Origin: Aegilops tauschii subsp. strangulata
Lineage: Eukaryota > Streptophyta > Magnoliopsida > Poales > Poaceae
Assembly (NCBI RefSeq): GCF_002575655.3
Contig: NC_053036.3
Location: 644,946,736-645,010,735 of the forward strand
Direction: 5' to 3'
Length of the DNA stretch: 64,000 nucleotides
Shown in pieces: positions 1 to 64,000 of the stretch. The first letter of the stretch is position 1. Every line of letters begins with the position of its first letter. The notes beneath the pieces are model-generated. The model saw only the letters and a program-made list of their open reading frames with translations. It was not told the DNA's origin and did no database searches. The position numbers were made by a program, and so were the translations under genes.

Positions 1-1
1 T

Positions 2-1432
2 CGCGTCGCCGACGCCAGGGTCAAGGACCTGTCCGGCGGCGAGCGGCGCCGCGTGTCCATCGGAGTGGAGGCCGTGCGCGACCCCGCCGTGCTTGTGCTC
101 GACGAGCCCACCTCCGGCCTCGACAGCGCGTCCGCGCTCCAGATCGTCGGCGCGCTCCGGGCGATGGCCGAGTCGCGGGGGCGCACCGTGGTGCTCAGCA
201 TCCACCAGCCCGGCGCGCGCATCGTCAAGATGTTCGACGCCGTGCTCCTGCTCGCCGCGGGCTCCGTGCTCCACCACGGCTCCGTCGACGAGCTGCACAC
301 CCTGCTCGCCGGCGCCGGCCTCCGCCTTCCCCCGCACGTGGACGCCGTCGAGTTCGCCATCGACTCGGTGGACGAGCTGCGCCTCCACCTGCACCTCCAG
401 CAGCAGCAGCGCGACCGCCGCTGCACGCTGCAGCAGCTCTTCCAGCAGCACAAGCTCCAGGCCCAGGCCGACGACGACTCTGCAGCAGGCATGCTCACCG
501 CCGGAGGAAGCAATGGGCAACACCGGTACGCCAACTCGTGGCCGCGCGAGGTGGCGGTGCTGTCGCAGCGCTTCTTCAAGAACGTGGCGCGGACGCGGCA
601 GCTCTTCGCGTGCCGCACCGTGTGCATGCTCGTCGCCGGCCTCGCCCTCGGCTCCATCTTCTACGATCTCGCCGAAGACAAGGTGGCGGAGCGGGTGGGC
701 CTCTTCGCGTTCCTCCTCACCTTCCTGCTGTCATCGACGACGGAGGCGCTGCCGGTGTTTTTGCAGGAGCGGGAGATCCTTGCCAAGGAGACGTCGTCGG
801 GGGCTTACCGCGTGTCCGCCTACGCCGTGGCGAACGCCCTGGTGTTCCTGCCATTCCAGCTGGTTCTGGCGGCAGTGTTCGCGGCGCCGGCGTACTGGCT
901 GACGGGGCTGCGCCGCACAGCACCGGCCTTCTTCTACTTCCTCCTCCTCATCTGGCTGGTCCTCTACACGGCCAACTCGGTGGTGGCGTGCTTCGCGGCG
1001 GCGGCGCCGGACTTCGTGGTGGGGAACGCGGCGGTGCAGGGCGTGATGGGCTCCTTCTTCCTCTTCTCGGGCTACTTCATCCGGCGGTCGGCGATGCCGG
1101 CGTACTGGGTGCCGATGCACTATCTCTCGCTCTTCAAGTGGCCGTTCGAGGCGCTGCTGCTGAACGAGTTCGGGGGCAGGTGCGCGGCGACGGCGATGGG
1201 GGTGTGCGTGGCGACCGGCGACGAGGTGCTCCGGCGGGAGGGCATCGGGGAGGAGTGCCGGTGGCGGAACGTGGCCGTCATGGTCGGCTTCGTCGCCTTC
1301 TACCGGCTGCTCGGCTACGCCGTGCTCCGGGTCCGCTGCAGCCTCACGCTCAGGGCCGCAGCGCGGTCCGCATTGCTGTCTTCCTCCTCGCACTACTCTG
1401 CTTGCTTCTCTGCATCTACCACCAAAGCTTGA
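2..1432 (+). CDS. Half-size ABCG (WBC-type) transporter, 5' truncated by window edge
   Basis: The reading frame is open from base 2, so the start and the Walker A motif lie outside the window. Visible in order are the ABC signature LSGGERRRVSIGVE at codons 11-24, Walker B plus D-loop VLVLDEPTSGLD at about codons 29-40, and the switch histidine in VVLSIHQPGARI. A Gln-rich linker follows, then about six hydrophobic segments of an ABC2-type membrane domain, including APDFVVGN and GYFIRRSAMPAYWVPMHYLS. The order nucleotide-binding then membrane domain with a single membrane domain fits half-size plant ABCG proteins, which act as dimers at the plasma membrane on lipids, cutin or wax precursors or hormones. 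No intron interrupts the visible part. The EFAID stretch after the ATPase domain recalls the ABCG5/ABCG10 group, but the substrate cannot be told. TGA stop at 1430-1432. Confidence 0.93.
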   Translation, partial: RVADARVKDLSGGERRRVSIGVEAVRDPAVLVLDEPTSGLDSASALQIVGALRAMAESRGRTVVLSIHQPGARIVKMFDAVLLLAAGSVLHHGSVDELHTLLAGAGLRLPPHVDAVEFAIDSVDELRLHLHLQQQQRDRRCTLQQLFQQHKLQAQADDDSAAGMLTAGGSNGQHRYANSWPREVAVLSQRFFKNVARTRQLFACRTVCMLVAGLALGSIFYDLAEDKVAERVGLFAFLLTFLLSSTTEALPVFLQEREILAKETSSGAYRVSAYAVANALVFLPFQLVLAAVFAAPAYWLTGLRRTAPAFFYFLLLIWLVLYTANSVVACFAAAAPDFVVGNAAVQGVMGSFFLFSGYFIRRSAMPAYWVPMHYLSLFKWPFEALLLNEFGGRCAATAMGVCVATGDEVLRREGIGEECRWRNVAVMVGFVAFYRLLGYAVLRVRCSLTLRAAARSALLSSSSHYSACFSASTTKA

Positions 1433-2139
1433 GTCCATTCCTTGCATGTGTTCTATCGATCTTGCTATAATTTTGGTTGTAAATTATGGGACTTGTGATG
1501 AGTAAAGGGACTAATTACATTTAGCATATATCATCCAACATGAATCACACAAGGCATTACCTACATATTATTATATGGGAATCACTTATATTATATACAA
1601 TGGATTAGCTTTAAATGTAATCTCTAGCAGCTAATGGTTGCATGGCTCTAAAATTATATGGAGGTCAAGATTTAACTTCATTTTCTCTACTACTTAAAAA
1701 GAATGTAAGATTTCCATTTCACCTTTCTTTCCACCACCCTTCGTCCAACCTTCATGTATATGATAATTAATCACCTTAATTTACTTACCTTCTGAACCAA
1801 TTTCACTTAAATTTACTTACCAAACTTTTAGTCAAAATATAAGACAATCCATGGTCAGAATTTGATGAGCATTTATTTATACAATCGCATTATTATTGAC
1901 AGGTTAATCACAAGCTAACATACTAGAATATTTATATCCAGCATTGTTCTAGTATATAAAAAAGAGATTAACATCTCGTATGGAGAAAAATGTCCTATTA
2001 ATTAATGGAAATGAAATCTGGTGAACGCTCGCTGGAGGCCAACCCAGGCGAACGCCCAGATTAGCTGAAGTCATTCGCTGCAAAGCGTTCCCTAGCGAAC
2101 GCTCACTTTTTTTTCTCCCAAAAAAAATTTGTGCAAGGT
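1433..2139. other. 3' flank of the ABCG gene, no gene seen
   Basis: AT-rich sequence without a convincing open reading frame. Around 2021-2110 there is a short stretch with repeated gaacgc / gcgaac words (for example at 2022 and 2094) that resembles a stretch at 12990-13050 on the other side of the CACTA element. Confidence 0.5.
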
Positions 2140-2215
2140 GTGCGATCAGGGAACTCAAACTCTAGACCTCCTATGGGAGACCCGTAGGCTCTACCAGTTG
2201 GGCTGAAGCAGGCTT
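2140..2215 (-). repeat. tRNA-like sequence, possible SINE head
   Basis: Read on the minus strand, this stretch has a tRNA-like A-box region (CAACTGGTAGAGCC), a decayed anticodon arm with loop TCT between CTACGGG and CCCATAG, and a B-box-like GAGTTTGAGTTCCC. It lacks the invariant T before the anticodon and a clean B box, so it is not a functional tRNA gene. A decayed tRNA-derived SINE is the simplest reading; a decayed tRNA pseudogene is the alternative. Confidence 0.35.
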
Positions 2216-2439
2216 TGTGAATTACATGTATTGAGCTTGTTTATATGGATTTGAAGCTAAATTCTTGTAAATTATTCATTTTTTCCTTCAAAAAAATCCA
2301 AAAATCCAGAATTTTTCCCTTTTTGAAAGAGCAAAAATTCCCTGTTTTATAGAGGGGAATTTATTGAAACTTGCATGTGCATTTTTATTATATGTAGCAT
2401 GGCAATTTCTAGGTCTTTTTTTGTAATGCCTTACATGGC

Positions 2440-2900
2440 AAGCTTCTGGGAAATTTTATCACTTATTCAAGGCAATTTCGGAATTGCTATTTTGCTTTCT
2501 TACATGGCAATTTTAATTACTAAGTGCAAGTCATTTTAATAATTAATAATATGGTATTTTATTATTAAGAGGATGGCAATTTAATTACTAAAGCATGACA
2601 TTTTAATAATAAAATAATATGATATATTCATTTTTAAGAGGATGGAAAATTTATGAGTAAGAGCATGGCCTTTTTATTTATTAATAATATGGCAATTTTA
2701 TAATTAGGGCGATGTCAGTTTTATGATTAATAGGATGACAATTTTATTATTGAGAGCCTGAGATTTTTATTATTGTTGGCATGTCATTTTTATTATTAAC
2801 AAAATGGAAGTTTTATTATTTTAGAGGGCGTCAATTTTATTTTTATTGGCATGAAAACTGTTTTTTTTCACTGACAAGGCAGTTTAAATATTTTTATTTT
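2440..2900. repeat. Degenerate AT-rich repeats of an atggcaatttta-type unit
   Basis: The word atggcaattt and variants (atgacattt, atgtcagttt) recur every 25-40 bp with interspersed attattaa. It is a degenerate simple repeat with no coding potential, ending just before the CACTA insertion. Confidence 0.5.
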
Positions 2901-2969
2901 TATTGACATTTTATCTTACACTAGTAGAAACAGAGGCTTCCATACGCCCCCATTAGTCCCTAAAATAAT

Positions 2970-3170
2970 CGAACCGCGACCAAAGGGGTCTTTAGTCGCG
3001 GTTCGGGGGAGACCCGCGACCAACTATCTGGGCCCAGCGCGCTCGGTCGACAGCTGGCGGACGGGAGGGGCTTTAGTCCCGGTTGGCCTGGCCAACCGGG
3101 ACTAAAGGTCCTCAGGCTGGCCCGAAGGCCTTTAGTTGCGGTTGGCCAGGCCAACCGGGACTAAAGGCCC
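2970..3170. repeat. Left subterminal inverted-repeat array of CACTA 1
   Basis: Short inverted repeats of the type ctttagtcgcggttcggg and aaccgggactaaagg, several facing each other to form hairpin-like pairs. In En/Spm such subterminal repeats bind the TnpA protein. A TATA box follows directly at 3176, so the array also lies at the tnp2 promoter. Confidence 0.8.
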
Positions 3171-3175
3171 ATCCC

Positions 3176-3183
3176 TATATATA
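3176..3183 (+). promoter_or_regulatory. TATA box of the tnp2-like gene, CACTA 1
   Basis: The motif TATATATA stands directly after the subterminal repeats and about 320 bp before the tnp2 start. Equivalent boxes stand in the same place in the other CACTA copies. Confidence 0.6.
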
Positions 3184-3496
3184 GGACTCAGCTCACTTCA
3201 CTTAGCCACAATTCAGAAGGGGGGTGGTGGGTTTGCTTTTGGTTCCTCCTATGCACACAAGGTGTTCGATGAAATGCCCGAGAGCATGAAACAAACATGA
3301 TATGAAGTGTCCGAGCCACACTTGAGCTTTCTCATTTATTTTTCCTCCGCGATCGCGGTTAGCAACTTGAACCTTTCATGTGTCATTGATAAAATATGCA
3401 TGTGTGTAGTTCATTGTTTAATTTGTATTATTTCTAGCTAGTTAGTTTAACAAATGCATGATGGTTAATTATATACTTTATATAATAATAATGCAG

Positions 3497-6400
3497 ATGA
3501 ATCGGCAATGGATGTACGGTCCCCGACTCTCCGGCGAGTTCACTACGGGTTTGAAAGATTTCCTCGTAGTGGCAAATGCGAACAAGCAGTGAGGTTTTAT
3601 TATCTGTCCATGTGTTGTCTGTAAGAATCAGAAGGGTTACTCCTCCTCAAGAGACGTTCACATGCACTTGCTTCGGCACGGTTTCATGCGAAGCTATAAT
3701 TGTTGGACCAAGCATGGAGAAAGAGGGGTTAGAATGGAAGAAGATGAAGAAGGGGATGATATCGATGACAACTATCATGATCATTTCGGTGATACTTTCA
3801 TGGAGGATGATGCTGAAGGTGGGGAAGGGTTAGGTGAAGGTGAAGAAGAGGCACATGATGAGCCCGCTGATGATCTTGGTCGGACCATTGCTGATGCACG
3901 GAGACGCTGCGAAACTGACAAGGAGAGGGAGAATTTGGATCGCATGTTAGAGGATCACAAAAAGTCGTTGTACCCAGGATGCGATAATAGTCTGAAAAAG
4001 CTGGGCTGCACACTGGATTTGCTAAAATGGAAGGCACGGGAAGGTGTAGCTGACTCATCATTTGAAAATTTGCTGAAAATGTTGAAGAATATGTTTCCGA
4101 AGAATAACGAGTTGCCCGCCAGTACGTACGAAGCAAAGAAGGTTGTCTGCCCTCTAGGTTTAGAGGTTCTGAAGATACATGCATGCATTAACGACTGCAT
4201 CCTCTACCGCGGTGAATACGAGAATTTGAATGAATGCCCTGTATGCACTGCATTGCGTTATAAGATCAGAGGCGATGACCCTGGTGACGATGTTGAGGGC
4301 GAGAAACCCAGGAAGAGGGTTCCTGCCAAGGTGATGTGGTATGCTCCTATAATACCACGGTTGAAACGTCTGTTCAGGAACAAAAAGCATGCCAAGTCGT
4401 TGCAATGGCACAAAGAGGACCGTAAGTCCGACGGGGAGTTGAGACACACCGCTGATGGAACGCAATGGAGAAAGATCGACAGAGTGTTCAAAGATTTTGC
4501 AGCTGACGCAAGGAACATAAGATTTGGTCTAAGTACTGATGGCATGAATCCTTTTGGCGAGCAGAGCTCCAGCCATAGCACCTGGCCCGTGACTCTATGC
4601 ATCTACAACCTTCCTCCTTGGTTGTGCATGAAGCGGAAGTTCATTATGATGCCAGTGCTCATCCAAGGTCCAAAGCAACCCGGGAACGACATCGATGTGT
4701 ACCTAAGGCCATTAGTTGATGAACTTTTACAGTTGTGGAGCAGACCTGGTGTACGTGTCTGGGATGAGCACAAAGAAGATGAATTTACCTACGAGCGTTG
4801 CTTTTTGTAACCATCAACGATTGGCCTGCTCTCAGTAACCTTTCGGGACAGACAAATAAGGGATACAATGCATGCACGCACTGCTTACATGAGACTGAAA
4901 GTGTACGTTTGGGTAATTGTAAGAAGAACGTGTACCTGGGTCATCGTCGATTTCTTCCCCGAAATCATAACGTAAGAAAGAAAGGCAAGCATTTCAACGG
5001 CAAGGCAGATCACCGGCCGAAGCCTGCGGAACGTACTGGTGCTGAGATATTTGATATGGTCAAGGATTTGAAAGTCATCTTTGGAAAGGGTCCTGGCGGA
5101 CAATCAGTTCCGCGGGGAGTTGACGGGCACGCACCCATGTGGAAGAAGAAATCTATATTTTGGGAGCTAGAATATTGGAAAGTCCTAGATGTCCGCTCTG
5201 CAATCGACGTGATGCATGTTACGAAGAATATTTGCGTGAACCTGCTAAGCTTCTTGGGCGTGTATGGGAAGACAAATGATACAAAGGAAGCACGGCAGGA
5301 CCAGCAACTTTTGAAAGACCCAGATGACCGGCATCTGGAATGGTTTCAAGGTCGTGCCAGCTACGCTCTTACCAAAGAAGAGAAGGTCATTTTTTTTAAT
5401 GCCTGAGCAGTATGAAGGTCCCGTCTGGCTTCTCGTCGAATATAAAGGGAATAATAAACATGGCGGACAAAAAGTTCCTAAACCTGAAGTCTCACGACTG
5501 CCACGTGATTATGACGCAATTGCTTCCGATTGCTTTGAGGGGGCTCCTACCGGAAAATGTTCGAGTAGCCATTGTGAAGCTATGTGCATTCCTCAATGCA
5601 ATCTCTCAGAAGGTAATCAATCCAGAAGATCTACCACGGTTACAGAACGATGTGGTCCAATGCCTTGTCAGTTTCGAGTTGGTGTTCCCACCATCCTTCT
5701 TCGATATTATGACGCACCTCCTGCTCCACCTAGTCGAAGAGATTTCCATTCTCGGTCCTGTATTTCTACACAATATGTTCCCCTTTGAGAGGTTCATGGG
5801 AGTATTAAAGAAATATGTTCGTAACCGTGCTAGGCCAGAAGGAAGCATCGTCAAGGGCTATGGAAATGAGGAGGTAATTGAGTTCTGTATTGACTATGTT
5901 CCTGACCTTAAGCCGATTGGTATTCCTCAATCGCGGCACGAGGGGAGACTAAGTGGAAAAGGCACGATCGGAAGGAAATCAACGATATGTATGGACGGTC
6001 ATTCTATGACTGAAGCACACCACACAGTTCTGCAAAATTCCAGCTTGGTGGCTCCGTACTTCGAGCAACACAAGAATATTTTACGCTCGGACAACCCGGG
6101 GAAGCCTGAATCCTGGATTAGAAAGGCCCACATGGAGACTTTCGGCAGTTGGTTGCGAAAACATTTAATGAATGACAATGATGTTGGAGATCAGCTGTAC
6201 ATGTTGGCCAAGACACCATCTTCGACTATAACGACTTTCCAAGGGTACGAGATAAATGGGAATACATTTTACACCATCGCCCAAGATAAAAAGAGCACCA
6301 ACCAAAACAGTGGTGTCCGCTTTGATGCAGCAACCGAGAATGGGCAAAAGGTCACATATTATGGTTACATAGAGGAGATATGGGAACTTGACTATGGACC

Positions 6401-6830
6401 CTCCTTTAAGGTCCCTTTGTTTCGGTGCAAATGGTTCAAGCTAACAGGAGGTGGGGTAAAGGTGGACGAGCAATACAGAATGACAATGGTGGATTTCAAC
6501 AATCTTGGTTACCTTGACGAACCATTCGTCCTTGCCAAAGATGTCGCTCAGGTTTTTTATTTGAAGGACATGAGTAGCAAACCGAGGAAACGGAAAGATA
6601 AGAAAACGATCAGTACATCATGCGATGATCCAAAGCGCCACATTGTTCTTTCAGGGAAAAGAAACATCGTGGGAGTGGAGGACAAGACAGACATGTCAGA
6701 AGATTATAATATGTTTGGTGAAATTCCGACCTTCAAAGTGAACACTGACCCAAGCATTAAGTTAAATGATGAGGATGCTCCATGGATACGGCACAATCGT
6801 AAGCAAGCAGGGACACAAGGGAAGAATTGA
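3497..6830 (+). pseudogene. tnp2-like (TNPD) CACTA transposase, inactivated
   Basis: The start ATG directly follows a splice-acceptor-like gcag, as in the other two copies. The protein would be about 1,100 residues: an N-terminal transposase-associated Cys-rich domain (CPCVVC), an acidic stretch, the Transposase_21/Tnp2 core (KVMWYAPIIPRLKRLF, FGLSTDGMNPFGEQSS, IDVMHVTKN), then DUF4218-like (LRGLLPENVRVAIVKL) and DUF4216-like (GYIEEIWELDYGP) parts. Three lesions kill it: TGA at 3590-3592, where the inner copy at 56519-53157 reads N; a 1-bp loss near 4794; and a 1-bp loss in a T-run near 5396. By homology with En/Spm the intact protein would cut the element ends. TGA stop at 6828-6830. Confidence 0.9.
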
Positions 6831-6899
6831 TGTGTAATAATTTATTGTACCAAACTTTGTTGAATGGATCATGTGAATTAAAACGTATGATGGCAAATC

Positions 6900-7370
6900 C
6901 GGATGATTTGTATTTGATATATTATTTGTATTTTTAATATTTTAAATTGAATTAGTTTTATTTTTCTGAATTTTTTGATATATTATTTGTATTTTTAAGA
7001 TTTTAAAATGAATTAGTTTTATTTTACTGAATTTTTTGATATATTATTTCTATTTTTAAGATTTTAAAATGAATTAGTTTTATTTTTCTGGATTTTTTGA
7101 TATATTATTTCTATATTTAAGATTTTAAAATGAATTAGTTTTATTTTTCTGGATTTTTCGATATATTATTTCTATTTTTAAGATTTTAAAATGAATTAGT
7201 TTTATTTTTCTGAATTTTTCGATATATTATTTCTATTTTTAAGATTTTAAAATGAACTAGTTTTATTTTTCTGAATTTTTTGATATATTATTTCTATTTT
7301 TAAGATTTTAAAATGAATTAGTTTTATTTTTCTGAATTTTTTGATATATTATTTGTATTTTCTGAAAAGT
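6900..7370. repeat. Tandem AT-rich repeat, unit about 59 bp, 7-8 copies
   Basis: The motif gatatattattt, then tattttaagattttaaaatga, then attagttttatttttctgaa recurs about every 59-60 bp between the tnp2 stop and the second promoter array. Units differ by a few bases only. No coding potential. Confidence 0.85.
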
Positions 7371-7379
7371 ATATGAAAA

Positions 7380-7595
7380 AGGACCTTTAGTCGCGGTTCG
7401 TGACACGAACCGCGATTAAAGGCTCTTTCCGCGCGGGAACGAAAGCGGCGCGAAAGAACGTTTAGTCCCGGTTGGGGAGACCAACCGCGACTAAAGGTAC
7501 CCTTTAGTCGCGGTTGGTGTCCCCAACCGGGACTAAAGGGTACCTTTAGTCGCGGTTGGCGTCCCCAACCGGGACTAATGCTCTGTCTATATATA
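7380..7595 (+). promoter_or_regulatory. Internal repeat array and TATA box of the tnpA-like gene, CACTA 1
   Basis: Four or more facing copies of ctttagtcgcggtt and aaccgggactaaag lie between 7383 and 7580, followed by TATATATA at 7588-7595. The internal array places the presumed TnpA-binding sites at the gene's own promoter, suggesting autoregulation. Confidence 0.6.
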
Positions 7596-8024
7596 CAGCA
7601 CTTAGTAAATTTTCCCCCACCTCCCATTCTCCTCTCGACCCCGACGCCCTGCCCCGACGCCGATCGACGCCGACGCCGATCGACGCCGACGCCCTGCCCC
7701 CAGTGAGCTCCGCCGCCCCCCACTTCCCCTGCCCTACGCCGCCGCCCTTGCCCTGCACTGCCGCCGCCGCCCCTGCTGCCCCTGCCCCTGCGCGCTGCCG
7801 CCGCCGCCACCCCTGCCCCTGCGCGCTGCCGCCGCCGCCACCGCTGCCCCTGCGCGCTGCCGCCGCCACCGCTGTCCCTGCCCCTGCCCTGCCCTGCGCG
7901 CCGCCGCCACTGCTGCCCCTGCCCCTGCGCGCTGCCTCCGCCGCCCGCCGCCGCCTGCCTGCCGTCCTCCGCCTCCCGCCGCCGCCTGCCGTCCTCCGCC
8001 GCCTGCCGTCAACAAACGGAAAGA

Positions 8025-8405
8025 GAGAGCAGAGAGGAAAAAGAAAAGGAAAAAGAAAAGGAAAGAGAGAGTAGAGAGGAAAAAGAAAAGGAAAAAGAAA
8101 AGGAAAAAGAAAAGGAAAGAGAGAGCAGAGAGGAAAAAGAAAAGGAAAAAGAAAAGGAAAGAGAGAGCAGAGAGGAAAAAGAAAAGGAAATTTATTTGGG
8201 AATAATTGTATAAAGGAAAAAGAAAAGGAAAAAGAAAAGGAAAGAGAGAGCAGAGAGGAAAAAGGAAAGGAAAAAGAAAAGGAAATTTATTTGGGAATAA
8301 TTGTATAAAGAAAAAAGAAAAGGAAAAGAAAAGGAAAAAGAAAAGGAAAAAGAAAAGGAAAGAGAGAGCAGAGAGGAAAAAGAAAAGGAAAAAGAAAAGG
8401 AAAAA
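8025..8405 (+). repeat. Long polypurine tract in the tnpA leader, CACTA 1
   Basis: About 380 bp of almost pure A and G on the coding strand, made of ggaaaaagaaaa and gagagagcagagagg blocks repeated every 40-60 bp. It follows a CCG/CCTG-rich stretch (7620-8010) and precedes the ATG at 8531. Reading frames through it are low-complexity artefacts. Confidence 0.85.
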
Positions 8406-8530
8406 CATCAATTTTATTTTTTAATAGCTCTTAATCATTCAACCGTAGCTCCTCCTCCTCTATGTCCCCTTAATCTTATTTTTTAATTCCTTTATACTTA
8501 ATTAATTTTTACTACATGCAGGAGTGACAT

Positions 8531-11370
8531 ATGGCGGACGATAGAGCCGAGCCGCTTAGGGATCCGGAGGCTGAACGTTATTTAATGGGCATCATAAACA
8601 ACGAGATTCCTTATGTGCCGGGCTCAGAATATGAGCAAGAAGAGGATGTAGTCTCTTCTTTTCTGAACCTTGACGGTGGAACAGACATTGTCGATGATCA
8701 AGAAGGTGAAGGAACGGACATTGTCGACGGAGGTCAACCGTCAACAAACGACGATCTCGAATTGCAAGTAGCAACCACCTCCGGCGAGGTATATATATAC
8801 ATTGAGCCTCTCGTGATACAAACTTACTGAAATGTGAATACATATGTATTAACGCGCGCGACTCTCTTTCTTTTTTTAGCCCTCGGCCGGATCGAGTACG
8901 ACAAAGTGTGGCAAATCCAAGGCGGTGAAAACAGGAGAAACATATGCCATTGATTTTGTCAGTGAAACCGGCAAGCCCCTACAGTACACCTCAAAGTTTA
9001 TCAACCAATGCGGAGTCGTTGTTAGAGACAACGTCCCGATCACCGTCTAGGAATGGAAGGAGCCAAAGAAGGCACGTCTTGGTTTCAGTTTTGTCGACAA
9101 GAGAACGAAAAAGGATTGCTGGAGAAAGCTTATGGAACATTTCATTCTACCTCCGGAATACAACAAAGTCGATGAATTCGGTAACGAGGTTCCGGGTGGA
9201 CGTGAGAGGAGGAGGCTAGTTAAAGAGTTCGCTCTTCAGAAGATGGGCGAAGCATTCCGGAACTTCAAGAAAAATTTAACCCGTGACTATGTCAACAAGG
9301 GCAAGACTCCGGATTTCAATGGACAACATGAGAAACTGAAAGATGATTGGCCAGAATTTGTGAGGCAAAAGAAATCGGAGCATTTCAAGGAAATATCGAA
9401 AAAAATAAGGATAATGCGAGTAAGAAAAAGTTCCATCATATTATGGGGCCAGGAGGATACCGCCTTTCGGAGCCTAAGTGGCAGAAGATGGAGGAGGACT
9501 TGAGGGTGCGAGGAATCCCTCTAGGTACAGAGGGATGGGACCCAAGGGCCAAAAGCTGGTGGTACGGGCATGGGGGATCGCTAGACCCGGAGACAGGGGT
9601 GTGTGTTCACCGGAAGAAAAAGTTTGCTCCCACCCAAGCCCTTATTGACGCAATGACCCAAGCTCAAGAGGGCTTGATCAAGTTCAACAGAGAGAAAGAC
9701 GCACTGACAACAGCCCTCGGGAATGATGAACACGGAGGACGTGTACGAGGCAAAGGCAGAATTCCGTGGAAAGTAGGGTTTTCCCAGGACAATGACCCGT
9801 ACTGTTACAGAAGCCGTAAGAGAAAGACGGACCGGGATGCAGATCTTTTGGCGAAGTTTGCATCGGAACTCCATGAGTTGAAGCAGACCGTGCATGAACT
9901 AGTAAAAGAAAAATCGGCTGCAGGGTCGCATGAAGATCATGAAGCGGATCGCGGAAGCCAGCAGCGGAGAAGCAGCGTGGCTTCCACGGATGCCCCGCCT
10001 GGTGCTAATGCACCGATGATCGAGATTCGTGCACCGGAGCCTCACTACCCCGTGGATGATGTAAAGGAGATGAAAGAATGTGATCTGCATTATCCCGTGG
10101 GGAACGTTTCCACGAAGGTAGCTACCGGCAGTGCTTTACCCTGTACACCTGGAGCACTCCACCACAACAACCCCATTGCATATGGCTATGCTCGTGTCAC
10201 GGTGGAAGACATAGTCCAAGAGTTTGAGGGCCTGGAGATTGACAAAGCTACACCCGAAGGGGAGAGAAGACTTGGAGATGTCAAGCGCCGGATCATTCTA
10301 TGGAAAAAGAAGTACATAGTGTTTCCAGGCGAGGCGCCAAGGCTAACAAGTCCACCCCCCTCCGATGGTGGTGGTGGTGGTGGTGGCGGTGGTGGTGGTC
10401 GTGGTGGTTCACCTACACCTCCTTCACGCCATTCGACGCTGTCCCCCGATCCACAACCTCCGGCGGGTAAGCAGCCGCCGCCCCGCAATCCTCCTCCGGC
10501 GGGTACGACGCCCCCCAATCCTCCTCCGGCGGGTACGACGCCCCCCAATCCACCTCCGGTGAAGAAGCAGAAGCAGGCGGACAGCAAGGAAACCCGCTCC
10601 TGGACTATTAACCCGGATCCTTATGTACCTAAGACCACAAGGGTACCGGAGCCATCACTGAAGCCTCTCCTCCCAAGGCCTTGGGAACTTAGTGAAGCTG
10701 AAACCAAATTGGCCGCGTCTGCTCATTATGAGAAATGGAAGGCGGATACGAAGGCCAAAAAAGAGCCTGAGCCCAAGCAAGTATTCAGTGAGAAGCAAAA
10801 GAAGTGGGCTAAGGATTTTTTGACGACACCGTCCCAAGCCGAGCTGAATATGCCTGACGACTATGGACATGAACTTCGTAGGCAAGCAAAAATATTGAAG
10901 GAGGAGAAAGAAGAAAGTAAAAAAAGCGGGAAACAAGTTAACCAGCTCGGGATGCAGAATAAACAATCGATCCCCCCGCTCATAGTGAAAGCCGGTCCGG
11001 AAGAGGACCCCGAGATCATAGCAGCTGCGGCAGCACTTGGATTGACTGTAGCGAGTGCCATGAAACAAGCGTCCGAGATGGGTTTGACTCTTCGTGCCTT
11101 CTTAGGCCTTGAGGATGCGCCAGTATGTGAGATAGCATTACAATATGTGCGGAATGGGCCTCTCGTCGAGCCTGCGCGGGAAAAGAGTCTACCACCACAA
11201 ATGCGAAATCTGCTACGTTGGTACAAGCAATTCATAACATGGGCCGACAAAGAATATATTTATGCGGATGTTACAGAGGAGCATCACACCAAACGGTACT
11301 CTGTACAAGTTCATATGAGTGAATTGTTCCAAGTGATTTATTTCTACCTCATCTCGTTCTTCATTGCCTG

Positions 11371-11435
<65 letters not shown>

Positions 11436-12291
11436 CCCAACTATATTGTTGCGTACGCTATTATGCAGATTGAAGATTTGGGAATGCAAAATAAGAAACA
11501 TCCATGATGTTGGGTTCATTGACCCACATATCGTTAATGGACATGTGTTACAAAATCACCCCGAAGACATGGAGAAAGACTTGTACAAGTTTCTTAGAAA
11601 GCATCAACTCAAAAGTCATATTCTATTTCCTTACCATTTTGGGTGAGTGTTTCTCTCTTGTGCTCATTCTCTTTTGTTTACTCCATGCATGATATGTCTA
11701 ATCGATGAGTTATGCATGACTGTGCATGTAACGTGTCCGCAGGTTCCACTGGATTCTGCTAAATATTGAACTTCACACCTCCAGAGTTCTAATCATGGAC
11801 TCTATGGATTCGGATCCAAAGCGTTGGGCCGATATGAGAAAAATGCTGCAAAAGTAATTATTTTCAATCATTTGAGCTCTATATCGATCGGTCTCTTTCG
11901 TTCATTTCCTAATATCAAGTAACTAATAACTCCCTTGTTCATTTAATTTTCTTTGCCCTGTAGGGTTTGGAGACGGTTCTCAGAAGAAATTGTCGGTGAA
12001 TTCAAACATGAGCTAGATTTTAGAAGGTTAGTTAATGTGGATAAGCAGCCACCGGGGACCAATCTATGTGGATACTATATTTGTGAGAACATTCGGAGAC
12101 ACACCTCTGAGCGGAAGGCATCGGATAGCGTGCGGAAGGCGACGGATAACTTGCGGAGGAGGCTTAGTCCAGAAGCTTGCTTCCGACCAATTCAAGATGA
12201 ATTAGCAGGATTTTTCATGAGGGAAGTCATCAATCCTAAAGGAGAACACTATACCGAGGACGAAGAAATTTATATGCATACCCGAGATTGA
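8531..12291 (+). pseudogene. tnpA-like gene (Transposase_24 plus Ulp1-like domain), CACTA 1, inactivated
   Basis: Exon 1 is 8531-8788 (MADDRAEPLRDPEAERYL, acidic), exon 2 starts at 8880, and later exons are about 11469-11642, 11742-11853 and 11964-12291. The middle has the Transposase_24-like block (MGEAFRNFKKNL, FHHIMGPGGYRL, WWYGHGGSLDPETG), a Gly run and a Pro-rich linker with PPAGTTPPN repeats. The last exons resemble a C48/Ulp1 cysteine protease: His in FHWILLNIEL, Asp in IMDSMDSD, Cys in GTNLCGYYIC. Lesions are TAG at 9048-9050 and a frameshift in an A-run near 9400. The exon before the (TA)n tract appears shortened relative to the other copies. TnpA-type proteins bind subterminal repeats; the protease-like part is an add-on of unknown role. 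Confidence 0.82.
11373..11433. repeat. (TA)n microsatellite in an intron of the tnpA-like gene
   Basis: About 30 TA dinucleotides in a row between two tnpA exons. Reading frames of alternating I and Y come from it. Confidence 0.95.
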
Positions 12292-12564
12292 AACTTGTTC
12301 GAAGTTGTATATGGTCATCCATCCTAATTGTGTATGGAAACTTGTTCGAAGTTGTATATGGTCACCCGAGATTGAATATATATTATATATTCCTCTTGAA
12401 TTCTTCTTGTTTGAAATTTCATATGCATGTATATAGTAGCGTAGAATATGTGTACTGAAACTTCATCAAAATTAAAATAAAACACAAAATAAAATATAAA
12501 AGAAATAAAACACTACAAATTAAAAAGAAACCAGGTTTAGGGGGGCTAAAACCCTAAACCTGCG

Positions 12565-12780
12565 GAGGAGGCCTTTAGTCCCGGTTAGCCACGAGAACCG
12601 GGACTAAAGGTCCTCCGCCCCGACGGACTCCTGGCGCCCACGTGGACGGGCCTTTAGTCGCGGTTCGTAAGAGGCACGACTAAAGGGGGGGGGGGGGGGC
12701 TTTAGTCGCGCATATTTAGTCCCGGTTGCACAGCCGGGATTAATGGCCTTTGCGAACCGAGACTAAAGGCCCATTTTCTA
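12565..12780. repeat. Right subterminal inverted-repeat array of CACTA 1
   Basis: Facing copies of ctttagtcccggtt, ctttagtcgcgg and gaaccgagactaaagg, with a G homopolymer at about 12686-12702, end in the right terminus at 12786. Confidence 0.8.
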
Positions 12781-12789
12781 CCAGTGTTA

Positions 12790-13316
12790 ATCATACCATT
12801 TTTGTAAATTTATAAATTAGGAAGGCTTTCTTATAAAGTATTTTTCATATTTTCATATCATGGAAAATATACATTTTTATGTTTCTCTCTTTTTATAAGA
12901 AAAATATGTATTTTTTGTCATGGTTAGTTAAAAAAATAATAGTAAACTAGGCCAATTGGGGGGGGGGGGGGGGGGGTGGTTCGCTCTTGCCCTCCCTAGA
13001 GCGAACGGCCTGAAACGTTCGCTGGAGGGCACCTTTATGAGCAAACAAATGTTCGTTCAAGGGTAGCCGCCAGCTGACGTGTCCCAGATATTAGGGTCCT
13101 AAACTAATTGCTAAGAAATTATGCGAACATTACCGATAAGGTCTGACAGCTAGGGCTAACCTTTAGGTACATTTTGCATGTTCAACCAACAAGTAGGGTC
13201 AACACTACAGTCCAGGGGTGAGTGACAACAGCTACAAAGTCACCATTCAATTCTCCCCAGGACTATGTCACTACACACAGCGCTACGTCACATTGGAAAG
13301 GAAGGTCTCACAGAAT
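12790..13316. other. Intergenic stretch between CACTA 1 and the first MITE
   Basis: AT-rich, then a G homopolymer at about 12958-12976 and a short stretch with gagcgaacg and cgttcgctggaggg words like those at 2021-2110. No gene seen. Confidence 0.5.
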
Positions 13317-13318
13317 TA

Positions 13319-13478
13319 CTCCCTCCGTTCCTAAATATAAGTTTTTGGAGAGATTTTAAATGGAGTACCACATACGGATGTATATAGACATATTTTAAAG
13401 TGTAGATTCACTCATTTTACTTCGTATGTAGTCATTTGTTGAAATCTCTAGAAAGACCTATATTTAGGAATGAAGGGG
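13319..13478. mobile_element. Stowaway MITE (Thalos-like), 160 bp
   Basis: Ends CTCCCTCCGTTCCTAAATAT and, in reverse, CCCCTTCATTCCTAAATAT are inverted repeats, flanked by TA at 13317-13318 and 13479-13480. Tc1/Mariner-type nonautonomous element. Confidence 0.9.
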
Positions 13479-13492
13479 TATATATTAAGGGC

Positions 13493-14830
13493 TCAATGCC
13501 CACCATAGCTTGATAGCATCATATGGAGCGTTCGGCAACTCTGGTGGTCATCGAAGCTCTTCGCCTTGGCTATTGGAGGGATGATGTTGTGAAGGAGAGC
13601 ATGTATCTCCCAAGTCCCAACAATGCTGCGGATAGGAAGAGCCCCCCTGTCACCACAAGCATCACAATGATTAGTACTAGTAGTTCCCAACCAATTTCTA
13701 GGAAAAACAACGGGAATGCAGCCAAATGCATGGACTATCAGCTATTAGTTATAATACATGAGCAATATCTATAGTATGACTGGCGCCAGATTTTCGTCGA
13801 CAGTTGAAACATTCGATCTAAGATAATCTCGACATTTGCAATCAGTTATAATACTCCCTCCGCCACAAAATAGGTGTCCCTGATTTCATACAACTTTTAT
13901 TACGTGGTTGTACTAAGCAACACTTATTTCGGGACGGATGGATTATTAGGATTGGCCTAGCGTGGGAATGGATATGTTCCTTACCAGGCACGAGAATCAC
14001 AGCTGTTATTACGGTTATCACCCATGACGAATACATGGCCTTCAGGGAGGCGCTGCAGGATGACGCACAGTTTAGTGCCAGGTGGATACCGGGCATAGAT
14101 TGAGAAGACAACAAAGGATGAGATGGGATGGGAGGGAGAGATCATCCACCATTTGAGACCCGTCATTTCGAAAGAATAATCGGGTGCTCAGGAAAGCAAC
14201 AACACGGAGCAACCATGCCACTTTGGGTCCTCCTCTTGCAGTAGTAGTATGGTCATTTGTTTGTTTGTTTGGGTATACAAGTATCTCTGAACCTGGCAAT
14301 AACAAGTCCTCAATGTTGTTCAAGGAGACAATGCTCACAGATAGAAAGAGATGCAACAAGCCATGGCTTCCTTACTGTCCAATCCACCATGGGGTGCGGT
14401 GTAATTTTCCTGTTGCGCAACACCATTAACAGTAAGCTGGTCTTGTCGAACTGATATAAGAAGGCGGGTGGTGTAAAACAATGTTATTATCCTGATTCAG
14501 GAGAATGTATGCATCAATCAGCAGGATGAATGTATGGAAGAATGAACAAATGCTAGTACCTAGCAGTACAACAGATATAGTTGATTACCTTGATAAAATC
14601 TCCAGGGTTGGCAATAACCCTCTTAATAAACACAACATCTTTGTTTATGCCGCAATTCTGGAGGAAGAGATGCCATAATAAACAGTGAAATGTAGCATCA
14701 GATCGTGAAGTAAAATATGAATGGAAGAGAGGAAAAGCAGAGTTATGTACCTCTGTTGTTTGGTTAGGTAACATCTCCGTGTGCACCCTGAAGAAGACTA
14801 TTGTCGCCGACAGACGGCTTCCAGAACATG
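13493..14830 (-). pseudogene. Type I signal peptidase (S26) gene relic
   Basis: On the minus strand three exon-like blocks with good splice sites encode signal peptidase I motifs. These are 14657-14589 (NKDVVFIKRVIANPGDFIK, with the region of the general-base Lys), 14052-13985 (LPEGHVFVMGDNRNNSCDSR, the conserved GDNRxNSxDSR box) and 13646-13493 (GALPIRSIVG, the following conserved block with a drifted C-terminus). A decayed upstream exon (ATIVFFRV) may lie at 14760-14830 with a frameshift. The exon with the catalytic Ser (SMxPT box) is not found; a retroposon abuts this edge at 14829. The family resembles plastid/thylakoid signal peptidases that remove targeting peptides. The MITE at 13854 lies in its last intron. 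Most likely a broken gene or gene fragment. Confidence 0.72.
13854..13943. mobile_element. Stowaway MITE (Athos-like), 90 bp
   Basis: Starts CTCCCTCCGCCACAAAATAG, ends with the decayed inverse (TTATTTCGGGACGGATGGAT), flanked by TA at 13852-13853 and 13944-13945. It sits in an intron of the signal peptidase relic. Confidence 0.8.
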
Positions 14831-15700
14831 TTTTTTTTAGAAAAGGAAGATGACCCCCGGCCTCTGCATCTGAGAGATGCATGCGGCCATTTTATTGATT
14901 ATTTTCGAGGACCTTACAAAGTAGTACAACAATATGTCTGAATCCGCCACCTTGGCAACATCTGCCGCTACTCCTATCCATATGATGAAGGGGGTGCAAG
15001 TTGAGCCAAATACCCAGACCTCTCACCTAAGCCTAACATCTAAAGCCGGAGGCCCCGACCGAGCCACATACCGGGTCCGGGGCAAAAATCCAGTCCGACG
15101 GACTCACATGTGTCATCGCCGCCATCTCCCACTGGTCCATCTTCAGAGCAGATTGATGTGCCAACTTGACAGGTTCCTCCGCCATCGACGCCACCATGAC
15201 GCCAAACGACGACCACCATCTACGCTAGTCCATCTCCAAGTAGAAGGAGCGCTACCACAGGACGAAGACCGGCGGAGAATAGGTGAAACGCCGCACACAT
15301 CGCCGCCGCCAAACACCTCACACGCACCGCAAAGTGCCCACCATGCTTCCGGGAACCCCAGGCGACGCCTTCAAGAAGGAGCGCGACGAGGGTACGACGT
15401 CGTCGCCCGTAAGGGGAACTAGAGCTTTCGCCCAAAGGAAGATCACAGTGTAAGACGGGAGAGGACCTCGACAAGGCCTCCAAGAAGGGGGCCGACGCCC
15501 AGCAAAGGCGCCGCCATTGTCGTGGCCTCCACCGACGGCCAAGGGTTTCCCCCGGTCCCGCCACCATCCCATCCACCCGGCCAAAGACTGGCCAGGGGAG
15601 TGCACGCATGCAGCCGGAGAATGCGTTGGACTTCATCGAAGCAGGCACACCGGGTGACAGGGCACCCTGACCCACTGTAGTAGACGTAGATCAAGATCAA
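14829..15700 (-). mobile_element. Retroposon 3' part (LINE-type tail), minus strand
   Basis: On the minus strand the element would end in a short poly-A tail (T-run 14829-14836 on the plus strand) after cttccttttcta. The body is GC-rich with reading frames of low complexity and no recognisable reverse transcriptase. The right boundary (about 15700) is approximate and no target duplication is visible. The assignment rests on the tail and on general resemblance to dispersed Triticeae retroposon 3' ends. Confidence 0.4.
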
Positions 15701-16009
15701 TCAAAGCATTCCCCATTTCTTTGTTTGTTAGGTAACTAGTCATCCGCGGCAGATCCAAGCCATGCGAGCATAATGCAAGGGAGAACCAAGCAGAATGGAA
15801 GAGTACTCTTCTGCCCTCTGCCTCTACTTGGAGGGAGTAGGCAAAAATATACAGTTTATGAAAATTTGAAACAAAATTATTCTTGTCGTGCGTCACGGAG
15901 TGGTTGGGCCGGCTCGGCTACAGTGCGCGTCGCCTGGTCACCATCGGCTTGCGTCAGCAGGACTAGATTACACTGTTGCCATGCCGGCCCCGGTCAGGGG
16001 GGTTAGATG
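15701..16009. repeat. Host stretch with a minisatellite of about 41 bp, split by a hAT and a copia element
   Basis: The unit ccccggtcag ... gggccactgttgccacgctca is seen at 15987-16009 continuing at 17391-17411, and again at 23944-23984 with a few changes; a partial unit precedes it at about 15969. Removing the two transposons puts the units head to tail. No gene is seen in 15701-15968. Confidence 0.6.
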
Positions 16010-17382
16010 CAGCGCCGGTCCTGGAGTTTCGGAGGCCTCGGGGCGAACTCAAATAAATGGGCCCAGTGACGACATTGGAGGAAAAGATCTTGGAAAGCTG
16101 TAATGAACAGTGATGACAACAATGTCTTACTTCAGGTCTAATCAAATATCATAGAAGTTACAACGCATAACAAAAAAGAAATGACATGCTAACGAACCTC
16201 CAAGCCTTGAATAATCATGAGAAACGGCTCCTTCATGCATTTTTTGATGCAAAATCATTAATGACAGTGTCAAGATCAATGTTATCCAACACATCCTTCT
16301 CAATACAACATATTGCCAATCCATTCGGTATTTCTTGTGACATAGTTATCCAACACATCCTTCTCAATACAGCATATTGCCAATCCATTCAGTATTTCTT
16401 ACTGAGCTTTCTTGAGTAGTAAACATACGAAAAATGTCTGCCAATATTATCCGTTCGAAACACAAGATTATATTCCCTTGTAGGCCCTTTTCCAGTCAGA
16501 ATATCTCTTGATTTATTGTCAAGAGTGTCCCAGTTTCTAGGATCATAGATATCAGAAGGAGAAGGTCCCTGTTCATCTACAATTACAGGATTCTCACGGT
16601 CACTCAAATTTGTAGGAGTCTCATGGGCATTATTTTCCTCCATTGTGGTGTCATTCCCATCAGGTAGTTGTTCTACAACACCACTGACATCTAATTCCTC
16701 AAGATGATCAGTAGTTTCAGTCCTCGCAACAAATTTCTTCATAGCCCCTTTCTGCAATCCAATGAACTCATTTGTTCGTTTCCTCTTTCTTCTTTCTCAG
16801 AACCACATAAATATTTTTTGGGCAACATGTTTGCACGAAAAGGAACAAACGCACCTGAAGGTTGCTGTTCAAATTAGTGAGAATCTGTGTTCTTCAGCTA
16901 TCCAAATCCAATCATCAAGGAAACTAGGATTCATGGACCAAGTCGGCAACACACGATCGAACTGACGAACTCCAACGCCACTATACTTACTGTTGTAAAA
17001 GGAAGAATATAGATTAATCACTGGATTAAAATTGAGGGCAAAGAAACGAGAAATTCGTCTATAGACTTACCTTTGTCTGCTGCTAGCATCCGGCGGCGGC
17101 CGCTGTCGCAGTCGCCCGATCTGTGCGAGGCGATCAGATCAGGCGAGAAAACGAAGCGGCTTGCAGACTGATGAGGACCAGAGTCGCTCGCCCTTCTTTA
17201 GGCCTCTTGGCAGTTGGGCTTTTGTTGGAAGTTGGATGATGGGCCTCTCAGCCTACAGGCTTTTTCTTTTCTTCTTTTCATTTCATCAAGGCCTATATGA
17301 TATAGTTTGGCTGGTCGGGGCCCCCTAGTTTGGCTAGGCCCCGGGCGGTCGCCCCTGCTGCCCTGGCCCAGGGCCGGCCCTG
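16010..17382 (-). mobile_element. hAT transposon, internally deleted, 8-bp TSD
   Basis: Terminal inverted repeats CAGCGCCGGTCCTGG (left) and CAGGGCCGGCCCTGG (right, reversed) are flanked by the exact 8-bp duplication gttagatg (16002-16009 and 17383-17390). The 1.4-kb element holds the beginning and the end of a minus-strand transposase gene but lacks the catalytic middle, so it is a deletion derivative. Confidence 0.9.
16142..16757 (-). pseudogene. Remnant of a ZMYM1/TTF-type hAT transposase gene
   Basis: From 16757 to 16389 the minus strand encodes an N-terminal part with PSPSDIYDPRNWDTL and GPTREYNLVF then NIGRHFSYVYYSRKLS, typical of the TTF zinc-finger region of plant hAT proteins resembling zinc finger MYM-type protein 1. 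The sequence then breaks. Around 16200-16340 a block readable as EKDVLDNIDLDTVINDF (other frame) resembles the extreme C-terminus of the same proteins. A 64-bp tandem duplication (starts 16281 and 16345) lies between them. The RNase H-like core is missing, so it is non-functional. Confidence 0.65.
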
Positions 17383-17411
17383 GTTAGATGGGCCACTGTT
17401 GCCACGCTCAC

Positions 17412-18326
17412 CGTTGGAATTTGCTAGTGGGCTTTTGGCCCAAAGCCCAACTAAAATTCTGAAATTCTCTTGCCCCATTCATGCACACATGTGAGTGGAG
17501 TGAGTGAGGCTAAAGTTTAGTCCCACCTCATAAGTTGAGAGAGAGTTGCACCTCTTTATAAGGTGAGCTCTTCTACCACTTCTATGAGCATGAGAAGAGG
17601 AGACCTACACGCGCGCTCCTCCTCGCGCGCCGCGCCGCGCCGTGCCGCGCCGCGGGTTGCGGGATTGAGCCGAGCTGACGACAGAGCTATGCACGTTGTC
17701 TATATTTTTGCTGCTCGGGAAAATTAACAGACGCGTTAATTACTGAACCGTTTTCGATTCTTTTGGATCGTGACAACTCAGACGTGGGTTTTACTCCCAC
17801 GACCTATCCGGCCCGCACTATATAGTCAGGCAGACGTCTACCCTAGCCGCCGCCGCTTCGTATGGTTTCTCACCACCGTTCCAGATCATTGCGCCGCCAA
17901 GCAAGTCTTCTTCATCCCTCCTTTCGGCGTGCACCGGGAGAAGGGACAGCAGGCCTCCGGAACCCCGCCTCTCGTGATCCTATACGGGAGAGGGGCGATC
18001 AGGTTTTCGGGGAGCGCACTCGCGCGACTGCTGGCAGCGACGACTTCGCGAACGACGACTTCTTCCCCGACCTCGGCAACCTTATCATCGACGACATGGG
18101 CGACAACGTCAATGCCGGCGGTGCTGCGCCCGCCGCACCCTATGTGATTCTATCCTTCTTGTTCGAGATCGTGGTAGAATTCTTGTTTCTAGTATGTGCC
18201 CTAGATGTGATCTGTTCATCTACTATGCTAGTTCACATGATTAGTTTAATCTCTGCCATTGCTATCGTGATCTATTTCCTATTTATTCGGATTAAATCTC
18301 GTAGTAATTTGCTCATATTTCCAACA
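17412..18326 (+). repeat. 5' LTR of the copia element
   Basis: It starts CGTTGGAATTTG where the 3' LTR has TGTTGGAATTTG, and ends TTTCCAACA. 915 bp against 956 bp in the 3' LTR; the main difference is the loss of aatgagtcattaattaat-type sequence near 17725. The region after it starts with gag-like codons, and no sequence complementary to initiator tRNA-Met is visible at the usual primer site. Confidence 0.92.
17519..17561 (+). promoter_or_regulatory. snRNA-type promoter motif in the 5' LTR: USE-like box, 24 bp, TATA
   Basis: AGTCCCACCTCA (17519-17530) resembles the plant snRNA upstream sequence element consensus RTCCCACATCG. A spacer of exactly 24 bp (17531-17554) leads to TTTATAA (17555-17561). 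Upstream, AGCCCA (17444-17449) and GGGCTTTTGGCCC resemble the RGCCCR monocot-specific snRNA promoter element. The same box, spacing and TATA occur in the CACTA units to the right. Confidence 0.5.
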
Positions 18327-21300
18327 ATCCAAAAACCTGATTATAGGCATTTTACTCCGAGTGGTTTTGCTGCGCATCTGAAGCCGCCTGCCTTTAAGGG
18401 GGCGCAATATAAGCGGTGGCGCACGAGAGCAGTCTACTGGTCCAGACCATGGGCTGCTATGATGCCACCAAGGGCAAGCCTGAGGGCGATCTTAATCTAG
18501 CACAGCTGGAAGCTTTTGAGAAGATCGATACCATCTTTAAAGGCGCTCTTCTGAGTGTTCTTGATGACTCCATTGTGGATTCGTATATGTCGTTTGACAA
18601 CGGCAAGGACATGTGGGCTGCGCTCGAGGCCAAGTTTGGTGCCTCAGACGCCGGCAGCGAGTTGTACGTCATGGAGCAATTCTATGACTACAAGATGACT
18701 GATGAGCGCCCTACTGTACAGCAGGCTCACGAGATACAGTCGCTCGCAAAAGAACTTGAGTACTTCAAGTGTGTGTTGCTGGACAAATTTGTTGCCAGAG
18801 GCATCATTGCCAAGCTTCCACCTTCATGGAACAATTTTGCTACTTCCCTGAAACACAAGAGACAGGAGTTTTCCGTTGCGGATCTCATTGGTACTCTTGA
18901 TGTTGAAGAGAAGGGGAGAGCAAAGGGCGCACGTGCTCGAGTTGCTGAGGAAGGTTCTAGTTCCCACATGGTACAGAAAAAGAACTTTCAGCCCAACAAG
19001 TTCAAAAACAACAAGAACAAAACTCAGGGCAAAGGCAAGTTTGATACAAAGAATAAGCCATCACATTCTACCAACTTCAAGAAGAATTCTCATAAGAAGG
19101 GGAAGAGACTTTGCCATGTCTGCGGTGATCCTAATCACTGGGCTCTGAAGTGTCCTAACCGCTTTGAGGAGCGCGAACATGAGAAGAGCGGCAAGTCCGC
19201 TAATGTTGTCATCGGTGATACTGATATGAAGGAATCAGGGTACGGTATTTTTCCTACCATCATTTCAATATTTCAATCCCCTGATTGGTTAATTGACACC
19301 GGTGCCAATGTACATGTTTGTGCTGACGCCTCCATGTTTTCTTCTTACCAGGCCACAGGGACTTCTCCCGTGCTGATGGGGAACGGGTCACATGCCATCG
19401 TTTGAGGTGTTGGTACGGTCGATCTGAAGTTTACTTCGGGGAAGACCATGCGTCTGAAGAACGTTCATCATGTGTCGTCCATCAATAAAAATCTCGTTAG
19501 TGGTTCCCGTTTATGTCGAGATGGTTTTAAGTTGGTTTTCGAGTCCAATAAAGTTGTAATTTCTAAGTATGGACAATTTTTTGGAAAAGGCTATGAGAGC
19601 GGAGGCTTATTCCGCCTGTCTTTGTCAGATATTTGCACTAAAGTTATTAATAATGTTTGCCACAATAATGAGTCTGATATTTGGCATTCACGACTTTGTC
19701 ACATTAACTTTGGTTGCATGACGCGGCTAGCCAATATGAATTTAATTCCGAAAATCTCTACTGTCAAAGGCTCTAAGTGCCAAGTATGCGTGCAAGCTAA
19801 GCAACCTCGCAAGTCCCATAAGACTGCAGAGGCAAGAGACTTGGCGTCACTAGAGCTTATACATTCTGATCTTTGTGAGATGAATGGCGTGTTGACAAAA
19901 GGTGGAAAGAGATACTTCATGACGTTGATTTATGACTCCACTAGATATTGTTATGTGTATCTTCTGAAATCAAAAGATGAGGCTTTAACTTTCTTCAAAA
20001 ACTACAAAGCTGAGGCAGAGAACCAACTTGATCGAAAAATTAAACGGCTTAGGTCTGATCGTGGTGGAGAGTATTTTTCCAATGAATTTGATTTGTTTTG
20101 TGCGGAACATGGTATTCAAAAACTACAAAGCTGAGGCAGAGAACCAACTTGATCGAAAAATTAAACGGCTTAGGTCTGATCGTGGTGGAGAGTATTTTTC
20201 CAATGAATTTGATTTGTTTTGTGCGGAACATGGTATAATCCATGAGAGGACGCCTCCCTACTCACCCCAGTCAAATGGGGTAGCCGAAAGAAAGAACCGA
20301 ACTCTAACTGATATGGTTAACACCATGTTAGACACTTCGGGTCTATCCAAGGAATGGTGGGGGGAGGCGCTAATGACTGCGTGTCATGTCCTAAACCGAG
20401 TTCCCACAAAGCATAAGACCATAACTCCATTTGAGGAATGGGAAAGGAAAAGGTTGAAACTCTCTTACCTACGTACTTGGGGTTGTTTGGCGAAAGTCAA
20501 TATACCAATTCCTAAGAAGCGCAAGCTTGGACCAAAAACCGTGGATTGTGTTCTTCTGGGCTATGCTTTTCATAGCATCAGGTATAGATTTTTGATAATC
20601 AAATCTGAGGTATCCGACATGCATGTTGGTATGATTATGGAGTCGAATGATGCAACTTTCTTTGAGGACATATTTCCTATGAAGGATATGTCGAGTTCAT
20701 CAAATCAGGAGATACCTACTCCATCTAGTGAGGAATTCGCTGTAATTCCTGAACCCACCATTGCGACGGAACACGTTGAGAATCCTGTTGAGGGTGACAA
20801 TGGAACTCCTGTGAGGAGTAAGAAACAGAGTACTGCAAAGTCCTTTGGTGATGATTTCATTGTGTACCTCGTGGATGACACACCCAGGACTATTTCAGAA
20901 GCCTATGCATCTCCTGATGCTGACTACTGGAAGGAAGCTGTACGTAGCGAGATGGATTCCATCTTAGCTAACGGAACCTGGGAGATCACTGACCGTCCTT
21001 ATGGGTGTAAACCTGTAGGATGTAAGTGGGTGTTCAAGAAGAAGCTCAGACCTGATGGTACGATTGAAAAGTACAAGGCACGGCTTGTGGCTAAGGGTTA
21101 TACCCAGAAAGAAGGTGAAAACTTCTTTGATACTTACTCACCCGTGGCTAGACTGACCACAATTCGGGTGCTACTATCACTGGCTGCCTCACATGGTCTT
21201 CTCGTTCATCAAATGGACGTCAAGACGGCTTTCCTCAATGGAGAGTTGAAGGAGGAAATTTACATGGATCAGCCAGATGGTTTTGTAGTACCTGGTCAGG

Positions 21301-22427
21301 AAGGAAAGGTGTGCAAGTTATTAAAGTCTTTATATGGCCTTAAACAAGCTCCTAAGGAGTGGCATGAGAAGTTCGAAAGAACGTTAACTGCTGCCGGCTT
21401 TGTAGTAAATGATGGTGACAAGTGTGTGTACTATCGCTATGGTGGGGGCGAAGGAGTTATTCTTTGTCTGTATGTCGACGACATATTGATCTTTTGAACC
21501 AAACTTGATTTAATCAAGGAGGTTAAGGATTTCTTATCTCGCTGTTTTGAGATGAAGGATCTAGGAGTAGCTAATGTTATCTTAACCATCAAGCTGTTGA
21601 GAGATGAGAATGGTGGGATCACACTGCTTTAGTCTCACTATGTGGAAAAGGTCTTGAGTCGTTTTGGGTATAGCGACTGCACGCCTTCTCCAACTCCATA
21701 TGATGCTAGTGTGTTACTTCGAAAGAATCGACGGATTGCTAGAGATCAACTGAGGTATTCTCAGATTATTGGCTCGCTTATGTATTTGGCGAGTGCCACG
21801 AGGCCTGACATCCCTTTTGCTGTGAGCAAGCTGAGTCGGTTTGTGTCAAAACCGGGAGATGATCATTGGCATGCGCTTGAGAGAGTTATGCGCTATTTGA
21901 AAGGCACCGCGAGCTATGGGATTCACTACACCGGGTATCCAAGGGTACTGGAGGGTTATAGTGACTCAAACTGGATATCTGATGATGATGAGATTAAGGC
22001 CACAAGTGGTTATGTTTTTACACTTGGTGGTGGCGCTGTTTCCTGGAAGTCTTGCAAGCAGACCATCTTAACGAGGTCAACTATGGAAGCAAAACTCACA
22101 GCATTAGACACTGCCACTGTTGAAGCAGAGTGGCTTCGTGAGCTCTTGATGGACTTATCTATGGTTGAAAAACCAATACCCCCTATCCTGATGAACTGTG
22201 ATAATCAAACTGTGATCGTCAAGATAAACAGTTCTATGGACAATATGAAGTCCTCAAGGCATGTGATGAGGAGACTAAAATATGTCAGAAAATTGAGGAA
22301 CTCTGGAGTTATTACGTTGGATTATATCCAAACGTCAAAATTTTTGGCAGATCCCTTCACAAAGGGTTTATCACATAATGTGATAGATAAGGCATCGATG
22401 GAGATGGGTTTGAGACCCACCGCATGA
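18327..22427 (+). pseudogene. copia gag-pol polyprotein, inactivated
   Basis: Gag begins near HFTPSGFAAHLKPPAFKG; a 1-bp loss near 18441 shifts the frame. A CCHC knuckle (CHVCGDPNHWALKC) and the protease motif DWLIDTGANVHVC follow. TGA interrupts at 19403-19405. The integrase zinc-binding part (WHSRLCH, CQVCVQAKQ) and catalytic Asp (IHSDLCE) are present, but a 121-bp tandem duplication (19994-20114 repeated at 20115-20235) shifts the frame in the core. The reverse transcriptase has [19 protein letters not shown] and LYVDDILI, then TGA at 21495-21497 and TAG at about 21630. RNase H shows GYSDSNWISDDDEIKATSGY. Final stop TGA at 22425-22427. Several stops fit C-to-T decay of CAG or CGA codons. 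Confidence 0.93.
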
Positions 22428-22969
22428 GCTGTCCATAGTGGTAACCCACTCTATGTGATCGGAGATCCCGTGAAGTAGAAGTGGGAGACAAGCTGTTGGT
22501 CAACTGGGAGGAGAGTATCCCTATATTAACTATTCCACTCCGTGAAGATGCAATACTCTCCTGATCTGCATGGCAGGTTGATACTTATCTTAATGTGTTC
22601 CAAGTGGCTTATTCGGGTAAGTAGAGATGTTGTCCTGCAGAACATCTTATGAGGAACACACCTATATGAATTTGACTGTTAACGTCGCAGTCTGTGAGAA
22701 TTGGGTGTTCTCTAATAAATTCATTAAAAGGCCCTGGAGTACGACGTATACGCTCCACCCGCGGGGAAGCCTTGTGGCAGCCCAGTATCGGTCAAGAATT
22801 TATGTGAAACTAGTCTCGCAGAAAACTTGTAGTTCAAGGCATAGTCCACTATTCAAGTTGTGATCTAGTGTAGCATAAATCTCTAAGTGGAAGTTCAACT
22901 TCACAGTCTCCACTAAGCACCGGTATATAAACAATGTTTTAGAACCAAACGGTGAGATGTGCCAATGAG

Positions 22970-22983
22970 ACTTTGTGGGGGAT
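22970..22983 (+). promoter_or_regulatory. Polypurine tract for plus-strand priming
   Basis: The G-rich stretch gtgggggat stands immediately before the 3' LTR start TGTTGG, the normal place for the retrotransposon polypurine tract. Confidence 0.7.
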
Positions 22984-23939
22984 TGTTGGAATTTGCTAGT
23001 GGGCTTTTGGCCCAAAGCCCAACTAAAATTCTGAAATTCTCTTGGCCCATTCATGCACACATGTGAGTGGAGTGAGTGAGGCTAAAGTTTAGTCCCATCT
23101 CATAAGTTGAGAGAGAGTTGCACCTCTTTATAAGGTGAGCTCTTCTACCACTTCTATGAGCATGAGAAGAGGAGACCTACACGCGCGCTCCTCCTCCTCG
23201 CTCACCTCGCCACGCCACGCCACGCCTCGTCACAACGCGCCGCGGGTTGCGGGATTGAGCCGAGCCGAGGACAGAGCTATGCACGTTGTCTATATTTTTG
23301 CTGGTCGGGAAAAATTAATGAGTCATTAATTAATAATTAACAGACGCGTTAATTACTGAACCGTTTCCGATTCTTTTGGATCTTGACGACTCGGACGTGG
23401 GTTTTACTCCCACGACCTATCCGGCCCGCACTATATAGTCAGGCAGACGTCTACCCTAGCCGCCGCCGCTTCGTATGGTTTCTCACCACCGTTCCAGATC
23501 ATTGCGCCGCCAAGCAAGTCTTTTCCATCCCTCCTTTCGGCGTGCACCGGGAGAAGGGACAGCAGGCCTCCGGAACCCCGCCTCTCGTGATCCTGTACGG
23601 GAGAGGGGCGATCAGGTTTTTGGGGAGCGCACTCGCGCGACTGCTGGCACCGACGACTTCACGAACGACGACTTCTTCCCCGACCTCGGCAACCTCATCC
23701 TCGACGACATGGGCGACAACGTCAACGCCGGCGGTGTTGCGCCCGCTGCACCGTATGTGATTCTATCCTTCTTGTTCGAGATCGTGGTAGAATTCATGTT
23801 TCTAGTATGTGCCCTAGATGTGATCTGTTCATCTACTATGCTAGTTCGCATGATTAGTTTAATCTCTGCCATTGCTGTCACGATCTATTTCCTATTTATT
23901 CGGATTAAATCTCATAGTAATTTGCTCATATTTCCAACA
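22984..23939 (+). repeat. 3' LTR of the copia element
   Basis: It starts TGTTGGAATTTGCTAGTGGG and ends ATATTTCCAACA. It carries the same USE-like box as the 5' LTR (AGTCCCATCTCA, 23091-23102), the same 24-bp spacer and TTTATAA at 23127-23133, so the spacing has survived point changes in the box. Confidence 0.93.
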
Positions 23940-23944
23940 CTCAC

Positions 23945-24181
23945 CCCGGTCAGCGGAGTTGGTGGGCCACTGTAGCCACGCTCATCTTCTTTACGGGGAC
24001 TTCTTCTGTCGTACGCCTTGGATGGGACGGGAGCTGACCCATGGCCGGGTTGAGGAAGCGCCATGAGGGCGCTGGCTTGTCGAGTTCTGTCGGCATGCGC
24101 CAGCAAGCCTAACCGTATCGAAGTCTTGACCCCGATGTTTTTAAAAATAATCTGGGTTCCGTTGCCTGCCTGGGGTTCCAC
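23945..24181. other. Stretch between two copia elements
   Basis: It starts with a unit of the split minisatellite (to about 23984) and continues with GC-rich sequence without a recognisable gene. It ends at a run of 20 or more C (24181-24202). Confidence 0.5.
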
Positions 24182-24890
24182 CCCCCCCCCCCCCCCCCCC
24201 CCAGTAGTCCCCGAAGCTGTGAAGGCTCGCCGGCTTCAAGCAAGGAGGGCCTTCGCAGCTTCACCTCCTGAAGAGATGGCAGATGTTGATGGTCCGTAGA
24301 GGGGATTTGGCCCCATGGCCATGGTCTTGCTCTGCTGCTGCTGCTCCACCGTTTTCGGGGGCGCTGCATACGTTCCATCGAGGAGGCCAGTGACCTGTGC
24401 ACCTCGCAGGGCCAGCATCACTTGTGCCTTCCATAGAAGGTAGTTTCCCTTGGTCAGCTTCTCAGATGGTGGAGTTCCGAGGTTGAGGATGACCTGGGCT
24501 GACCGGGAAGCCATCGCTCGATGGGTTTCTGGCGAGAAGTTTCTGACGAGAGGCTTTCTGACGATGGGTTTTCTGCCGAGAAGTTTCTGTTTCTGTAGCT
24601 AGATCGATGGGGGTTTCTCGCGAGAGTTTTTCTGTTTCTGTAGCTAGATCGATGGGAAGACGTCGGCTCTGTATAGTGTATACCATATTATATTGGAAGC
24701 GTTCCTACTCCTCGAGGGAGCCGCATCATGTATATTTATATTAGGCGAAGGCTACAAGTTGCAATCGATCTCCTGGATCGATCGGTTACAGGAGTTGGAG
24801 TCACGTACGGGAGGAAGTAGAGATGTAGAGATACACAAGGAAGATTGAGATTACAAACACGTTATATGCTATCTCACATATATTCTAACA
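24182..24890 (-). mobile_element. Copia fragment, minus strand: 5' LTR and gag start
   Basis: The LTR would start at 24890 (TGTTAGAATATATGTGAGATAG cut to its first bases: TGTTAGAATATATG) and run to about 24661, where tggtatacac and cagagccgacg resemble a disturbed primer site for initiator tRNA. The gag start lies at 24514. The fragment ends in the C-run at 24181-24202; the rest of the element and the second LTR are missing. Confidence 0.7.
24236..24514 (-). pseudogene. N-terminal copia gag fragment
   Basis: The frame starts MASRSAQVILNLGTPPSEKL and contains LTKGNYLLWKAQVMLALRG and LLDGTYAAPPKTVE, the usual N-terminal block of plant copia gag (the part before the UBN2-type domain). It stops after about 92 residues and the domain core is absent. 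Confidence 0.75.
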
Positions 24891-25173
24891 CTGTCAGCCT
24901 TGGTCGACCGCTGGAGGCCAGAGACGCATACGGTCCACTTCCCGTCCGGCGAGATGATAGTCACCCTGCGTGACGTCCAAATGATCCTTGCACTGCCAAT
25001 CGCCTGGAACGCAGTTACGGGCAACACTGATACAACCACATGTATCCGGCAGACCAAGTTGTTGTTAGGCGCTTGGCCCCCGGGATGGGTGGAGCGCAAA
25101 GCTGCATGCCACAATGTCGAGGAGGAGGCACTGCCCCGCAACGACGACTAGCAGGCTAACGATGGGGCTCAAA

Positions 25174-25902
25174 CAGGGCCGTCTTCAGAAATTCAGGGCC
25201 CCGGGACGAGAATCAAAATTGGGCCTAAAATTTTAAAAACAGTCATATAACATGAGAACTAATATAACTGAGGCGTACTCTCAGTTTATTACACAATTTC
25301 AGTCTATTATATCTTACTCCTAACCTAGCACCGTTGACAAATAAATTCATTATCATTTATCAATGCCCAGCCCATGGAAACATGATGATAATATCATCCT
25401 ACTCGGCTGCTCCTAACTAGGGCCTGCTCCTAACCCAGGTCAGGGAGATCAAAATTAGAAATCTACCAAGTACAGGGATGATAAAATTAAGTTGTATACC
25501 TAGTAGATGGAGACCTGGGTTATAGCCGATGGCGGAACCGCAGACGCGAAAGGCAGCAGCGGTCAGCTGACGACGTTCCAGGCGAGCAATTGGCGGAGGG
25601 AGCAGCGGACGGCACCTTGGGCGATTGGTGGAACCGCGAAAGCAGCAGGCGGGCGATTGGCCGAAGGCAGGAGACGACATCTGCTCGTTTGGCGGAAGCA
25701 GGAGAACCGGCGGCGTGTCAGCAATCGATGGGAACACTTAAGAAGGCCTCGCGGGCTGGCTTTTTGTTGCTGCGTACTTTGCTTAGGCCTTGCCGCTGGA
25801 TTAAATGGCAAAGTGTGATTATATTGGTACACACTACTAATACCAGTAATTTGGGGGCCCTGGGAGGTCGCCCACCTTGGCCCCCCTCCATCGACGGGCT
25901 TG
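25174..25902. mobile_element. Nonautonomous hAT element, 8-bp TSD ggctcaaa
   Basis: Left end CAGGGCCGTCTTCAG and reversed right end CAAGCCCGTCGATGG are imperfect inverted repeats. The target duplication ggctcaaa is exact at 25166-25173 and 25903-25910. 729 bp, no transposase reading frame. It splits the PMD pseudogene. Confidence 0.85.
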
Positions 25903-26134
25903 GGCTCAAAATGCAGCTGCTTACTGCGACAATGTAACTTGTTCGGTCAGCCCGAAAACGAAGCTGCCAAAGAGAAGGAAGTCCTTCGGCTTTCCGTTGT
26001 CATGGCTGAAGAGCAGTTTGGCGAGCCACCAGGCCCAGACGCCGACGACAGAATTCTTGATCAGTACACCAGGGGTTACCTCATGTATGTATTTGGTAGC
26101 CCTTTAACCGTCGGGGTATAGGAATGTCCCAAAT

Positions 26135-26675
26135 GACGACAGAATTCGTTTGTGCTCGCCGGAGGTGCTGGCGGGTGTGGACGACCAGGAGCGGCCTCAA
26201 GTCCTCGATGAGCAGCCAAGAGCGGTGCGGGCGATAAACCCAGCTATCCCTGGCGACTCGGCTGGGCTGGAGGAGGAGCTGCCTGCCGCCACTGCTGGGA
26301 GAGTGGCCCAGGCGCCAGTGCTTCCGCTGCGCAAACCCTAGGCTTCTCAACCTGCTGGATGGGCCCAGGGTGGACTGTGTCGAGCGCGCCACCAAGCGGA
26401 AGGCGCGGATGACCATCTCTTCCTCCTCTGGCTCGTCCTCGGGTCGCTCGTCGGGGCGTTCCACCTCCTCCAAGCGCGTCAAGAAGCTGCGAGATGTATC
26501 TGCTCTGATCCAGCTCCCGCTCAAAGGCACACCTAAGCCACTGGGAAAGAACAAGCTCAAAGCGTTTGCTGACTGCTGCGACCTCGATGCGGAGGGCATA
26601 AGCAAGGAGGCCGAAGCCCTTTCTTCTGCTCCAGTTGCTGCCTCTCCAGTGCGCTCGCTCGATCTCAATGAGTAG
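26135..26675 (+). pseudogene. C-terminal part of LINE ORF1
   Basis: Two frames, 26135-26341 (DDRIRLCSPEVLAG, acidic and Pro-rich) and 26350-26675 (KRKARMTISSSSGSSSGR, then SALIQLPLKGTPKPLGKNKL, ending VRSLDLNE), precede ORF2. The basic Ser-rich stretch and position fit the C-terminus of a plant LINE ORF1, but no zinc knuckle or RNA-binding domain remains. The low similarity content makes this a positional call. Confidence 0.5.
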
Positions 26676-26986
26676 GACCTGCAGAATCGTGTCTGCATTA
26701 GCTGGCCTTCTGCCTTGTAGTCAGGAGCTATTGCATCGTGGTAGTTGCTCCCGGTCTGTCGGGAGTCGTCGTGTTCTTCTTTTGTTGTCCCTCTCTTGCT
26801 CCTCCTCGGGTGGTTGCAGCCCTTCTGGCTGCGTTAGTTGTCGTGTCGTTTGGTGTGTTGTCGTTGTTGGTCTGTTTCTGTTTCCGTTTGTAAGCTCATG
26901 TTGTTATATTGATGCATGGCATGTTTCTTTCTGTTACCTCTTGCATTTCCTGGCCTTCGGGTCCTCTCGGCGACCGCAAGGTTCTT

Positions 26987-29900
26987 ATGATTATCACTAA
27001 TTGGAATGTTCGTGGCTTGGGTGACCGCAGCAAGCACTGTCTCGTTAGAGACGCCATTGCCTCTTGCAAGCCCAACATTGTATGTTTACAAGAGACCAAG
27101 CTTGATGCTTTTGTGATCAAGAAGTTCCTGCCAACGTCAATGTGTAGCTTCTGCTTTCAGCCAGCGCATGGCTCCTGTGGTGGTATTCTTGTTGCTTGGG
27201 ATTCAACGGTTACTGGAACTGTCATGGCGCAGGATGAGTTCTCTCTGACAGTGGCCTTCTCGTCAGCCTCTGATAACACCAACTTTTCCCTGACAGTGGT
27301 TTATGCTCCTTGTGAGGCAAGCCAGAGACCGAACTTCTTCAGCTCACTTGACTGCATTTCCACATCGATTGCTGGTGCGTGGATGTTAGTTGGGGACTTC
27401 AACATGTACAGATATGCTTTTGAAAAGAACAGTGATCGCGTCAGCTGGTCCTTGATGGAGGATTTCAACGACTGGATTAATAGTCATGGGCTGATGGACA
27501 TCAACATTGTTAACAGGCTGTTCACATGGTCTAATAAACGCAGAGATCCGACATTGGTCAAGCTGGACCGAGTACTCATTAATGCAGATTGGAGTTTGGC
27601 CTTCTTAGACACTACAAGTACCTCCGTCTCATCGGTCACCTCGGATCATGTGCCTATCCGCATTGATTTTGGAACCGCTCTACCTACTGCCAAATTATTT
27701 TGCTTTGAGAATCATTGGTTGCATATCCCTGAGCTTAACCAGCTTGTGTTGGAATCCTGGCAAGCCGGCCACCGTCAGTATTCCTCTGTTGCTTCCAAGC
27801 TGAATTTCAAGTTTAGACGGCTACGTGCAAGCATCAGACAGTGGGCTAAAAACAAAGGAAATCTACAGCTCGTCGTTGATAACAATAAATTGCTTGTGGA
27901 TTTTCTGAATGCTATAGAGGAGAGACGCAGGCTTACAGACTTGGAGTTCGTGCTCCGCTTGCACGCAAGCATAAAGCTTGAGAAGTTACTCAGATGGCTA
28001 GCTGATTTTTGGCAGAGAAGGGCTAATCTCAATTGGTGTAAGTTTGGGGACGAGAACTCGCGCTTCTTCCACCTTGCTGCTAACTGGCACGCCAGAAACA
28101 ATCGAGTCAGGGTTCTGGTACACAATGGAGTTGAGCACTTCCGCAATTCTGATAAGCTGAATATTGCCACGGAGTTTTTTCAGAATATCTTCAGCAGTCG
28201 ACAAAACAACCTCCTTGCGGTTGACCTGGCAGCTGTTTACGCTCAGGTGGATGCTGTTGACCTCTCCTCTCTTGATCAGCCTTTCAGTTGGGATGAGATC
28301 ACCCGCGCCATCAAACTTTCCCCGAACAATAGAAGCCCCGGACCGGACGGATTCACCAATGAGTTTTACAAGAAATTCGCCTCTGCTCTGAAAGACGACA
28401 TTTTAGCGTTCTTTGATGATTTCTTCCATGGGCAGGCTGATCTGTTCGGCATCAACTGGGCATATATCGCGCTAATTCCTAAGATGGAGTCTCCTATGGA
28501 GATCACTAACTACATGCCCATTTCTCTAGTGCACCGTATCATCAAATTGCTCACAAAAGTGCTCGCTTTGAGGTTGCAACATTTCATATCTTTGCTGATT
28601 CACTGCATGCAGTCCGGGTTCATCAAAGGGAGAGCCATCGTTGAAAACTTTGCGCTAGCTTCTGAGCTGGTACAATGCGCACAGAAGAGGAGGATACCTA
28701 TGATAGTGCTCAAGTTGGATTTCAGAAAAGCGTTTGACAGCGTTAATTGGGCCTGTCTTACGAATCTGCTGCAACAGAGAGGTTTTGGCACTCGTTGGAT
28801 TTCCTAGGTCTCTTCCATTCTTCACTCCGGCAGAGCAAAGGTTATGATGAATGGCTGCCTCGGAGATGATATTATTTTCAACTGTGGTGTTCGACAAGGC
28901 GACCCGCTGTCTCCGTATCTCTTCATTTTGGTTGCGGACATACTACAACGTATGTGTGTTGCTGCCGCAGCCAACGGGATTCTGGAGTGTCCTATTAATG
29001 GGCTGAGTTTTTTCCCAGTGTTACAATACGCGGACGACACGCTCATTCTTCTAAAGGGCACAGTTTCGCAAGCTGCACGTATCAAAGACATCCTACAGGC
29101 GTTCTCAAGTTTTTCTGGATTGCAGATTAACTATCATAAGAGCACCTTCGTGCCTATTCATATGAGTGCAGAGGATGCAACAGAAGCAGGCAGAATCTTG
29201 GGATGCCCGATCAGTTCGTTACCATGCAATTACCTTGGCCTGCCTCTCACAGTGCAGAAAATCTCTAACTCAGTTCTGATGCCGGTGATCCAGAAGATTG
29301 ACAGGCGATTGGCAGGCTGGCTGGCCACATATCTCTCCTGGGGTGGGCGCCTCACCCTGATCGATGCTGTCCTTTCTTCCATTCCGAACTACTACATGGC
29401 CTGTGTAAAATGGAACAAGGGCAGCATAGCAAAGGTTGACAAGCTACGGAGGAACTTCCTATGGCAGAAAAAGGCAGACAGACAGCAAGCTGACTGCTTG
29501 GTTGCTTGGGACCAGTTTGTCTCTAGCAAGCAAAGTGGCGGCCTACGGATCAAGGATCTAGAGGCTCACAACGATGCGATGCTTTGCAAGTTCACCAACC
29601 GGATCCTACAAGGTTCATCAGTCCCATGCTATCAATGGTTCCAGCATAGATATTTGCGCAAGAGCTTGCGTGACAAGCTAAAAGCCACCGACACACCTAT
29701 TTGGAGAGCCCTAGCAAAATATATCCCGATGGTGCAGCAGACTTCCTTTTGCCATATCGGAGATGGGAAACTAACGTCTTTCTGGCAAGACAAGTTGTGT
29801 TGTGCTGGCCGCCTCAATCAGCTCTTCCCCACCTTATTCTCTTTTGCCAAGGATAAGCAATGCTCGGTGGACTCGCAATACCCTGATCGCTGGACGTTGC

Positions 29901-30571
29901 AACTTCATCCAAACCTTTCCAGGACTACTGCTTTGGAGCTTCAAGCTTTGCGGGAGCTCCTTGCCTCTGTGCACACACCTTCTGCAAAGTCCTCCGATTC
30001 CCGGGTCCACACCTTCACCGGCAAACCTGCAATGGCTAGCAATTACTATGCTTTGCTTACCTACAGAGGGGTCTGTTGGGCACCGGCGGACATAGTCTGG
30101 TATAAGGTGATCCCCAATAGATGGAAGGTTTTTCTCTGGCTAGCTCACAGAGGGTGACTGAACGTCAGAACGACAATGGTGCATAAGCAATGGAACAATA
30201 TTCAACACCCCTTCTATGACTTATGCCCGGCAGAAGAAACTATTGATCACATCGTGCTGCGATGTGCACCAGCTCATTACTTATGGCAGAAGCTTGGACT
30301 ACTCCACCAGGCCAGTTCATCACCTTCCCTGAAGGATTTCATGTTCACAATGAAGGAGGTTGCTAACCACTAGACAATTTTGATTGCTGCATGTGCTGCT
30401 CAATTATGGACGGTGCGCAACGCTCGGGTTTTTGACAACAAAACCATACCGTCTGAAGTTCTGGGGGCTGCTATAGCTGAGATGTTACATCTTTGGTGCG
30501 CCCAATCAAATGATAATTCCTTGCGAGATTTCCTCCAATGTAAAGCGGAGTTTCTTTCGACCGCTTCTTAA
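26987..30571 (+). pseudogene. LINE ORF2: endonuclease, reverse transcriptase, zf-RVT; three stops
   Basis: The N-terminus is an APE-type endonuclease (NWNVRGLG, CLQETKLDAF, LVGDFNMYR, SDHVPIRIDF). The reverse transcriptase follows (SPGPDGFTNEFYK, LIPKME, QSGFIKGRAIVEN, LKLDFRKAFDSVNW, GVRQGDPLSPYLF, LQYADDTLIL), then the zf-RVT-like region with WKVFLWLAHRG and CAPAHYLW. In-frame stops are TAG at 28805-28807 (probably TGG), TGA at 30155-30157 (probably CGA) and TAG at 30371-30373 (probably TGG). The frame is otherwise continuous over 3.5 kb, so the copy is fairly young. The intact protein would nick target DNA and copy the LINE RNA. Confidence 0.93.
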
Positions 30572-31029
30572 GTTAGCTACACCCTGTTGTACCCCTTTCC
30601 TCCTCCTTTCCTGATGCAGCTAGCTAGCTTGCATTCTTTGTAACCTGACAATTCTCAGACCTTGGTCTGGTTTTGGAATATATAAGGTAGACTGCGGCCT
30701 GCCTTCTTATCCAAAAAAAAGGCGGCACCGCTCCCTGGATATGGCTCCCGCTACTGAAAAGCTGGGAAAAAGCCGGACAGTACAGTTGGGGGCTGCTGCT
30801 CTGGGGTGGCTCTACGGTCAGCTGTGCTTGGCATGTCGTCGTCGAGACCTCTCTGCAAATCTAGGTGGCTGCGTGGTGCTACTCCAGCTGTGGTCATGGT
30901 TCCATCTTCCGGTTGGCAGGCCGAACATCCCGAACTGGCCTTGTGTACCAATTACACTAACACCAGTGGTTGATCCTGATCGCCGTACACTAGTAGAAAA
31001 CTGGGCTTTGGTCACAGGGCAATATTCAC

Positions 31030-31200
31030 ATTAGTCCCGGTTCGTGCGGCCAGGGGCCTGCCGGGCCTCGTGGGGGCATTGGTCCCGGTTTGTCCGGACC
31101 CTTTGGTCCCGGTTGGTGGGACAAACCGGGACTAATTGGCCACGCTCCTGGCCCACCACCCTTTAGTCCCGGTTCATACCACAAACCGGGACTAAAGGGT
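31030..31200. repeat. Left subterminal array of the outer CACTA
   Basis: Copies of attggtcccggttt, ggttggtgggacaaaccgg and ctttagtcccggttc face each other. The unit core is CCCGG, unlike the CGCGG core that dominates in CACTA 1. Confidence 0.8.
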
Positions 31201-31224
31201 TGGTCCTAGTTGCGGCCAGTGTTT

Positions 31225-31430
31225 AGTCCCACCTCGCCAACCGAAGGGCGCTCACACCAGTTTATAAGCCCGTCCCTCTCTGCCTTATTGAGCTCCTCTC
31301 AAAGTGAAAATAGATGCCCTTATACAGGGAATTTGACCTAAATTCACAGTTAATTTCTTTGAATTTCATAGAAATTTATTATGAATTTAGGTCGAATTTT
31401 CTCTATAGGCGCATCTATGTTTATTTTTTT
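31225..31430 (+). ncRNA. Candidate snRNA-type hairpin RNA gene, unit a (outer)
   Basis: USE-like AGTCCCACCTCG at 31225-31236, 24-bp gap, TTTATAA at 31261-31267. Predicted start G at 31290, 23 nt after the TATA box, opening the leader GAGCTCCTCTCAAA shared with other units. The body folds as an AT-rich stem: tagatgcccttata and gacctaaattca pair with tgaatttaggtc and tataggcgcatcta (31310-31347 with 31380-31417). Seven T at 31424-31430 would end a Pol III transcript of about 141 nt. The promoter logic is that known for plant U6-type genes; the RNA itself is inferred. Confidence 0.45.
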
Positions 31431-31658
31431 ATAGTAAATAAAAATAAATAAACCTTAATAAAATAAAATAAAATAAACTATAGTAACTAAAATAAATAAA
31501 CCTTAATAAATTAAATAAAAATAGCAGCAGTAAAATAAATAAAAATCAAATAATTAAAGTAAAATACATAAGTAATTAGAAATAAAATAAATAAGTTTTT
31601 TGTTGTAAGTAGAAACAAAACAAAACAAATAAAGCAAAAGAGAAAACAAAAAACAGAG
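31431..31658. other. AT-rich spacer between units a and b
   Basis: Repeats of aataaataaaccttaataaa and of a stretch with gttgtaagtagaaacaaaac. The same stretch recurs after several units and in the 182-bp repeats at 39626. No gene. Confidence 0.7.
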
Positions 31659-31872
31659 AAAAAAATTATGCCACCTACTGGGCCACCACGGCCTGAATAC
31701 GACTTGAAACCCATCTGTGGGCCAGGATTCAGGCCCGCAGAAGGCCCAGTAGGCCCCACAGGCAAAGAGAACGGTTAGGCCCGAAAGCCTGCAGTTGAGA
31801 GGAGCTCGAGAGGGTGGGCGCAGCAGCGCTTATAAACCACTCTCGAGCCCTCTCAACTAGCGAGGTGGGACT
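31659..31872 (-). ncRNA. Candidate snRNA-type hairpin RNA gene, unit b (outer)
   Basis: On the minus strand: AGTCCCACCTCG (31872-31861), 24 bp, TTTATAA (31836-31830), start G at 31807 with GAGCTCCTCTCAACTGCAGG, and seven T at 31665-31659, about 149 nt. The body has an outer stem CCTACTGGGCC / GGCCCAGTAGG and inside it GGCCTGAAT / ATTCAGGCC, both perfect. It is transcribed away from the array that precedes the tnp2 promoter. Confidence 0.5.
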
Positions 31873-31892
31873 AAACTTTTGACGCGGGGCAG

Positions 31893-32032
31893 CACAAGGC
31901 CTTTGGTCCTGGTTGGTGCCACCAACCGGGACTAAAGGGGGCATTGGTCCCGGTTCATGGCACCAACCGGGACCAAAGGCCTTTAGTCCCGGTTGGTGCC
32001 ATGAACCGGGACCAAATAGTTCCCTATATATA
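31893..32032 (+). promoter_or_regulatory. Subterminal-type repeat array and TATA box before tnp2 (outer)
   Basis: Four facing copies of tttggtcccggttggtgcc and its inverse lie at 31893-32018, then TATATATA at 32025-32032. The array sits between leftward unit b and the rightward mRNA promoter, so both could answer to one repeat-binding protein. Confidence 0.6.
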
Positions 32033-32407
32033 CCCCATCGCCACAGCAGAGCACTCCACAATGCTCCGTTTTTTCTGGCCGGCGAGGGGAGGGCATTTGG
32101 GTGCTCTAGCTCACCTCCTATGCACATGAGGTGTTCGATGAAATGTCTGAGCCACACTAGTTAATCTTTCTCCTCTCGAAACTCGACCTTCGAGCTCCAT
32201 TTTCCCCGAGATTTGTCTAGGTTTAGCGGTCCGTCACGTCCCGTCCCCGTCTTCACCGCCGTCAATCGCCCGCGCCGATCTCGTCGCCAGCACCACCGTG
32301 GTGAGCCTCTTGTTCTTATCTTCTTTCTGAAAGGAAAAAATTCTTACTTTAGATAGTTACTTGTCTAATTTTGTTACTTTTATTATTCCTTCTTATTACA
32401 TAGTGCG

Positions 32408-32856
32408 ATGGTTTTGGTATCCGCCCCCGTCGGCCCTCGTCCTGTCTATGATTCGGATGTGGTATATATTATCTTTTTATAACTATTTGGTTCATTTATT
32501 GTTTATGACAAATAGACCGACCAACGTGACATAGATTTTATTTATCTACGAGGTGGTTGAACCGGAAATTCTAACCGACCCTATTGTTGAGAGGTTAAAT
32601 TTAGTTGAAGAAGAAAACAATTACTTGAAGGAAAACATAAAAAAAAATTGAGGAGGAGAAGATGATATTGAAGTTGCATGTTGCGGATGTCGTCGATGAT
32701 CACAAGATCAAGATGGATGCAATGCGCTTGAAGATTAGAAAGATTAGAAAATATGTCATTCATACCGAGGCTTGGTATCATTATGCCGTTGGATCAATTG
32801 TTACCTTGGTTGCGATTATGATCGCATTTGTTTTCGCATTGAAATGTTTTACATAG
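32408..32856 (+). pseudogene. Coiled-coil, tail-anchored membrane protein, frameshifted copy (outer)
   Basis: Exon 1 is 32408-32461 (MVLVSAPVGPRPVYDSDV) and exon 2 starts at 32553 after a gt...ag intron. A run of nine A near 32638 (eight in the inner copy) shifts the frame. Downstream the protein continues with a basic helix (RLKIRKIRKY) and a single hydrophobic segment close to the C-terminus (AVGSIVTLVAIMIAFVFALK). No known family recognised. It lies between the tnp2 TATA box and the tnp2 ORF, and has its own stop. Confidence 0.7.
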
Positions 32857-33040
32857 TTTCAATGTATGGTTTAATTAATTAGATGCTCTGGAGAGCTATA
32901 TATATGTTGTTAGATGAGAACTATGTATGTACTTTGGTTTTAATGTGATGATGAACTTCTATTAATTTGGTCACTTAATTATCTATTCATGATGTTCTGT
33001 AATGGTTTTTGACACACTTAATTATATATAATGCACGCAG

Positions 33041-36000
33041 ATGAACTGGCAATGGATGTACGGTGACAAGACACACCTCCGAGTACATTAAGGGCGTGCA
33101 TGATTTTCTCGAAGTGGCTGAGGCAAACAAGCAGAATGGTTTTATGTGTTGTCCATGCCCTATATGTGGGAATACGAAGTCTTACTCTGACCGGAAAATC
33201 CTTCACACCCACCTGCTTTACAAGGGTTTCATGCCACACTATAATGTTGGACGAGGCACGGAGAAATAGGGGTTATGATGGAAGACGGCGAAGAAGAAGA
33301 GGACGATGACAACTATGTGCCCCCTGAATACGGTGATGCTGCAACGGGGGAAGCTGCTGAAGATCAAGAGGAACCAGACGATGTGCCCAATGATGCTGCA
33401 AGGGGGGAAGCTGCTGAAGATCAAGAGGAACCAGTGCCCGATGATGATGATCTCCGCCGGGTCATTGTCGATGCAAGGACGCAATGCGAAAGTCAAAAGG
33501 AGAAGCTGAAGTTCGATCGCATGTTAGAGGATCACAAAAAAGGGTTGTACCCCAATTGCGAAGATGGCAACACAAAGCTCGGTACCGTACTGGAATTGCT
33601 GCAGTGGAACTCAGAGAATGCTGTGCCTGACAAAGGAGTTGAGAAGCTATTGAAAATATTGAAGAAGAAGCTTCCAAAGGATAACGAATTGCCCGACAGT
33701 ACATACGCAGCAAAGAAGGTCGTATGCCCTCTAGGATTGGAGGTGCAGAAGATACATGCATGCCCTAATGACTGCATCCTCTACCGCGGTGCGTACAAGG
33801 ATCTGAACGCATGCTCGGTATGCGGTGCATTGCGGTATAAGTTCAGACGAGATGACCCTGCTGATGTTGACGGCCAGCCCCCCAGGAAGAGGGTTCCTGC
33901 GAAGGTGATGTGGTATGCTCCTATAATACCACGGTTGAAACGTCTGTTCAGAAACGAAGAGCATGCCAAGTTGATGCGATGGCACAGTGAGGACCGTAAG
34001 AAAGACGGGAAGTGGAGAGCACCCGCTGATGGGTCGCAGTGGAGAAAAATCGAGAGAAAGTACTGGGCTGAGTTTGCAGCTGACCCAAGGAACGTATGGT
34101 TTGGTTTAAGCGCGGATGGCATTAATCCTTTCGGGGAGCAGAGCAGCAATCACAACATCTCGCCCGTGACTCTATGTATGTATAACCTTCCTCCTTGGAT
34201 GTGCATGAAGCAGAAGTTCATTATGATGCCAGTTCTCATCCAAGGCCCTAAGCAACCCGGCAACGACATTGATGTGTACCTAAGGCCATTAGTTGAAGAA
34301 CTTTTACAGCTGTGGAATGGAAACGGTGTACGCAATAATAAATGATATTATTTATCTCCGAGTTCATAATTATGTTTATGTTCCATGCTATAACTGCTAT
34401 GGTTCTCGAGTCTGCAATAACCACGAGGCTCGGAGGAAGACTCATATGCACGTGTGGAATAATAAACGGTAAAATGTATTCCTAGTCTAGACTCTAAGAC
34501 TAGCTCAAGTGTTGCATGATGGTTATGTTTTCCTGATCATGGGCATGTCTATGTCAGCAACCTTGAGGGCATAATGTTAAGAGAACATTTGTGTTGAATC
34601 GACCCGGCATGATGTTATGCTATGAGATTCATTCGTCACAAGTTTATTGGTACATAACACAGAGATGGTTAACGTTTGCATGATTCCTTAGACCATGAGA
34701 GTATCGAGTTTCTTCATGCTTGCTTCATGAACTTTGGGGTTTGTTAAACGTCATCCGTAAATGGGTGGCTATTACGGCGGCTTACGGGTTCATGGAAAAG
34801 TGTGTCAAGTAACTTGATAGCTCAAGATTGGGATTTGCTCCTCCGACGATGGAGAGATATCTCTGGGCCCTCTCGGTGTTACGGTATCCATCATCGTCTG
34901 GCCAGACACTTTGTGATTTGATCACGGGGATGCCGGAACACGATAACGAGAAAAGAGAACAATACCAGTAACGAGGTAAGTAGCATAGTGGACAAGTTGT
35001 TGATCCACGGGAATGCCAACATGTCTCACCTCGGGTATTTGTAACATATCACGAAGCAACAGGAATAGCACATGGCAACTGGAGGTTCACTCGAATATTT
35101 ATTCGTGTGGGTATAGGGGTCAATATGGGTGTCCACGGCTCCGATGTTGATCATTGATCGGAAGGGGTTCCGGGTCATGTCTATACTTCACCGAACCTAT
35201 AGGGTCACACGCTTAAGGGTCATCTATCTGCTGAATACTAGACAGGGAGTCTGAGAGAAAATCACCGAAAAAGTTTCGGACACCGAAAAGTTTCGGACAG
35301 CGGAATCGTACCGCAGAGAGAGGTCATCGGATAAGTTTCGATGATACCGAAAAGTTGTTTCGGGATACACCATCAAGTCAAATTGGTTTCGGCACATGCC
35401 TGATAATTCTTGGAGGATGCCAGAATCATTCTGGAAGCTTTTTGGAATTTTCTGAGATAAAAACCGGAAATGTTCCGGAGCTGCCGGAGCCACTTCAGAT
35501 GCGTTTCGCAGATGAAAATCACTAAAACCGGAATTGTTTCAGAACGCGTTGAAAATCATTTTAGTGGGTACTGGAAATGTTCTTAGCCCACATAAATATT
35601 TTCAGTTCGATCAGACGCTGAAAAACGTCGTCGTGAATAGTGAAAATCAGCTTTATGGTTACTTTATGGAAAGCCACCTTTTGGGGCTTTGCTCCAAAAG
35701 ATCTTGGGGATGACATGGATGGATAGGAGCCATTTTTTGGGCCCCTCATGGGGGTGTGGCCGGCCACATGAGGTATCCCCCCTTGGGGACCCTCTTGTTC
35801 CTTGGTTTCACTCCTAGGTCCTTGTGGAAGGACTTCATTCATGTGCATTTTGGGTTTTTTGTGAAACTACCCTACCCCCTTGGGATTTCCTATAAATAGA
35901 GGTGGAGGGGCAGCCCTCCACACTCATCCCTTGCTCTCATACACATGCCATGCATTATCTGGCTTCTTCTCTCCCTCCCACGAAAAGAGTTTCGTAGAGC

Positions 36001-38555
36001 CGTAAGGCTGTCTGGGTTCCGGCAGGAACTAGTTCTGGACGGCGAAGCCCTGCCGGATAGATGACACCGTATGTGTGCAACTCTGTAGAGAGATCATAGT
36101 TTCGGTCTTAGTTCGTGAGTGCCTCCCGAAGGGCTGTCCGTGTGACCGTCCGAGTTTCGAAGGTCCTCCCGAAGGGCTGTCCGAGTGACCGTTCAAGTTT
36201 CGAAGGTCCTCCCGAAGGGCTGTCCGCGACACCGCCCGGGGGGGCTGTTCGACCGCCTCCTGGAGGGCTGTCTGAGGAGCAGATGAGGGTATACATCCTC
36301 GCGGTTGGGAGGTTGTAAATCCTAGCTGCGGGGATCTGCACCGCCGATCGTCATCGACTCTACTTCCCGCTGCGCTACGAGTCGGTAACGAAAAAGATCA
36401 AACCATGTATGCAGTCTCCATAGTGGTCCTGGGCTGGTGCGTAGGTCGGAAATTTTTTGTTTTCTGCTGCATTACCCTACAGTACGTACGTGGGATGAGC
36501 ACAAACAGGAGGAATTTAACCTGCACGCGTTGCTGTTTGTAACCATCAACGATTGGCCCGCTCTCAGTAACCTTTCAGGATAGACAAACAAGAGATACCA
36601 CACATGCACGCACTGTTTAGATCACACTGAAAGTATATACCTGGACAAATGCAGGAAGAATGTGTACCTGGGCCATCGTCGATTTCTTCCAACCAACCAT
36701 CAATGTCGAAAGAAAGGCAAGCATTTCAAAGGCGAGGCAGATCATCGGAAGAAGCCCGCCATGCGTACCGGTGATCACGTACTTGCTATGGTCAATGATT
36801 TACACGTAATCTTTGGAAAGGGTCCCGGCGGACTAGCTGTTCCGAATGACGCTGAGGGACACGCACCCATGTGGAAGAAGAAATCTATATTTTGGGACCT
36901 ACCCTACTGGAAAGAGCTAGAGGTCTGCTCTTCAATCGACGTGATGCACGTGACGAAGAACCTTTGCGTGAACCTGCTAGGCTTCTTGGGCGTGTATGGG
37001 AAGACAAAAGATAGACCTGAGGCACGGGAGGACCTGCAACGTTTGCACGAAAAAGACGGCATGCCTCCGAAGCAGTATGAAGGTCCTGCCAGCTACGCTC
37101 TTACGAAAGAAGAGAAAGAAATCTTCTTTCAATGCCTGCTCGGTATGAAGGCCCCGACTGGCTTCTCGTCGAATATAAAAGGAATAATAAATATGCCAGA
37201 GAAAAAGTTCCAGAACCTAAAGTCTCATGACTGCCACGTGATTATGACGCAACTGCTTCCGGTTGCATTGAGGGGGCTTCTACCGGAAAACGTCCGATTA
37301 GCCATTGTGAAGCTATGTGCATTCCTCAATGCAATCTCTCAGAAGGTGATCGATCCAGAAATCATACCAAGGCTAAGGAGTGATGTGGCGCAATGTCTTG
37401 TCAGTTTCGAGCTGGTGTTCCCACCATCCTTCTTCAATATCATGACGCACGTCCTAGTTCATCTAGTCGACGAGATTGTCATTCTAGGGCCCGTATTTCT
37501 ACACAATATGTTCCCCTTTGAGAGGTTCATGGGAGTCCTAAAGAAATATGTCCGTAACCGCGCTAGGCCAGAAGGAAGCATCTCCATGGGCCATCAAACA
37601 GAGGATGTCATTGGGTTTTGTGTTGACTTCATTCCTGGCCTTAAGAAGATAGGTCTCCCTAAATCGCGGTATGAGGGGAGACTGACTGGAAAAGGCACGC
37701 TTGGAGGGGACTCAATAATATGCAGGGACGGATACTCTTGGTCTCAAGCACACTACACAGTTCTACAGAACTCTACCTTTGGTGACCCCGTATGTCGATG
37801 AACACAAGAACAATCTGCGCTCCAAACACCCGGAGTAGTGTGACGACTGGATTACATGTGAACACATCAGGACTTTCAGCAGTTGGTTGGAAACATGTCT
37901 CAGAGGTGACACCACTGTTTGTGATGAGTTGTACTCGTTGTCCAGGGGACCATCTTCGACTGTATTGACTTACAAAGGATACGAAATAAATGGGAATACA
38001 TTTTACTCGATCGCCCAAGATCAAAAGAGCACCAACCAAAACAGCGGTGTCCGCTTTGATGCAGCAACCGAGAGGGGAAAGGACACATATTATGGTTACA
38101 TAATGGACATATGGGAACTTGACTACGGACATGATTTTAAGGTCCCTTTGTTTAAGTGCAAATGGGTCAATCTATCATGAGGCGGGGTACAGGTAGACCC
38201 ACAGTACGGAATGACAACAGTGGATCTGAACAATCTTGGGTACACTGACGAAACGTTCGTCCTAGCCAATGATGTGGCACAGGTTATCTATGTGAAGGAC
38301 ATGTCTACCAGACCGAGAAAAAGAAAAGATAAGGAAGCGAATACATCATACGATGAGCCAAAGCGCCACATAGTTCTTTCAGGAAAAAAGGACATTGTGG
38401 GAGTGGAGGGCAAGATAGACATGTCTGAAGATTATGAAAAGTTTCATGAAATTCCTCCCTTCAAAGTCAAGGCTGACCCAAGCATCCTGATAAACGATGA
38501 AGATTATCCATGGTTACGGCGCAATAAGCAAATGACACAAGCGAAGAAAAAGTGA
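33041..38555 (+). pseudogene. tnp2-like transposase of the outer CACTA, interrupted by a solo LTR
   Basis: ATG at 33041 follows an acceptor-like cgcag. The domain order is as in CACTA 1: Cys-rich N-terminal domain (CCPCPICGN), acidic repeat with AAEDQEEP, Tnp2 core (KVMWYAPIIPRLKRLFRN), DUF4218-like and DUF4216-like parts, ending RRNKQMTQAKKK. Lesions: 1-bp gain near 33072, 1-bp loss near 33245, the 2.1-kb LTR at 34333-36481, TAG at 36581-36583 (CAG in the inner copy), 1-bp gain near 37780, TAG at 37836-37838 and TGA at 38178-38180. Without these it would match the inner copy closely. It cannot make transposase. Confidence 0.92.
34333..36481 (+). mobile_element. Solo copia LTR (Angela/BARE-like), lacking its 5' terminal bases, TSD gtacg
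   Basis: A 2,149-bp insertion interrupts tnp2. The start (caataataaatgatattatt) resembles the part about 20 bp inside BARE/Angela-type LTRs and the end (ttctgctgcattaccctaca) resembles their 3' end. The 5-bp target duplication gtacg is exact at 34328-34332 and 36482-36486. A promoter TATA (tataaatag, 35891-35899) lies as in LTRs. Three 43-bp tandem units (starts 36122, 36165, 36208; cctcccgaagggctgtccg) lie near the end. No internal region remains. Confidence 0.8.
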
Positions 38556-38816
38556 AGACTTCCTCCCGCAACTATTATGATGATACCATGCCAACTTTGT
38601 AACAGATGAGTATGATACCATTGTCCGTTTTGTACACGAAGTGCATCTAGTTTTTGCCGTAACCCTCTCAACTTTCTTGCACATGCTATGTGGATGAAAT
38701 GATGATACCATGCCAACTTTCAACCTTTTCAGAGTTCATTTGAAATGCTTTTCAATTTTAGGGTCTTATAGCTCAAAATAATTAGTAAATGCATGAAAAA
38801 TAACAGGCCAAAACTT
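38556..38816. other. tnp2 3' flank (outer)
   Basis: Contains the repeated words gatgataccatgccaacttt (at 38579 and 38700). Possibly 3' UTR; no gene seen. Confidence 0.5.
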
Positions 38817-39028
38817 AAAAATTATGCCACCTACTCGGCCACCACGGCCTGAATACGATTAGAAACCCATCCATGGGCCAGGATTCAGGCCCGCAGAAGG
38901 CCCAGTAGGCCCACGGCATGTACAGAAAGGTTAGGCCCGTAAGCCTGCTTTAGAGAGGAGCTCGACAGCTCAGGCGCACCGCACCTTATAAACAAGTGCG
39001 GCTCTCTCTCAGCTAGCGAGGTGGGACT
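38817..39028 (-). ncRNA. Candidate snRNA-type hairpin RNA gene, unit c (outer)
   Basis: Minus strand: AGTCCCACCTCG (39028-39017), 24 bp, TTTATAA (38992-38986), start G at 38963 (GAGCTCCTCTCTAAAGCAGG), five T at 38821-38817; about 147 nt. Body as unit b with inner stem GGCCTGAAT / ATTCAGGCC intact and one mismatch in the outer stem (GGCCGAGTAGG on the 3' side). Divergent from unit d across a repeat array. Confidence 0.48.
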
Positions 39029-39049
39029 AAACTCCCACCACCACGCCAC

Positions 39050-39195
39050 TGTGCAAGGCCATTGGTCCCGGTTGGTGGCACGAACCGGGACCAATTCCAC
39101 CCTTTGGTCCCGGTTGGTGCCACGAACCGGTATTGAGGCTGTGGTCCCACGAGCACCTTTAGTACCGGTTCGTGGCACGAACAGGTACTAGAGTT
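39050..39195. repeat. Subterminal-type array between divergent units c and d (outer)
   Basis: Facing repeats ggtcccggttggtggcacg, accaattccaccctttgg and gtaccggttcgtggcacg. Variant cores (TACCGG) appear here. Confidence 0.7.
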
Positions 39196-39214
39196 TCTTA
39201 CTAAGCAGTTTTTT

Positions 39215-39420
39215 AGTCCCACCTCGCTAGCTGAGAGGCACTAGGAGCGGTTTATAAGCCCTGAGTGCAGAGACGATGAAGAAGAGGCGCAATGCTCACG
39301 TTGCTTAGCTTCAAGCCTTGAGGAATAAGGTAGACTGCATCGAGCTATGTGCAGTGCAGTCTACACTATTCCGAAAGGCTTGAAGCAAATCAACGAGCAT
39401 TGCGCCTCTTATTTATTTTT
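39215..39420 (+). ncRNA. Candidate snRNA-type hairpin RNA gene, unit d (outer): long miRNA-precursor-like stem
   Basis: AGTCCCACCTCG (39215-39226), 24 bp, TTTATAA (39251-39257). The predicted start G at 39281 is the very base of a long stem: AAGAGGCGCAATGCTC, GTTG, GCTTCAAGCCTT, GGAATA and GTAGACTGCA on the 5' side each have their exact complement in mirrored order up to 39410. Five T follow at 39416-39420. The transcript would be about 140 nt and nearly all hairpin. The syntenic unit d' in the inner element keeps the whole layout. Confidence 0.55.
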
Positions 39421-40166
39421 AATAACTTATTACAACTCCGGACTTCTTGTGTTCCGACAAAATAAAATAAACTTTAATAAAATTTATGAAACTAAAATTA
39501 ACAAAGTATTTTCTGTTCAAAACATTATAAGAAACCTCTAGTATTATTGAAACTAAAATCATATAAAATTGATGCAACTAAAATTATCGAAGTATTTTCT
39601 GTTCAAAATCATTAAAAGCAAAAAGAATTTTCATAAAGAACTTTTTTTGATAGAAACTTTAATAGCAAAAAGAATTATCATAAAGTAAAATAAATAAGTA
39701 ACTAGAAACAAAATAAAATAAAATAAATAAGTTTTTTGTTGTAAGTAGAAACAAAACAGAATAAATAAAGCTAAAAAGAAAACAAAAAAACTAAATACAG
39801 CAAAAAGAATTTTCATAAAGAACTTTTTTTGATAGAAACTTTAATAGCAAAAAGAATTATCATAAAGTAAAATAAATAAATAATTAGAAACAAAATAAAA
39901 TAAAATAAATAATTTTTTTGTTGTAAGTAGAAACAAAACAAAATAAATAAAGCAAAAAAGAAAACAAAAAAACTAAATACAGCAAAAAGAATTTTCATAA
40001 AGAACTTTTTTTGATAGAAACTTTAATAGCAAAAAGAATTATCATAAAGTAAAATAAATAAGTAATTAGAAACAAAATAAAATAAAATAAATAAGTTTTT
40101 TGTTGTAAGTAGAAACAAAACAAAATAAATAAGGCAAAAAAGAAAACAAAAAAAACTAAATACAAC
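39421..40166. repeat. 182-bp tandem repeats, three copies, AT-rich
   Basis: The word tcataaagaacttttttt stands at 39631, 39813 and 39995, giving a period of exactly 182 bp. The inner element has a single unit at 52075-52270, so the array expanded in the outer copy only. Low-complexity Phe-rich frames here are not genes. Confidence 0.85.
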
Positions 40167-40365
40167 AAAAAAAATTGTTGGGGCGCTGCCCGCTGGGCCC
40201 TCCAACCCTCGGGTTTGCAAATACAGGCCTAAAAGGGCTAGAGGGCTCTACGGGCAGCGCGCCAAAGTTAGGCCCAGAAGCCTGCTATAGAGAGGAGTTC
40301 GAGACAGTAGCCGCAGCGGGGCTTATAAACCACTCCGAGCCCCTCTCAACTAGCGAGGTGGTACT
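40167..40365 (-). ncRNA. Candidate snRNA-type hairpin RNA gene, unit e (outer), different body
   Basis: Minus strand: box AGTACCACCTCG (one mismatch, 40365-40354), 24 bp, TTTATAA (40329-40323), start G at 40300 (GAACTCCTCTCTATAGCAGG), eight T at 40174-40167; about 134 nt. The body stem is GCGCTGCCCG / CGGGCAGCGC with an inner GCCCTC / GAGGGC, unlike the body of its syntenic partner e' in the inner element. Confidence 0.45.
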
Positions 40366-40394
40366 AAACTTTTGGCCGCGACGCGGGCAGCAAG

Positions 40395-40651
40395 AGGCCT
40401 TTGGTCCCGGTTGGTGCCACCAACCGGGACTAAAGGGGTGCATTGGTACCGGTTCGTGGCACCAACCGGGACCAATGCCCCCCCTTTCGTCCCGGTTGGT
40501 GCCACCAACCGGGACCAAAGGCCGCCGCTTCCCGCCCTTTGCGCTGCTGAAAAGAGGGCTTTGGTCCTGGTTGGTGGCACCAACCGGGACTAATGCCTAC
40601 CTTTAGTCCCGGTTGGTGCCACGAACCGGGACTAAAGGCTTTGCTATATAA
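40395..40651 (+). promoter_or_regulatory. Repeat array and TATA box before tnpA (outer)
   Basis: Six or more copies of ggtcccggttggtgccacc and its inverse end at about 40638; TATATAAG follows at 40645-40652. Placed between leftward unit e and the rightward tnpA-like gene. Confidence 0.6.
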
Positions 40652-40679
40652 GCAAACGCTTAGGAAATTTTTCAGAGTT

Positions 40680-41520
40680 CATCTGCAGTTTGCCCCGACG
40701 ACGCCGACGCCGCCAGGCTGCCCCGACGCCGCCCGCCGCCCCGACGCCGCCCGCCGTCGCCGTCGCCATTGCCCGCGCCCTCGCCGTCAGCCGCGCCCCT
40801 GCCCCGACGCGCGCCGCCCCGGCCCGTCCCCGTCGTCGCCGTCGCCCTGCCCCGCCATTCGCCGCCGACGCCTCTGCCCCTGCCCCGACCACGCCGCCGT
40901 CGCCTCTACCCCTGCCCCGACGCGCCGCTGTCGCCTTGGTCAGGGCCGGCACTGCCCCCTTCCTCCCTGTCTTTTTATTGCATTTTTATAAAAATGTATA
41001 TATGTATGTTCATGTATATATGTTCTCTGTGTATATATATGTATGTTCATGTATATATGTTCTCTGTGTATATGTTCATGTATATATGCAAAAGATAGAT
41101 TTTAAGAAAAGTTAGGATTTTTTCTGTTCATAGATTTTTTTGGTGATATTAATTATTGTAGAATATGCAAATGTTTGTATATTCATATGAACAATGCATT
41201 AGGCAAAACCTTTACTTTTTTCGAAATTTTCTATTTGAACATTTTTTTATGAATGAGAGGAAAAAGGAAAATAAGAAGAGGAAGAAAGGACAAGAAGAGG
41301 AGAGGAAGAAGAGGAGAAATAAATAAGAAGAGGAAAAAAGAAGAAAAAGAAGAGGAGAAGAAGAAAGGAATAGAAGAGAAGAAGAAAAAATAGAAATTCT
41401 TCTTCTCACCTCTATTCCTTTCTTCTTCTCCTCTTTTTTTTTCTTCTTTTTTTTCTTCGATCTTCTCCTCTATTCCTTTTCTTCTTCTCCTCTTTTTGTT
41501 TCTTCTTCGTTTTCTTATGT
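40680..41520 (+). repeat. tnpA leader (outer): CCG-rich part then polypurine tract
   Basis: 40690-40960 is rich in gccgtcgcc and ccccgacgcc; 41250-41400 is almost pure purine (gaagaagaaaggaatagaag), followed by its pyrimidine inverse (cttcttctcctctt) to 41520. The same order is seen in CACTA 1 and the inner copy. No protein gene. Confidence 0.7.
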
Positions 41521-41529
41521 TTTATCGGG

Positions 41530-41760
41530 TCTGTCGTCGTCGATATACCCCTCTCCTGATAACTTCAACACGAGGGGGGGTCGATATACCCCCTCCCCGA
41601 TAATATTATTTTCCCATGTACGTTCATTGTCGTTGTCGATATAACCCCCTCCCGATAACTTCAACACGTGGGGGGGGGTCGATATACCCCCTCCCCGATA
41701 ACATTATTTTCCCATGTATGTATGTCGTCGTTGTCGATATATATAACTCCCTCCCAGCTA
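41530..41760 (+). repeat. Minisatellite of about 97 bp, 2-3 units (outer)
   Basis: Units contain cgatataccccctccccgat, attattttcccatgta and cgataacttcaacacg. The inner element has 4-5 units at 49950-50410. Confidence 0.8.
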
Positions 41761-42039
41761 ACTTCGACATGATGGACGTTCGATATTTATACCCCCTCTC
41801 GACCGTGATAACTTATACCATGGGAGCACCCCCCGGCCCTCTCGCTCGACCAAAACTCTCGAGGACACCCAAACCGTAGAAAAAAAGATGTCGGTCTCCT
41901 ACGCCCTCCCGCCGCGCCCCTACCCTTGAAGCATTGCTGAGGCCACCCCAAACCCGGAATAAGCTAGGTCTACGTTTGCACTAACCACCTGCTGTCATGT
42001 TTGTGTAATAATTGCCATGTTGTAATATTTGCAGAAACA

Positions 42040-44964
42040 ATGGAGCATGGACGAGACGAGCAAGCAGAAGAGGTGTTGGGGGACATAATCTTAGCCGGAG
42101 GTGATATCTTGTCGTATCTTAACGACAATGATGGTCTGGAAGAACAGGGTGAAGAAGCAGGCTACGGTGATCGAAGAGTGGAGGAGGAAAGACATGATTA
42201 TGATGGCTCCGGTGACCCAATGCTGGTGCAAGAAGGAGCCCGTGGTGACGGCTCCGGTGACCGAACAGAGTCCGGCCAGGTAAATATATTAGTTAAGCCT
42301 GTGCTGACTAGCTAATTGATGCATTCATTGTTTTGGTATGTACACATATTAATTAACACTCGTCTTTCTTCTTTTTTCTAGCCCTCCGGATCGAGCACAA
42401 CTGCGGTAAAGAGACGAGGCCCGAAGAGAAAGTTGCGCTCGGATGAAAGGTTTGAGATCAGAGCAATCGCGCGCGACGGCCAACCGATTGAACCCATCCG
42501 GACAAAGGATGCATTTGCTGCTCAGTGCGGGGTTCTAGTGAGGGACAAGATCCCGATCAGCATCCACCAATGGTATAAGCCTAAGAAGGAAGACCCTGAG
42601 GTGTCTTATGTCAATGATATGCAGAAAGATGATCTTTGGACCGAGCTGAAGGCAAATTTCACGCTACCGCCAGAGGAGGATCCGGAGAAGCCAGTTAAAG
42701 AACAATTAATCAAGTCGCATGCTCTTAAGAAGATGGCAGACCTATTCAGGAGGTGGAAGAATGAGCTGAAAACGTTTGTCGACAAAGAAGAGACACCAGA
42801 ATTCATCGGCCGGTATGAGAAGATCAGAGATCACTGGCCCGCATTTGTGGCCCACAAGACATCGGAAAAGAGTAAGAAGATGTCAGCGACAAACAAGAAG
42901 AATGCTGCGAAGAAGAAGCTTCACCATCGCACGGGGTCAGGTGGCTACCTCAAAGCCCGGCCTAAGTGGGCCAAGGCTGAGAATGATCTGCTTGAAAAAG
43001 GGATCGAACCACAGACAATGAACTGGACAGACCGTTGCCGGACTTGGTTCTTCGGGGCTGGCGGAACCTTGGACCCTGTATCAGGGAGGTGCGTTTGGAC
43101 GAACGAGCTTTTGAGAATACCGCAGCCGCTCCGTCTGCTCTGCCGGCGTCTAGCAGTACAGCTGCCAGAGGCGGGAGGCAATACAGATTCGGTCCTTCTC
43201 TGAAGACTCCAGAGAAGTTACCATACGAGAGGACCGAGGAGGAAACCAGGAAGATCGTGCGAGCCGAAGTGACAAACTTCTTTGAAGGGGTGAAAGCAAA
43301 GAAACATCCACCTCCGGAGGAGAAGGTAGATCCGGTGAAAGCAAAGCGCACTCTGGCTACCCTGAAAAAACCACCAAAGTCTCCGCCGAGAGGCAACTAT
43401 GAGCGCATTCTTGCAGAGACATATGCCAAAGCGGAGCGGTCGGGAAGTACTGTCAGTGATCAAAGGTTAAAAGAACGACGGGCTGGGAAAAAATTGCCCA
43501 GCTCGGCGAACAAGCGAACCAATCGTGCCCCCCGCTCAAGGTGTCAAAAGACATCGTCGCTAATGATCCGAGGATGGTGCCCGGTTATAGCAATCTTGGA
43601 GATTACCTGCCCGGCGATGTACATTATGAAATCATGGAGGTGGACGAACACAAATACCATTACGGGAAGCCTCTCGTCAAAGATGAAAGATCTCTAACAA
43701 CGATGATGCGAAGATTACATGATTGGTACATGAAAACCTGCAGAGAGTCTGATGGGATGAGTACTTTGACGCTGAGAGTTAAACCGGAGCATGACCTCGT
43801 TGGAATTGAACTGCTGAATGTTCCATTTGAGGATTTCTTCCAGTTTTACAATCAAAAGGCCCTCGATAAAACAACGATCACTTGCTACTGTCTGTAAGTA
43901 GTACTACTTCTGTCATTAAGTCTCTCTATATAGGTCAGCTCTTTCATTGCATGTATTTATAATTATCCTCACTATATTATGCAGATTGAAGATCGCCGAA
44001 TTGAAGAAAAAACAAATCGGTGATATTGGGTTCATTAACACAAATCTCATAGATGCATATACGGTTGAAAAACATCCCAAAGAAGCCGAGGCCAACTTGC
44101 TACGATCGTTGGTATTAAATCAAAACAAAGATATAATACTCTTTCCTTACAACTTCAAGTGAGTGTTACTGTCTTGTGAATATTCGGTTTCCCTTATTAG
44201 TCCAGGTTATGGTAATGTAATTGATGACTTATGCATGCATGCGCAGCTTCCACTTTATTCGCCTAGAGATTAAGCTTGAGCAGGGAGTAGTAACCGTCTT
44301 ACACTCGAGACGAAAAGATCCCCAGGACTATGCGAACATGACTCAAATGGTCGAGAAGTAAGTTAAATCGATCATTATCCACCATATCAGCAACTTTGTT
44401 CATTTCCTGATATCAAGTAATTGTTTTCTTTGTCTGGCAGGGATTGGAGAAAATTCACCACAAAAGCTCCGGGACTGCCGAAGAAGTTGCAATTTAAACA
44501 CCCGAAAGTAAGTACTATAGTAGCATGTTCCGCGCATCTCCTAGTGATTCAAGCGCTAGTTTCATCAATACTATTTAGCATGCTTGCTTATCAGTTTGAT
44601 TGACCTCTATTTCTTGTAAAGTGGTTGTGGCAGGAACCCGGGAATAATTACTGTGGATACTACGTTTGCGAGTCCATCCGCTACACGACCTGTGAGCGGG
44701 GCTACTCTGACGAACAATATGAAGTGCGTAAGCAATAATATTCACAATTTTATTTTATTACCATCATTTGTGTTGAATTTCATTTATTCACATATATATG
44801 TATTGACCCCCTTCTTCAAATTCGATGTTTCGGAAGCGGGATGAACTCCTAGCACCAGATCGTATGCGAGCAATTCAAGAGGAATTGGCGGCATTCTTCC
44901 TTGACCACGTGATCGCTGAAAACGGAGAATACTATGTGGACCCTGTGTTCTTACAATTTAATTA
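42040..44964 (+). pseudogene. tnpA-like gene of the outer CACTA, with internal deletion and frameshift
   Basis: Exon 1 starts at 42040 (MEHGRDEQAEEVLGDIILAG, acidic; donor at about 42280); exon 2 starts at 42382 (PSGSSTTAVKRRGPKRKL). The Transposase_24-like block follows (KKMADLFRRWKNELKTFV, FFGAGGTLDPVSGRCVW). At about 43110 roughly 0.9 kb present in the inner copy is missing and the frame shifts. A six-A run at 43488-43493 shifts it again. Five short downstream exons (from 43984, 44247, 44442, 44633 and about 44836) encode a Ulp1/C48-like part: FHFIRLEIKL (His), VLHSRR where Asp is expected, NNYCGYYVCE (Cys), ending FLQFN. TAG stop at 44962-44964. Confidence 0.85.
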
Positions 44965-45225
44965 GGAGATTGTATTGTAAGAGATAATTATTGTATATAT
45001 GTAGCCGGTAGTGTCGGATAGATATATGAGAACTTGTTGTTCGACCAATCTCTCGGAGAAGGAGAGGTGGTCGATATCACTTCTCTCTGTATGCATATGT
45101 TCATGACGATCTTCTGTTTCCTTCATTTGATTACTAGCTAGCGTGTCTAGTCCTCTCCATACGTATATAGTACGTAGCGTCGACCAAGCACGGAGATAAG
45201 AGAGGACACTTCTCTCTATTAATTA
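44965..45225. other. tnpA 3' flank (outer) up to the insertion point
   Basis: Near-identical, in inverted orientation, to 45591-45853 of the inner copy. No gene seen. Confidence 0.7.
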
Positions 45226-45244
45226 CACTAGTAGGAAAAGGGGC

Positions 45245-45482
45245 TTTTACCCCGGTTCATCAGGGCCTTTAGTCCCGGTTCTGGAACCGGGACTAAAGGG
45301 TCGTTACTAATGCCCTAGCCCTTTAGTCCCGGTTCTTACACGAACCGGGACTAAAGGCCGTCTACGTGGCCGGTGCGGGGAGCCCAGGCAGGAGGGCCTT
45401 TGGTCCCGGTTGGTGCCACCAACCGGGACCAATAGGCAGGGCCTTCTGTCCCGGTTGGTGTCACCAACCGGGACCAATAGGC
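45245..45482. repeat. tnpA-side subterminal array of the inner CACTA
   Basis: Copies of ctttagtcccggttc, ggttggtgccaccaaccgg and ccttctgtcccggttgg. The reversed counterpart in the outer element is 60869-61095. Confidence 0.8.
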
Positions 45483-45853
45483 ATCCACGCGTTAGCAGCT
45501 GGCAGGAGCTGAGGTTTTTGTTTTTTTTGAAAGGGGGTGGTTTAGGGGTTTTGGGGGGTTAATTTAGGTGTTTCATATATTGTGTTAGCTAGCTAATTAA
45601 TAGAGGGAAGTGTCCTCTCTTATCTCTGTGCTTGGTCGACGCTACGTACTATATACGTATGGAGAGGAGTAGACACGCTAGCTAGTAATCAAATGAAGGA
45701 AACAGAAGATCGTCAGGAACATATGCATACAGAGAGAAGTGATATCGACCACCTCTCCTTCTCCGAGATATTGGTCGAACAACAAGTTCTCGTATATCTA
45801 TCCGACACTACCGGCTACATATATACAATAATTATCTCTTACAATACAATCTC

Positions 45854-48800
45854 CTAATTAAATTGTAGGAACACAGGGTCCACATAGTATTCTCTGTTTT
45901 CAGCGATCACGTGGTCAAGGAAGAATGCCGCTAATTCCTCTTGAATTCCTCGCATATGATCTTCTGCTAGGAGTTCATCCCGCTTCCGAAACATCTAATT
46001 TGAAGAAGGGGGTCAATACATATATATATATGAATAAATGAAACTCAACACAAATGATGGTAATAAAATAAAATTGTGAATATTATTGCTTACGCACTTC
46101 ATATTGTTCTTCAGTGTAGCCCCACTCACAGGTCGTGTAGCGGATGGACTCGCAAACGTAGTATCCACAGTAATTATTCCAGGGTTCCTGCCACAACCAC
46201 TTTACAAGAAATAGAGGTCAATCAAACTGATAAGCAAGCATGCTAAATGGTATTGATGAAACTAGCGCTTGAATCACTAGGAGATGCGCGGAACATGCTA
46301 CTATAGTACTTACTTTCGGGTGATTAAATTGCAGCTTCTTCGGCAGTCCCGGAGCTTTTGAGGTGAATTTTCTCCAAACCCTGCCAGACAAAGAAAACAA
46401 TTACTTGATATCAGGAAATGAACAAAGTTGCTGATATGGTGGATAATGATCGATTTAACTTACTTCTCGACCATTTGAGTCATGTTCGCATAGTCCTGGG
46501 GATCTTTTCGTCTCGAGTTTAAGACGGTTACTACTCCCTGCTCAAGCTTAATCTCTAGGAGAATATAGTGGAAGCTGCGCATGCATGCATAAGTCATCAA
46601 TTACATTACCATAACCTGGACTAATAAGGGAAACCGAATATGCACAAGACAGCAACACTCACTTGAAGTTGTAAGGAAAGAGTATTATATCTTTGTTTTG
46701 ATTTAATACCAACGATTGTAGCAAGTTGGCCTCGGCTTCTTTGGGATGTTTTTCAACCGTATATGCATCTATGAGATTTGTGTTAATGAACCCAATATCA
46801 CCGATTTGTTTTTTCTTCAATTCGGCGATCTTCAATCTGCATAATATAGTGAGGATAATTATAAATACATGCAATGAAAGAGCTGACCTATATAGAGAGA
46901 CTTAATGACAGAAGTAGTACTACTTACAGACAGTAACAAGTGATCGTTGTTTTATCGAGGGCCTTTTGATTGTAAAACTAGAAGAAATCCTCAAATGGAA
47001 CACTCAGCAGATCAATTCCAACGAGGTCATGCTCCGGTTTAACTCTCAGCGTCAAAGTATCCATCCCATCAGACTCTCTGCAGGTTTTCATGTGCCAATC
47101 ATGTAGTCTTCGCATGATCGTGCTTAGAGATCTTTCATCTTTGGCGAGAGGCTTCCCGTAATGGTATTTGTGTTCGTCCACCTCCATGATTTCATAATGT
47201 ACATCGTCGGGCAGGTAATCTCCAAGATTGCTATAACCGGGCACCATACTCGGATCATTAGCGACGATATCTTTTGACACCTTGAACGGGGGGCACGATT
47301 GGTTCGCTTGTTTGCCGAGCTGGGCAATTTTTTCCCAGCTCGTCGTTCTTTCATCCTTTTATCACTGACAATACTTCCCGACCGCTCTGCTTCGGCATAT
47401 GTCTTTGCAAGAACGCGCTCATAGTTGCCTCTCGGCGGAGACTTTGGTGGTTTTGTCAGGGCAGCCAGAGTGCGCTTTGCTTTCACCGGATCTACCTTCT
47501 CCTCCGGAGGTGGATGTTTCTTTGCTTTCACCCCTTCAAAGAAGTTCTTCACTTCGGCTCGCACGATCTTCGCGTTCTCCTCCTCGGTCCTCTCGTATGG
47601 CAACTTCTCTGGAGTCTTCAGAGAAGGACCGAATCTGTATTGCCTTTCGCCTCTGGCAGCTGTACTGCTAGACGCCGGCAGAGCAGACGGAGCGGTTGCG
47701 GCTGTCTTCTTTCCTTGCTTACGAGGCGGAGGAGAAGGACTACGACGCGCCGGAGCAGCCGCAGCGGCGGCGGGTCTCTTCCGCCCTTGCTGACGAGGCA
47801 GAGAAGGAGGAGGCTGGCTGCTCTGGCGCGCCGGCGCTGGCGAAGAAGGAGGCGGAGTGCCGCCACGCGCCGGAGAAGGAGGCTGAGTGCCCTGATCACT
47901 CGCCGGAGGAGGAGGCAGAGGAGGAGGCGGAGTGCCCTTACTCGCCGGAGCCATCCAGTTCGGAAGCTTGATGAGCTCCTTCCGCCATAGGCACGGAGTC
48001 TTCAGAGCTAAACCCAGCCGAGTCTCCCCTTCACCGGTAGGGTGGTCAAGCTGGAGGTCCTCAAATCCCTCCGTTATTTCATCCACCATCACCCTAGCAT
48101 ATCCTTCTGGAATCGGCCGGCAGTGGTAGGTTGCGCCGGGTTCAGTAGGTAAAACAGAGCCAACAGCCGCCTTGACTTTGAAGTTCTGCCATTCCGCCAT
48201 AAGGTGGCAATGTTGAGACTCCGTGATAGCATCCACGGGGTAGCTAGCAGGAGCCGCATGCTCCAGCTGAAGCAGCTCGGTGGAAGCCACGCTGCTTCTC
48301 CGCTGAGATGGCGGTGTAGCTTCGGGGGCAGTTTCGGCATCTCGATTGCCGTCTCGTTCCTCTAGCGCTTGAACCCTTTCGTGCAGCTTCTGAATTTGGA
48401 TCTGCTCCACTTTTTTCCTCCTCTCCTGGGTTTTGTAACCGCCCGCGTCCGGAAAACCAGCCTTCCACGGAACGGAGCCTGGCGTGCCTCGTGTCCGTCC
48501 AGGGTGCTCAGGATTCCCGAGGGCCATTGTGAGCTCATTGTTCTCTCTGTCTAGAACGAACGTCCCTTGCTGCGCTGCATCGATATAGTGCTTAAGCTTC
48601 TTGACGGGTATTGCAAGTTGCTCGTCCGTCCAACGACACCTCCCTGATACAGGGTCCAAGGTTCCGCCAGTCCGGAAGAACCAAGTCCGGCAACGGTCTG
48701 GCCAGTTCATTGTCTCTGGTTCGATCCCTTTATCAAGCAGATCCCTCTCAGACTTGGCCCACTTAGGCCGGGCTTTGAGGTAGCCACCTGACCCCGTGCG

Positions 48801-49688
48801 ATGGTGAAGCTTCTTCTTCACAGCATTCTTCTTGTTTGTCGCTGACATCTTCTTACTCTTTTCCGATGTCTTGTGGGCCACAAATGCGGGCCAGTGATCT
48901 CTGATCTTCTCATACCGGCCGACGAATTCTGGTGTCTCTTCTTTGTCGACAAACGTTTTCAGCTCATTCTTCCACCTCCTGAATAGGTCTTCCATCTTCT
49001 TAAGAGCATGAGACTTGATTAATTGCTCTATAACTGGCTTCTCCGGATCCTCCTCTGGCGGTAGCGTGAAATTTGCCTTTAGCTCAGTCCAAATATCATC
49101 TTTCTGCATATCATTGACATAAGACACCTCAGGGTCTTCCTTCTTAGGCTTATACCATTGGTGGATGCTGATCGGGATCTTGTCCCTAACTAGAACCCCG
49201 CACTGAGCAGCAAAAGCATCCTTTGTCCGGAGGGGTTCAATCGGTTGTCCGTCGCGCGCGATTGCTGTGATCTCAAACCTTTCATCCGAGCGCAACTTTC
49301 TCTTCGGGCCTCGTCTCTTTACCGAAGTTGTGCTCGATCCGGAGGGCTAGAAAAAAGAAGAAAGATGAGTGTTAATTAATATGTGTACATACCAAAACAA
49401 TGAATGCATCAATTAGCTAGTCAGCACAGGCTTAACTAATATATTTACCTGGCCGGACTCTGTTCGGTCACCGGAGCCGTCACCACGGGCTCCTTCTTGC
49501 ACCAGCATTGGGTCACCGGAGCCATCATAATCATGTATTTCCTCCTCCACTCTTCGATCACCGTAGCCTGCTTCTTCACCCTGTTCTTCCAGACCATCAT
49601 TGTCGTTAAGATACGACAAGATATCACCTCCGGCTAAGATTATGTCCCCCAACACCTCTTCTGCTTGCTCATCTCGTCCGTGCTCCAT
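45854..49688 (-). pseudogene. tnpA-like gene of the inner CACTA, nearly intact
   Basis: ATG at 49688, exon 2 starting near 49347, continuous for about 700 codons: Transposase_24-like block (FFRTGGTLDPVSGRCRW, LTMALGNPEHPGRTRG), coiled region (VEQIQIQKLHERVQALEE) and a long Pro/Ala-rich linker (PPPPLPPPPASDQGTQPP). A six-A run (T at 47328-47333) throws it out of frame, as in the outer copy, and TAG at 46980-46978 replaces CAG. Later exons repeat the Ulp1-like part with His (FHYILLEIKL) and NNYCGYYVCE, but VLNSRR has Asn where a catalytic Asp is expected. TAG stop at 45856-45854. The intact protein would bind subterminal repeats and help bring element ends together. Confidence 0.87.
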
Positions 49689-49949
49689 TGTTTCTGCAAA
49701 TATTACAACATGGCAATTATTACACAAACATGACAGCAGGTGGATATATTAGTGCAAACGTAGACCTAGCTTATTCCGGGTTTGGGGTGGCCTAGGCAAC
49801 GCTTCAAGGGTAGGGGCGCGGCGGGAGGGGGTAGGAGACCGACATCGTTTTTTTCTAGGGTTTGGGTGTCCTCGAGAGTTTTGGTCGAGCGAGAGGGCCG
49901 GGGGGTGCTCCCGTGGTATAAGTTATCATGGTCGAGAGGGGGTATACAT

Positions 49950-50410
49950 ATCGACCGTCCATCATGTCGAAGTTATCTGGGAGGGAGTTATATATATCGA
50001 CAACGACGACATACATACACGGGAAAATAATGTTATCGGGGAGGGGGTATATCGACCCCCCCCACGTGTTGAAGTTATCGGGAGGGGGTTATATCGACAA
50101 CGACGACATACATACACGTGAAAATAATGTTATCGAGGAGGGGGTATATCGACCCCCCCTCGTGTTGAAGTTATCAGGAGGGGGTAATATCGACAACGAC
50201 GACATACATACACGGGAAAATAATGTTATCGGGGAGGGGGTATATCGACCCCCCCCCCACGTGTTGAAGTTATCAGGAGGGGGTTATATCGACAACGACA
50301 ACATATATACACGGGAAAATAATGTTATCGGGGAGGGGGTATATCGACCCCCCCTCGTGTTGAAGTTATCCCCCCTCGTGTTGAAGTTATCGGGAGGGGT
50401 ATATATCGAC
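49950..50410 (-). repeat. Minisatellite of about 97 bp, 4-5 units (inner)
   Basis: gttatcggggagggggtata recurs at 50032, 50129, 50225 and 50324 (periods 97, 96, 99). Two to three units only in the outer copy. Confidence 0.88.
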
Positions 50411-50429
50411 GACGACAGACCCGATAAAA

Positions 50430-51460
50430 CATAAGAAAACGAAGAAGAAATAAAAAGAGGAGAAGAAGAAAGGAATAGAGGAGAGGATTGAAGGGAAAAA
50501 AAGAAGAAAAAAAAGAGGAGAAGAAGAAAGCAATAGAGGAGAAGAAGAAAAAATAGAATATTTTCTTCTTCTCCTCTATTCCTTTCTTCTTCTCTTCTTC
50601 TTTTTCTTCTTTTTTCCTCTTCTTATTTATTTCTCCTCTTCTTCCTCTCCTTTTCTTCTTTCTTTCCTCTTCTTATTTTCTTCTTTCCTATCCTTCTTTT
50701 TCTTCTTCTTCCCTTCCTAGCTAGATATATAAAACTTTTCTAAAATTGTAACTTTTGCATATATAAAACTTTTCCATGGATCATCATTTCTCATATATAT
50801 CGAATATATATCCATTGTCATATATAAAAACTTTCTATATATGAACAAAAAACTTTCTATGAACAAAAAAACATTTTTGACATATATATTCATACATTTT
50901 GAACATCTACATACATACACAATTTTTTTTGTTCACATGTACATTATAGCCACATACACATATACATCACATATGAACAAAAAAATTAAACTAATAAAAA
51001 TAAAAAGACATATAGCCACATATGAACAAAAACATATAGCCACATACATACACATATACATTATATATATATATATGATCAAAAAACAATTAAACTAATA
51101 AAAAGCAGAGCCGGGGCGGCGGCTCTCACAGCGGGGGCGGCTAGGACGATGGCGACGGCGGGGGCGGCGAGGGCGCCGGCGCGCGGGGGCGGGACAGGGC
51201 GGGGGCGGCGAGGGCGCCGGCGAGCACGCGCGGGCCGGGCAGGGGGCTCGGGGCGCCGAGGCGGCGCGCGAGAGCAGGGGAGCACGAGGCGGGGCGGCGC
51301 GTGGGGGCAGGGCGACGGCGACGAGCACCGGGCGGCAACCCGTCGAGGCAAGGGCGCGGGGCAACGGCGACGAGGAGCGGGCGGCGACGGCGAGCACGGG
51401 CAGCCTGGCGGCGTCGCTGGCAACTGGCGAGGGATCTGGAAATTTCCCAAGTGTTGGCTT
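50430..51460 (-). repeat. tnpA leader (inner): polypurine/polypyrimidine tract and CG-rich part
   Basis: 50430-50720 holds purine (gaagaagaaaggaatagagg) then pyrimidine runs; 50720-51100 is AT-rich with ATATAC words; 51110-51440 is CG-rich (gcggcgagggcgccggc). A TATA box (TATATAA reversed) stands at 51459-51466. The layout matches the outer leader in reverse. Confidence 0.7.
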
Positions 51461-51473
51461 ATATAGGCACACC

Positions 51474-51690
51474 TTTGGTCCCGGTTGGTGGCACCAACCG
51501 GGACCAATGCCACCCTTTAGTCCCGGTTGGTGCCACCAACCGGGACCAAAGGTCCCTTTTCAGCAGCGCAAAGGGCGGGAAGCGGCGGCCTTTGGTCCCG
51601 GTTGGTGGCACCAATCGGGACTAAAGGGGGGGCATTGGTCCCGGTTGGTGCCACCAACCGGGACCAAAGGCCTTGCGCTGCCCGCGGCCA
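51474..51690. repeat. Subterminal-type array at the inner tnpA promoter
   Basis: Facing copies of tttggtcccggttggtggc and accaaccgggaccaaagg, lying between the leftward tnpA promoter and rightward unit e'. Confidence 0.8.
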
Positions 51691-51697
51691 AAAGTTT

Positions 51698-51910
51698 AGT
51701 CCCACCTCGCTAGTTGAGAGGGGCTCGGAGTGGTTTATAAGCCCCACTGCGGCTGCCCTCTCGAGCTCCTCTCAAATGCAGGCTTACGGGCCTAATGTCA
51801 CACTGTGCTGTCTGTGGGCCTATTGGGCCTTCTGCGGGCCTGAATCCTGGCCCAGGTTGGGTTTCTAGTCGTATTCAGGCCGTGGTGGCCCAATAGGTGG
51901 CAGTTTTTTT
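51698..51910 (+). ncRNA. Candidate snRNA-type hairpin RNA gene, unit e' (inner), with compensatory change
   Basis: AGTCCCACCTCG (51698-51709), 24 bp, TTTATAA (51734-51740), start G at 51763 (GAGCTCCTCTCAAATGCAGG), seven T at 51904-51910; about 148 nt. Outer stem CCTATTGGGCC (51819-51829) pairs with GGCCCAATAGG (51887-51897); other units have CCTACTGGGCC with GGCCCAGTAGG, so a C-G pair has become T-A on both sides. Inner stem GGCCTGAAT / ATTCAGGCC (51837-51845, 51873-51881). Confidence 0.52.
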
Positions 51911-52289
51911 AAAAAAAATCCAGTTTTTTGGTTCTGTTTTTTGCATTATTTATTTTCTTTTGTTTTTTGCTTTATTTTTTAATTCTTTTTGCTTTTAGGT
52001 CAGCAAAATTATAAACTGTCTGTTAGTGCCATTAGTTTTAGAAAAAATATAAACTTTCTATTAGTGCCATTAGTTCTTTATGAAAATTCTTTTTGCTGTA
52101 TTTAGTTTTTTTGTTTTCTTTTTTGCTATATTTATTTTGTTTTGTTTCTACTTACAACAAAAAACTTATTTATTTTATTTTATTTTGTTTCTAATTACTT
52201 ATTTATTTTACTTTATGATAATTCTTTTTGCTATTAAAGTTTCTATCAAAAAAAGTTTTTTATGAAAATTCTTTTTGCTTTTAATGATT
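51911..52289. other. AT-rich spacer with one unit of the 182-bp repeat (inner)
   Basis: Phe/Leu-rich frames are artefacts of T-rich sequence. The unit at 52075-52270 corresponds to the threefold repeat at 39626-40166. Confidence 0.7.
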
Positions 52290-52495
52290 AAAAATAGAAA
52301 AGAGGCGCAATGCTCGTTGATTTGCTTCAAGCCTTTCGGAATAGTGTAGACTGCACTGCACATAGCTCGATGCAGTCTACCTTATTCCTCAAGGCTTGAA
52401 GCTAAGCAACGTGAGCATTGCGCCTCTTCTTCATCGTCTCTGCACTCAGGGCTTATAAACCGCTCCTAGTGCCTCTCAGCTAGCGAGGTGGGACT
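52290..52495 (-). ncRNA. Candidate snRNA-type hairpin RNA gene, unit d' (inner)
   Basis: Minus strand: AGTCCCACCTCG (52495-52484), 24 bp, TTTATAA (52459-52453), start G at 52429 at the foot of the same long stem as unit d (AAGAGGCGCAATGCTC, GCTTCAAGCCTT, GTAGACTGCA and complements), five T at 52294-52290; about 140 nt. Stem and loop are almost unchanged from unit d. Confidence 0.55.
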
Positions 52496-52499
52496 AAAA

Positions 52500-52672
52500 A
52501 ACTGCTTAGTAAGAAACTCTAGTACCGGTTCGTGCCACGAACAGGTACTAAAGGTGCTCGTGGGGCCACAGCCTCATTAGTACCGGTTCGTGGCACCAAC
52601 AGGGACCAAAGGGTGGAATTGGTCCCGGTTCGTGCCACCAACCGGGACCAATGGCCTTGCACAGCGGCGTGG
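52500..52672. repeat. Array between divergent units d' and c' (inner)
   Basis: gtaccggttcgtgccacg, ggtcccggttcgtgccacc and their inverses. Syntenic with 39050-39195. Confidence 0.7.
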
Positions 52673-52682
52673 TGGTGAGTTT

Positions 52683-52895
52683 AGTCCCACCTCGCTAGCT
52701 AAGAGAGAGCCGCACCTGTTTATAAGGTGCGGTGCGCCTGAGCTGTCGAGCTCCTCTCTAAAGCAGGCTTACGGGCCTAACCTCTCTGTACATGCCTGTG
52801 GGCCTACTGGGCCTTCTGCGGGCCTGAATCCTGGCCCATGGATGGGTTTCTAATCGTATTCAGGCCGTGGTGGCCCAGTAGGTGGCATAATTTTT
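52683..52895 (+). ncRNA. Candidate snRNA-type hairpin RNA gene, unit c' (inner)
   Basis: AGTCCCACCTCG (52683-52694), 24 bp, TTTATAA (52719-52725), start G at 52748, five T at 52891-52895; about 148 nt. Outer stem CCTACTGGGCC (52803-52813) with GGCCCAGTAGG (52872-52882) is perfect here, whereas unit c has one mismatch. Confidence 0.5.
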
Positions 52896-53156
52896 AATTT
52901 TTGGCCTGTTATTTTTCATGCATTTACTAATTATTTTGAGCTATAAGACCCTAAAATTGAAAAGCATTTCAAATGAACTCTGAAAATGTTGAAAGTTGGC
53001 ATGGTATCATCATTTCATCCACATAGCATGTGCAAGAAAGTTGAGAGGGTTACGGCAAAAACTAGATGCACTTCTTGTACAAAACGGACAATGGTATCAT
53101 ACTCGTCTATTACAAAGTTGGCATGGTATCATCATAATAGTTGCGGGAGAAAGTCT

Positions 53157-56100
53157 TCACTTTTTCTTCGCTTGTGTCATTTGCTTATTGCGCCGTAACC
53201 ATGGATAATCTTCATCGTTTATCAGGATGCTTGGGTCAGCCTTGACTTTGAAGGGAGGAATTTCATGAAACTTTTCATAATCTTCAGACATGTCTGTCTT
53301 GCCCTCCACTCCCACAATGTCCCTTTTTCCTGAAAGAACTATGTGGCGCTTTGGCTCATCGTATGATGTATTCGCTTCCTTATCTTTTCTTTTCCTCGGT
53401 CTGGTAGAGATGTCCTTCACATAGATAACCTGTGCCACATCATTGGCTAGGACGAACGGTTCGTCAGTGTACCCAAGATTGTTCAGATCCACTGTTGTCA
53501 TTCCGTACTGTGGGTCTACCTGTACCCCGCCTCCTGACAGATTGACCCATTTGCACTTAAACAAAGGGACCTTAAAATCATGTCCGTAGTCAAGTTCCCA
53601 TATGTCCATTATGTAACCATAATATGTGTCCTTTCCCCTCTCGGTTGCTGCATCAAAGCGGAAACCGCTGTTTTGGTTGGTGCTCTTTTGATCTTGGGCG
53701 ATCGTGTAAAATGTATTCCCATTTATCTCGTATCCTTTGTAAGTCAATACAGTCGAAGATGGTCCCCTGGACAACGAGTACAACTCATCACAAACAGTGG
53801 TGTCACCTCTGAGACGTGTTTTCAACCAACTGCTGAAAGTCCTGATGTGTTCACATGTAATCCAGTCGTCACACTGCTCCGGGTGTTTGGAGCGCAGACT
53901 GTTCTTGTGTTCATCGACATACGGGGTCACCAAGGTAGAGTTCTGTAGAACTGTGTAGTGTGCTTGAGACCAAGAATATCCGTCCCTGCATATTATTGAG
54001 TCCCCCCTCCAAGCGTGCCTTTTCCAGTCAGTCTCCCCTCATACCGCGATTTAGGGAGACCTATCTTCTTAAGGCCAGGAATGAAGTAAACACAAAACCC
54101 AATGACATCCTCTGTTTGATGGCCCATGGAGATGCTTCCTTCTGGCCTAGCGCGGTTACGGACATATTTCTTTAGGACTCCCATGAACCTCTCAAAGGGG
54201 AACATATTGTGTAGAAATACAGGCCCCAGAATGACAATCTCGTCGACTAGATGAACTAGGACGTGCGTCATGATATTGGAGAAGGATGGTGGGAACACCA
54301 GCTCGAAACTGACAAGACATTGCGCCACATCACTCCTTAGCCTTGGTATGATTTCTGGATCGATCACCTTCTGAGAGATTGCATTGAGGAATGCACATAG
54401 CTTCACAATGGCTAATCGGACGTTTTCCGGTAGAAGCCCCCTCAATGCAACCGGAAGCAGTTGCGTCATAATCACGTGGCAGTCATGAGACTTTAGGTTC
54501 TGGAACTTTTTCTCTGGCATATTTATTATTCCCTTTATATTCGACGAGAAGCCAGTCGGGACCTTCATACCGAGCAGGCATTCAAAGAAGATTTCTTTCT
54601 CTTCTTTCGTAAGAGCGTAGCTGGCAGGACCTTCATACTGCTTCAGAGGCATGCCGTCTTTTTCGTGCAAACGTTGCAGGTCCTCCCGTGCCTCAGGTCT
54701 ATCTTTTGTCTTCCCATACACGCCCAAGAAGCCTAGCTGGTTCACGCAAAGGTTCTTCGTCGTGTGCATCACGTCGATTGAAGAGCGGACCTCTAGCTCT
54801 TTCCAGTAGGGTAGGTCCCAAAATATAGATTTCTTCTTCCACATGGGTGCGTGTCCCTCAGCGTCATTCGGAACAACTAGTCCGCCGGGACCCTTTCCAA
54901 AGATTACGTGTAAATCATTGACCATAGCAAGTACGTGATCACCGGTACGCATGGCGGGCTTCTTCCGGTGATCTGCCTTGCCTTTGAAATGCTTGCCTTT
55001 CTTTCGACATTGATGGTTGGTCGGAAGAAATCGACGATGGCCTAGGTACACATTCTTCCTGCTTTTGTCCAGGTATATACTTTCAGTGTCATCTAAATAG
55101 TGCGTGCATGCGTGGTATCCCTTGTTTGTCTGTTCTGAAAGGTTACTGATAGCGGGCCAATTGTTGATGGTTACAAACAGCAACGCGTGCAGGTTAAATT
55201 CCTCCTGTTTGTGCTCATCCCACGTACGTACACCGTTTCCATTCCACAGCTGTAAAAGTTCTTCAACTAATGGCCTTAGGTACACATCAATGTCGTTGCC
55301 GGGTTTCTTAGGGCCTTGGATGAGAACTGGCATCATAATGAACTTCTGCTTCATGCACATCCAAGGAGGAAGGTTATACATACATAGAGTCACGGGCCAG
55401 GTGTTGTGATTGCTGCTCTGCTCCCCGAAAGGATTAATGCCATCTGTGCTTAAACCAAACCATACGTTCCTTGGGTCAGCTGCAAACTCAGCCCAGTACT
55501 TTCTCTCGATTGTTCTCCACTGCGACCCGTCAGCGGGTGCTCTCAACTTCCCGTCTTTCTTACGGTCCTCACTGTGCCATCGCATCAACTTGGCATGCTC
55601 TTCGTTTCTGAACAGATGTTTCAACCGTGGTATTATAGGAGCATACCACATCACCTTCGCAGGAACCCTCTTCCTGGGGGGCTCGCCGTCAACATCACCA
55701 GGGTCATCTCGTCTGATCTTATACCGCAATGCACCGCATACCGGGCATGCGTTCAGATCCTTGTACGCACCGCAGTAGAGGATGCAGTCATTAGGGCATG
55801 CATGTATCTTCTGCACCTCCAATCCTAGAGGGCATACGACCTTCTTTGCTGCGTATGTACTGTCGGGCAATTCGTTATCCTTTGGAAGCTTCTTCTTCAA
55901 TATTTTCAATAGCTTCTCAAATCCTTTGTCAGGCACAGCATTCTCTGCCTTCTACTGCAGCAATTCCAGTACGGTACCGAGCTTTGTGTTGCCATCTTCG
56001 CAATTGGGGTACAACCCTTTTTTGTGATCCTCTAACATGCGATCGAACTTCAGCTTCTCCTTTTGACTTTCGCATTGCGTCCTTGCATCGACTATGACCC

Positions 56101-56519
56101 GGCGGAGATCATCATCATCGGGCACTGGTTCCTCTTGATCTTCAGCAGCTTCCCCCCTTGCAGCATCATTGGGCACATCGTCTGGTTCCTCTTGATCTTC
56201 AGCAGCTTCCCCCATTGCAGCATCACCGTATTCAGGGGGCACATAGTTGTCATCGTCCTCTTCTTCTTCGCCGTCTTCCATCATAACCCCTTATTTCTCC
56301 GTGCCTCGTCCAAACATTATAGTGTGGCATGAAACCCTTGTAAAGTAGGTGGGTGTGAAGGATTTTCCGGTCAGAGTAAGACTTCGTATTCCCACATATA
56401 GGGCATGGACAACACATAAAACCATTCTGCTTGTTTGCCTCAGCCACTTCGAGAAAATCATGCAAGCCCTTAATGTACTTGGAGGTGTGTCTATCACCGT
56501 ACATCCATTGCCGGTTCAT
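53157..56519 (-). pseudogene. tnp2-like transposase of the inner CACTA, three lesions
   Basis: ATG at 56519 (MNRQWMYGDRHTSKYIKGLH) after an acceptor-like cgcag. Cys-rich N-terminal domain (CCPCPICGN), acidic repeats, Tnp2 core (VMWYAPIIPRLKHLFRNE, FGLSTDGINPFGEQSS, IDVMHTTKNLCVNQLGFLG), DUF4218-like (LRGLLPENVRLAIVKL) and DUF4216-like (GYIMDIWELDYGHD) parts, ending RRNKQMTQAKKK. Lesions: one extra base near 56290, TAG at 55954-55952 (TGG in the outer copy) and two extra G in the run at 54002-54007. The lesions differ from those of the outer copy, so both decayed separately or were moved by another source of transposase. Confidence 0.92.
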
Positions 56520-56703
56520 CTGCGTGCATTATATATAATTAAGTGTGTCAAAAACCATTACAGAACATCATGAATAGATAATTAAGTGACCAAATTAATA
56601 GAAGTTCATCATCACATTAGAACCAAAGTACATACATAGTTCTCATCTAACAACATATATATAGCTCTCCAGAGCATCTAATTAATTAAACCATACATTG
56701 AAA

Positions 56704-57151
56704 CTATGTAAAACATTTCAATGCGAAAACAAATGCGATCATAATCGCAACCAAGGTAACAATTGATCCAACGGCATAATGATACCAAGCCTCGGTATGA
56801 ATGGCATATTTTCTAATCTTTCTAATCTTCAAGCGCATTGCATCCATCTTGATCTTGTGATCATCGACGACATCCGCAACATGCAACTCCAATATCATCT
56901 TCTCCTCCTCAATTTTTTTTATTTTTTCCTTCAAGTAATTGTTTTCTTCTTCAACTAAATTTAACCTCTCGACAATAGGGTCGGTTAGAATTTCCGGTTC
57001 AACCACCTCCTAGATAAATAAAATCTATGTCACGTTGGTCGGTATATTTGTCATAAACAATAAATGAACCAAATAGTTATAAAAAGATAATATATACCAC
57101 ATCCGAATCATAGACAGGACGAGGGCCGACGGGGGCGGATACCAAAACCAT
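56704..57151 (-). CDS. Small coiled-coil, tail-anchored membrane protein inside the CACTA (inner, intact)
   Basis: Exon 1 57151-57098 (MVLVSAPVGPRPVYDSDV), gt...ag intron, exon 2 57006-56704, about 119 residues. Residues 20-75 are a heptad-rich acidic/basic helix (VERLNLVEEENNYLKEKIKK) followed by KMDAMRLKIRKIRK; a single hydrophobic segment (AVGSIVTLVAIMIAFVFALK) ends three residues before the stop, as in tail-anchored proteins. No family is recognised and no role in transposition is known. It lies upstream of tnp2 on the same strand behind the same promoter. The outer copy is frameshifted; CACTA 1 lacks it. It could be a captured host gene. Confidence 0.72.
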
Positions 57152-57519
57152 CGCACTATGTAATAAGAAGGAATAATAAAAGTAAGAAAATTAGACAAGT
57201 AACTATCTAAAGTAAGAATTTTTTCCTTTCAGAAAGAAGATAAGAACAAGAGGCTCACCACGGTGGTGCTGGCGACGAGATCGGCGCGGGCGATCGACGG
57301 CGGTGAAGACGGGGACGGGACGTGACGGACCGCTAAACCTAGACAAATCTCGGGGAAAATGGAGCTCGGAGGTCGAGTTTCGAGAGGACAAAGATTAACT
57401 AGTGTGGCTCAGACATTTCATCGAACACCTCATGTGCATAGGAGGTGAGCTAGAGCACCCAAATGCCCTCTCCTCGCCGGCCAGAAAAAACAGAGCACTC
57501 TGGAGTGCTCTGCTGTGGC

Positions 57520-57660
57520 GATGGGGTATATGTAGGGAACTCATTGGTCCCGGTTGGTGGCACCAACCGGGACTAAAGGCCTTTGGTCCCGGTTGGTGCC
57601 ATGAACCGGGACCAATGCCCCCTTTAGTCCCAGTTGGTGGCACCAACCGGGACCAAAGGC
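57520..57660 (-). promoter_or_regulatory. Array and degenerate TATA region before tnp2 (inner)
   Basis: Facing copies of ggtcccggttggtggcacc at 57543-57658; the TATA position reads ACATATACC on the minus strand, weaker than TATATATA in the outer copy. Confidence 0.5.
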
Positions 57661-57696
57661 CTTGTGCTGGAACTGGCGCGGTGCGGTGGGATGTTG

Positions 57697-57911
57697 AGTC
57701 CCACCTCGCTAGCCGAGAGGCTTCGACAGTGGTTTATAAGCGCAGCTGCGCTGACCACTTCGAGCCCCTCTCAAATGCAGGCTTACGGGCCTATTCTGTC
57801 ACTATTTGCCTGCGGGCCTAATGGGCCTTCTGCGGGCCTGAATCCTGGCCCATGGATGGGTTTCTAGTCGTATTCAGGCCGTGGTGGCCCAGTAGGTGGC
57901 ATAATTTTTTT
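57697..57911 (+). ncRNA. Candidate snRNA-type hairpin RNA gene, unit b' (inner)
   Basis: AGTCCCACCTCG (57697-57708), 24 bp, TTTATAA (57733-57739), start G at 57762 (GAGCCCCTCTCAAATGCAGG), seven T at 57905-57911; about 150 nt. Inner stem intact; the outer stem CCTAATGGGCC / GGCCCAGTAGG has one A-G mismatch. Confidence 0.48.
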
Positions 57912-60291
57912 CCTCTGTTTTTTTCTCTTTTGCTTTATTTGTTTTGTTTTGTTTCTACTTACAACAAAAAACTTACTTATTTTATTTCTAATTACTTATG
58001 TATTTTACTTTAATTATTTTATTTTTATTTATTTTACTGCTGCTATTTTTATTTATTTTACTGCTGCTATTTTTACTTAATTTATTAAGGTTTATTTATT
58101 GTAGTTACTATAGTTTATTTTATTTTATTTTATTAAGGTTTACGAGCTGTGGGAGGGACGAGGGGTGGCGACGTGCTGTGGGACACGATGCAGGGGCCGA
58201 GGAGGGAATTTAGGGTTAAGTTTTTATACGGGAACGGTTAGACGGGCTTTAGCAGGCTTTCAACGGGCTTGTGGGGTTTTACCAGGTCATCGATGAGAGT
58301 TTCCAAAAATGTCATTAGAAATCCGTCATGGATTAACAGGTTTCTTGTAGTGATATGTCGAGCACAATGAGTGGTGATCCTCCGGCCTCCCACTCGCACG
58401 CAGCCGCCGCCACCCTCCCGCTCGCTCGCCGCCGCCGTCGTCACCAGTCCCGGCCATGGCGTCGCCGCTGCCGTCATGCCCCTGAAGACCTATTCATCTT
58501 GCCTGAAGGTGATCCTGTGTCAGATCCTCCACTTAACCCGCGTGGACCGGCTCGTGGGTCACTGACAGTGGGTCCCTTGGGCCCACTGGTCAGGTTTGAC
58601 CAGTCGCCCCCGCCTCCTTCCTCCTCTGGCCGAACAGAGGCGGGGCTCCGGCGATCAACGCCGGTGAACGGCGGCTCCTCTCGGGGTCCTGAGGGCGGGG
58701 ATGGATCCGCCAGGCCGGGGCGGTCCTCCCGGTGGTCGAGGAGGTGGCGGGGATGGAGGGAGTCGCCGGCGGCGAGCTCCGCGGCGGACGGCAGCTTCGA
58801 GAGGTTTGGGGCTTTGGCCTACGGTGGTTCCCCGACGCAGCTGAGGGTTTGGGCGGCTCCGCACGGTCGAGGGGAGGAGGATGGTGGTGCTATACGGACG
58901 GGGGGGCTCTGGTTGCGACTGAAAGGACCGGAGGGCGGCGGCGGCTGTACTGGCCGGAGATGGGGAAGAAGACCCTCCCTGGTCGACTGCCTGCTACGGG
59001 GGTGCAAGGTGGGGTGGCTTGAGGTCGCCTGAAGGACTGGACGGACTCGGGGGCTCCTTATATAGGCGGCCGGAGTCGGTTCCAACGGCGGCCGTGGATA
59101 AGAACGGCGAACCGCCGTTCTCTAGCCTGAAGGACGTCGTGGCGGCGACGGGCACTAGTGGACGAGCTCGCGGATAAGCTTGGACTGCTCCAGAGGCAAG
59201 CTGGCGAGCGGCTGTGGCTCGGGCGGCGCCATCCATGGCAGGGGCCTACTGTGGCCGGCCGTCGTGCCCCTGAAGACCTATTCATCTTGCCTGAAGGTGA
59301 TCCTGTGTCAGATCCTGCACGATACCTCATCACTACAACACGTCGGCGGCAGTGTATGAGGCGTCCATGGCCCTGGTGGCGCCTTCAAGGGAGGATGCAT
59401 GATCTTCAAGGGAGGACAGGCCATCAGATTCATCCACTTGGTAGCGTCTTTGTTCATCCAGGTTTGACGATTCATCTTTTTATTATCTAGTCTCTCAGGG
59501 ATGTCAAACGTACCCTCAACAACTAACGTCAGCATTTATTTTGTTCCGTAGTGAACCCCCTCGATGAATGCATGTCTGTTGCCGTGGCTAGAGAAAATTC
59601 TACATATCCACATCCTCATAACCAACAAGATAAGTAGCAGCTTTGATGGAGGTATTTTCCTTCACTGCGTGCTTTTTCTTTGTGCCCCTTACTGTACTGT
59701 AGTAGCATTTGCTAAATTGCATTGAGAGAATAGGACGGCACAACAAGCTAGGGCTTCAAGAAAACCAACCAAATTCCTTTTTTTTGGGTCAACCAACCAA
59801 ATTGCTGTAATAGCACGATCCGCAAGACCTAGAAGGGATCTACACATGACATCGGTGGCTTCTCCTCCGCCTGCTATTTGCCGCTTTGACACTGTTGACA
59901 GATCCGAGTTCCACCTGCTAGGCTCGAATGATAGATGTTACGGGCAACTGTATGTGAATCCCACTCCAAGGGATCGCTCTTCTCTATCCCAGATATGGCG
60001 GTTATGGAGTTGATGGCTCGTGTTTTTTTTCTCTTTTGCTTTATTTTTTGTTTTGTTTCTACTTACAATAAAAAAACATATTTATTTTATTTCTAATTAC
60101 TTATGTATTTTACTTTAATTATTTTATTTTTATTTATTTTACTGCTGCTATTTTATTTATTTTACTGCTGCTATTTTTACTTAATTTATTAAGGTTTATT
60201 TATTGTAGTTACTATAGTTTATTTTATTTTATTTTATTAAGGTTTATTTAGTTTTATTTATTTTATTAAGGTTTATTTATTTTATAAATAT
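57912..60291. other. AT-rich spacer split by a 1.9-kb foreign segment, flanked by a 230-bp direct repeat
   Basis: 57913-58141 and about 60026-60243 are near-identical AT-rich copies. Between them lie a 3' end of another CACTA family (58150-58352, ending TTTCTTGTAGTG), GC-rich sequence to about 59320 with a 50-bp direct repeat (gaagacctattcatcttgcc at 58484 and 59271), a CACTACAACACGTC motif at 59331 and unassigned sequence to 60018. The frame at 58355-59032 is low-complexity and not convincing. The outer element has none of this. Confidence 0.65.
58150..58352 (+). mobile_element. Right-end fragment of a Caspar-type CACTA
   Basis: The end TTTCTTGTAGTG is the inverse of CACTACAAGAAA, the terminus of Caspar-type Triticeae CACTA elements, preceded by gtcattagaaatccgtcatg. 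The left part of that element is absent. Confidence 0.6.
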
Positions 60292-60482
60292 AAAAAAATG
60301 AACATAGATGCGCTTATAGAGAAAATTAAACCTAAATTCACAGTAAATTTCAATTTACTGTGAATTTAGGTGAAATTCCCTGTATAAGGGCATCTATTTT
60401 CACTTTAAGAGAAGCTCAACAAGGCATAGAGGGACGGGCTTATAAACTGGTGTGAGCACCCTTCGGTTGGCGAGGTGGGACT
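60292..60482 (-). ncRNA. Candidate snRNA-type hairpin RNA gene, unit a' (inner)
   Basis: Minus strand: AGTCCCACCTCG (60482-60471), 24 bp, TTTATAA (60446-60440), start G at 60417 (GAGCTTCTCTTAAAGTG), seven T at 60298-60292; about 126 nt. The stem is better than in unit a: gatgcccttatacagggaat and acctaaattcacagtaaatt pair with their inverses around a loop of a few bases at about 60350 (arms 60303-60347 and 60353-60396). Confidence 0.5.
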
Positions 60483-60499
60483 AAACACTGGCCGCAACT

Positions 60500-60720
60500 A
60501 GGACCAGCCCTTTAGTCCCGGTTTGTGGTATGAACCGGGACTAAAGGATGGTGGGCCAGGAGCGTGGCCCATTGGTCCCGGTTTGTCCCACCAACCGGGA
60601 CCAAAAGGTCCGGACGAACCGGGACCAATGCCCCCACGAGGCCCGGCAGGCCCCTGGCCGCACGAACCGGGACCAATGCTCACATTAGTCCTAGTTCGTG
60701 ACTGAACCAGGGCTAATGTG
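60500..60720. repeat. tnp2-side subterminal array of the inner CACTA
   Basis: Copies of ctttagtcccggtttgtgg, attggtcccggtttgtccc and inverses; reversed counterpart of 31030-31200. Confidence 0.8.
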
Positions 60721-60762
60721 AAAACTGCCCTGTGACCTAAGCCATGTTTTCTACTAGTGTTA

Positions 60763-61122
60763 GCTAGGTAACACAATATATGAAACACCTAAATTAAACC
60801 CCCAAACCCCCCCCCCCCCCCTTAAAAAAACAAAACCCCAGCACCTGAAATGCTGACGCGTGAATGCCTATTGGTCCCGGTTGGTGACACCAACCGGGAC
60901 AAAAGGCCCTGCCTATTGGTCCCGGTTGGTGGCACCAACCGGGACCAAAGGCCCCCCTGCCTGGGCTGGCAGCAGCGGCCACGTGGAGGACCTTCTGTCC
61001 CGATTCGTGTAAGAACCGGGACTAAAGGGTTAGGGCTTTAATAACGACCCTTTAGTCCCCGTTCGAAAACCGGGACAAAAGGCCCTTACAAACCGGGGTA
61101 AAAGCCCCTTTTCCTATTAGTG
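60763..61122 (+). repeat. 3' end of the outer CACTA beyond the nested element
   Basis: It continues the outer element (gctaggtaacacaatatatg) with a C-run at about 60807-60822 and the subterminal array 60869-61095, ending in CCTATTAGTG. It is the reversed counterpart of 45226-45590. Confidence 0.9.
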
Positions 61123-61133
61123 GTAGCACGTAC

Positions 61134-62652
61134 GAGGGGCGGACCCACGTGGTCGTAGCCGGTGTCAGAGGACCCCGGGTAATTTTCTCGCTATGTGTAC
61201 TATATAAGGCACATGTACTGGTGTGACACCGGTAAAATTAGTCAATGGACACCGGCCGGAGCCAGCAAAACGGTGTACGAGCAGGCCCATCTAATAGCCC
61301 ATGCGGCGGCGATGCTGTCACTCACGTAATGCAAGTTTTTTTTTTGGAGGGGGGGGGGGGGGGGGGGGGACTCACGTAATGCAAGTACTTTGGGTATTAG
61401 AGGTTTGTGTACGTGGGCCACCAACCTGCTGGCTTCTCGCGTGTTCGCGTTATTTCCTCACAAGCTCGCGCTAGCCCTATCGCCGCCCACCTCTCTGCGC
61501 AACAGTGTCGCCTTGCCAGACTCGCCTAGATCACCGGAAAGACAAAGGTACGGCAAGAGAATCCCTCGATCTAGTTCAAGTGTGTGTCTCTATTTCTCAC
61601 AATTTTTGTCTCCCAAACACTGAAACACCGAACAAGAGTTTCAAACCATAAGGATGTTACAATTACATATTGGATTACTGCGTTTTTTCGGGAGATGTCC
61701 ACGTCTGTTTGAGAATAGGACTACCGGGATATTTCAATTTTTATGCCGATACAAATTTGTTTGAGAATTGAATTATTTTGAGTTTCCAAAATTTGGGAGT
61801 GCATATCATTTTTACCGATCATCCTTGTTTTCATTGTTTGGAGTTTTTATGCTTTACTGTTTGAGACTACGGTTTTTAATCCCGTGACAATGAATATTTT
61901 AGTTTATGAAACCATCAGTTTCTAAAGCTACTGCGAAAATGGTGACGTGTTTGGCAATCAAAGTAGTGATCTAAACGCTCTTATATTTCTTTACGGAGGG
62001 AGTATGTAGTAATGTATTTGACCACCACTAGAGTCATTTGCTGTTTTTCTCAGTTTTTAAAACAAATGTCCTGATCTTTTTTTTAATACAGCACCATAGT
62101 TTTGTGGATACTATGGCTTATAATACTACAAAATAAATTGCACTAATTTTTTTTGGGGAAATACTGCAATCTTAACTAGAGGCAAACATCTCAAAGTATT
62201 TGAAACCATAGTTTCTCAAAATAGTATTCTTGAAATACATTGCAACCAAGCACACCCTAAGTTTGTTATTTTTATGTATAGCATTATATGTGGCGGAGCT
62301 TGACAAGAATCTATGGGGGGGCAATGACCAAAAAAATTTTGAACCAACCGCAACAAAATTTAACCAGCGCCAGTGGCGACCATAGTTGGGGAAAGAGACA
62401 GGTAAAGCACTCAAGTCCCGAGCACCGACAGGCTCGTGTAGTCATGTTCGTGTGATAATCCCGGTGATGGGCTTCTGGCCTTGTACGTGTATGTGGATAT
62501 GGGACGGTTACTACCTAGTAAAACAAATTGCAATTGAGCTAGGGGGCCATGGCCCCCTCAGAGTTCTACATAGCTTCGCCGATGTATATGTTCCTATGCA
62601 TACGTGATGTACATGTGGACATCGGGTCATTTTTGTCCTGGGTCCGCCCCTG
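61134..62652. mobile_element. hAT-like nonautonomous element
   Basis: Left AGGGGCGGACCCA (61135-61147) and right TGGGTCCGCCCCTG (62639-62652) are inverted repeats. The flanks cacgtacg (left) and catacg (right) look like an 8-bp duplication with two bases lost on the right. Removing it together with the outer CACTA joins PMD codons in frame. No transposase frame. A further element may be nested at about 62288-62581 (ggcggagctt ... agcttcgcc). Confidence 0.6.
61954..62002. mobile_element. One arm of a Stowaway MITE
   Basis: gatctaaacgctcttatatt then ctttacggagggag followed by ta is the right arm of a Stowaway MITE. The matching left arm is missing, so it is truncated. Confidence 0.55.
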
Positions 62653-63286
62653 CATACGCCATCGTATTTGAAGAGGTGCCGTGTATGATAGGCAACCAAC
62701 ATGATCTATACATGCACTACTCGGACATGTTCGACATGCTCATGCACGATGAGGTAAGATTTCCTGCATCGCTTCAGTGATGCTGTTTGTTGTATGATGC
62801 TTAGATACCTCACATCAGAACGTTTTCAGGTAATGTGGCAACCGTACTCGATATTCTGCCAGCCATCGTTTACTGCTCACCTTAACCCGGGTTGTGTATC
62901 CCATGACGAGCATTGGCTATGCCCGTATCCTCTTATTAACTTCCACATCGTCGAATCCTACAGTCCGGAGAGGGTCTGTCATCAGTTTGATGTGCTGCGG
63001 GAATCTATTGTTGAAATCAGCAGAAAGACGGAGCGAGATCTGCACAAGTAAGTCATAAAACTGGTTCGAGATCTGCACAAGTAAGTCATAAAACTGGTTC
63101 ATGGACTTACTGGTCATCTTTCGTGTTTAGACGGACCCGTAACTAAATACGTCATGATTCATGGCCGTCTCATCTTTCAGGGTAGACCGGCGGACGTGCA
63201 AACAGACATATTGGGCGGATTTCCATAGAGTCCATATAGACGCCTGGATATGCATTGGCGAAGCTGTTTTATTACCCGTCATGTAA

Positions 63287-64000
63287 TTTTCCCTACAGTT
63301 ATTTGTTTTGTTATGAAATACAAAATCATAGTCAAGAAAATGAAAATCGGTATGAGATTGATACACTCTGTTTATTATAGCCAGACCTAACCAGGTTAGG
63401 TTGCATGTGCAGCTATCAGAAGTAGAACACATGCTAGATGGCAACTTACTACTTTTATTTTAATTACCAAGAAGTCTCTTAACATGTGTCTTACTCAATG
63501 TAGGTGGTCACCACCAATAACTAATATCACATTGGTGGTTTTTGGTTTGGATTGGGCATCATTCATGATGTTATGCCATTGTTTGCCTAGATAGTTGGTG
63601 TGCTGTCAAATTAGGACTATTTATTGTTATCCATTATTGTCTTCCAATTGACAGATTTGTTGCATAGTACACCAAACATCGAAAAGCATCGTGATTCTGT
63701 GAATAAGGGTATCTTTTCTTCATACTGTATTTATATATATTTGCCCTTTATTATGTTGTTTGCTGAATTTTCGCACTTGGCTTCTCTTGCATTGCAACAC
63801 CATTGCCACAGTTCCATAATGAGATACATATAAACAAAGATCTTTAGGAGATTGTGCTGTCTACTTTAGTAAGTCTGTTACTCTTAAATATATGCAGTTT
63901 CTTTACTGAATATAAGATAGTGTACAAGCTCTAGCGGTAGTTGCCCACCGAGTAAGTTAATAGAAAAGAGAACAAATGCATTATTTGTTCTGACCAACCT
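63287..64000. other. 3' flank of the PMD relic, no gene seen
   Basis: AT-rich sequence without splice-compatible coding blocks or transposon ends that I recognise. Confidence 0.5.

Follow-up and report, generated by a model that had tools for sequence, protein, structure and literature searches.

In plants, RNA polymerase III (Pol III) transcribes SINEs and Cassandra TRIMs themselves, from internal tRNA- or 5S-type promoters, and the miRNAs of bovine leukemia virus, simian foamy virus and MHV68 are also transcribed by Pol III. In rice, a CACTA transposon carries MIR820, a precursor hairpin that gives rise to small RNAs of 22 and 24 nt and targets the host silencing gene OsDRM2, according to the available text of PMC3459959. 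We found two nested CACTA elements in a 64-kb stretch of the Aegilops tauschii genome (hereafter, the window), each with five compact units, termed a to e. Their sequences suggest that a plant transposon may make microRNAs via RNA polymerase III.

The transposon is a CACTA (En/Spm) element, as its termini, target duplications and transposase domains show. The outer copy is on the plus strand, with its left part at 30988..45225 and its right end at 60763-61122, and has a decayed terminus (TATTAGTG) at its 3' end. Its termini were read from the sequence, as were the matching copies of its 3-bp target duplication, GTA (30985-30987 and 61123-61125). The inner copy interrupts the outer one and runs the other way (45226..60759, minus strand), as delimited by its termini and the matching duplication TTA (45223-45225 and 60760-60762). 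ORFs at 33245-34345 and 36584-37801 of the outer element have Transposase_21 and DUF4218 domains, and ORFs at 53993-55951 and 53157-54038 of the inner element have Transposase_21, DUF4218 and DUF4216 domains; the Transposase_21 (tnp2) E-values are 1.7e-44 and 1.1e-83. Weak Transposase_24 matches, under the curated cut-off, lie at 42382-43203 (outer) and 47124-49346 (inner). A tRNA scan of the window found no tRNA gene, and nothing in the window reached the gathering scores of Rfam. A permissive Rfam search of 38700-40400 and the d unit returned only unrelated miRNA families, all below the cut-off.

All ten units that the original prediction had located are present, each with the USE AGTCCCACCTCG, exactly 24 bp and TTTATAA; the predicted single mismatch is in outer unit e. 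In the outer element, unit a (31225..31430, plus strand) has its USE at 31225-31236, its TATA box at 31261-31267, a predicted start at about 31290, an AT-rich hairpin of about 55 bp and a run of seven T at 31424-31430. Unit b (31659..31872) and unit c (38817..39028) are both on the minus strand, with the USE at 31872-31861 and 39028-39017, TATA at 31836-31830 and 38992-38986, predicted starts at about 31807 and 38963, and T-runs at 31665-31659 (seven T) and 38821-38817 (five T), respectively. Unit d, a MIR9654 precursor (39215..39420, plus strand), has its USE at 39215-39226, TATA at 39251-39257, a predicted start at about 39280-39281 and five T at 39416-39420. Unit e (40167..40365, minus strand) has the mismatched USE AGTACCACCTCG at 40365-40354, TATA at 40329-40323, a predicted start at about 40300 and eight T at 40174-40167. 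In the inner element, unit e (51698..51910, plus strand; USE 51698-51709, TATA 51734-51740, predicted start about 51763, seven T at 51904-51910) has a hairpin like those of b and c. Unit d, again a MIR9654 precursor (52290..52495, minus strand), has its USE at 52495-52484, TATA at 52459-52453 and five T at 52294-52290. Units c (52683..52895) and b (57697..57911) are on the plus strand, with the USE at 52683-52694 and 57697-57708, TATA at 52719-52725 and 57733-57739, predicted starts at about 52748 and 57762, and T-runs at 52891-52895 (five T) and 57905-57911 (seven T), respectively. Unit a (60292..60482, minus strand; USE 60482-60471, TATA 60446-60440, predicted start about 60417, seven T at 60298-60292) forms a near-perfect hairpin. 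The earlier coordinates of the minus-strand units mark the end of the T-run, and their USEs start at 31872, 39028, 40365, 52495 and 60482. By our own arithmetic, about 5e-7 exact 19-base matches are expected by chance (one fixed spacing, both strands, 64 kb).

The predicted start G lies 23 nt past the TATA box in eight units, and both d units have A at 23 and G at 24. The T-runs are 5-8 nt long, and their ends lie about 125-149 nt past the predicted start. The window contains twelve modules in total rather than ten, since two more belong to LTRs of a Copia element (17519 and 23091, with one and two USE mismatches); neither has a significant hairpin. A second CACTA family has a unit of its own at one locus, and no module was found in viral and prokaryote sequence collections.

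We compared the units with the genome's own U6 snRNA genes. Of 48 U6 matches, 16 were examined for their upstream regions; in 15 of these, exactly 24 bp separate a USE-like box from a TATA box, and the first G follows 23-24 nt further on. The RTCCCACATCG-like USE of plant U6-type (type 3) Pol III genes, with its 24-bp distance to TATA, is found in 10/10 units, and by its sequence the unit promoter is U6-type. The USE variant CCTCG also occurs in three U6 loci (L110, L116 and L117). Across the 4.1-Gb genome the true motif pattern matches 10,071 times and the reversed pattern never; the gap is 24 bp in at least 9,939 exact-motif modules and takes some other value from 0 to 55 in at most 132.

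A larger sample of 122 units combines the window with 68 loci of a single chromosome that were selected for the exact promoter motif, so that conservation of USE, TATA and gap in it is partly by construction. The 62 distinct spacers in this motif-chosen sample share a mean identity of 60%, and every one is 24 bp long. The window and 20 loci chosen by a hairpin arm alone are not subject to this selection effect. All 20 of these loci have the module with an unchanged TATA box, and 15 have a perfect USE. Substitutions number 0/140 in TATA and 4/240 in the USE, against 18/440 between TATA and start and 29/400 upstream. A purine occupies position 23 after TATA, the predicted start, in 122/122 sampled units. 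A run of at least five T lies between +95 and +160 in 110/120 units (two were too short to fold), and the first 90 nt are free of such a run in 111 units (11 were left out because their T-run or length was unsuitable). A T4 run falls within the 3' arm region in 17/19 a units, and 7/72 b/c/e-type units have no terminator within 200 nt and have also lost the hairpin. The MSP element (RGCCCR) is reportedly needed in monocots, and 15/16 U6 genes have it. Apart from three units with less than 120 nt of upstream sequence, the 120 nt preceding the USE include an MSP in 15/16 a units and 2/2 LTRs, but in only 3/101 other CACTA units; the enrichment that we expected was not found (17% overall versus 18% in shuffles).

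The unit bodies are self-complementary, as originally noted, to very different degrees. Relative to 200 dinucleotide shuffles per unit, the folding z of the outer and inner copies is extreme in a (-11.0 and -13.1) and d (-16.3 and -15.5), strong in outer e (-5.4), and modest in inner e (-2.65), b (-3.3 and -1.65) and c (-2.1 and -2.9). Covariation counts are better evidence than folding energy where z is weak, as in b, c and inner e, whose hairpins are GC-rich. We aligned 28 sequences after removing hairpins more than 90% identical. In this alignment 94.3% of cells are paired, two-sided changes occupy 18 cells versus 5.6 in shuffles (0/500), and covariation is 0.151 versus 0.109 (0/500); two of five covariation measures fall within the shuffle range (54 and 91 of 500). 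The e family has two-sided changes at 6/39 pairs, and types a and d at one pair each. An 11-sequence b/c/e set also showed some compensatory changes; 9/71 rows without a recognisable hairpin core were removed before its choice. In the b/c/e type, spacer and leader vary, and it is the stem and loop whose sequence is conserved. Copies inside one unit type are highly similar, the hairpin has been lost from some c units, and the outer and inner e hairpins are unrelated in sequence. In five unrelated hairpin types, including that of the second family, the hairpin occupies the whole interval from predicted start to T-run.

In the rest of the window, the hairpin arms match only other units and short chance sequences, so cis targets inside the element are unlikely. 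Words from the a, b, c and e arms were not found in main texts of papers. The arm pattern of the long d hairpin (L027 type) occurs at 244 places, and those examined among the matches listed (20 fetched and those in L027, L066, L078 and L081) are transposon units. A host origin of this hairpin was considered, and two translated frames gave nothing against PDB.

The d units at 39215 and 52495 match the wheat 22-nt miR9654 without a single difference in either strand: each contains the exact miR9654c sequence and its listed star strand. The star and mature strands lie at 39306-39327 and 39369-39390 in the outer unit (plus strand) and at 52404-52383 and 52341-52320 in the inner unit (minus strand). 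By inspection of the fold, they occupy opposite arms of the hairpin with 2-nt 3' overhangs. The exact mature sequence is given, for wheat and not for this genome, in the available text of PMC3997425, PMC4015866, PMC4591353 and PMC7076468. The star sequence is also given in PMC3997425 and PMC4591353, the latter marking miR9654c as one for which no miRNA* was found. The accessible portions of PMC3997425, PMC4029127, PMC4591353, PMC4015866, PMC5550412 and PMC7076468 report tae-miR9654 as a discrete 22-nt species; tae-miR9654a/b are one or two nt away from the miR9654c of the d units. Targets published in the text available are predictions, and one table names a PHD-finger. These papers, in the same portions, mention neither a transposon nor a Pol III-type promoter. 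Among open-licence main texts, we found no description tying miR9654 to a transposon or Pol III, nor one of CACTA or other transposons with Pol III or snRNA promoters. The claim of novelty thus holds for transposon and promoter within the literature searched, and fails for the d RNA, which is a catalogued miRNA family.

We consider it likely that each full CACTA element carries five U6-type units that give Pol III hairpin RNAs, with d yielding miR9654. Each unit would comprise the USE, 24 bp, TATA, a start about 23 nt further on, a hairpin and a T-run terminator, from which, judging by the promoter anatomy, RNA polymerase III would most likely make a short hairpin RNA. A DICER-LIKE enzyme would then cut the d hairpin to the 22-nt miR9654 duplex, and the hairpin RNA genes would spread along with the transposon. 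Because the hairpin arms match nothing else in either element, the RNAs would probably work in trans, and their targets may be host genes or the host's silencing machinery. The CACTA termini and domains, the U6-like layout and the exact miR9654 in two units all support the original prediction of a transposon with its own snRNA-type small-RNA genes. A wider proposal is plausible, though we lean slightly against it: this Triticeae CACTA lineage would be a mobile array of five Pol III miRNA genes per element, the first non-Pol II plant MIR genes, whose hairpins (miR9654 included) act in trans against the host and are exchanged between units, and other CACTA families would have gained such a gene independently.

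Alternatively, the units might be conventional Pol II MIR genes, with hairpins cut from long transcripts that arise in the transposon or near it, and with a USE-TATA module that is an inactive relic. The available text of PMC4029127 assigns plant MIR genes to Pol II, and an EST, CA737852, is listed for miR9654c (available text of PMC4591353), so some Pol II transcript may exist. The absence of the MSP from 98/101 units other than type a and LTRs also fits such a relic. We nevertheless regard this account as unlikely, given the low substitution rate of TATA and USE at the 20 loci not chosen by promoter, and given that hairpins of five unrelated types fill the space from start to T-run. About equally unlikely is a role as VA-RNA-like decoys, in which Pol III hairpins would occupy DICER-LIKE or other silencing proteins and miR9654 would be a by-product; this is compatible with our preferred explanation. 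Equivalent units, such as outer and inner e, share their layout and differ in hairpin sequence, and structure may therefore outweigh sequence. The conserved loop and stem of b/c/e beside a variable spacer and leader argue instead for sequence-specific roles, as does the published status of miR9654 as a discrete species (in the text available).

The units could also be passenger relics, silent heterochromatic repeats that are alike merely through recent amplification from few masters, as the similarity of copies within a type and the lost hairpins of some c units might indicate. This seems to us less probable still, since compensatory changes are found between diverged types, the promoter is kept across motif-chosen units whose spacers are 60% identical, and the exact d sequence is among published small RNAs. 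In several units, the spacer GAGAGG.GCTC and the leader GAGCTCCTCTC are inverted complements flanking TATA. These would suit DNA elements in which the USE-TATA module and inverted repeats are protein-binding or cruciform sites, for example for element targeting or replication, a very improbable reading that leaves the T-run, the start purine, the pair-keeping changes and the miRNA unexplained.

If Pol III does transcribe the units, Pol II is not the sole source of plant miRNAs, and a sequenced wheat miRNA family would derive from thousands of U6-type units on a DNA transposon. The miR820 precedent, five rice copies of a single hairpin, would be extended to an abundant element with an array of five genes, and whether transposons use small RNAs in counter-defence would become directly testable. 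Annotators would have reason to ask whether species-specific miRNAs of grasses lie behind U6-type promoters carried by transposons, and searches for U6 promoters in Triticeae should expect about ten thousand transposon copies.

Like MIR820, the present CACTA element carries a miRNA precursor hairpin that is spread by the element. MIR820 has five rice copies with one hairpin per element, whereas here there are five units per element and thousands of modules, unrelated to MIR820 in sequence; the available text of PMC3459959 mentions no U6-type promoter, unlike that of the units here. With the U6 snRNA genes that surround them in this genome's repertoire of promoters left aside, the units share the USE-like box, the 24-bp gap, the TATA box, the start G 23-24 nt on, TTTA before the USE and similar spacers, but their RNA is a hairpin with no Rfam match and the MSP is mostly absent. 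Like the viral miRNAs, they are compact (here predicted) Pol III units for pre-miRNA hairpins in a mobile or viral genome, although those viruses have animal hosts, other promoter types and unrelated sequences. Like SINEs and Cassandra TRIMs, this is a transposable element with a predicted Pol III promoter, of U6 type judging from its letters; unlike them, it has gene-external U6-type promoters that would make separate hairpin RNAs within a DNA transposon.

Two nested CACTA elements hold all ten of the snRNA-type units, as the original prediction proposed, and the units were found with the letters described, five per strand. The outer element spans 30988 to 61122 and has a GTA target duplication; inserted within it, and reversed, lies the inner element (60759 to 45226; target duplication TTA). 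ORFs of both elements encode Transposase_21 with DUF4218 or DUF4216 in domain searches, and the two elements are 97–98% identical across most of their long inverted arms. The USE box AGTCCCACCTCG, followed by 24 bp and TTTATAA, is present in 10/10 units, the one that ends at 40167 differing at a single USE position. Each unit also has a T-run, a body that is self-complementary and, 23 nt past its TATA box, a purine. Both elements carry the units in the order a to e, with a and d forward and b, c and e reverse; the ten units are thus five positional pairs and are not independent. The hairpins of outer e and inner e are unrelated in sequence. The order is retained in other genomic copies, for example at C1:3680725(+), 3681413(-), 3690389(-), 3690623(+) and 3691353(-). 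In units a, b, c and e, the spacer motif GAGAGG.GCTC and the leader GAGCTCCTCTC are inverted complements flanking the TATA box.

The promoter layout of the transposon units is identical to that of U6 genes. Among the 48 U6 matches in the same genome, 16 upstream regions were read, and 15 of these have a USE-like box, exactly 24 bp, a TATA box and the first U6 G 23 or 24 nt later; one U6 locus (L121) has a shorter USE–TATA gap. The commonest U6 box is GTCCCACATCG, with GTCCCACCTCG in one locus (L110), the TATA box is TTTATAA, or CTTATAA in another (L116), and spacers such as GCTAGCGAAAGAGAGAACGACCAG are similar to those of the transposon units. An array of U6 genes with a spacing of about 1.2 kb lies at C5:563.7-563.9 Mb. 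According to the reviews PMC9845283 and PMC11961915, the distance between USE and TATA box tells snRNA genes of Pol III apart from those of Pol II, and monocots need MSP elements. An MSP (RGCCCR) is found upstream of 15/16 U6 genes and 15/16 a units, but of only 3/101 other CACTA units, and overall it is no commoner than in shuffles. This scarcity outside the a units is the main result against transcription by Pol III. The CACTA units without an MSP may have weak promoters, or may use an element outside the consensus.

Across the 4.1-Gb genome, the exact motif has 10,071 matches when the gap is allowed to be 22–26 bp, and the reversed-motif control has none; gaps of 25–55 and 0–23 give 48 and 84 matches, so that at least 9,939 have exactly 24 bp and at most 132 another gap, all motif match counts being lower bounds. 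Since most copies are young repeats, this count alone does not prove selection. Spacer divergence at constant length is more telling: 122 units, picked by the promoter motif itself, contain 62 distinct spacers with a mean identity of 60% and a minimum of 25%, all 24 bp long. In an unbiased set of 20 loci, found by a 32-base hairpin-arm query holding no promoter letters, the module is present in 20/20, with the TATA box intact in 20/20 and the USE perfect in 15/20; one locus (L105) has a 1-base deletion within the USE. Substitution rates in this set are 0% for the TATA box, 1.7% for the USE, 2.9% for the spacer, 4.1% from TATA to start and 7.3% in the 20 nt upstream of the USE. The first 0.2% of the genome (C1:0-7.7 Mb) holds about 100 of the 10,071 modules, so that their density there is some five times the average. 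In barley, CACTA elements of the Caspar clade have been described as enriched distally.

The hairpins show compensatory change. Compared with shuffles, folding in the window is much stronger in units a and d (z of -11 to -16), clearly stronger in outer e (-5.4) and modestly so in b, c and inner e (-1.65 to -3.3). At least five Ts occur at +95 to +160 in 110/120 sampled units, and no such run was found in the first 90 nt of the 111 units examined. Diverged relatives preserve base pairs: 11 b/c/e-type units, whose spacers differ at ≥5 of 24 sites, have two-sided change at 8/42 pairs (for example, GAAT/ATTC to GCAT/ATGC), and eight e-family sequences at 6/39. In a 28-sequence alignment (<90% alike), from which the structure itself was derived, pairing cells (94.3% vs 91.6%), cells altered on both sides (18 vs 5.6) and covariation score (0.151 vs 0.109; slid controls ≤0.053) exceed the shuffles (0/500 each), but pairs with two-sided change (54/500) and pair types (91/500) do not. 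Types a and d have one two-sided pair each and are too uniform for a covariation test. Hairpin and terminator are both lost in 7/72 b/c/e-type units, namely c units with an intact promoter and no run of five Ts within 200 nt (L015, L016, L017, L019, L020, L021 and L049).

Related forms were found elsewhere. A subfamily with the spacer CCAAGCGAGAGGCACTCGCAGCGG has a far longer, near-perfect d hairpin with arms of about 78 bp (L027, L078, L081 and the 20 hairpin-chosen loci). The short d hairpin and its longer counterpart resemble stages of an inverted-duplication route to miRNA genes, the direction of which we infer. At a single locus, L125 (C1:9871500-9879500), a second CACTA family with Transposase_21, DUF4218 and its own subterminal repeats ATGCCGACGG carries one unit (4352), with USE, 24 bp, TTTAAAT and a strong hairpin from the expected start to TTTTT; only one of its two termini was located. 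In the window, the LTRs of a Copia element, about 91% alike, each contain TTTATAA 24 bp after a USE-like box (17519-17561 and 23091-23133), with RGCCCR motifs upstream, so that a retrotransposon LTR here has every part of a U6-like promoter of the monocot kind. Another set of repeats (L069-L074) has a USE, 34 bp (Pol II-like spacing) and TTTATAA, and at 24 bp there is also a box rich in A/T; no hairpin was seen there by eye. CACTA subterminal repeats at 39072-39181 resemble the MIR5387 model (40 and 36 bits against a cut-off of 69), and the MIR5387 family may, judging from this likeness, derive from such repeats.

Unit d holds the exact letters of miR9654, an identity reached by a word search of the literature with hairpin-arm sequences. 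The wheat small-RNA list in PMC3997425 has an entry tae_44, with five variants, whose mature strand is UUCCGAAAGGCUUGAAGCAAAU and whose star is UAGCUUCAAGCCUUGAGGAAUA; both strands are exact in the two window d units, on opposite arms, and by inspection form a duplex with 2-nt 3' overhangs. In further papers, the same sequence is tae-miR9654c (EST CA737852, star not detected; PMC4591353) and Ta-miR036-3p (PMC4015866); PMC7076468 also contains it, and miR9654a/b, one or two nt off, appear in PMC4029127, which classes miR9654a as seed-specific, and PMC5550412. In PMC5003897, a PHD-finger is tabulated as a predicted target. The passages of papers that contain both miR9654 and 'transpos' draw no connection between the two. 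For units a, b, c and e, the arm-word search of main texts matched no published small RNA. Pol III would transcribe the units, each unit's own transcript would be diced into small RNA, and the hairpin RNAs could act in trans; the hairpin arms have no match elsewhere in the 64-kb window. The closest known function is that of miR820, which PMC3459959 describes as a CACTA-borne miRNA repressing OsDRM2.
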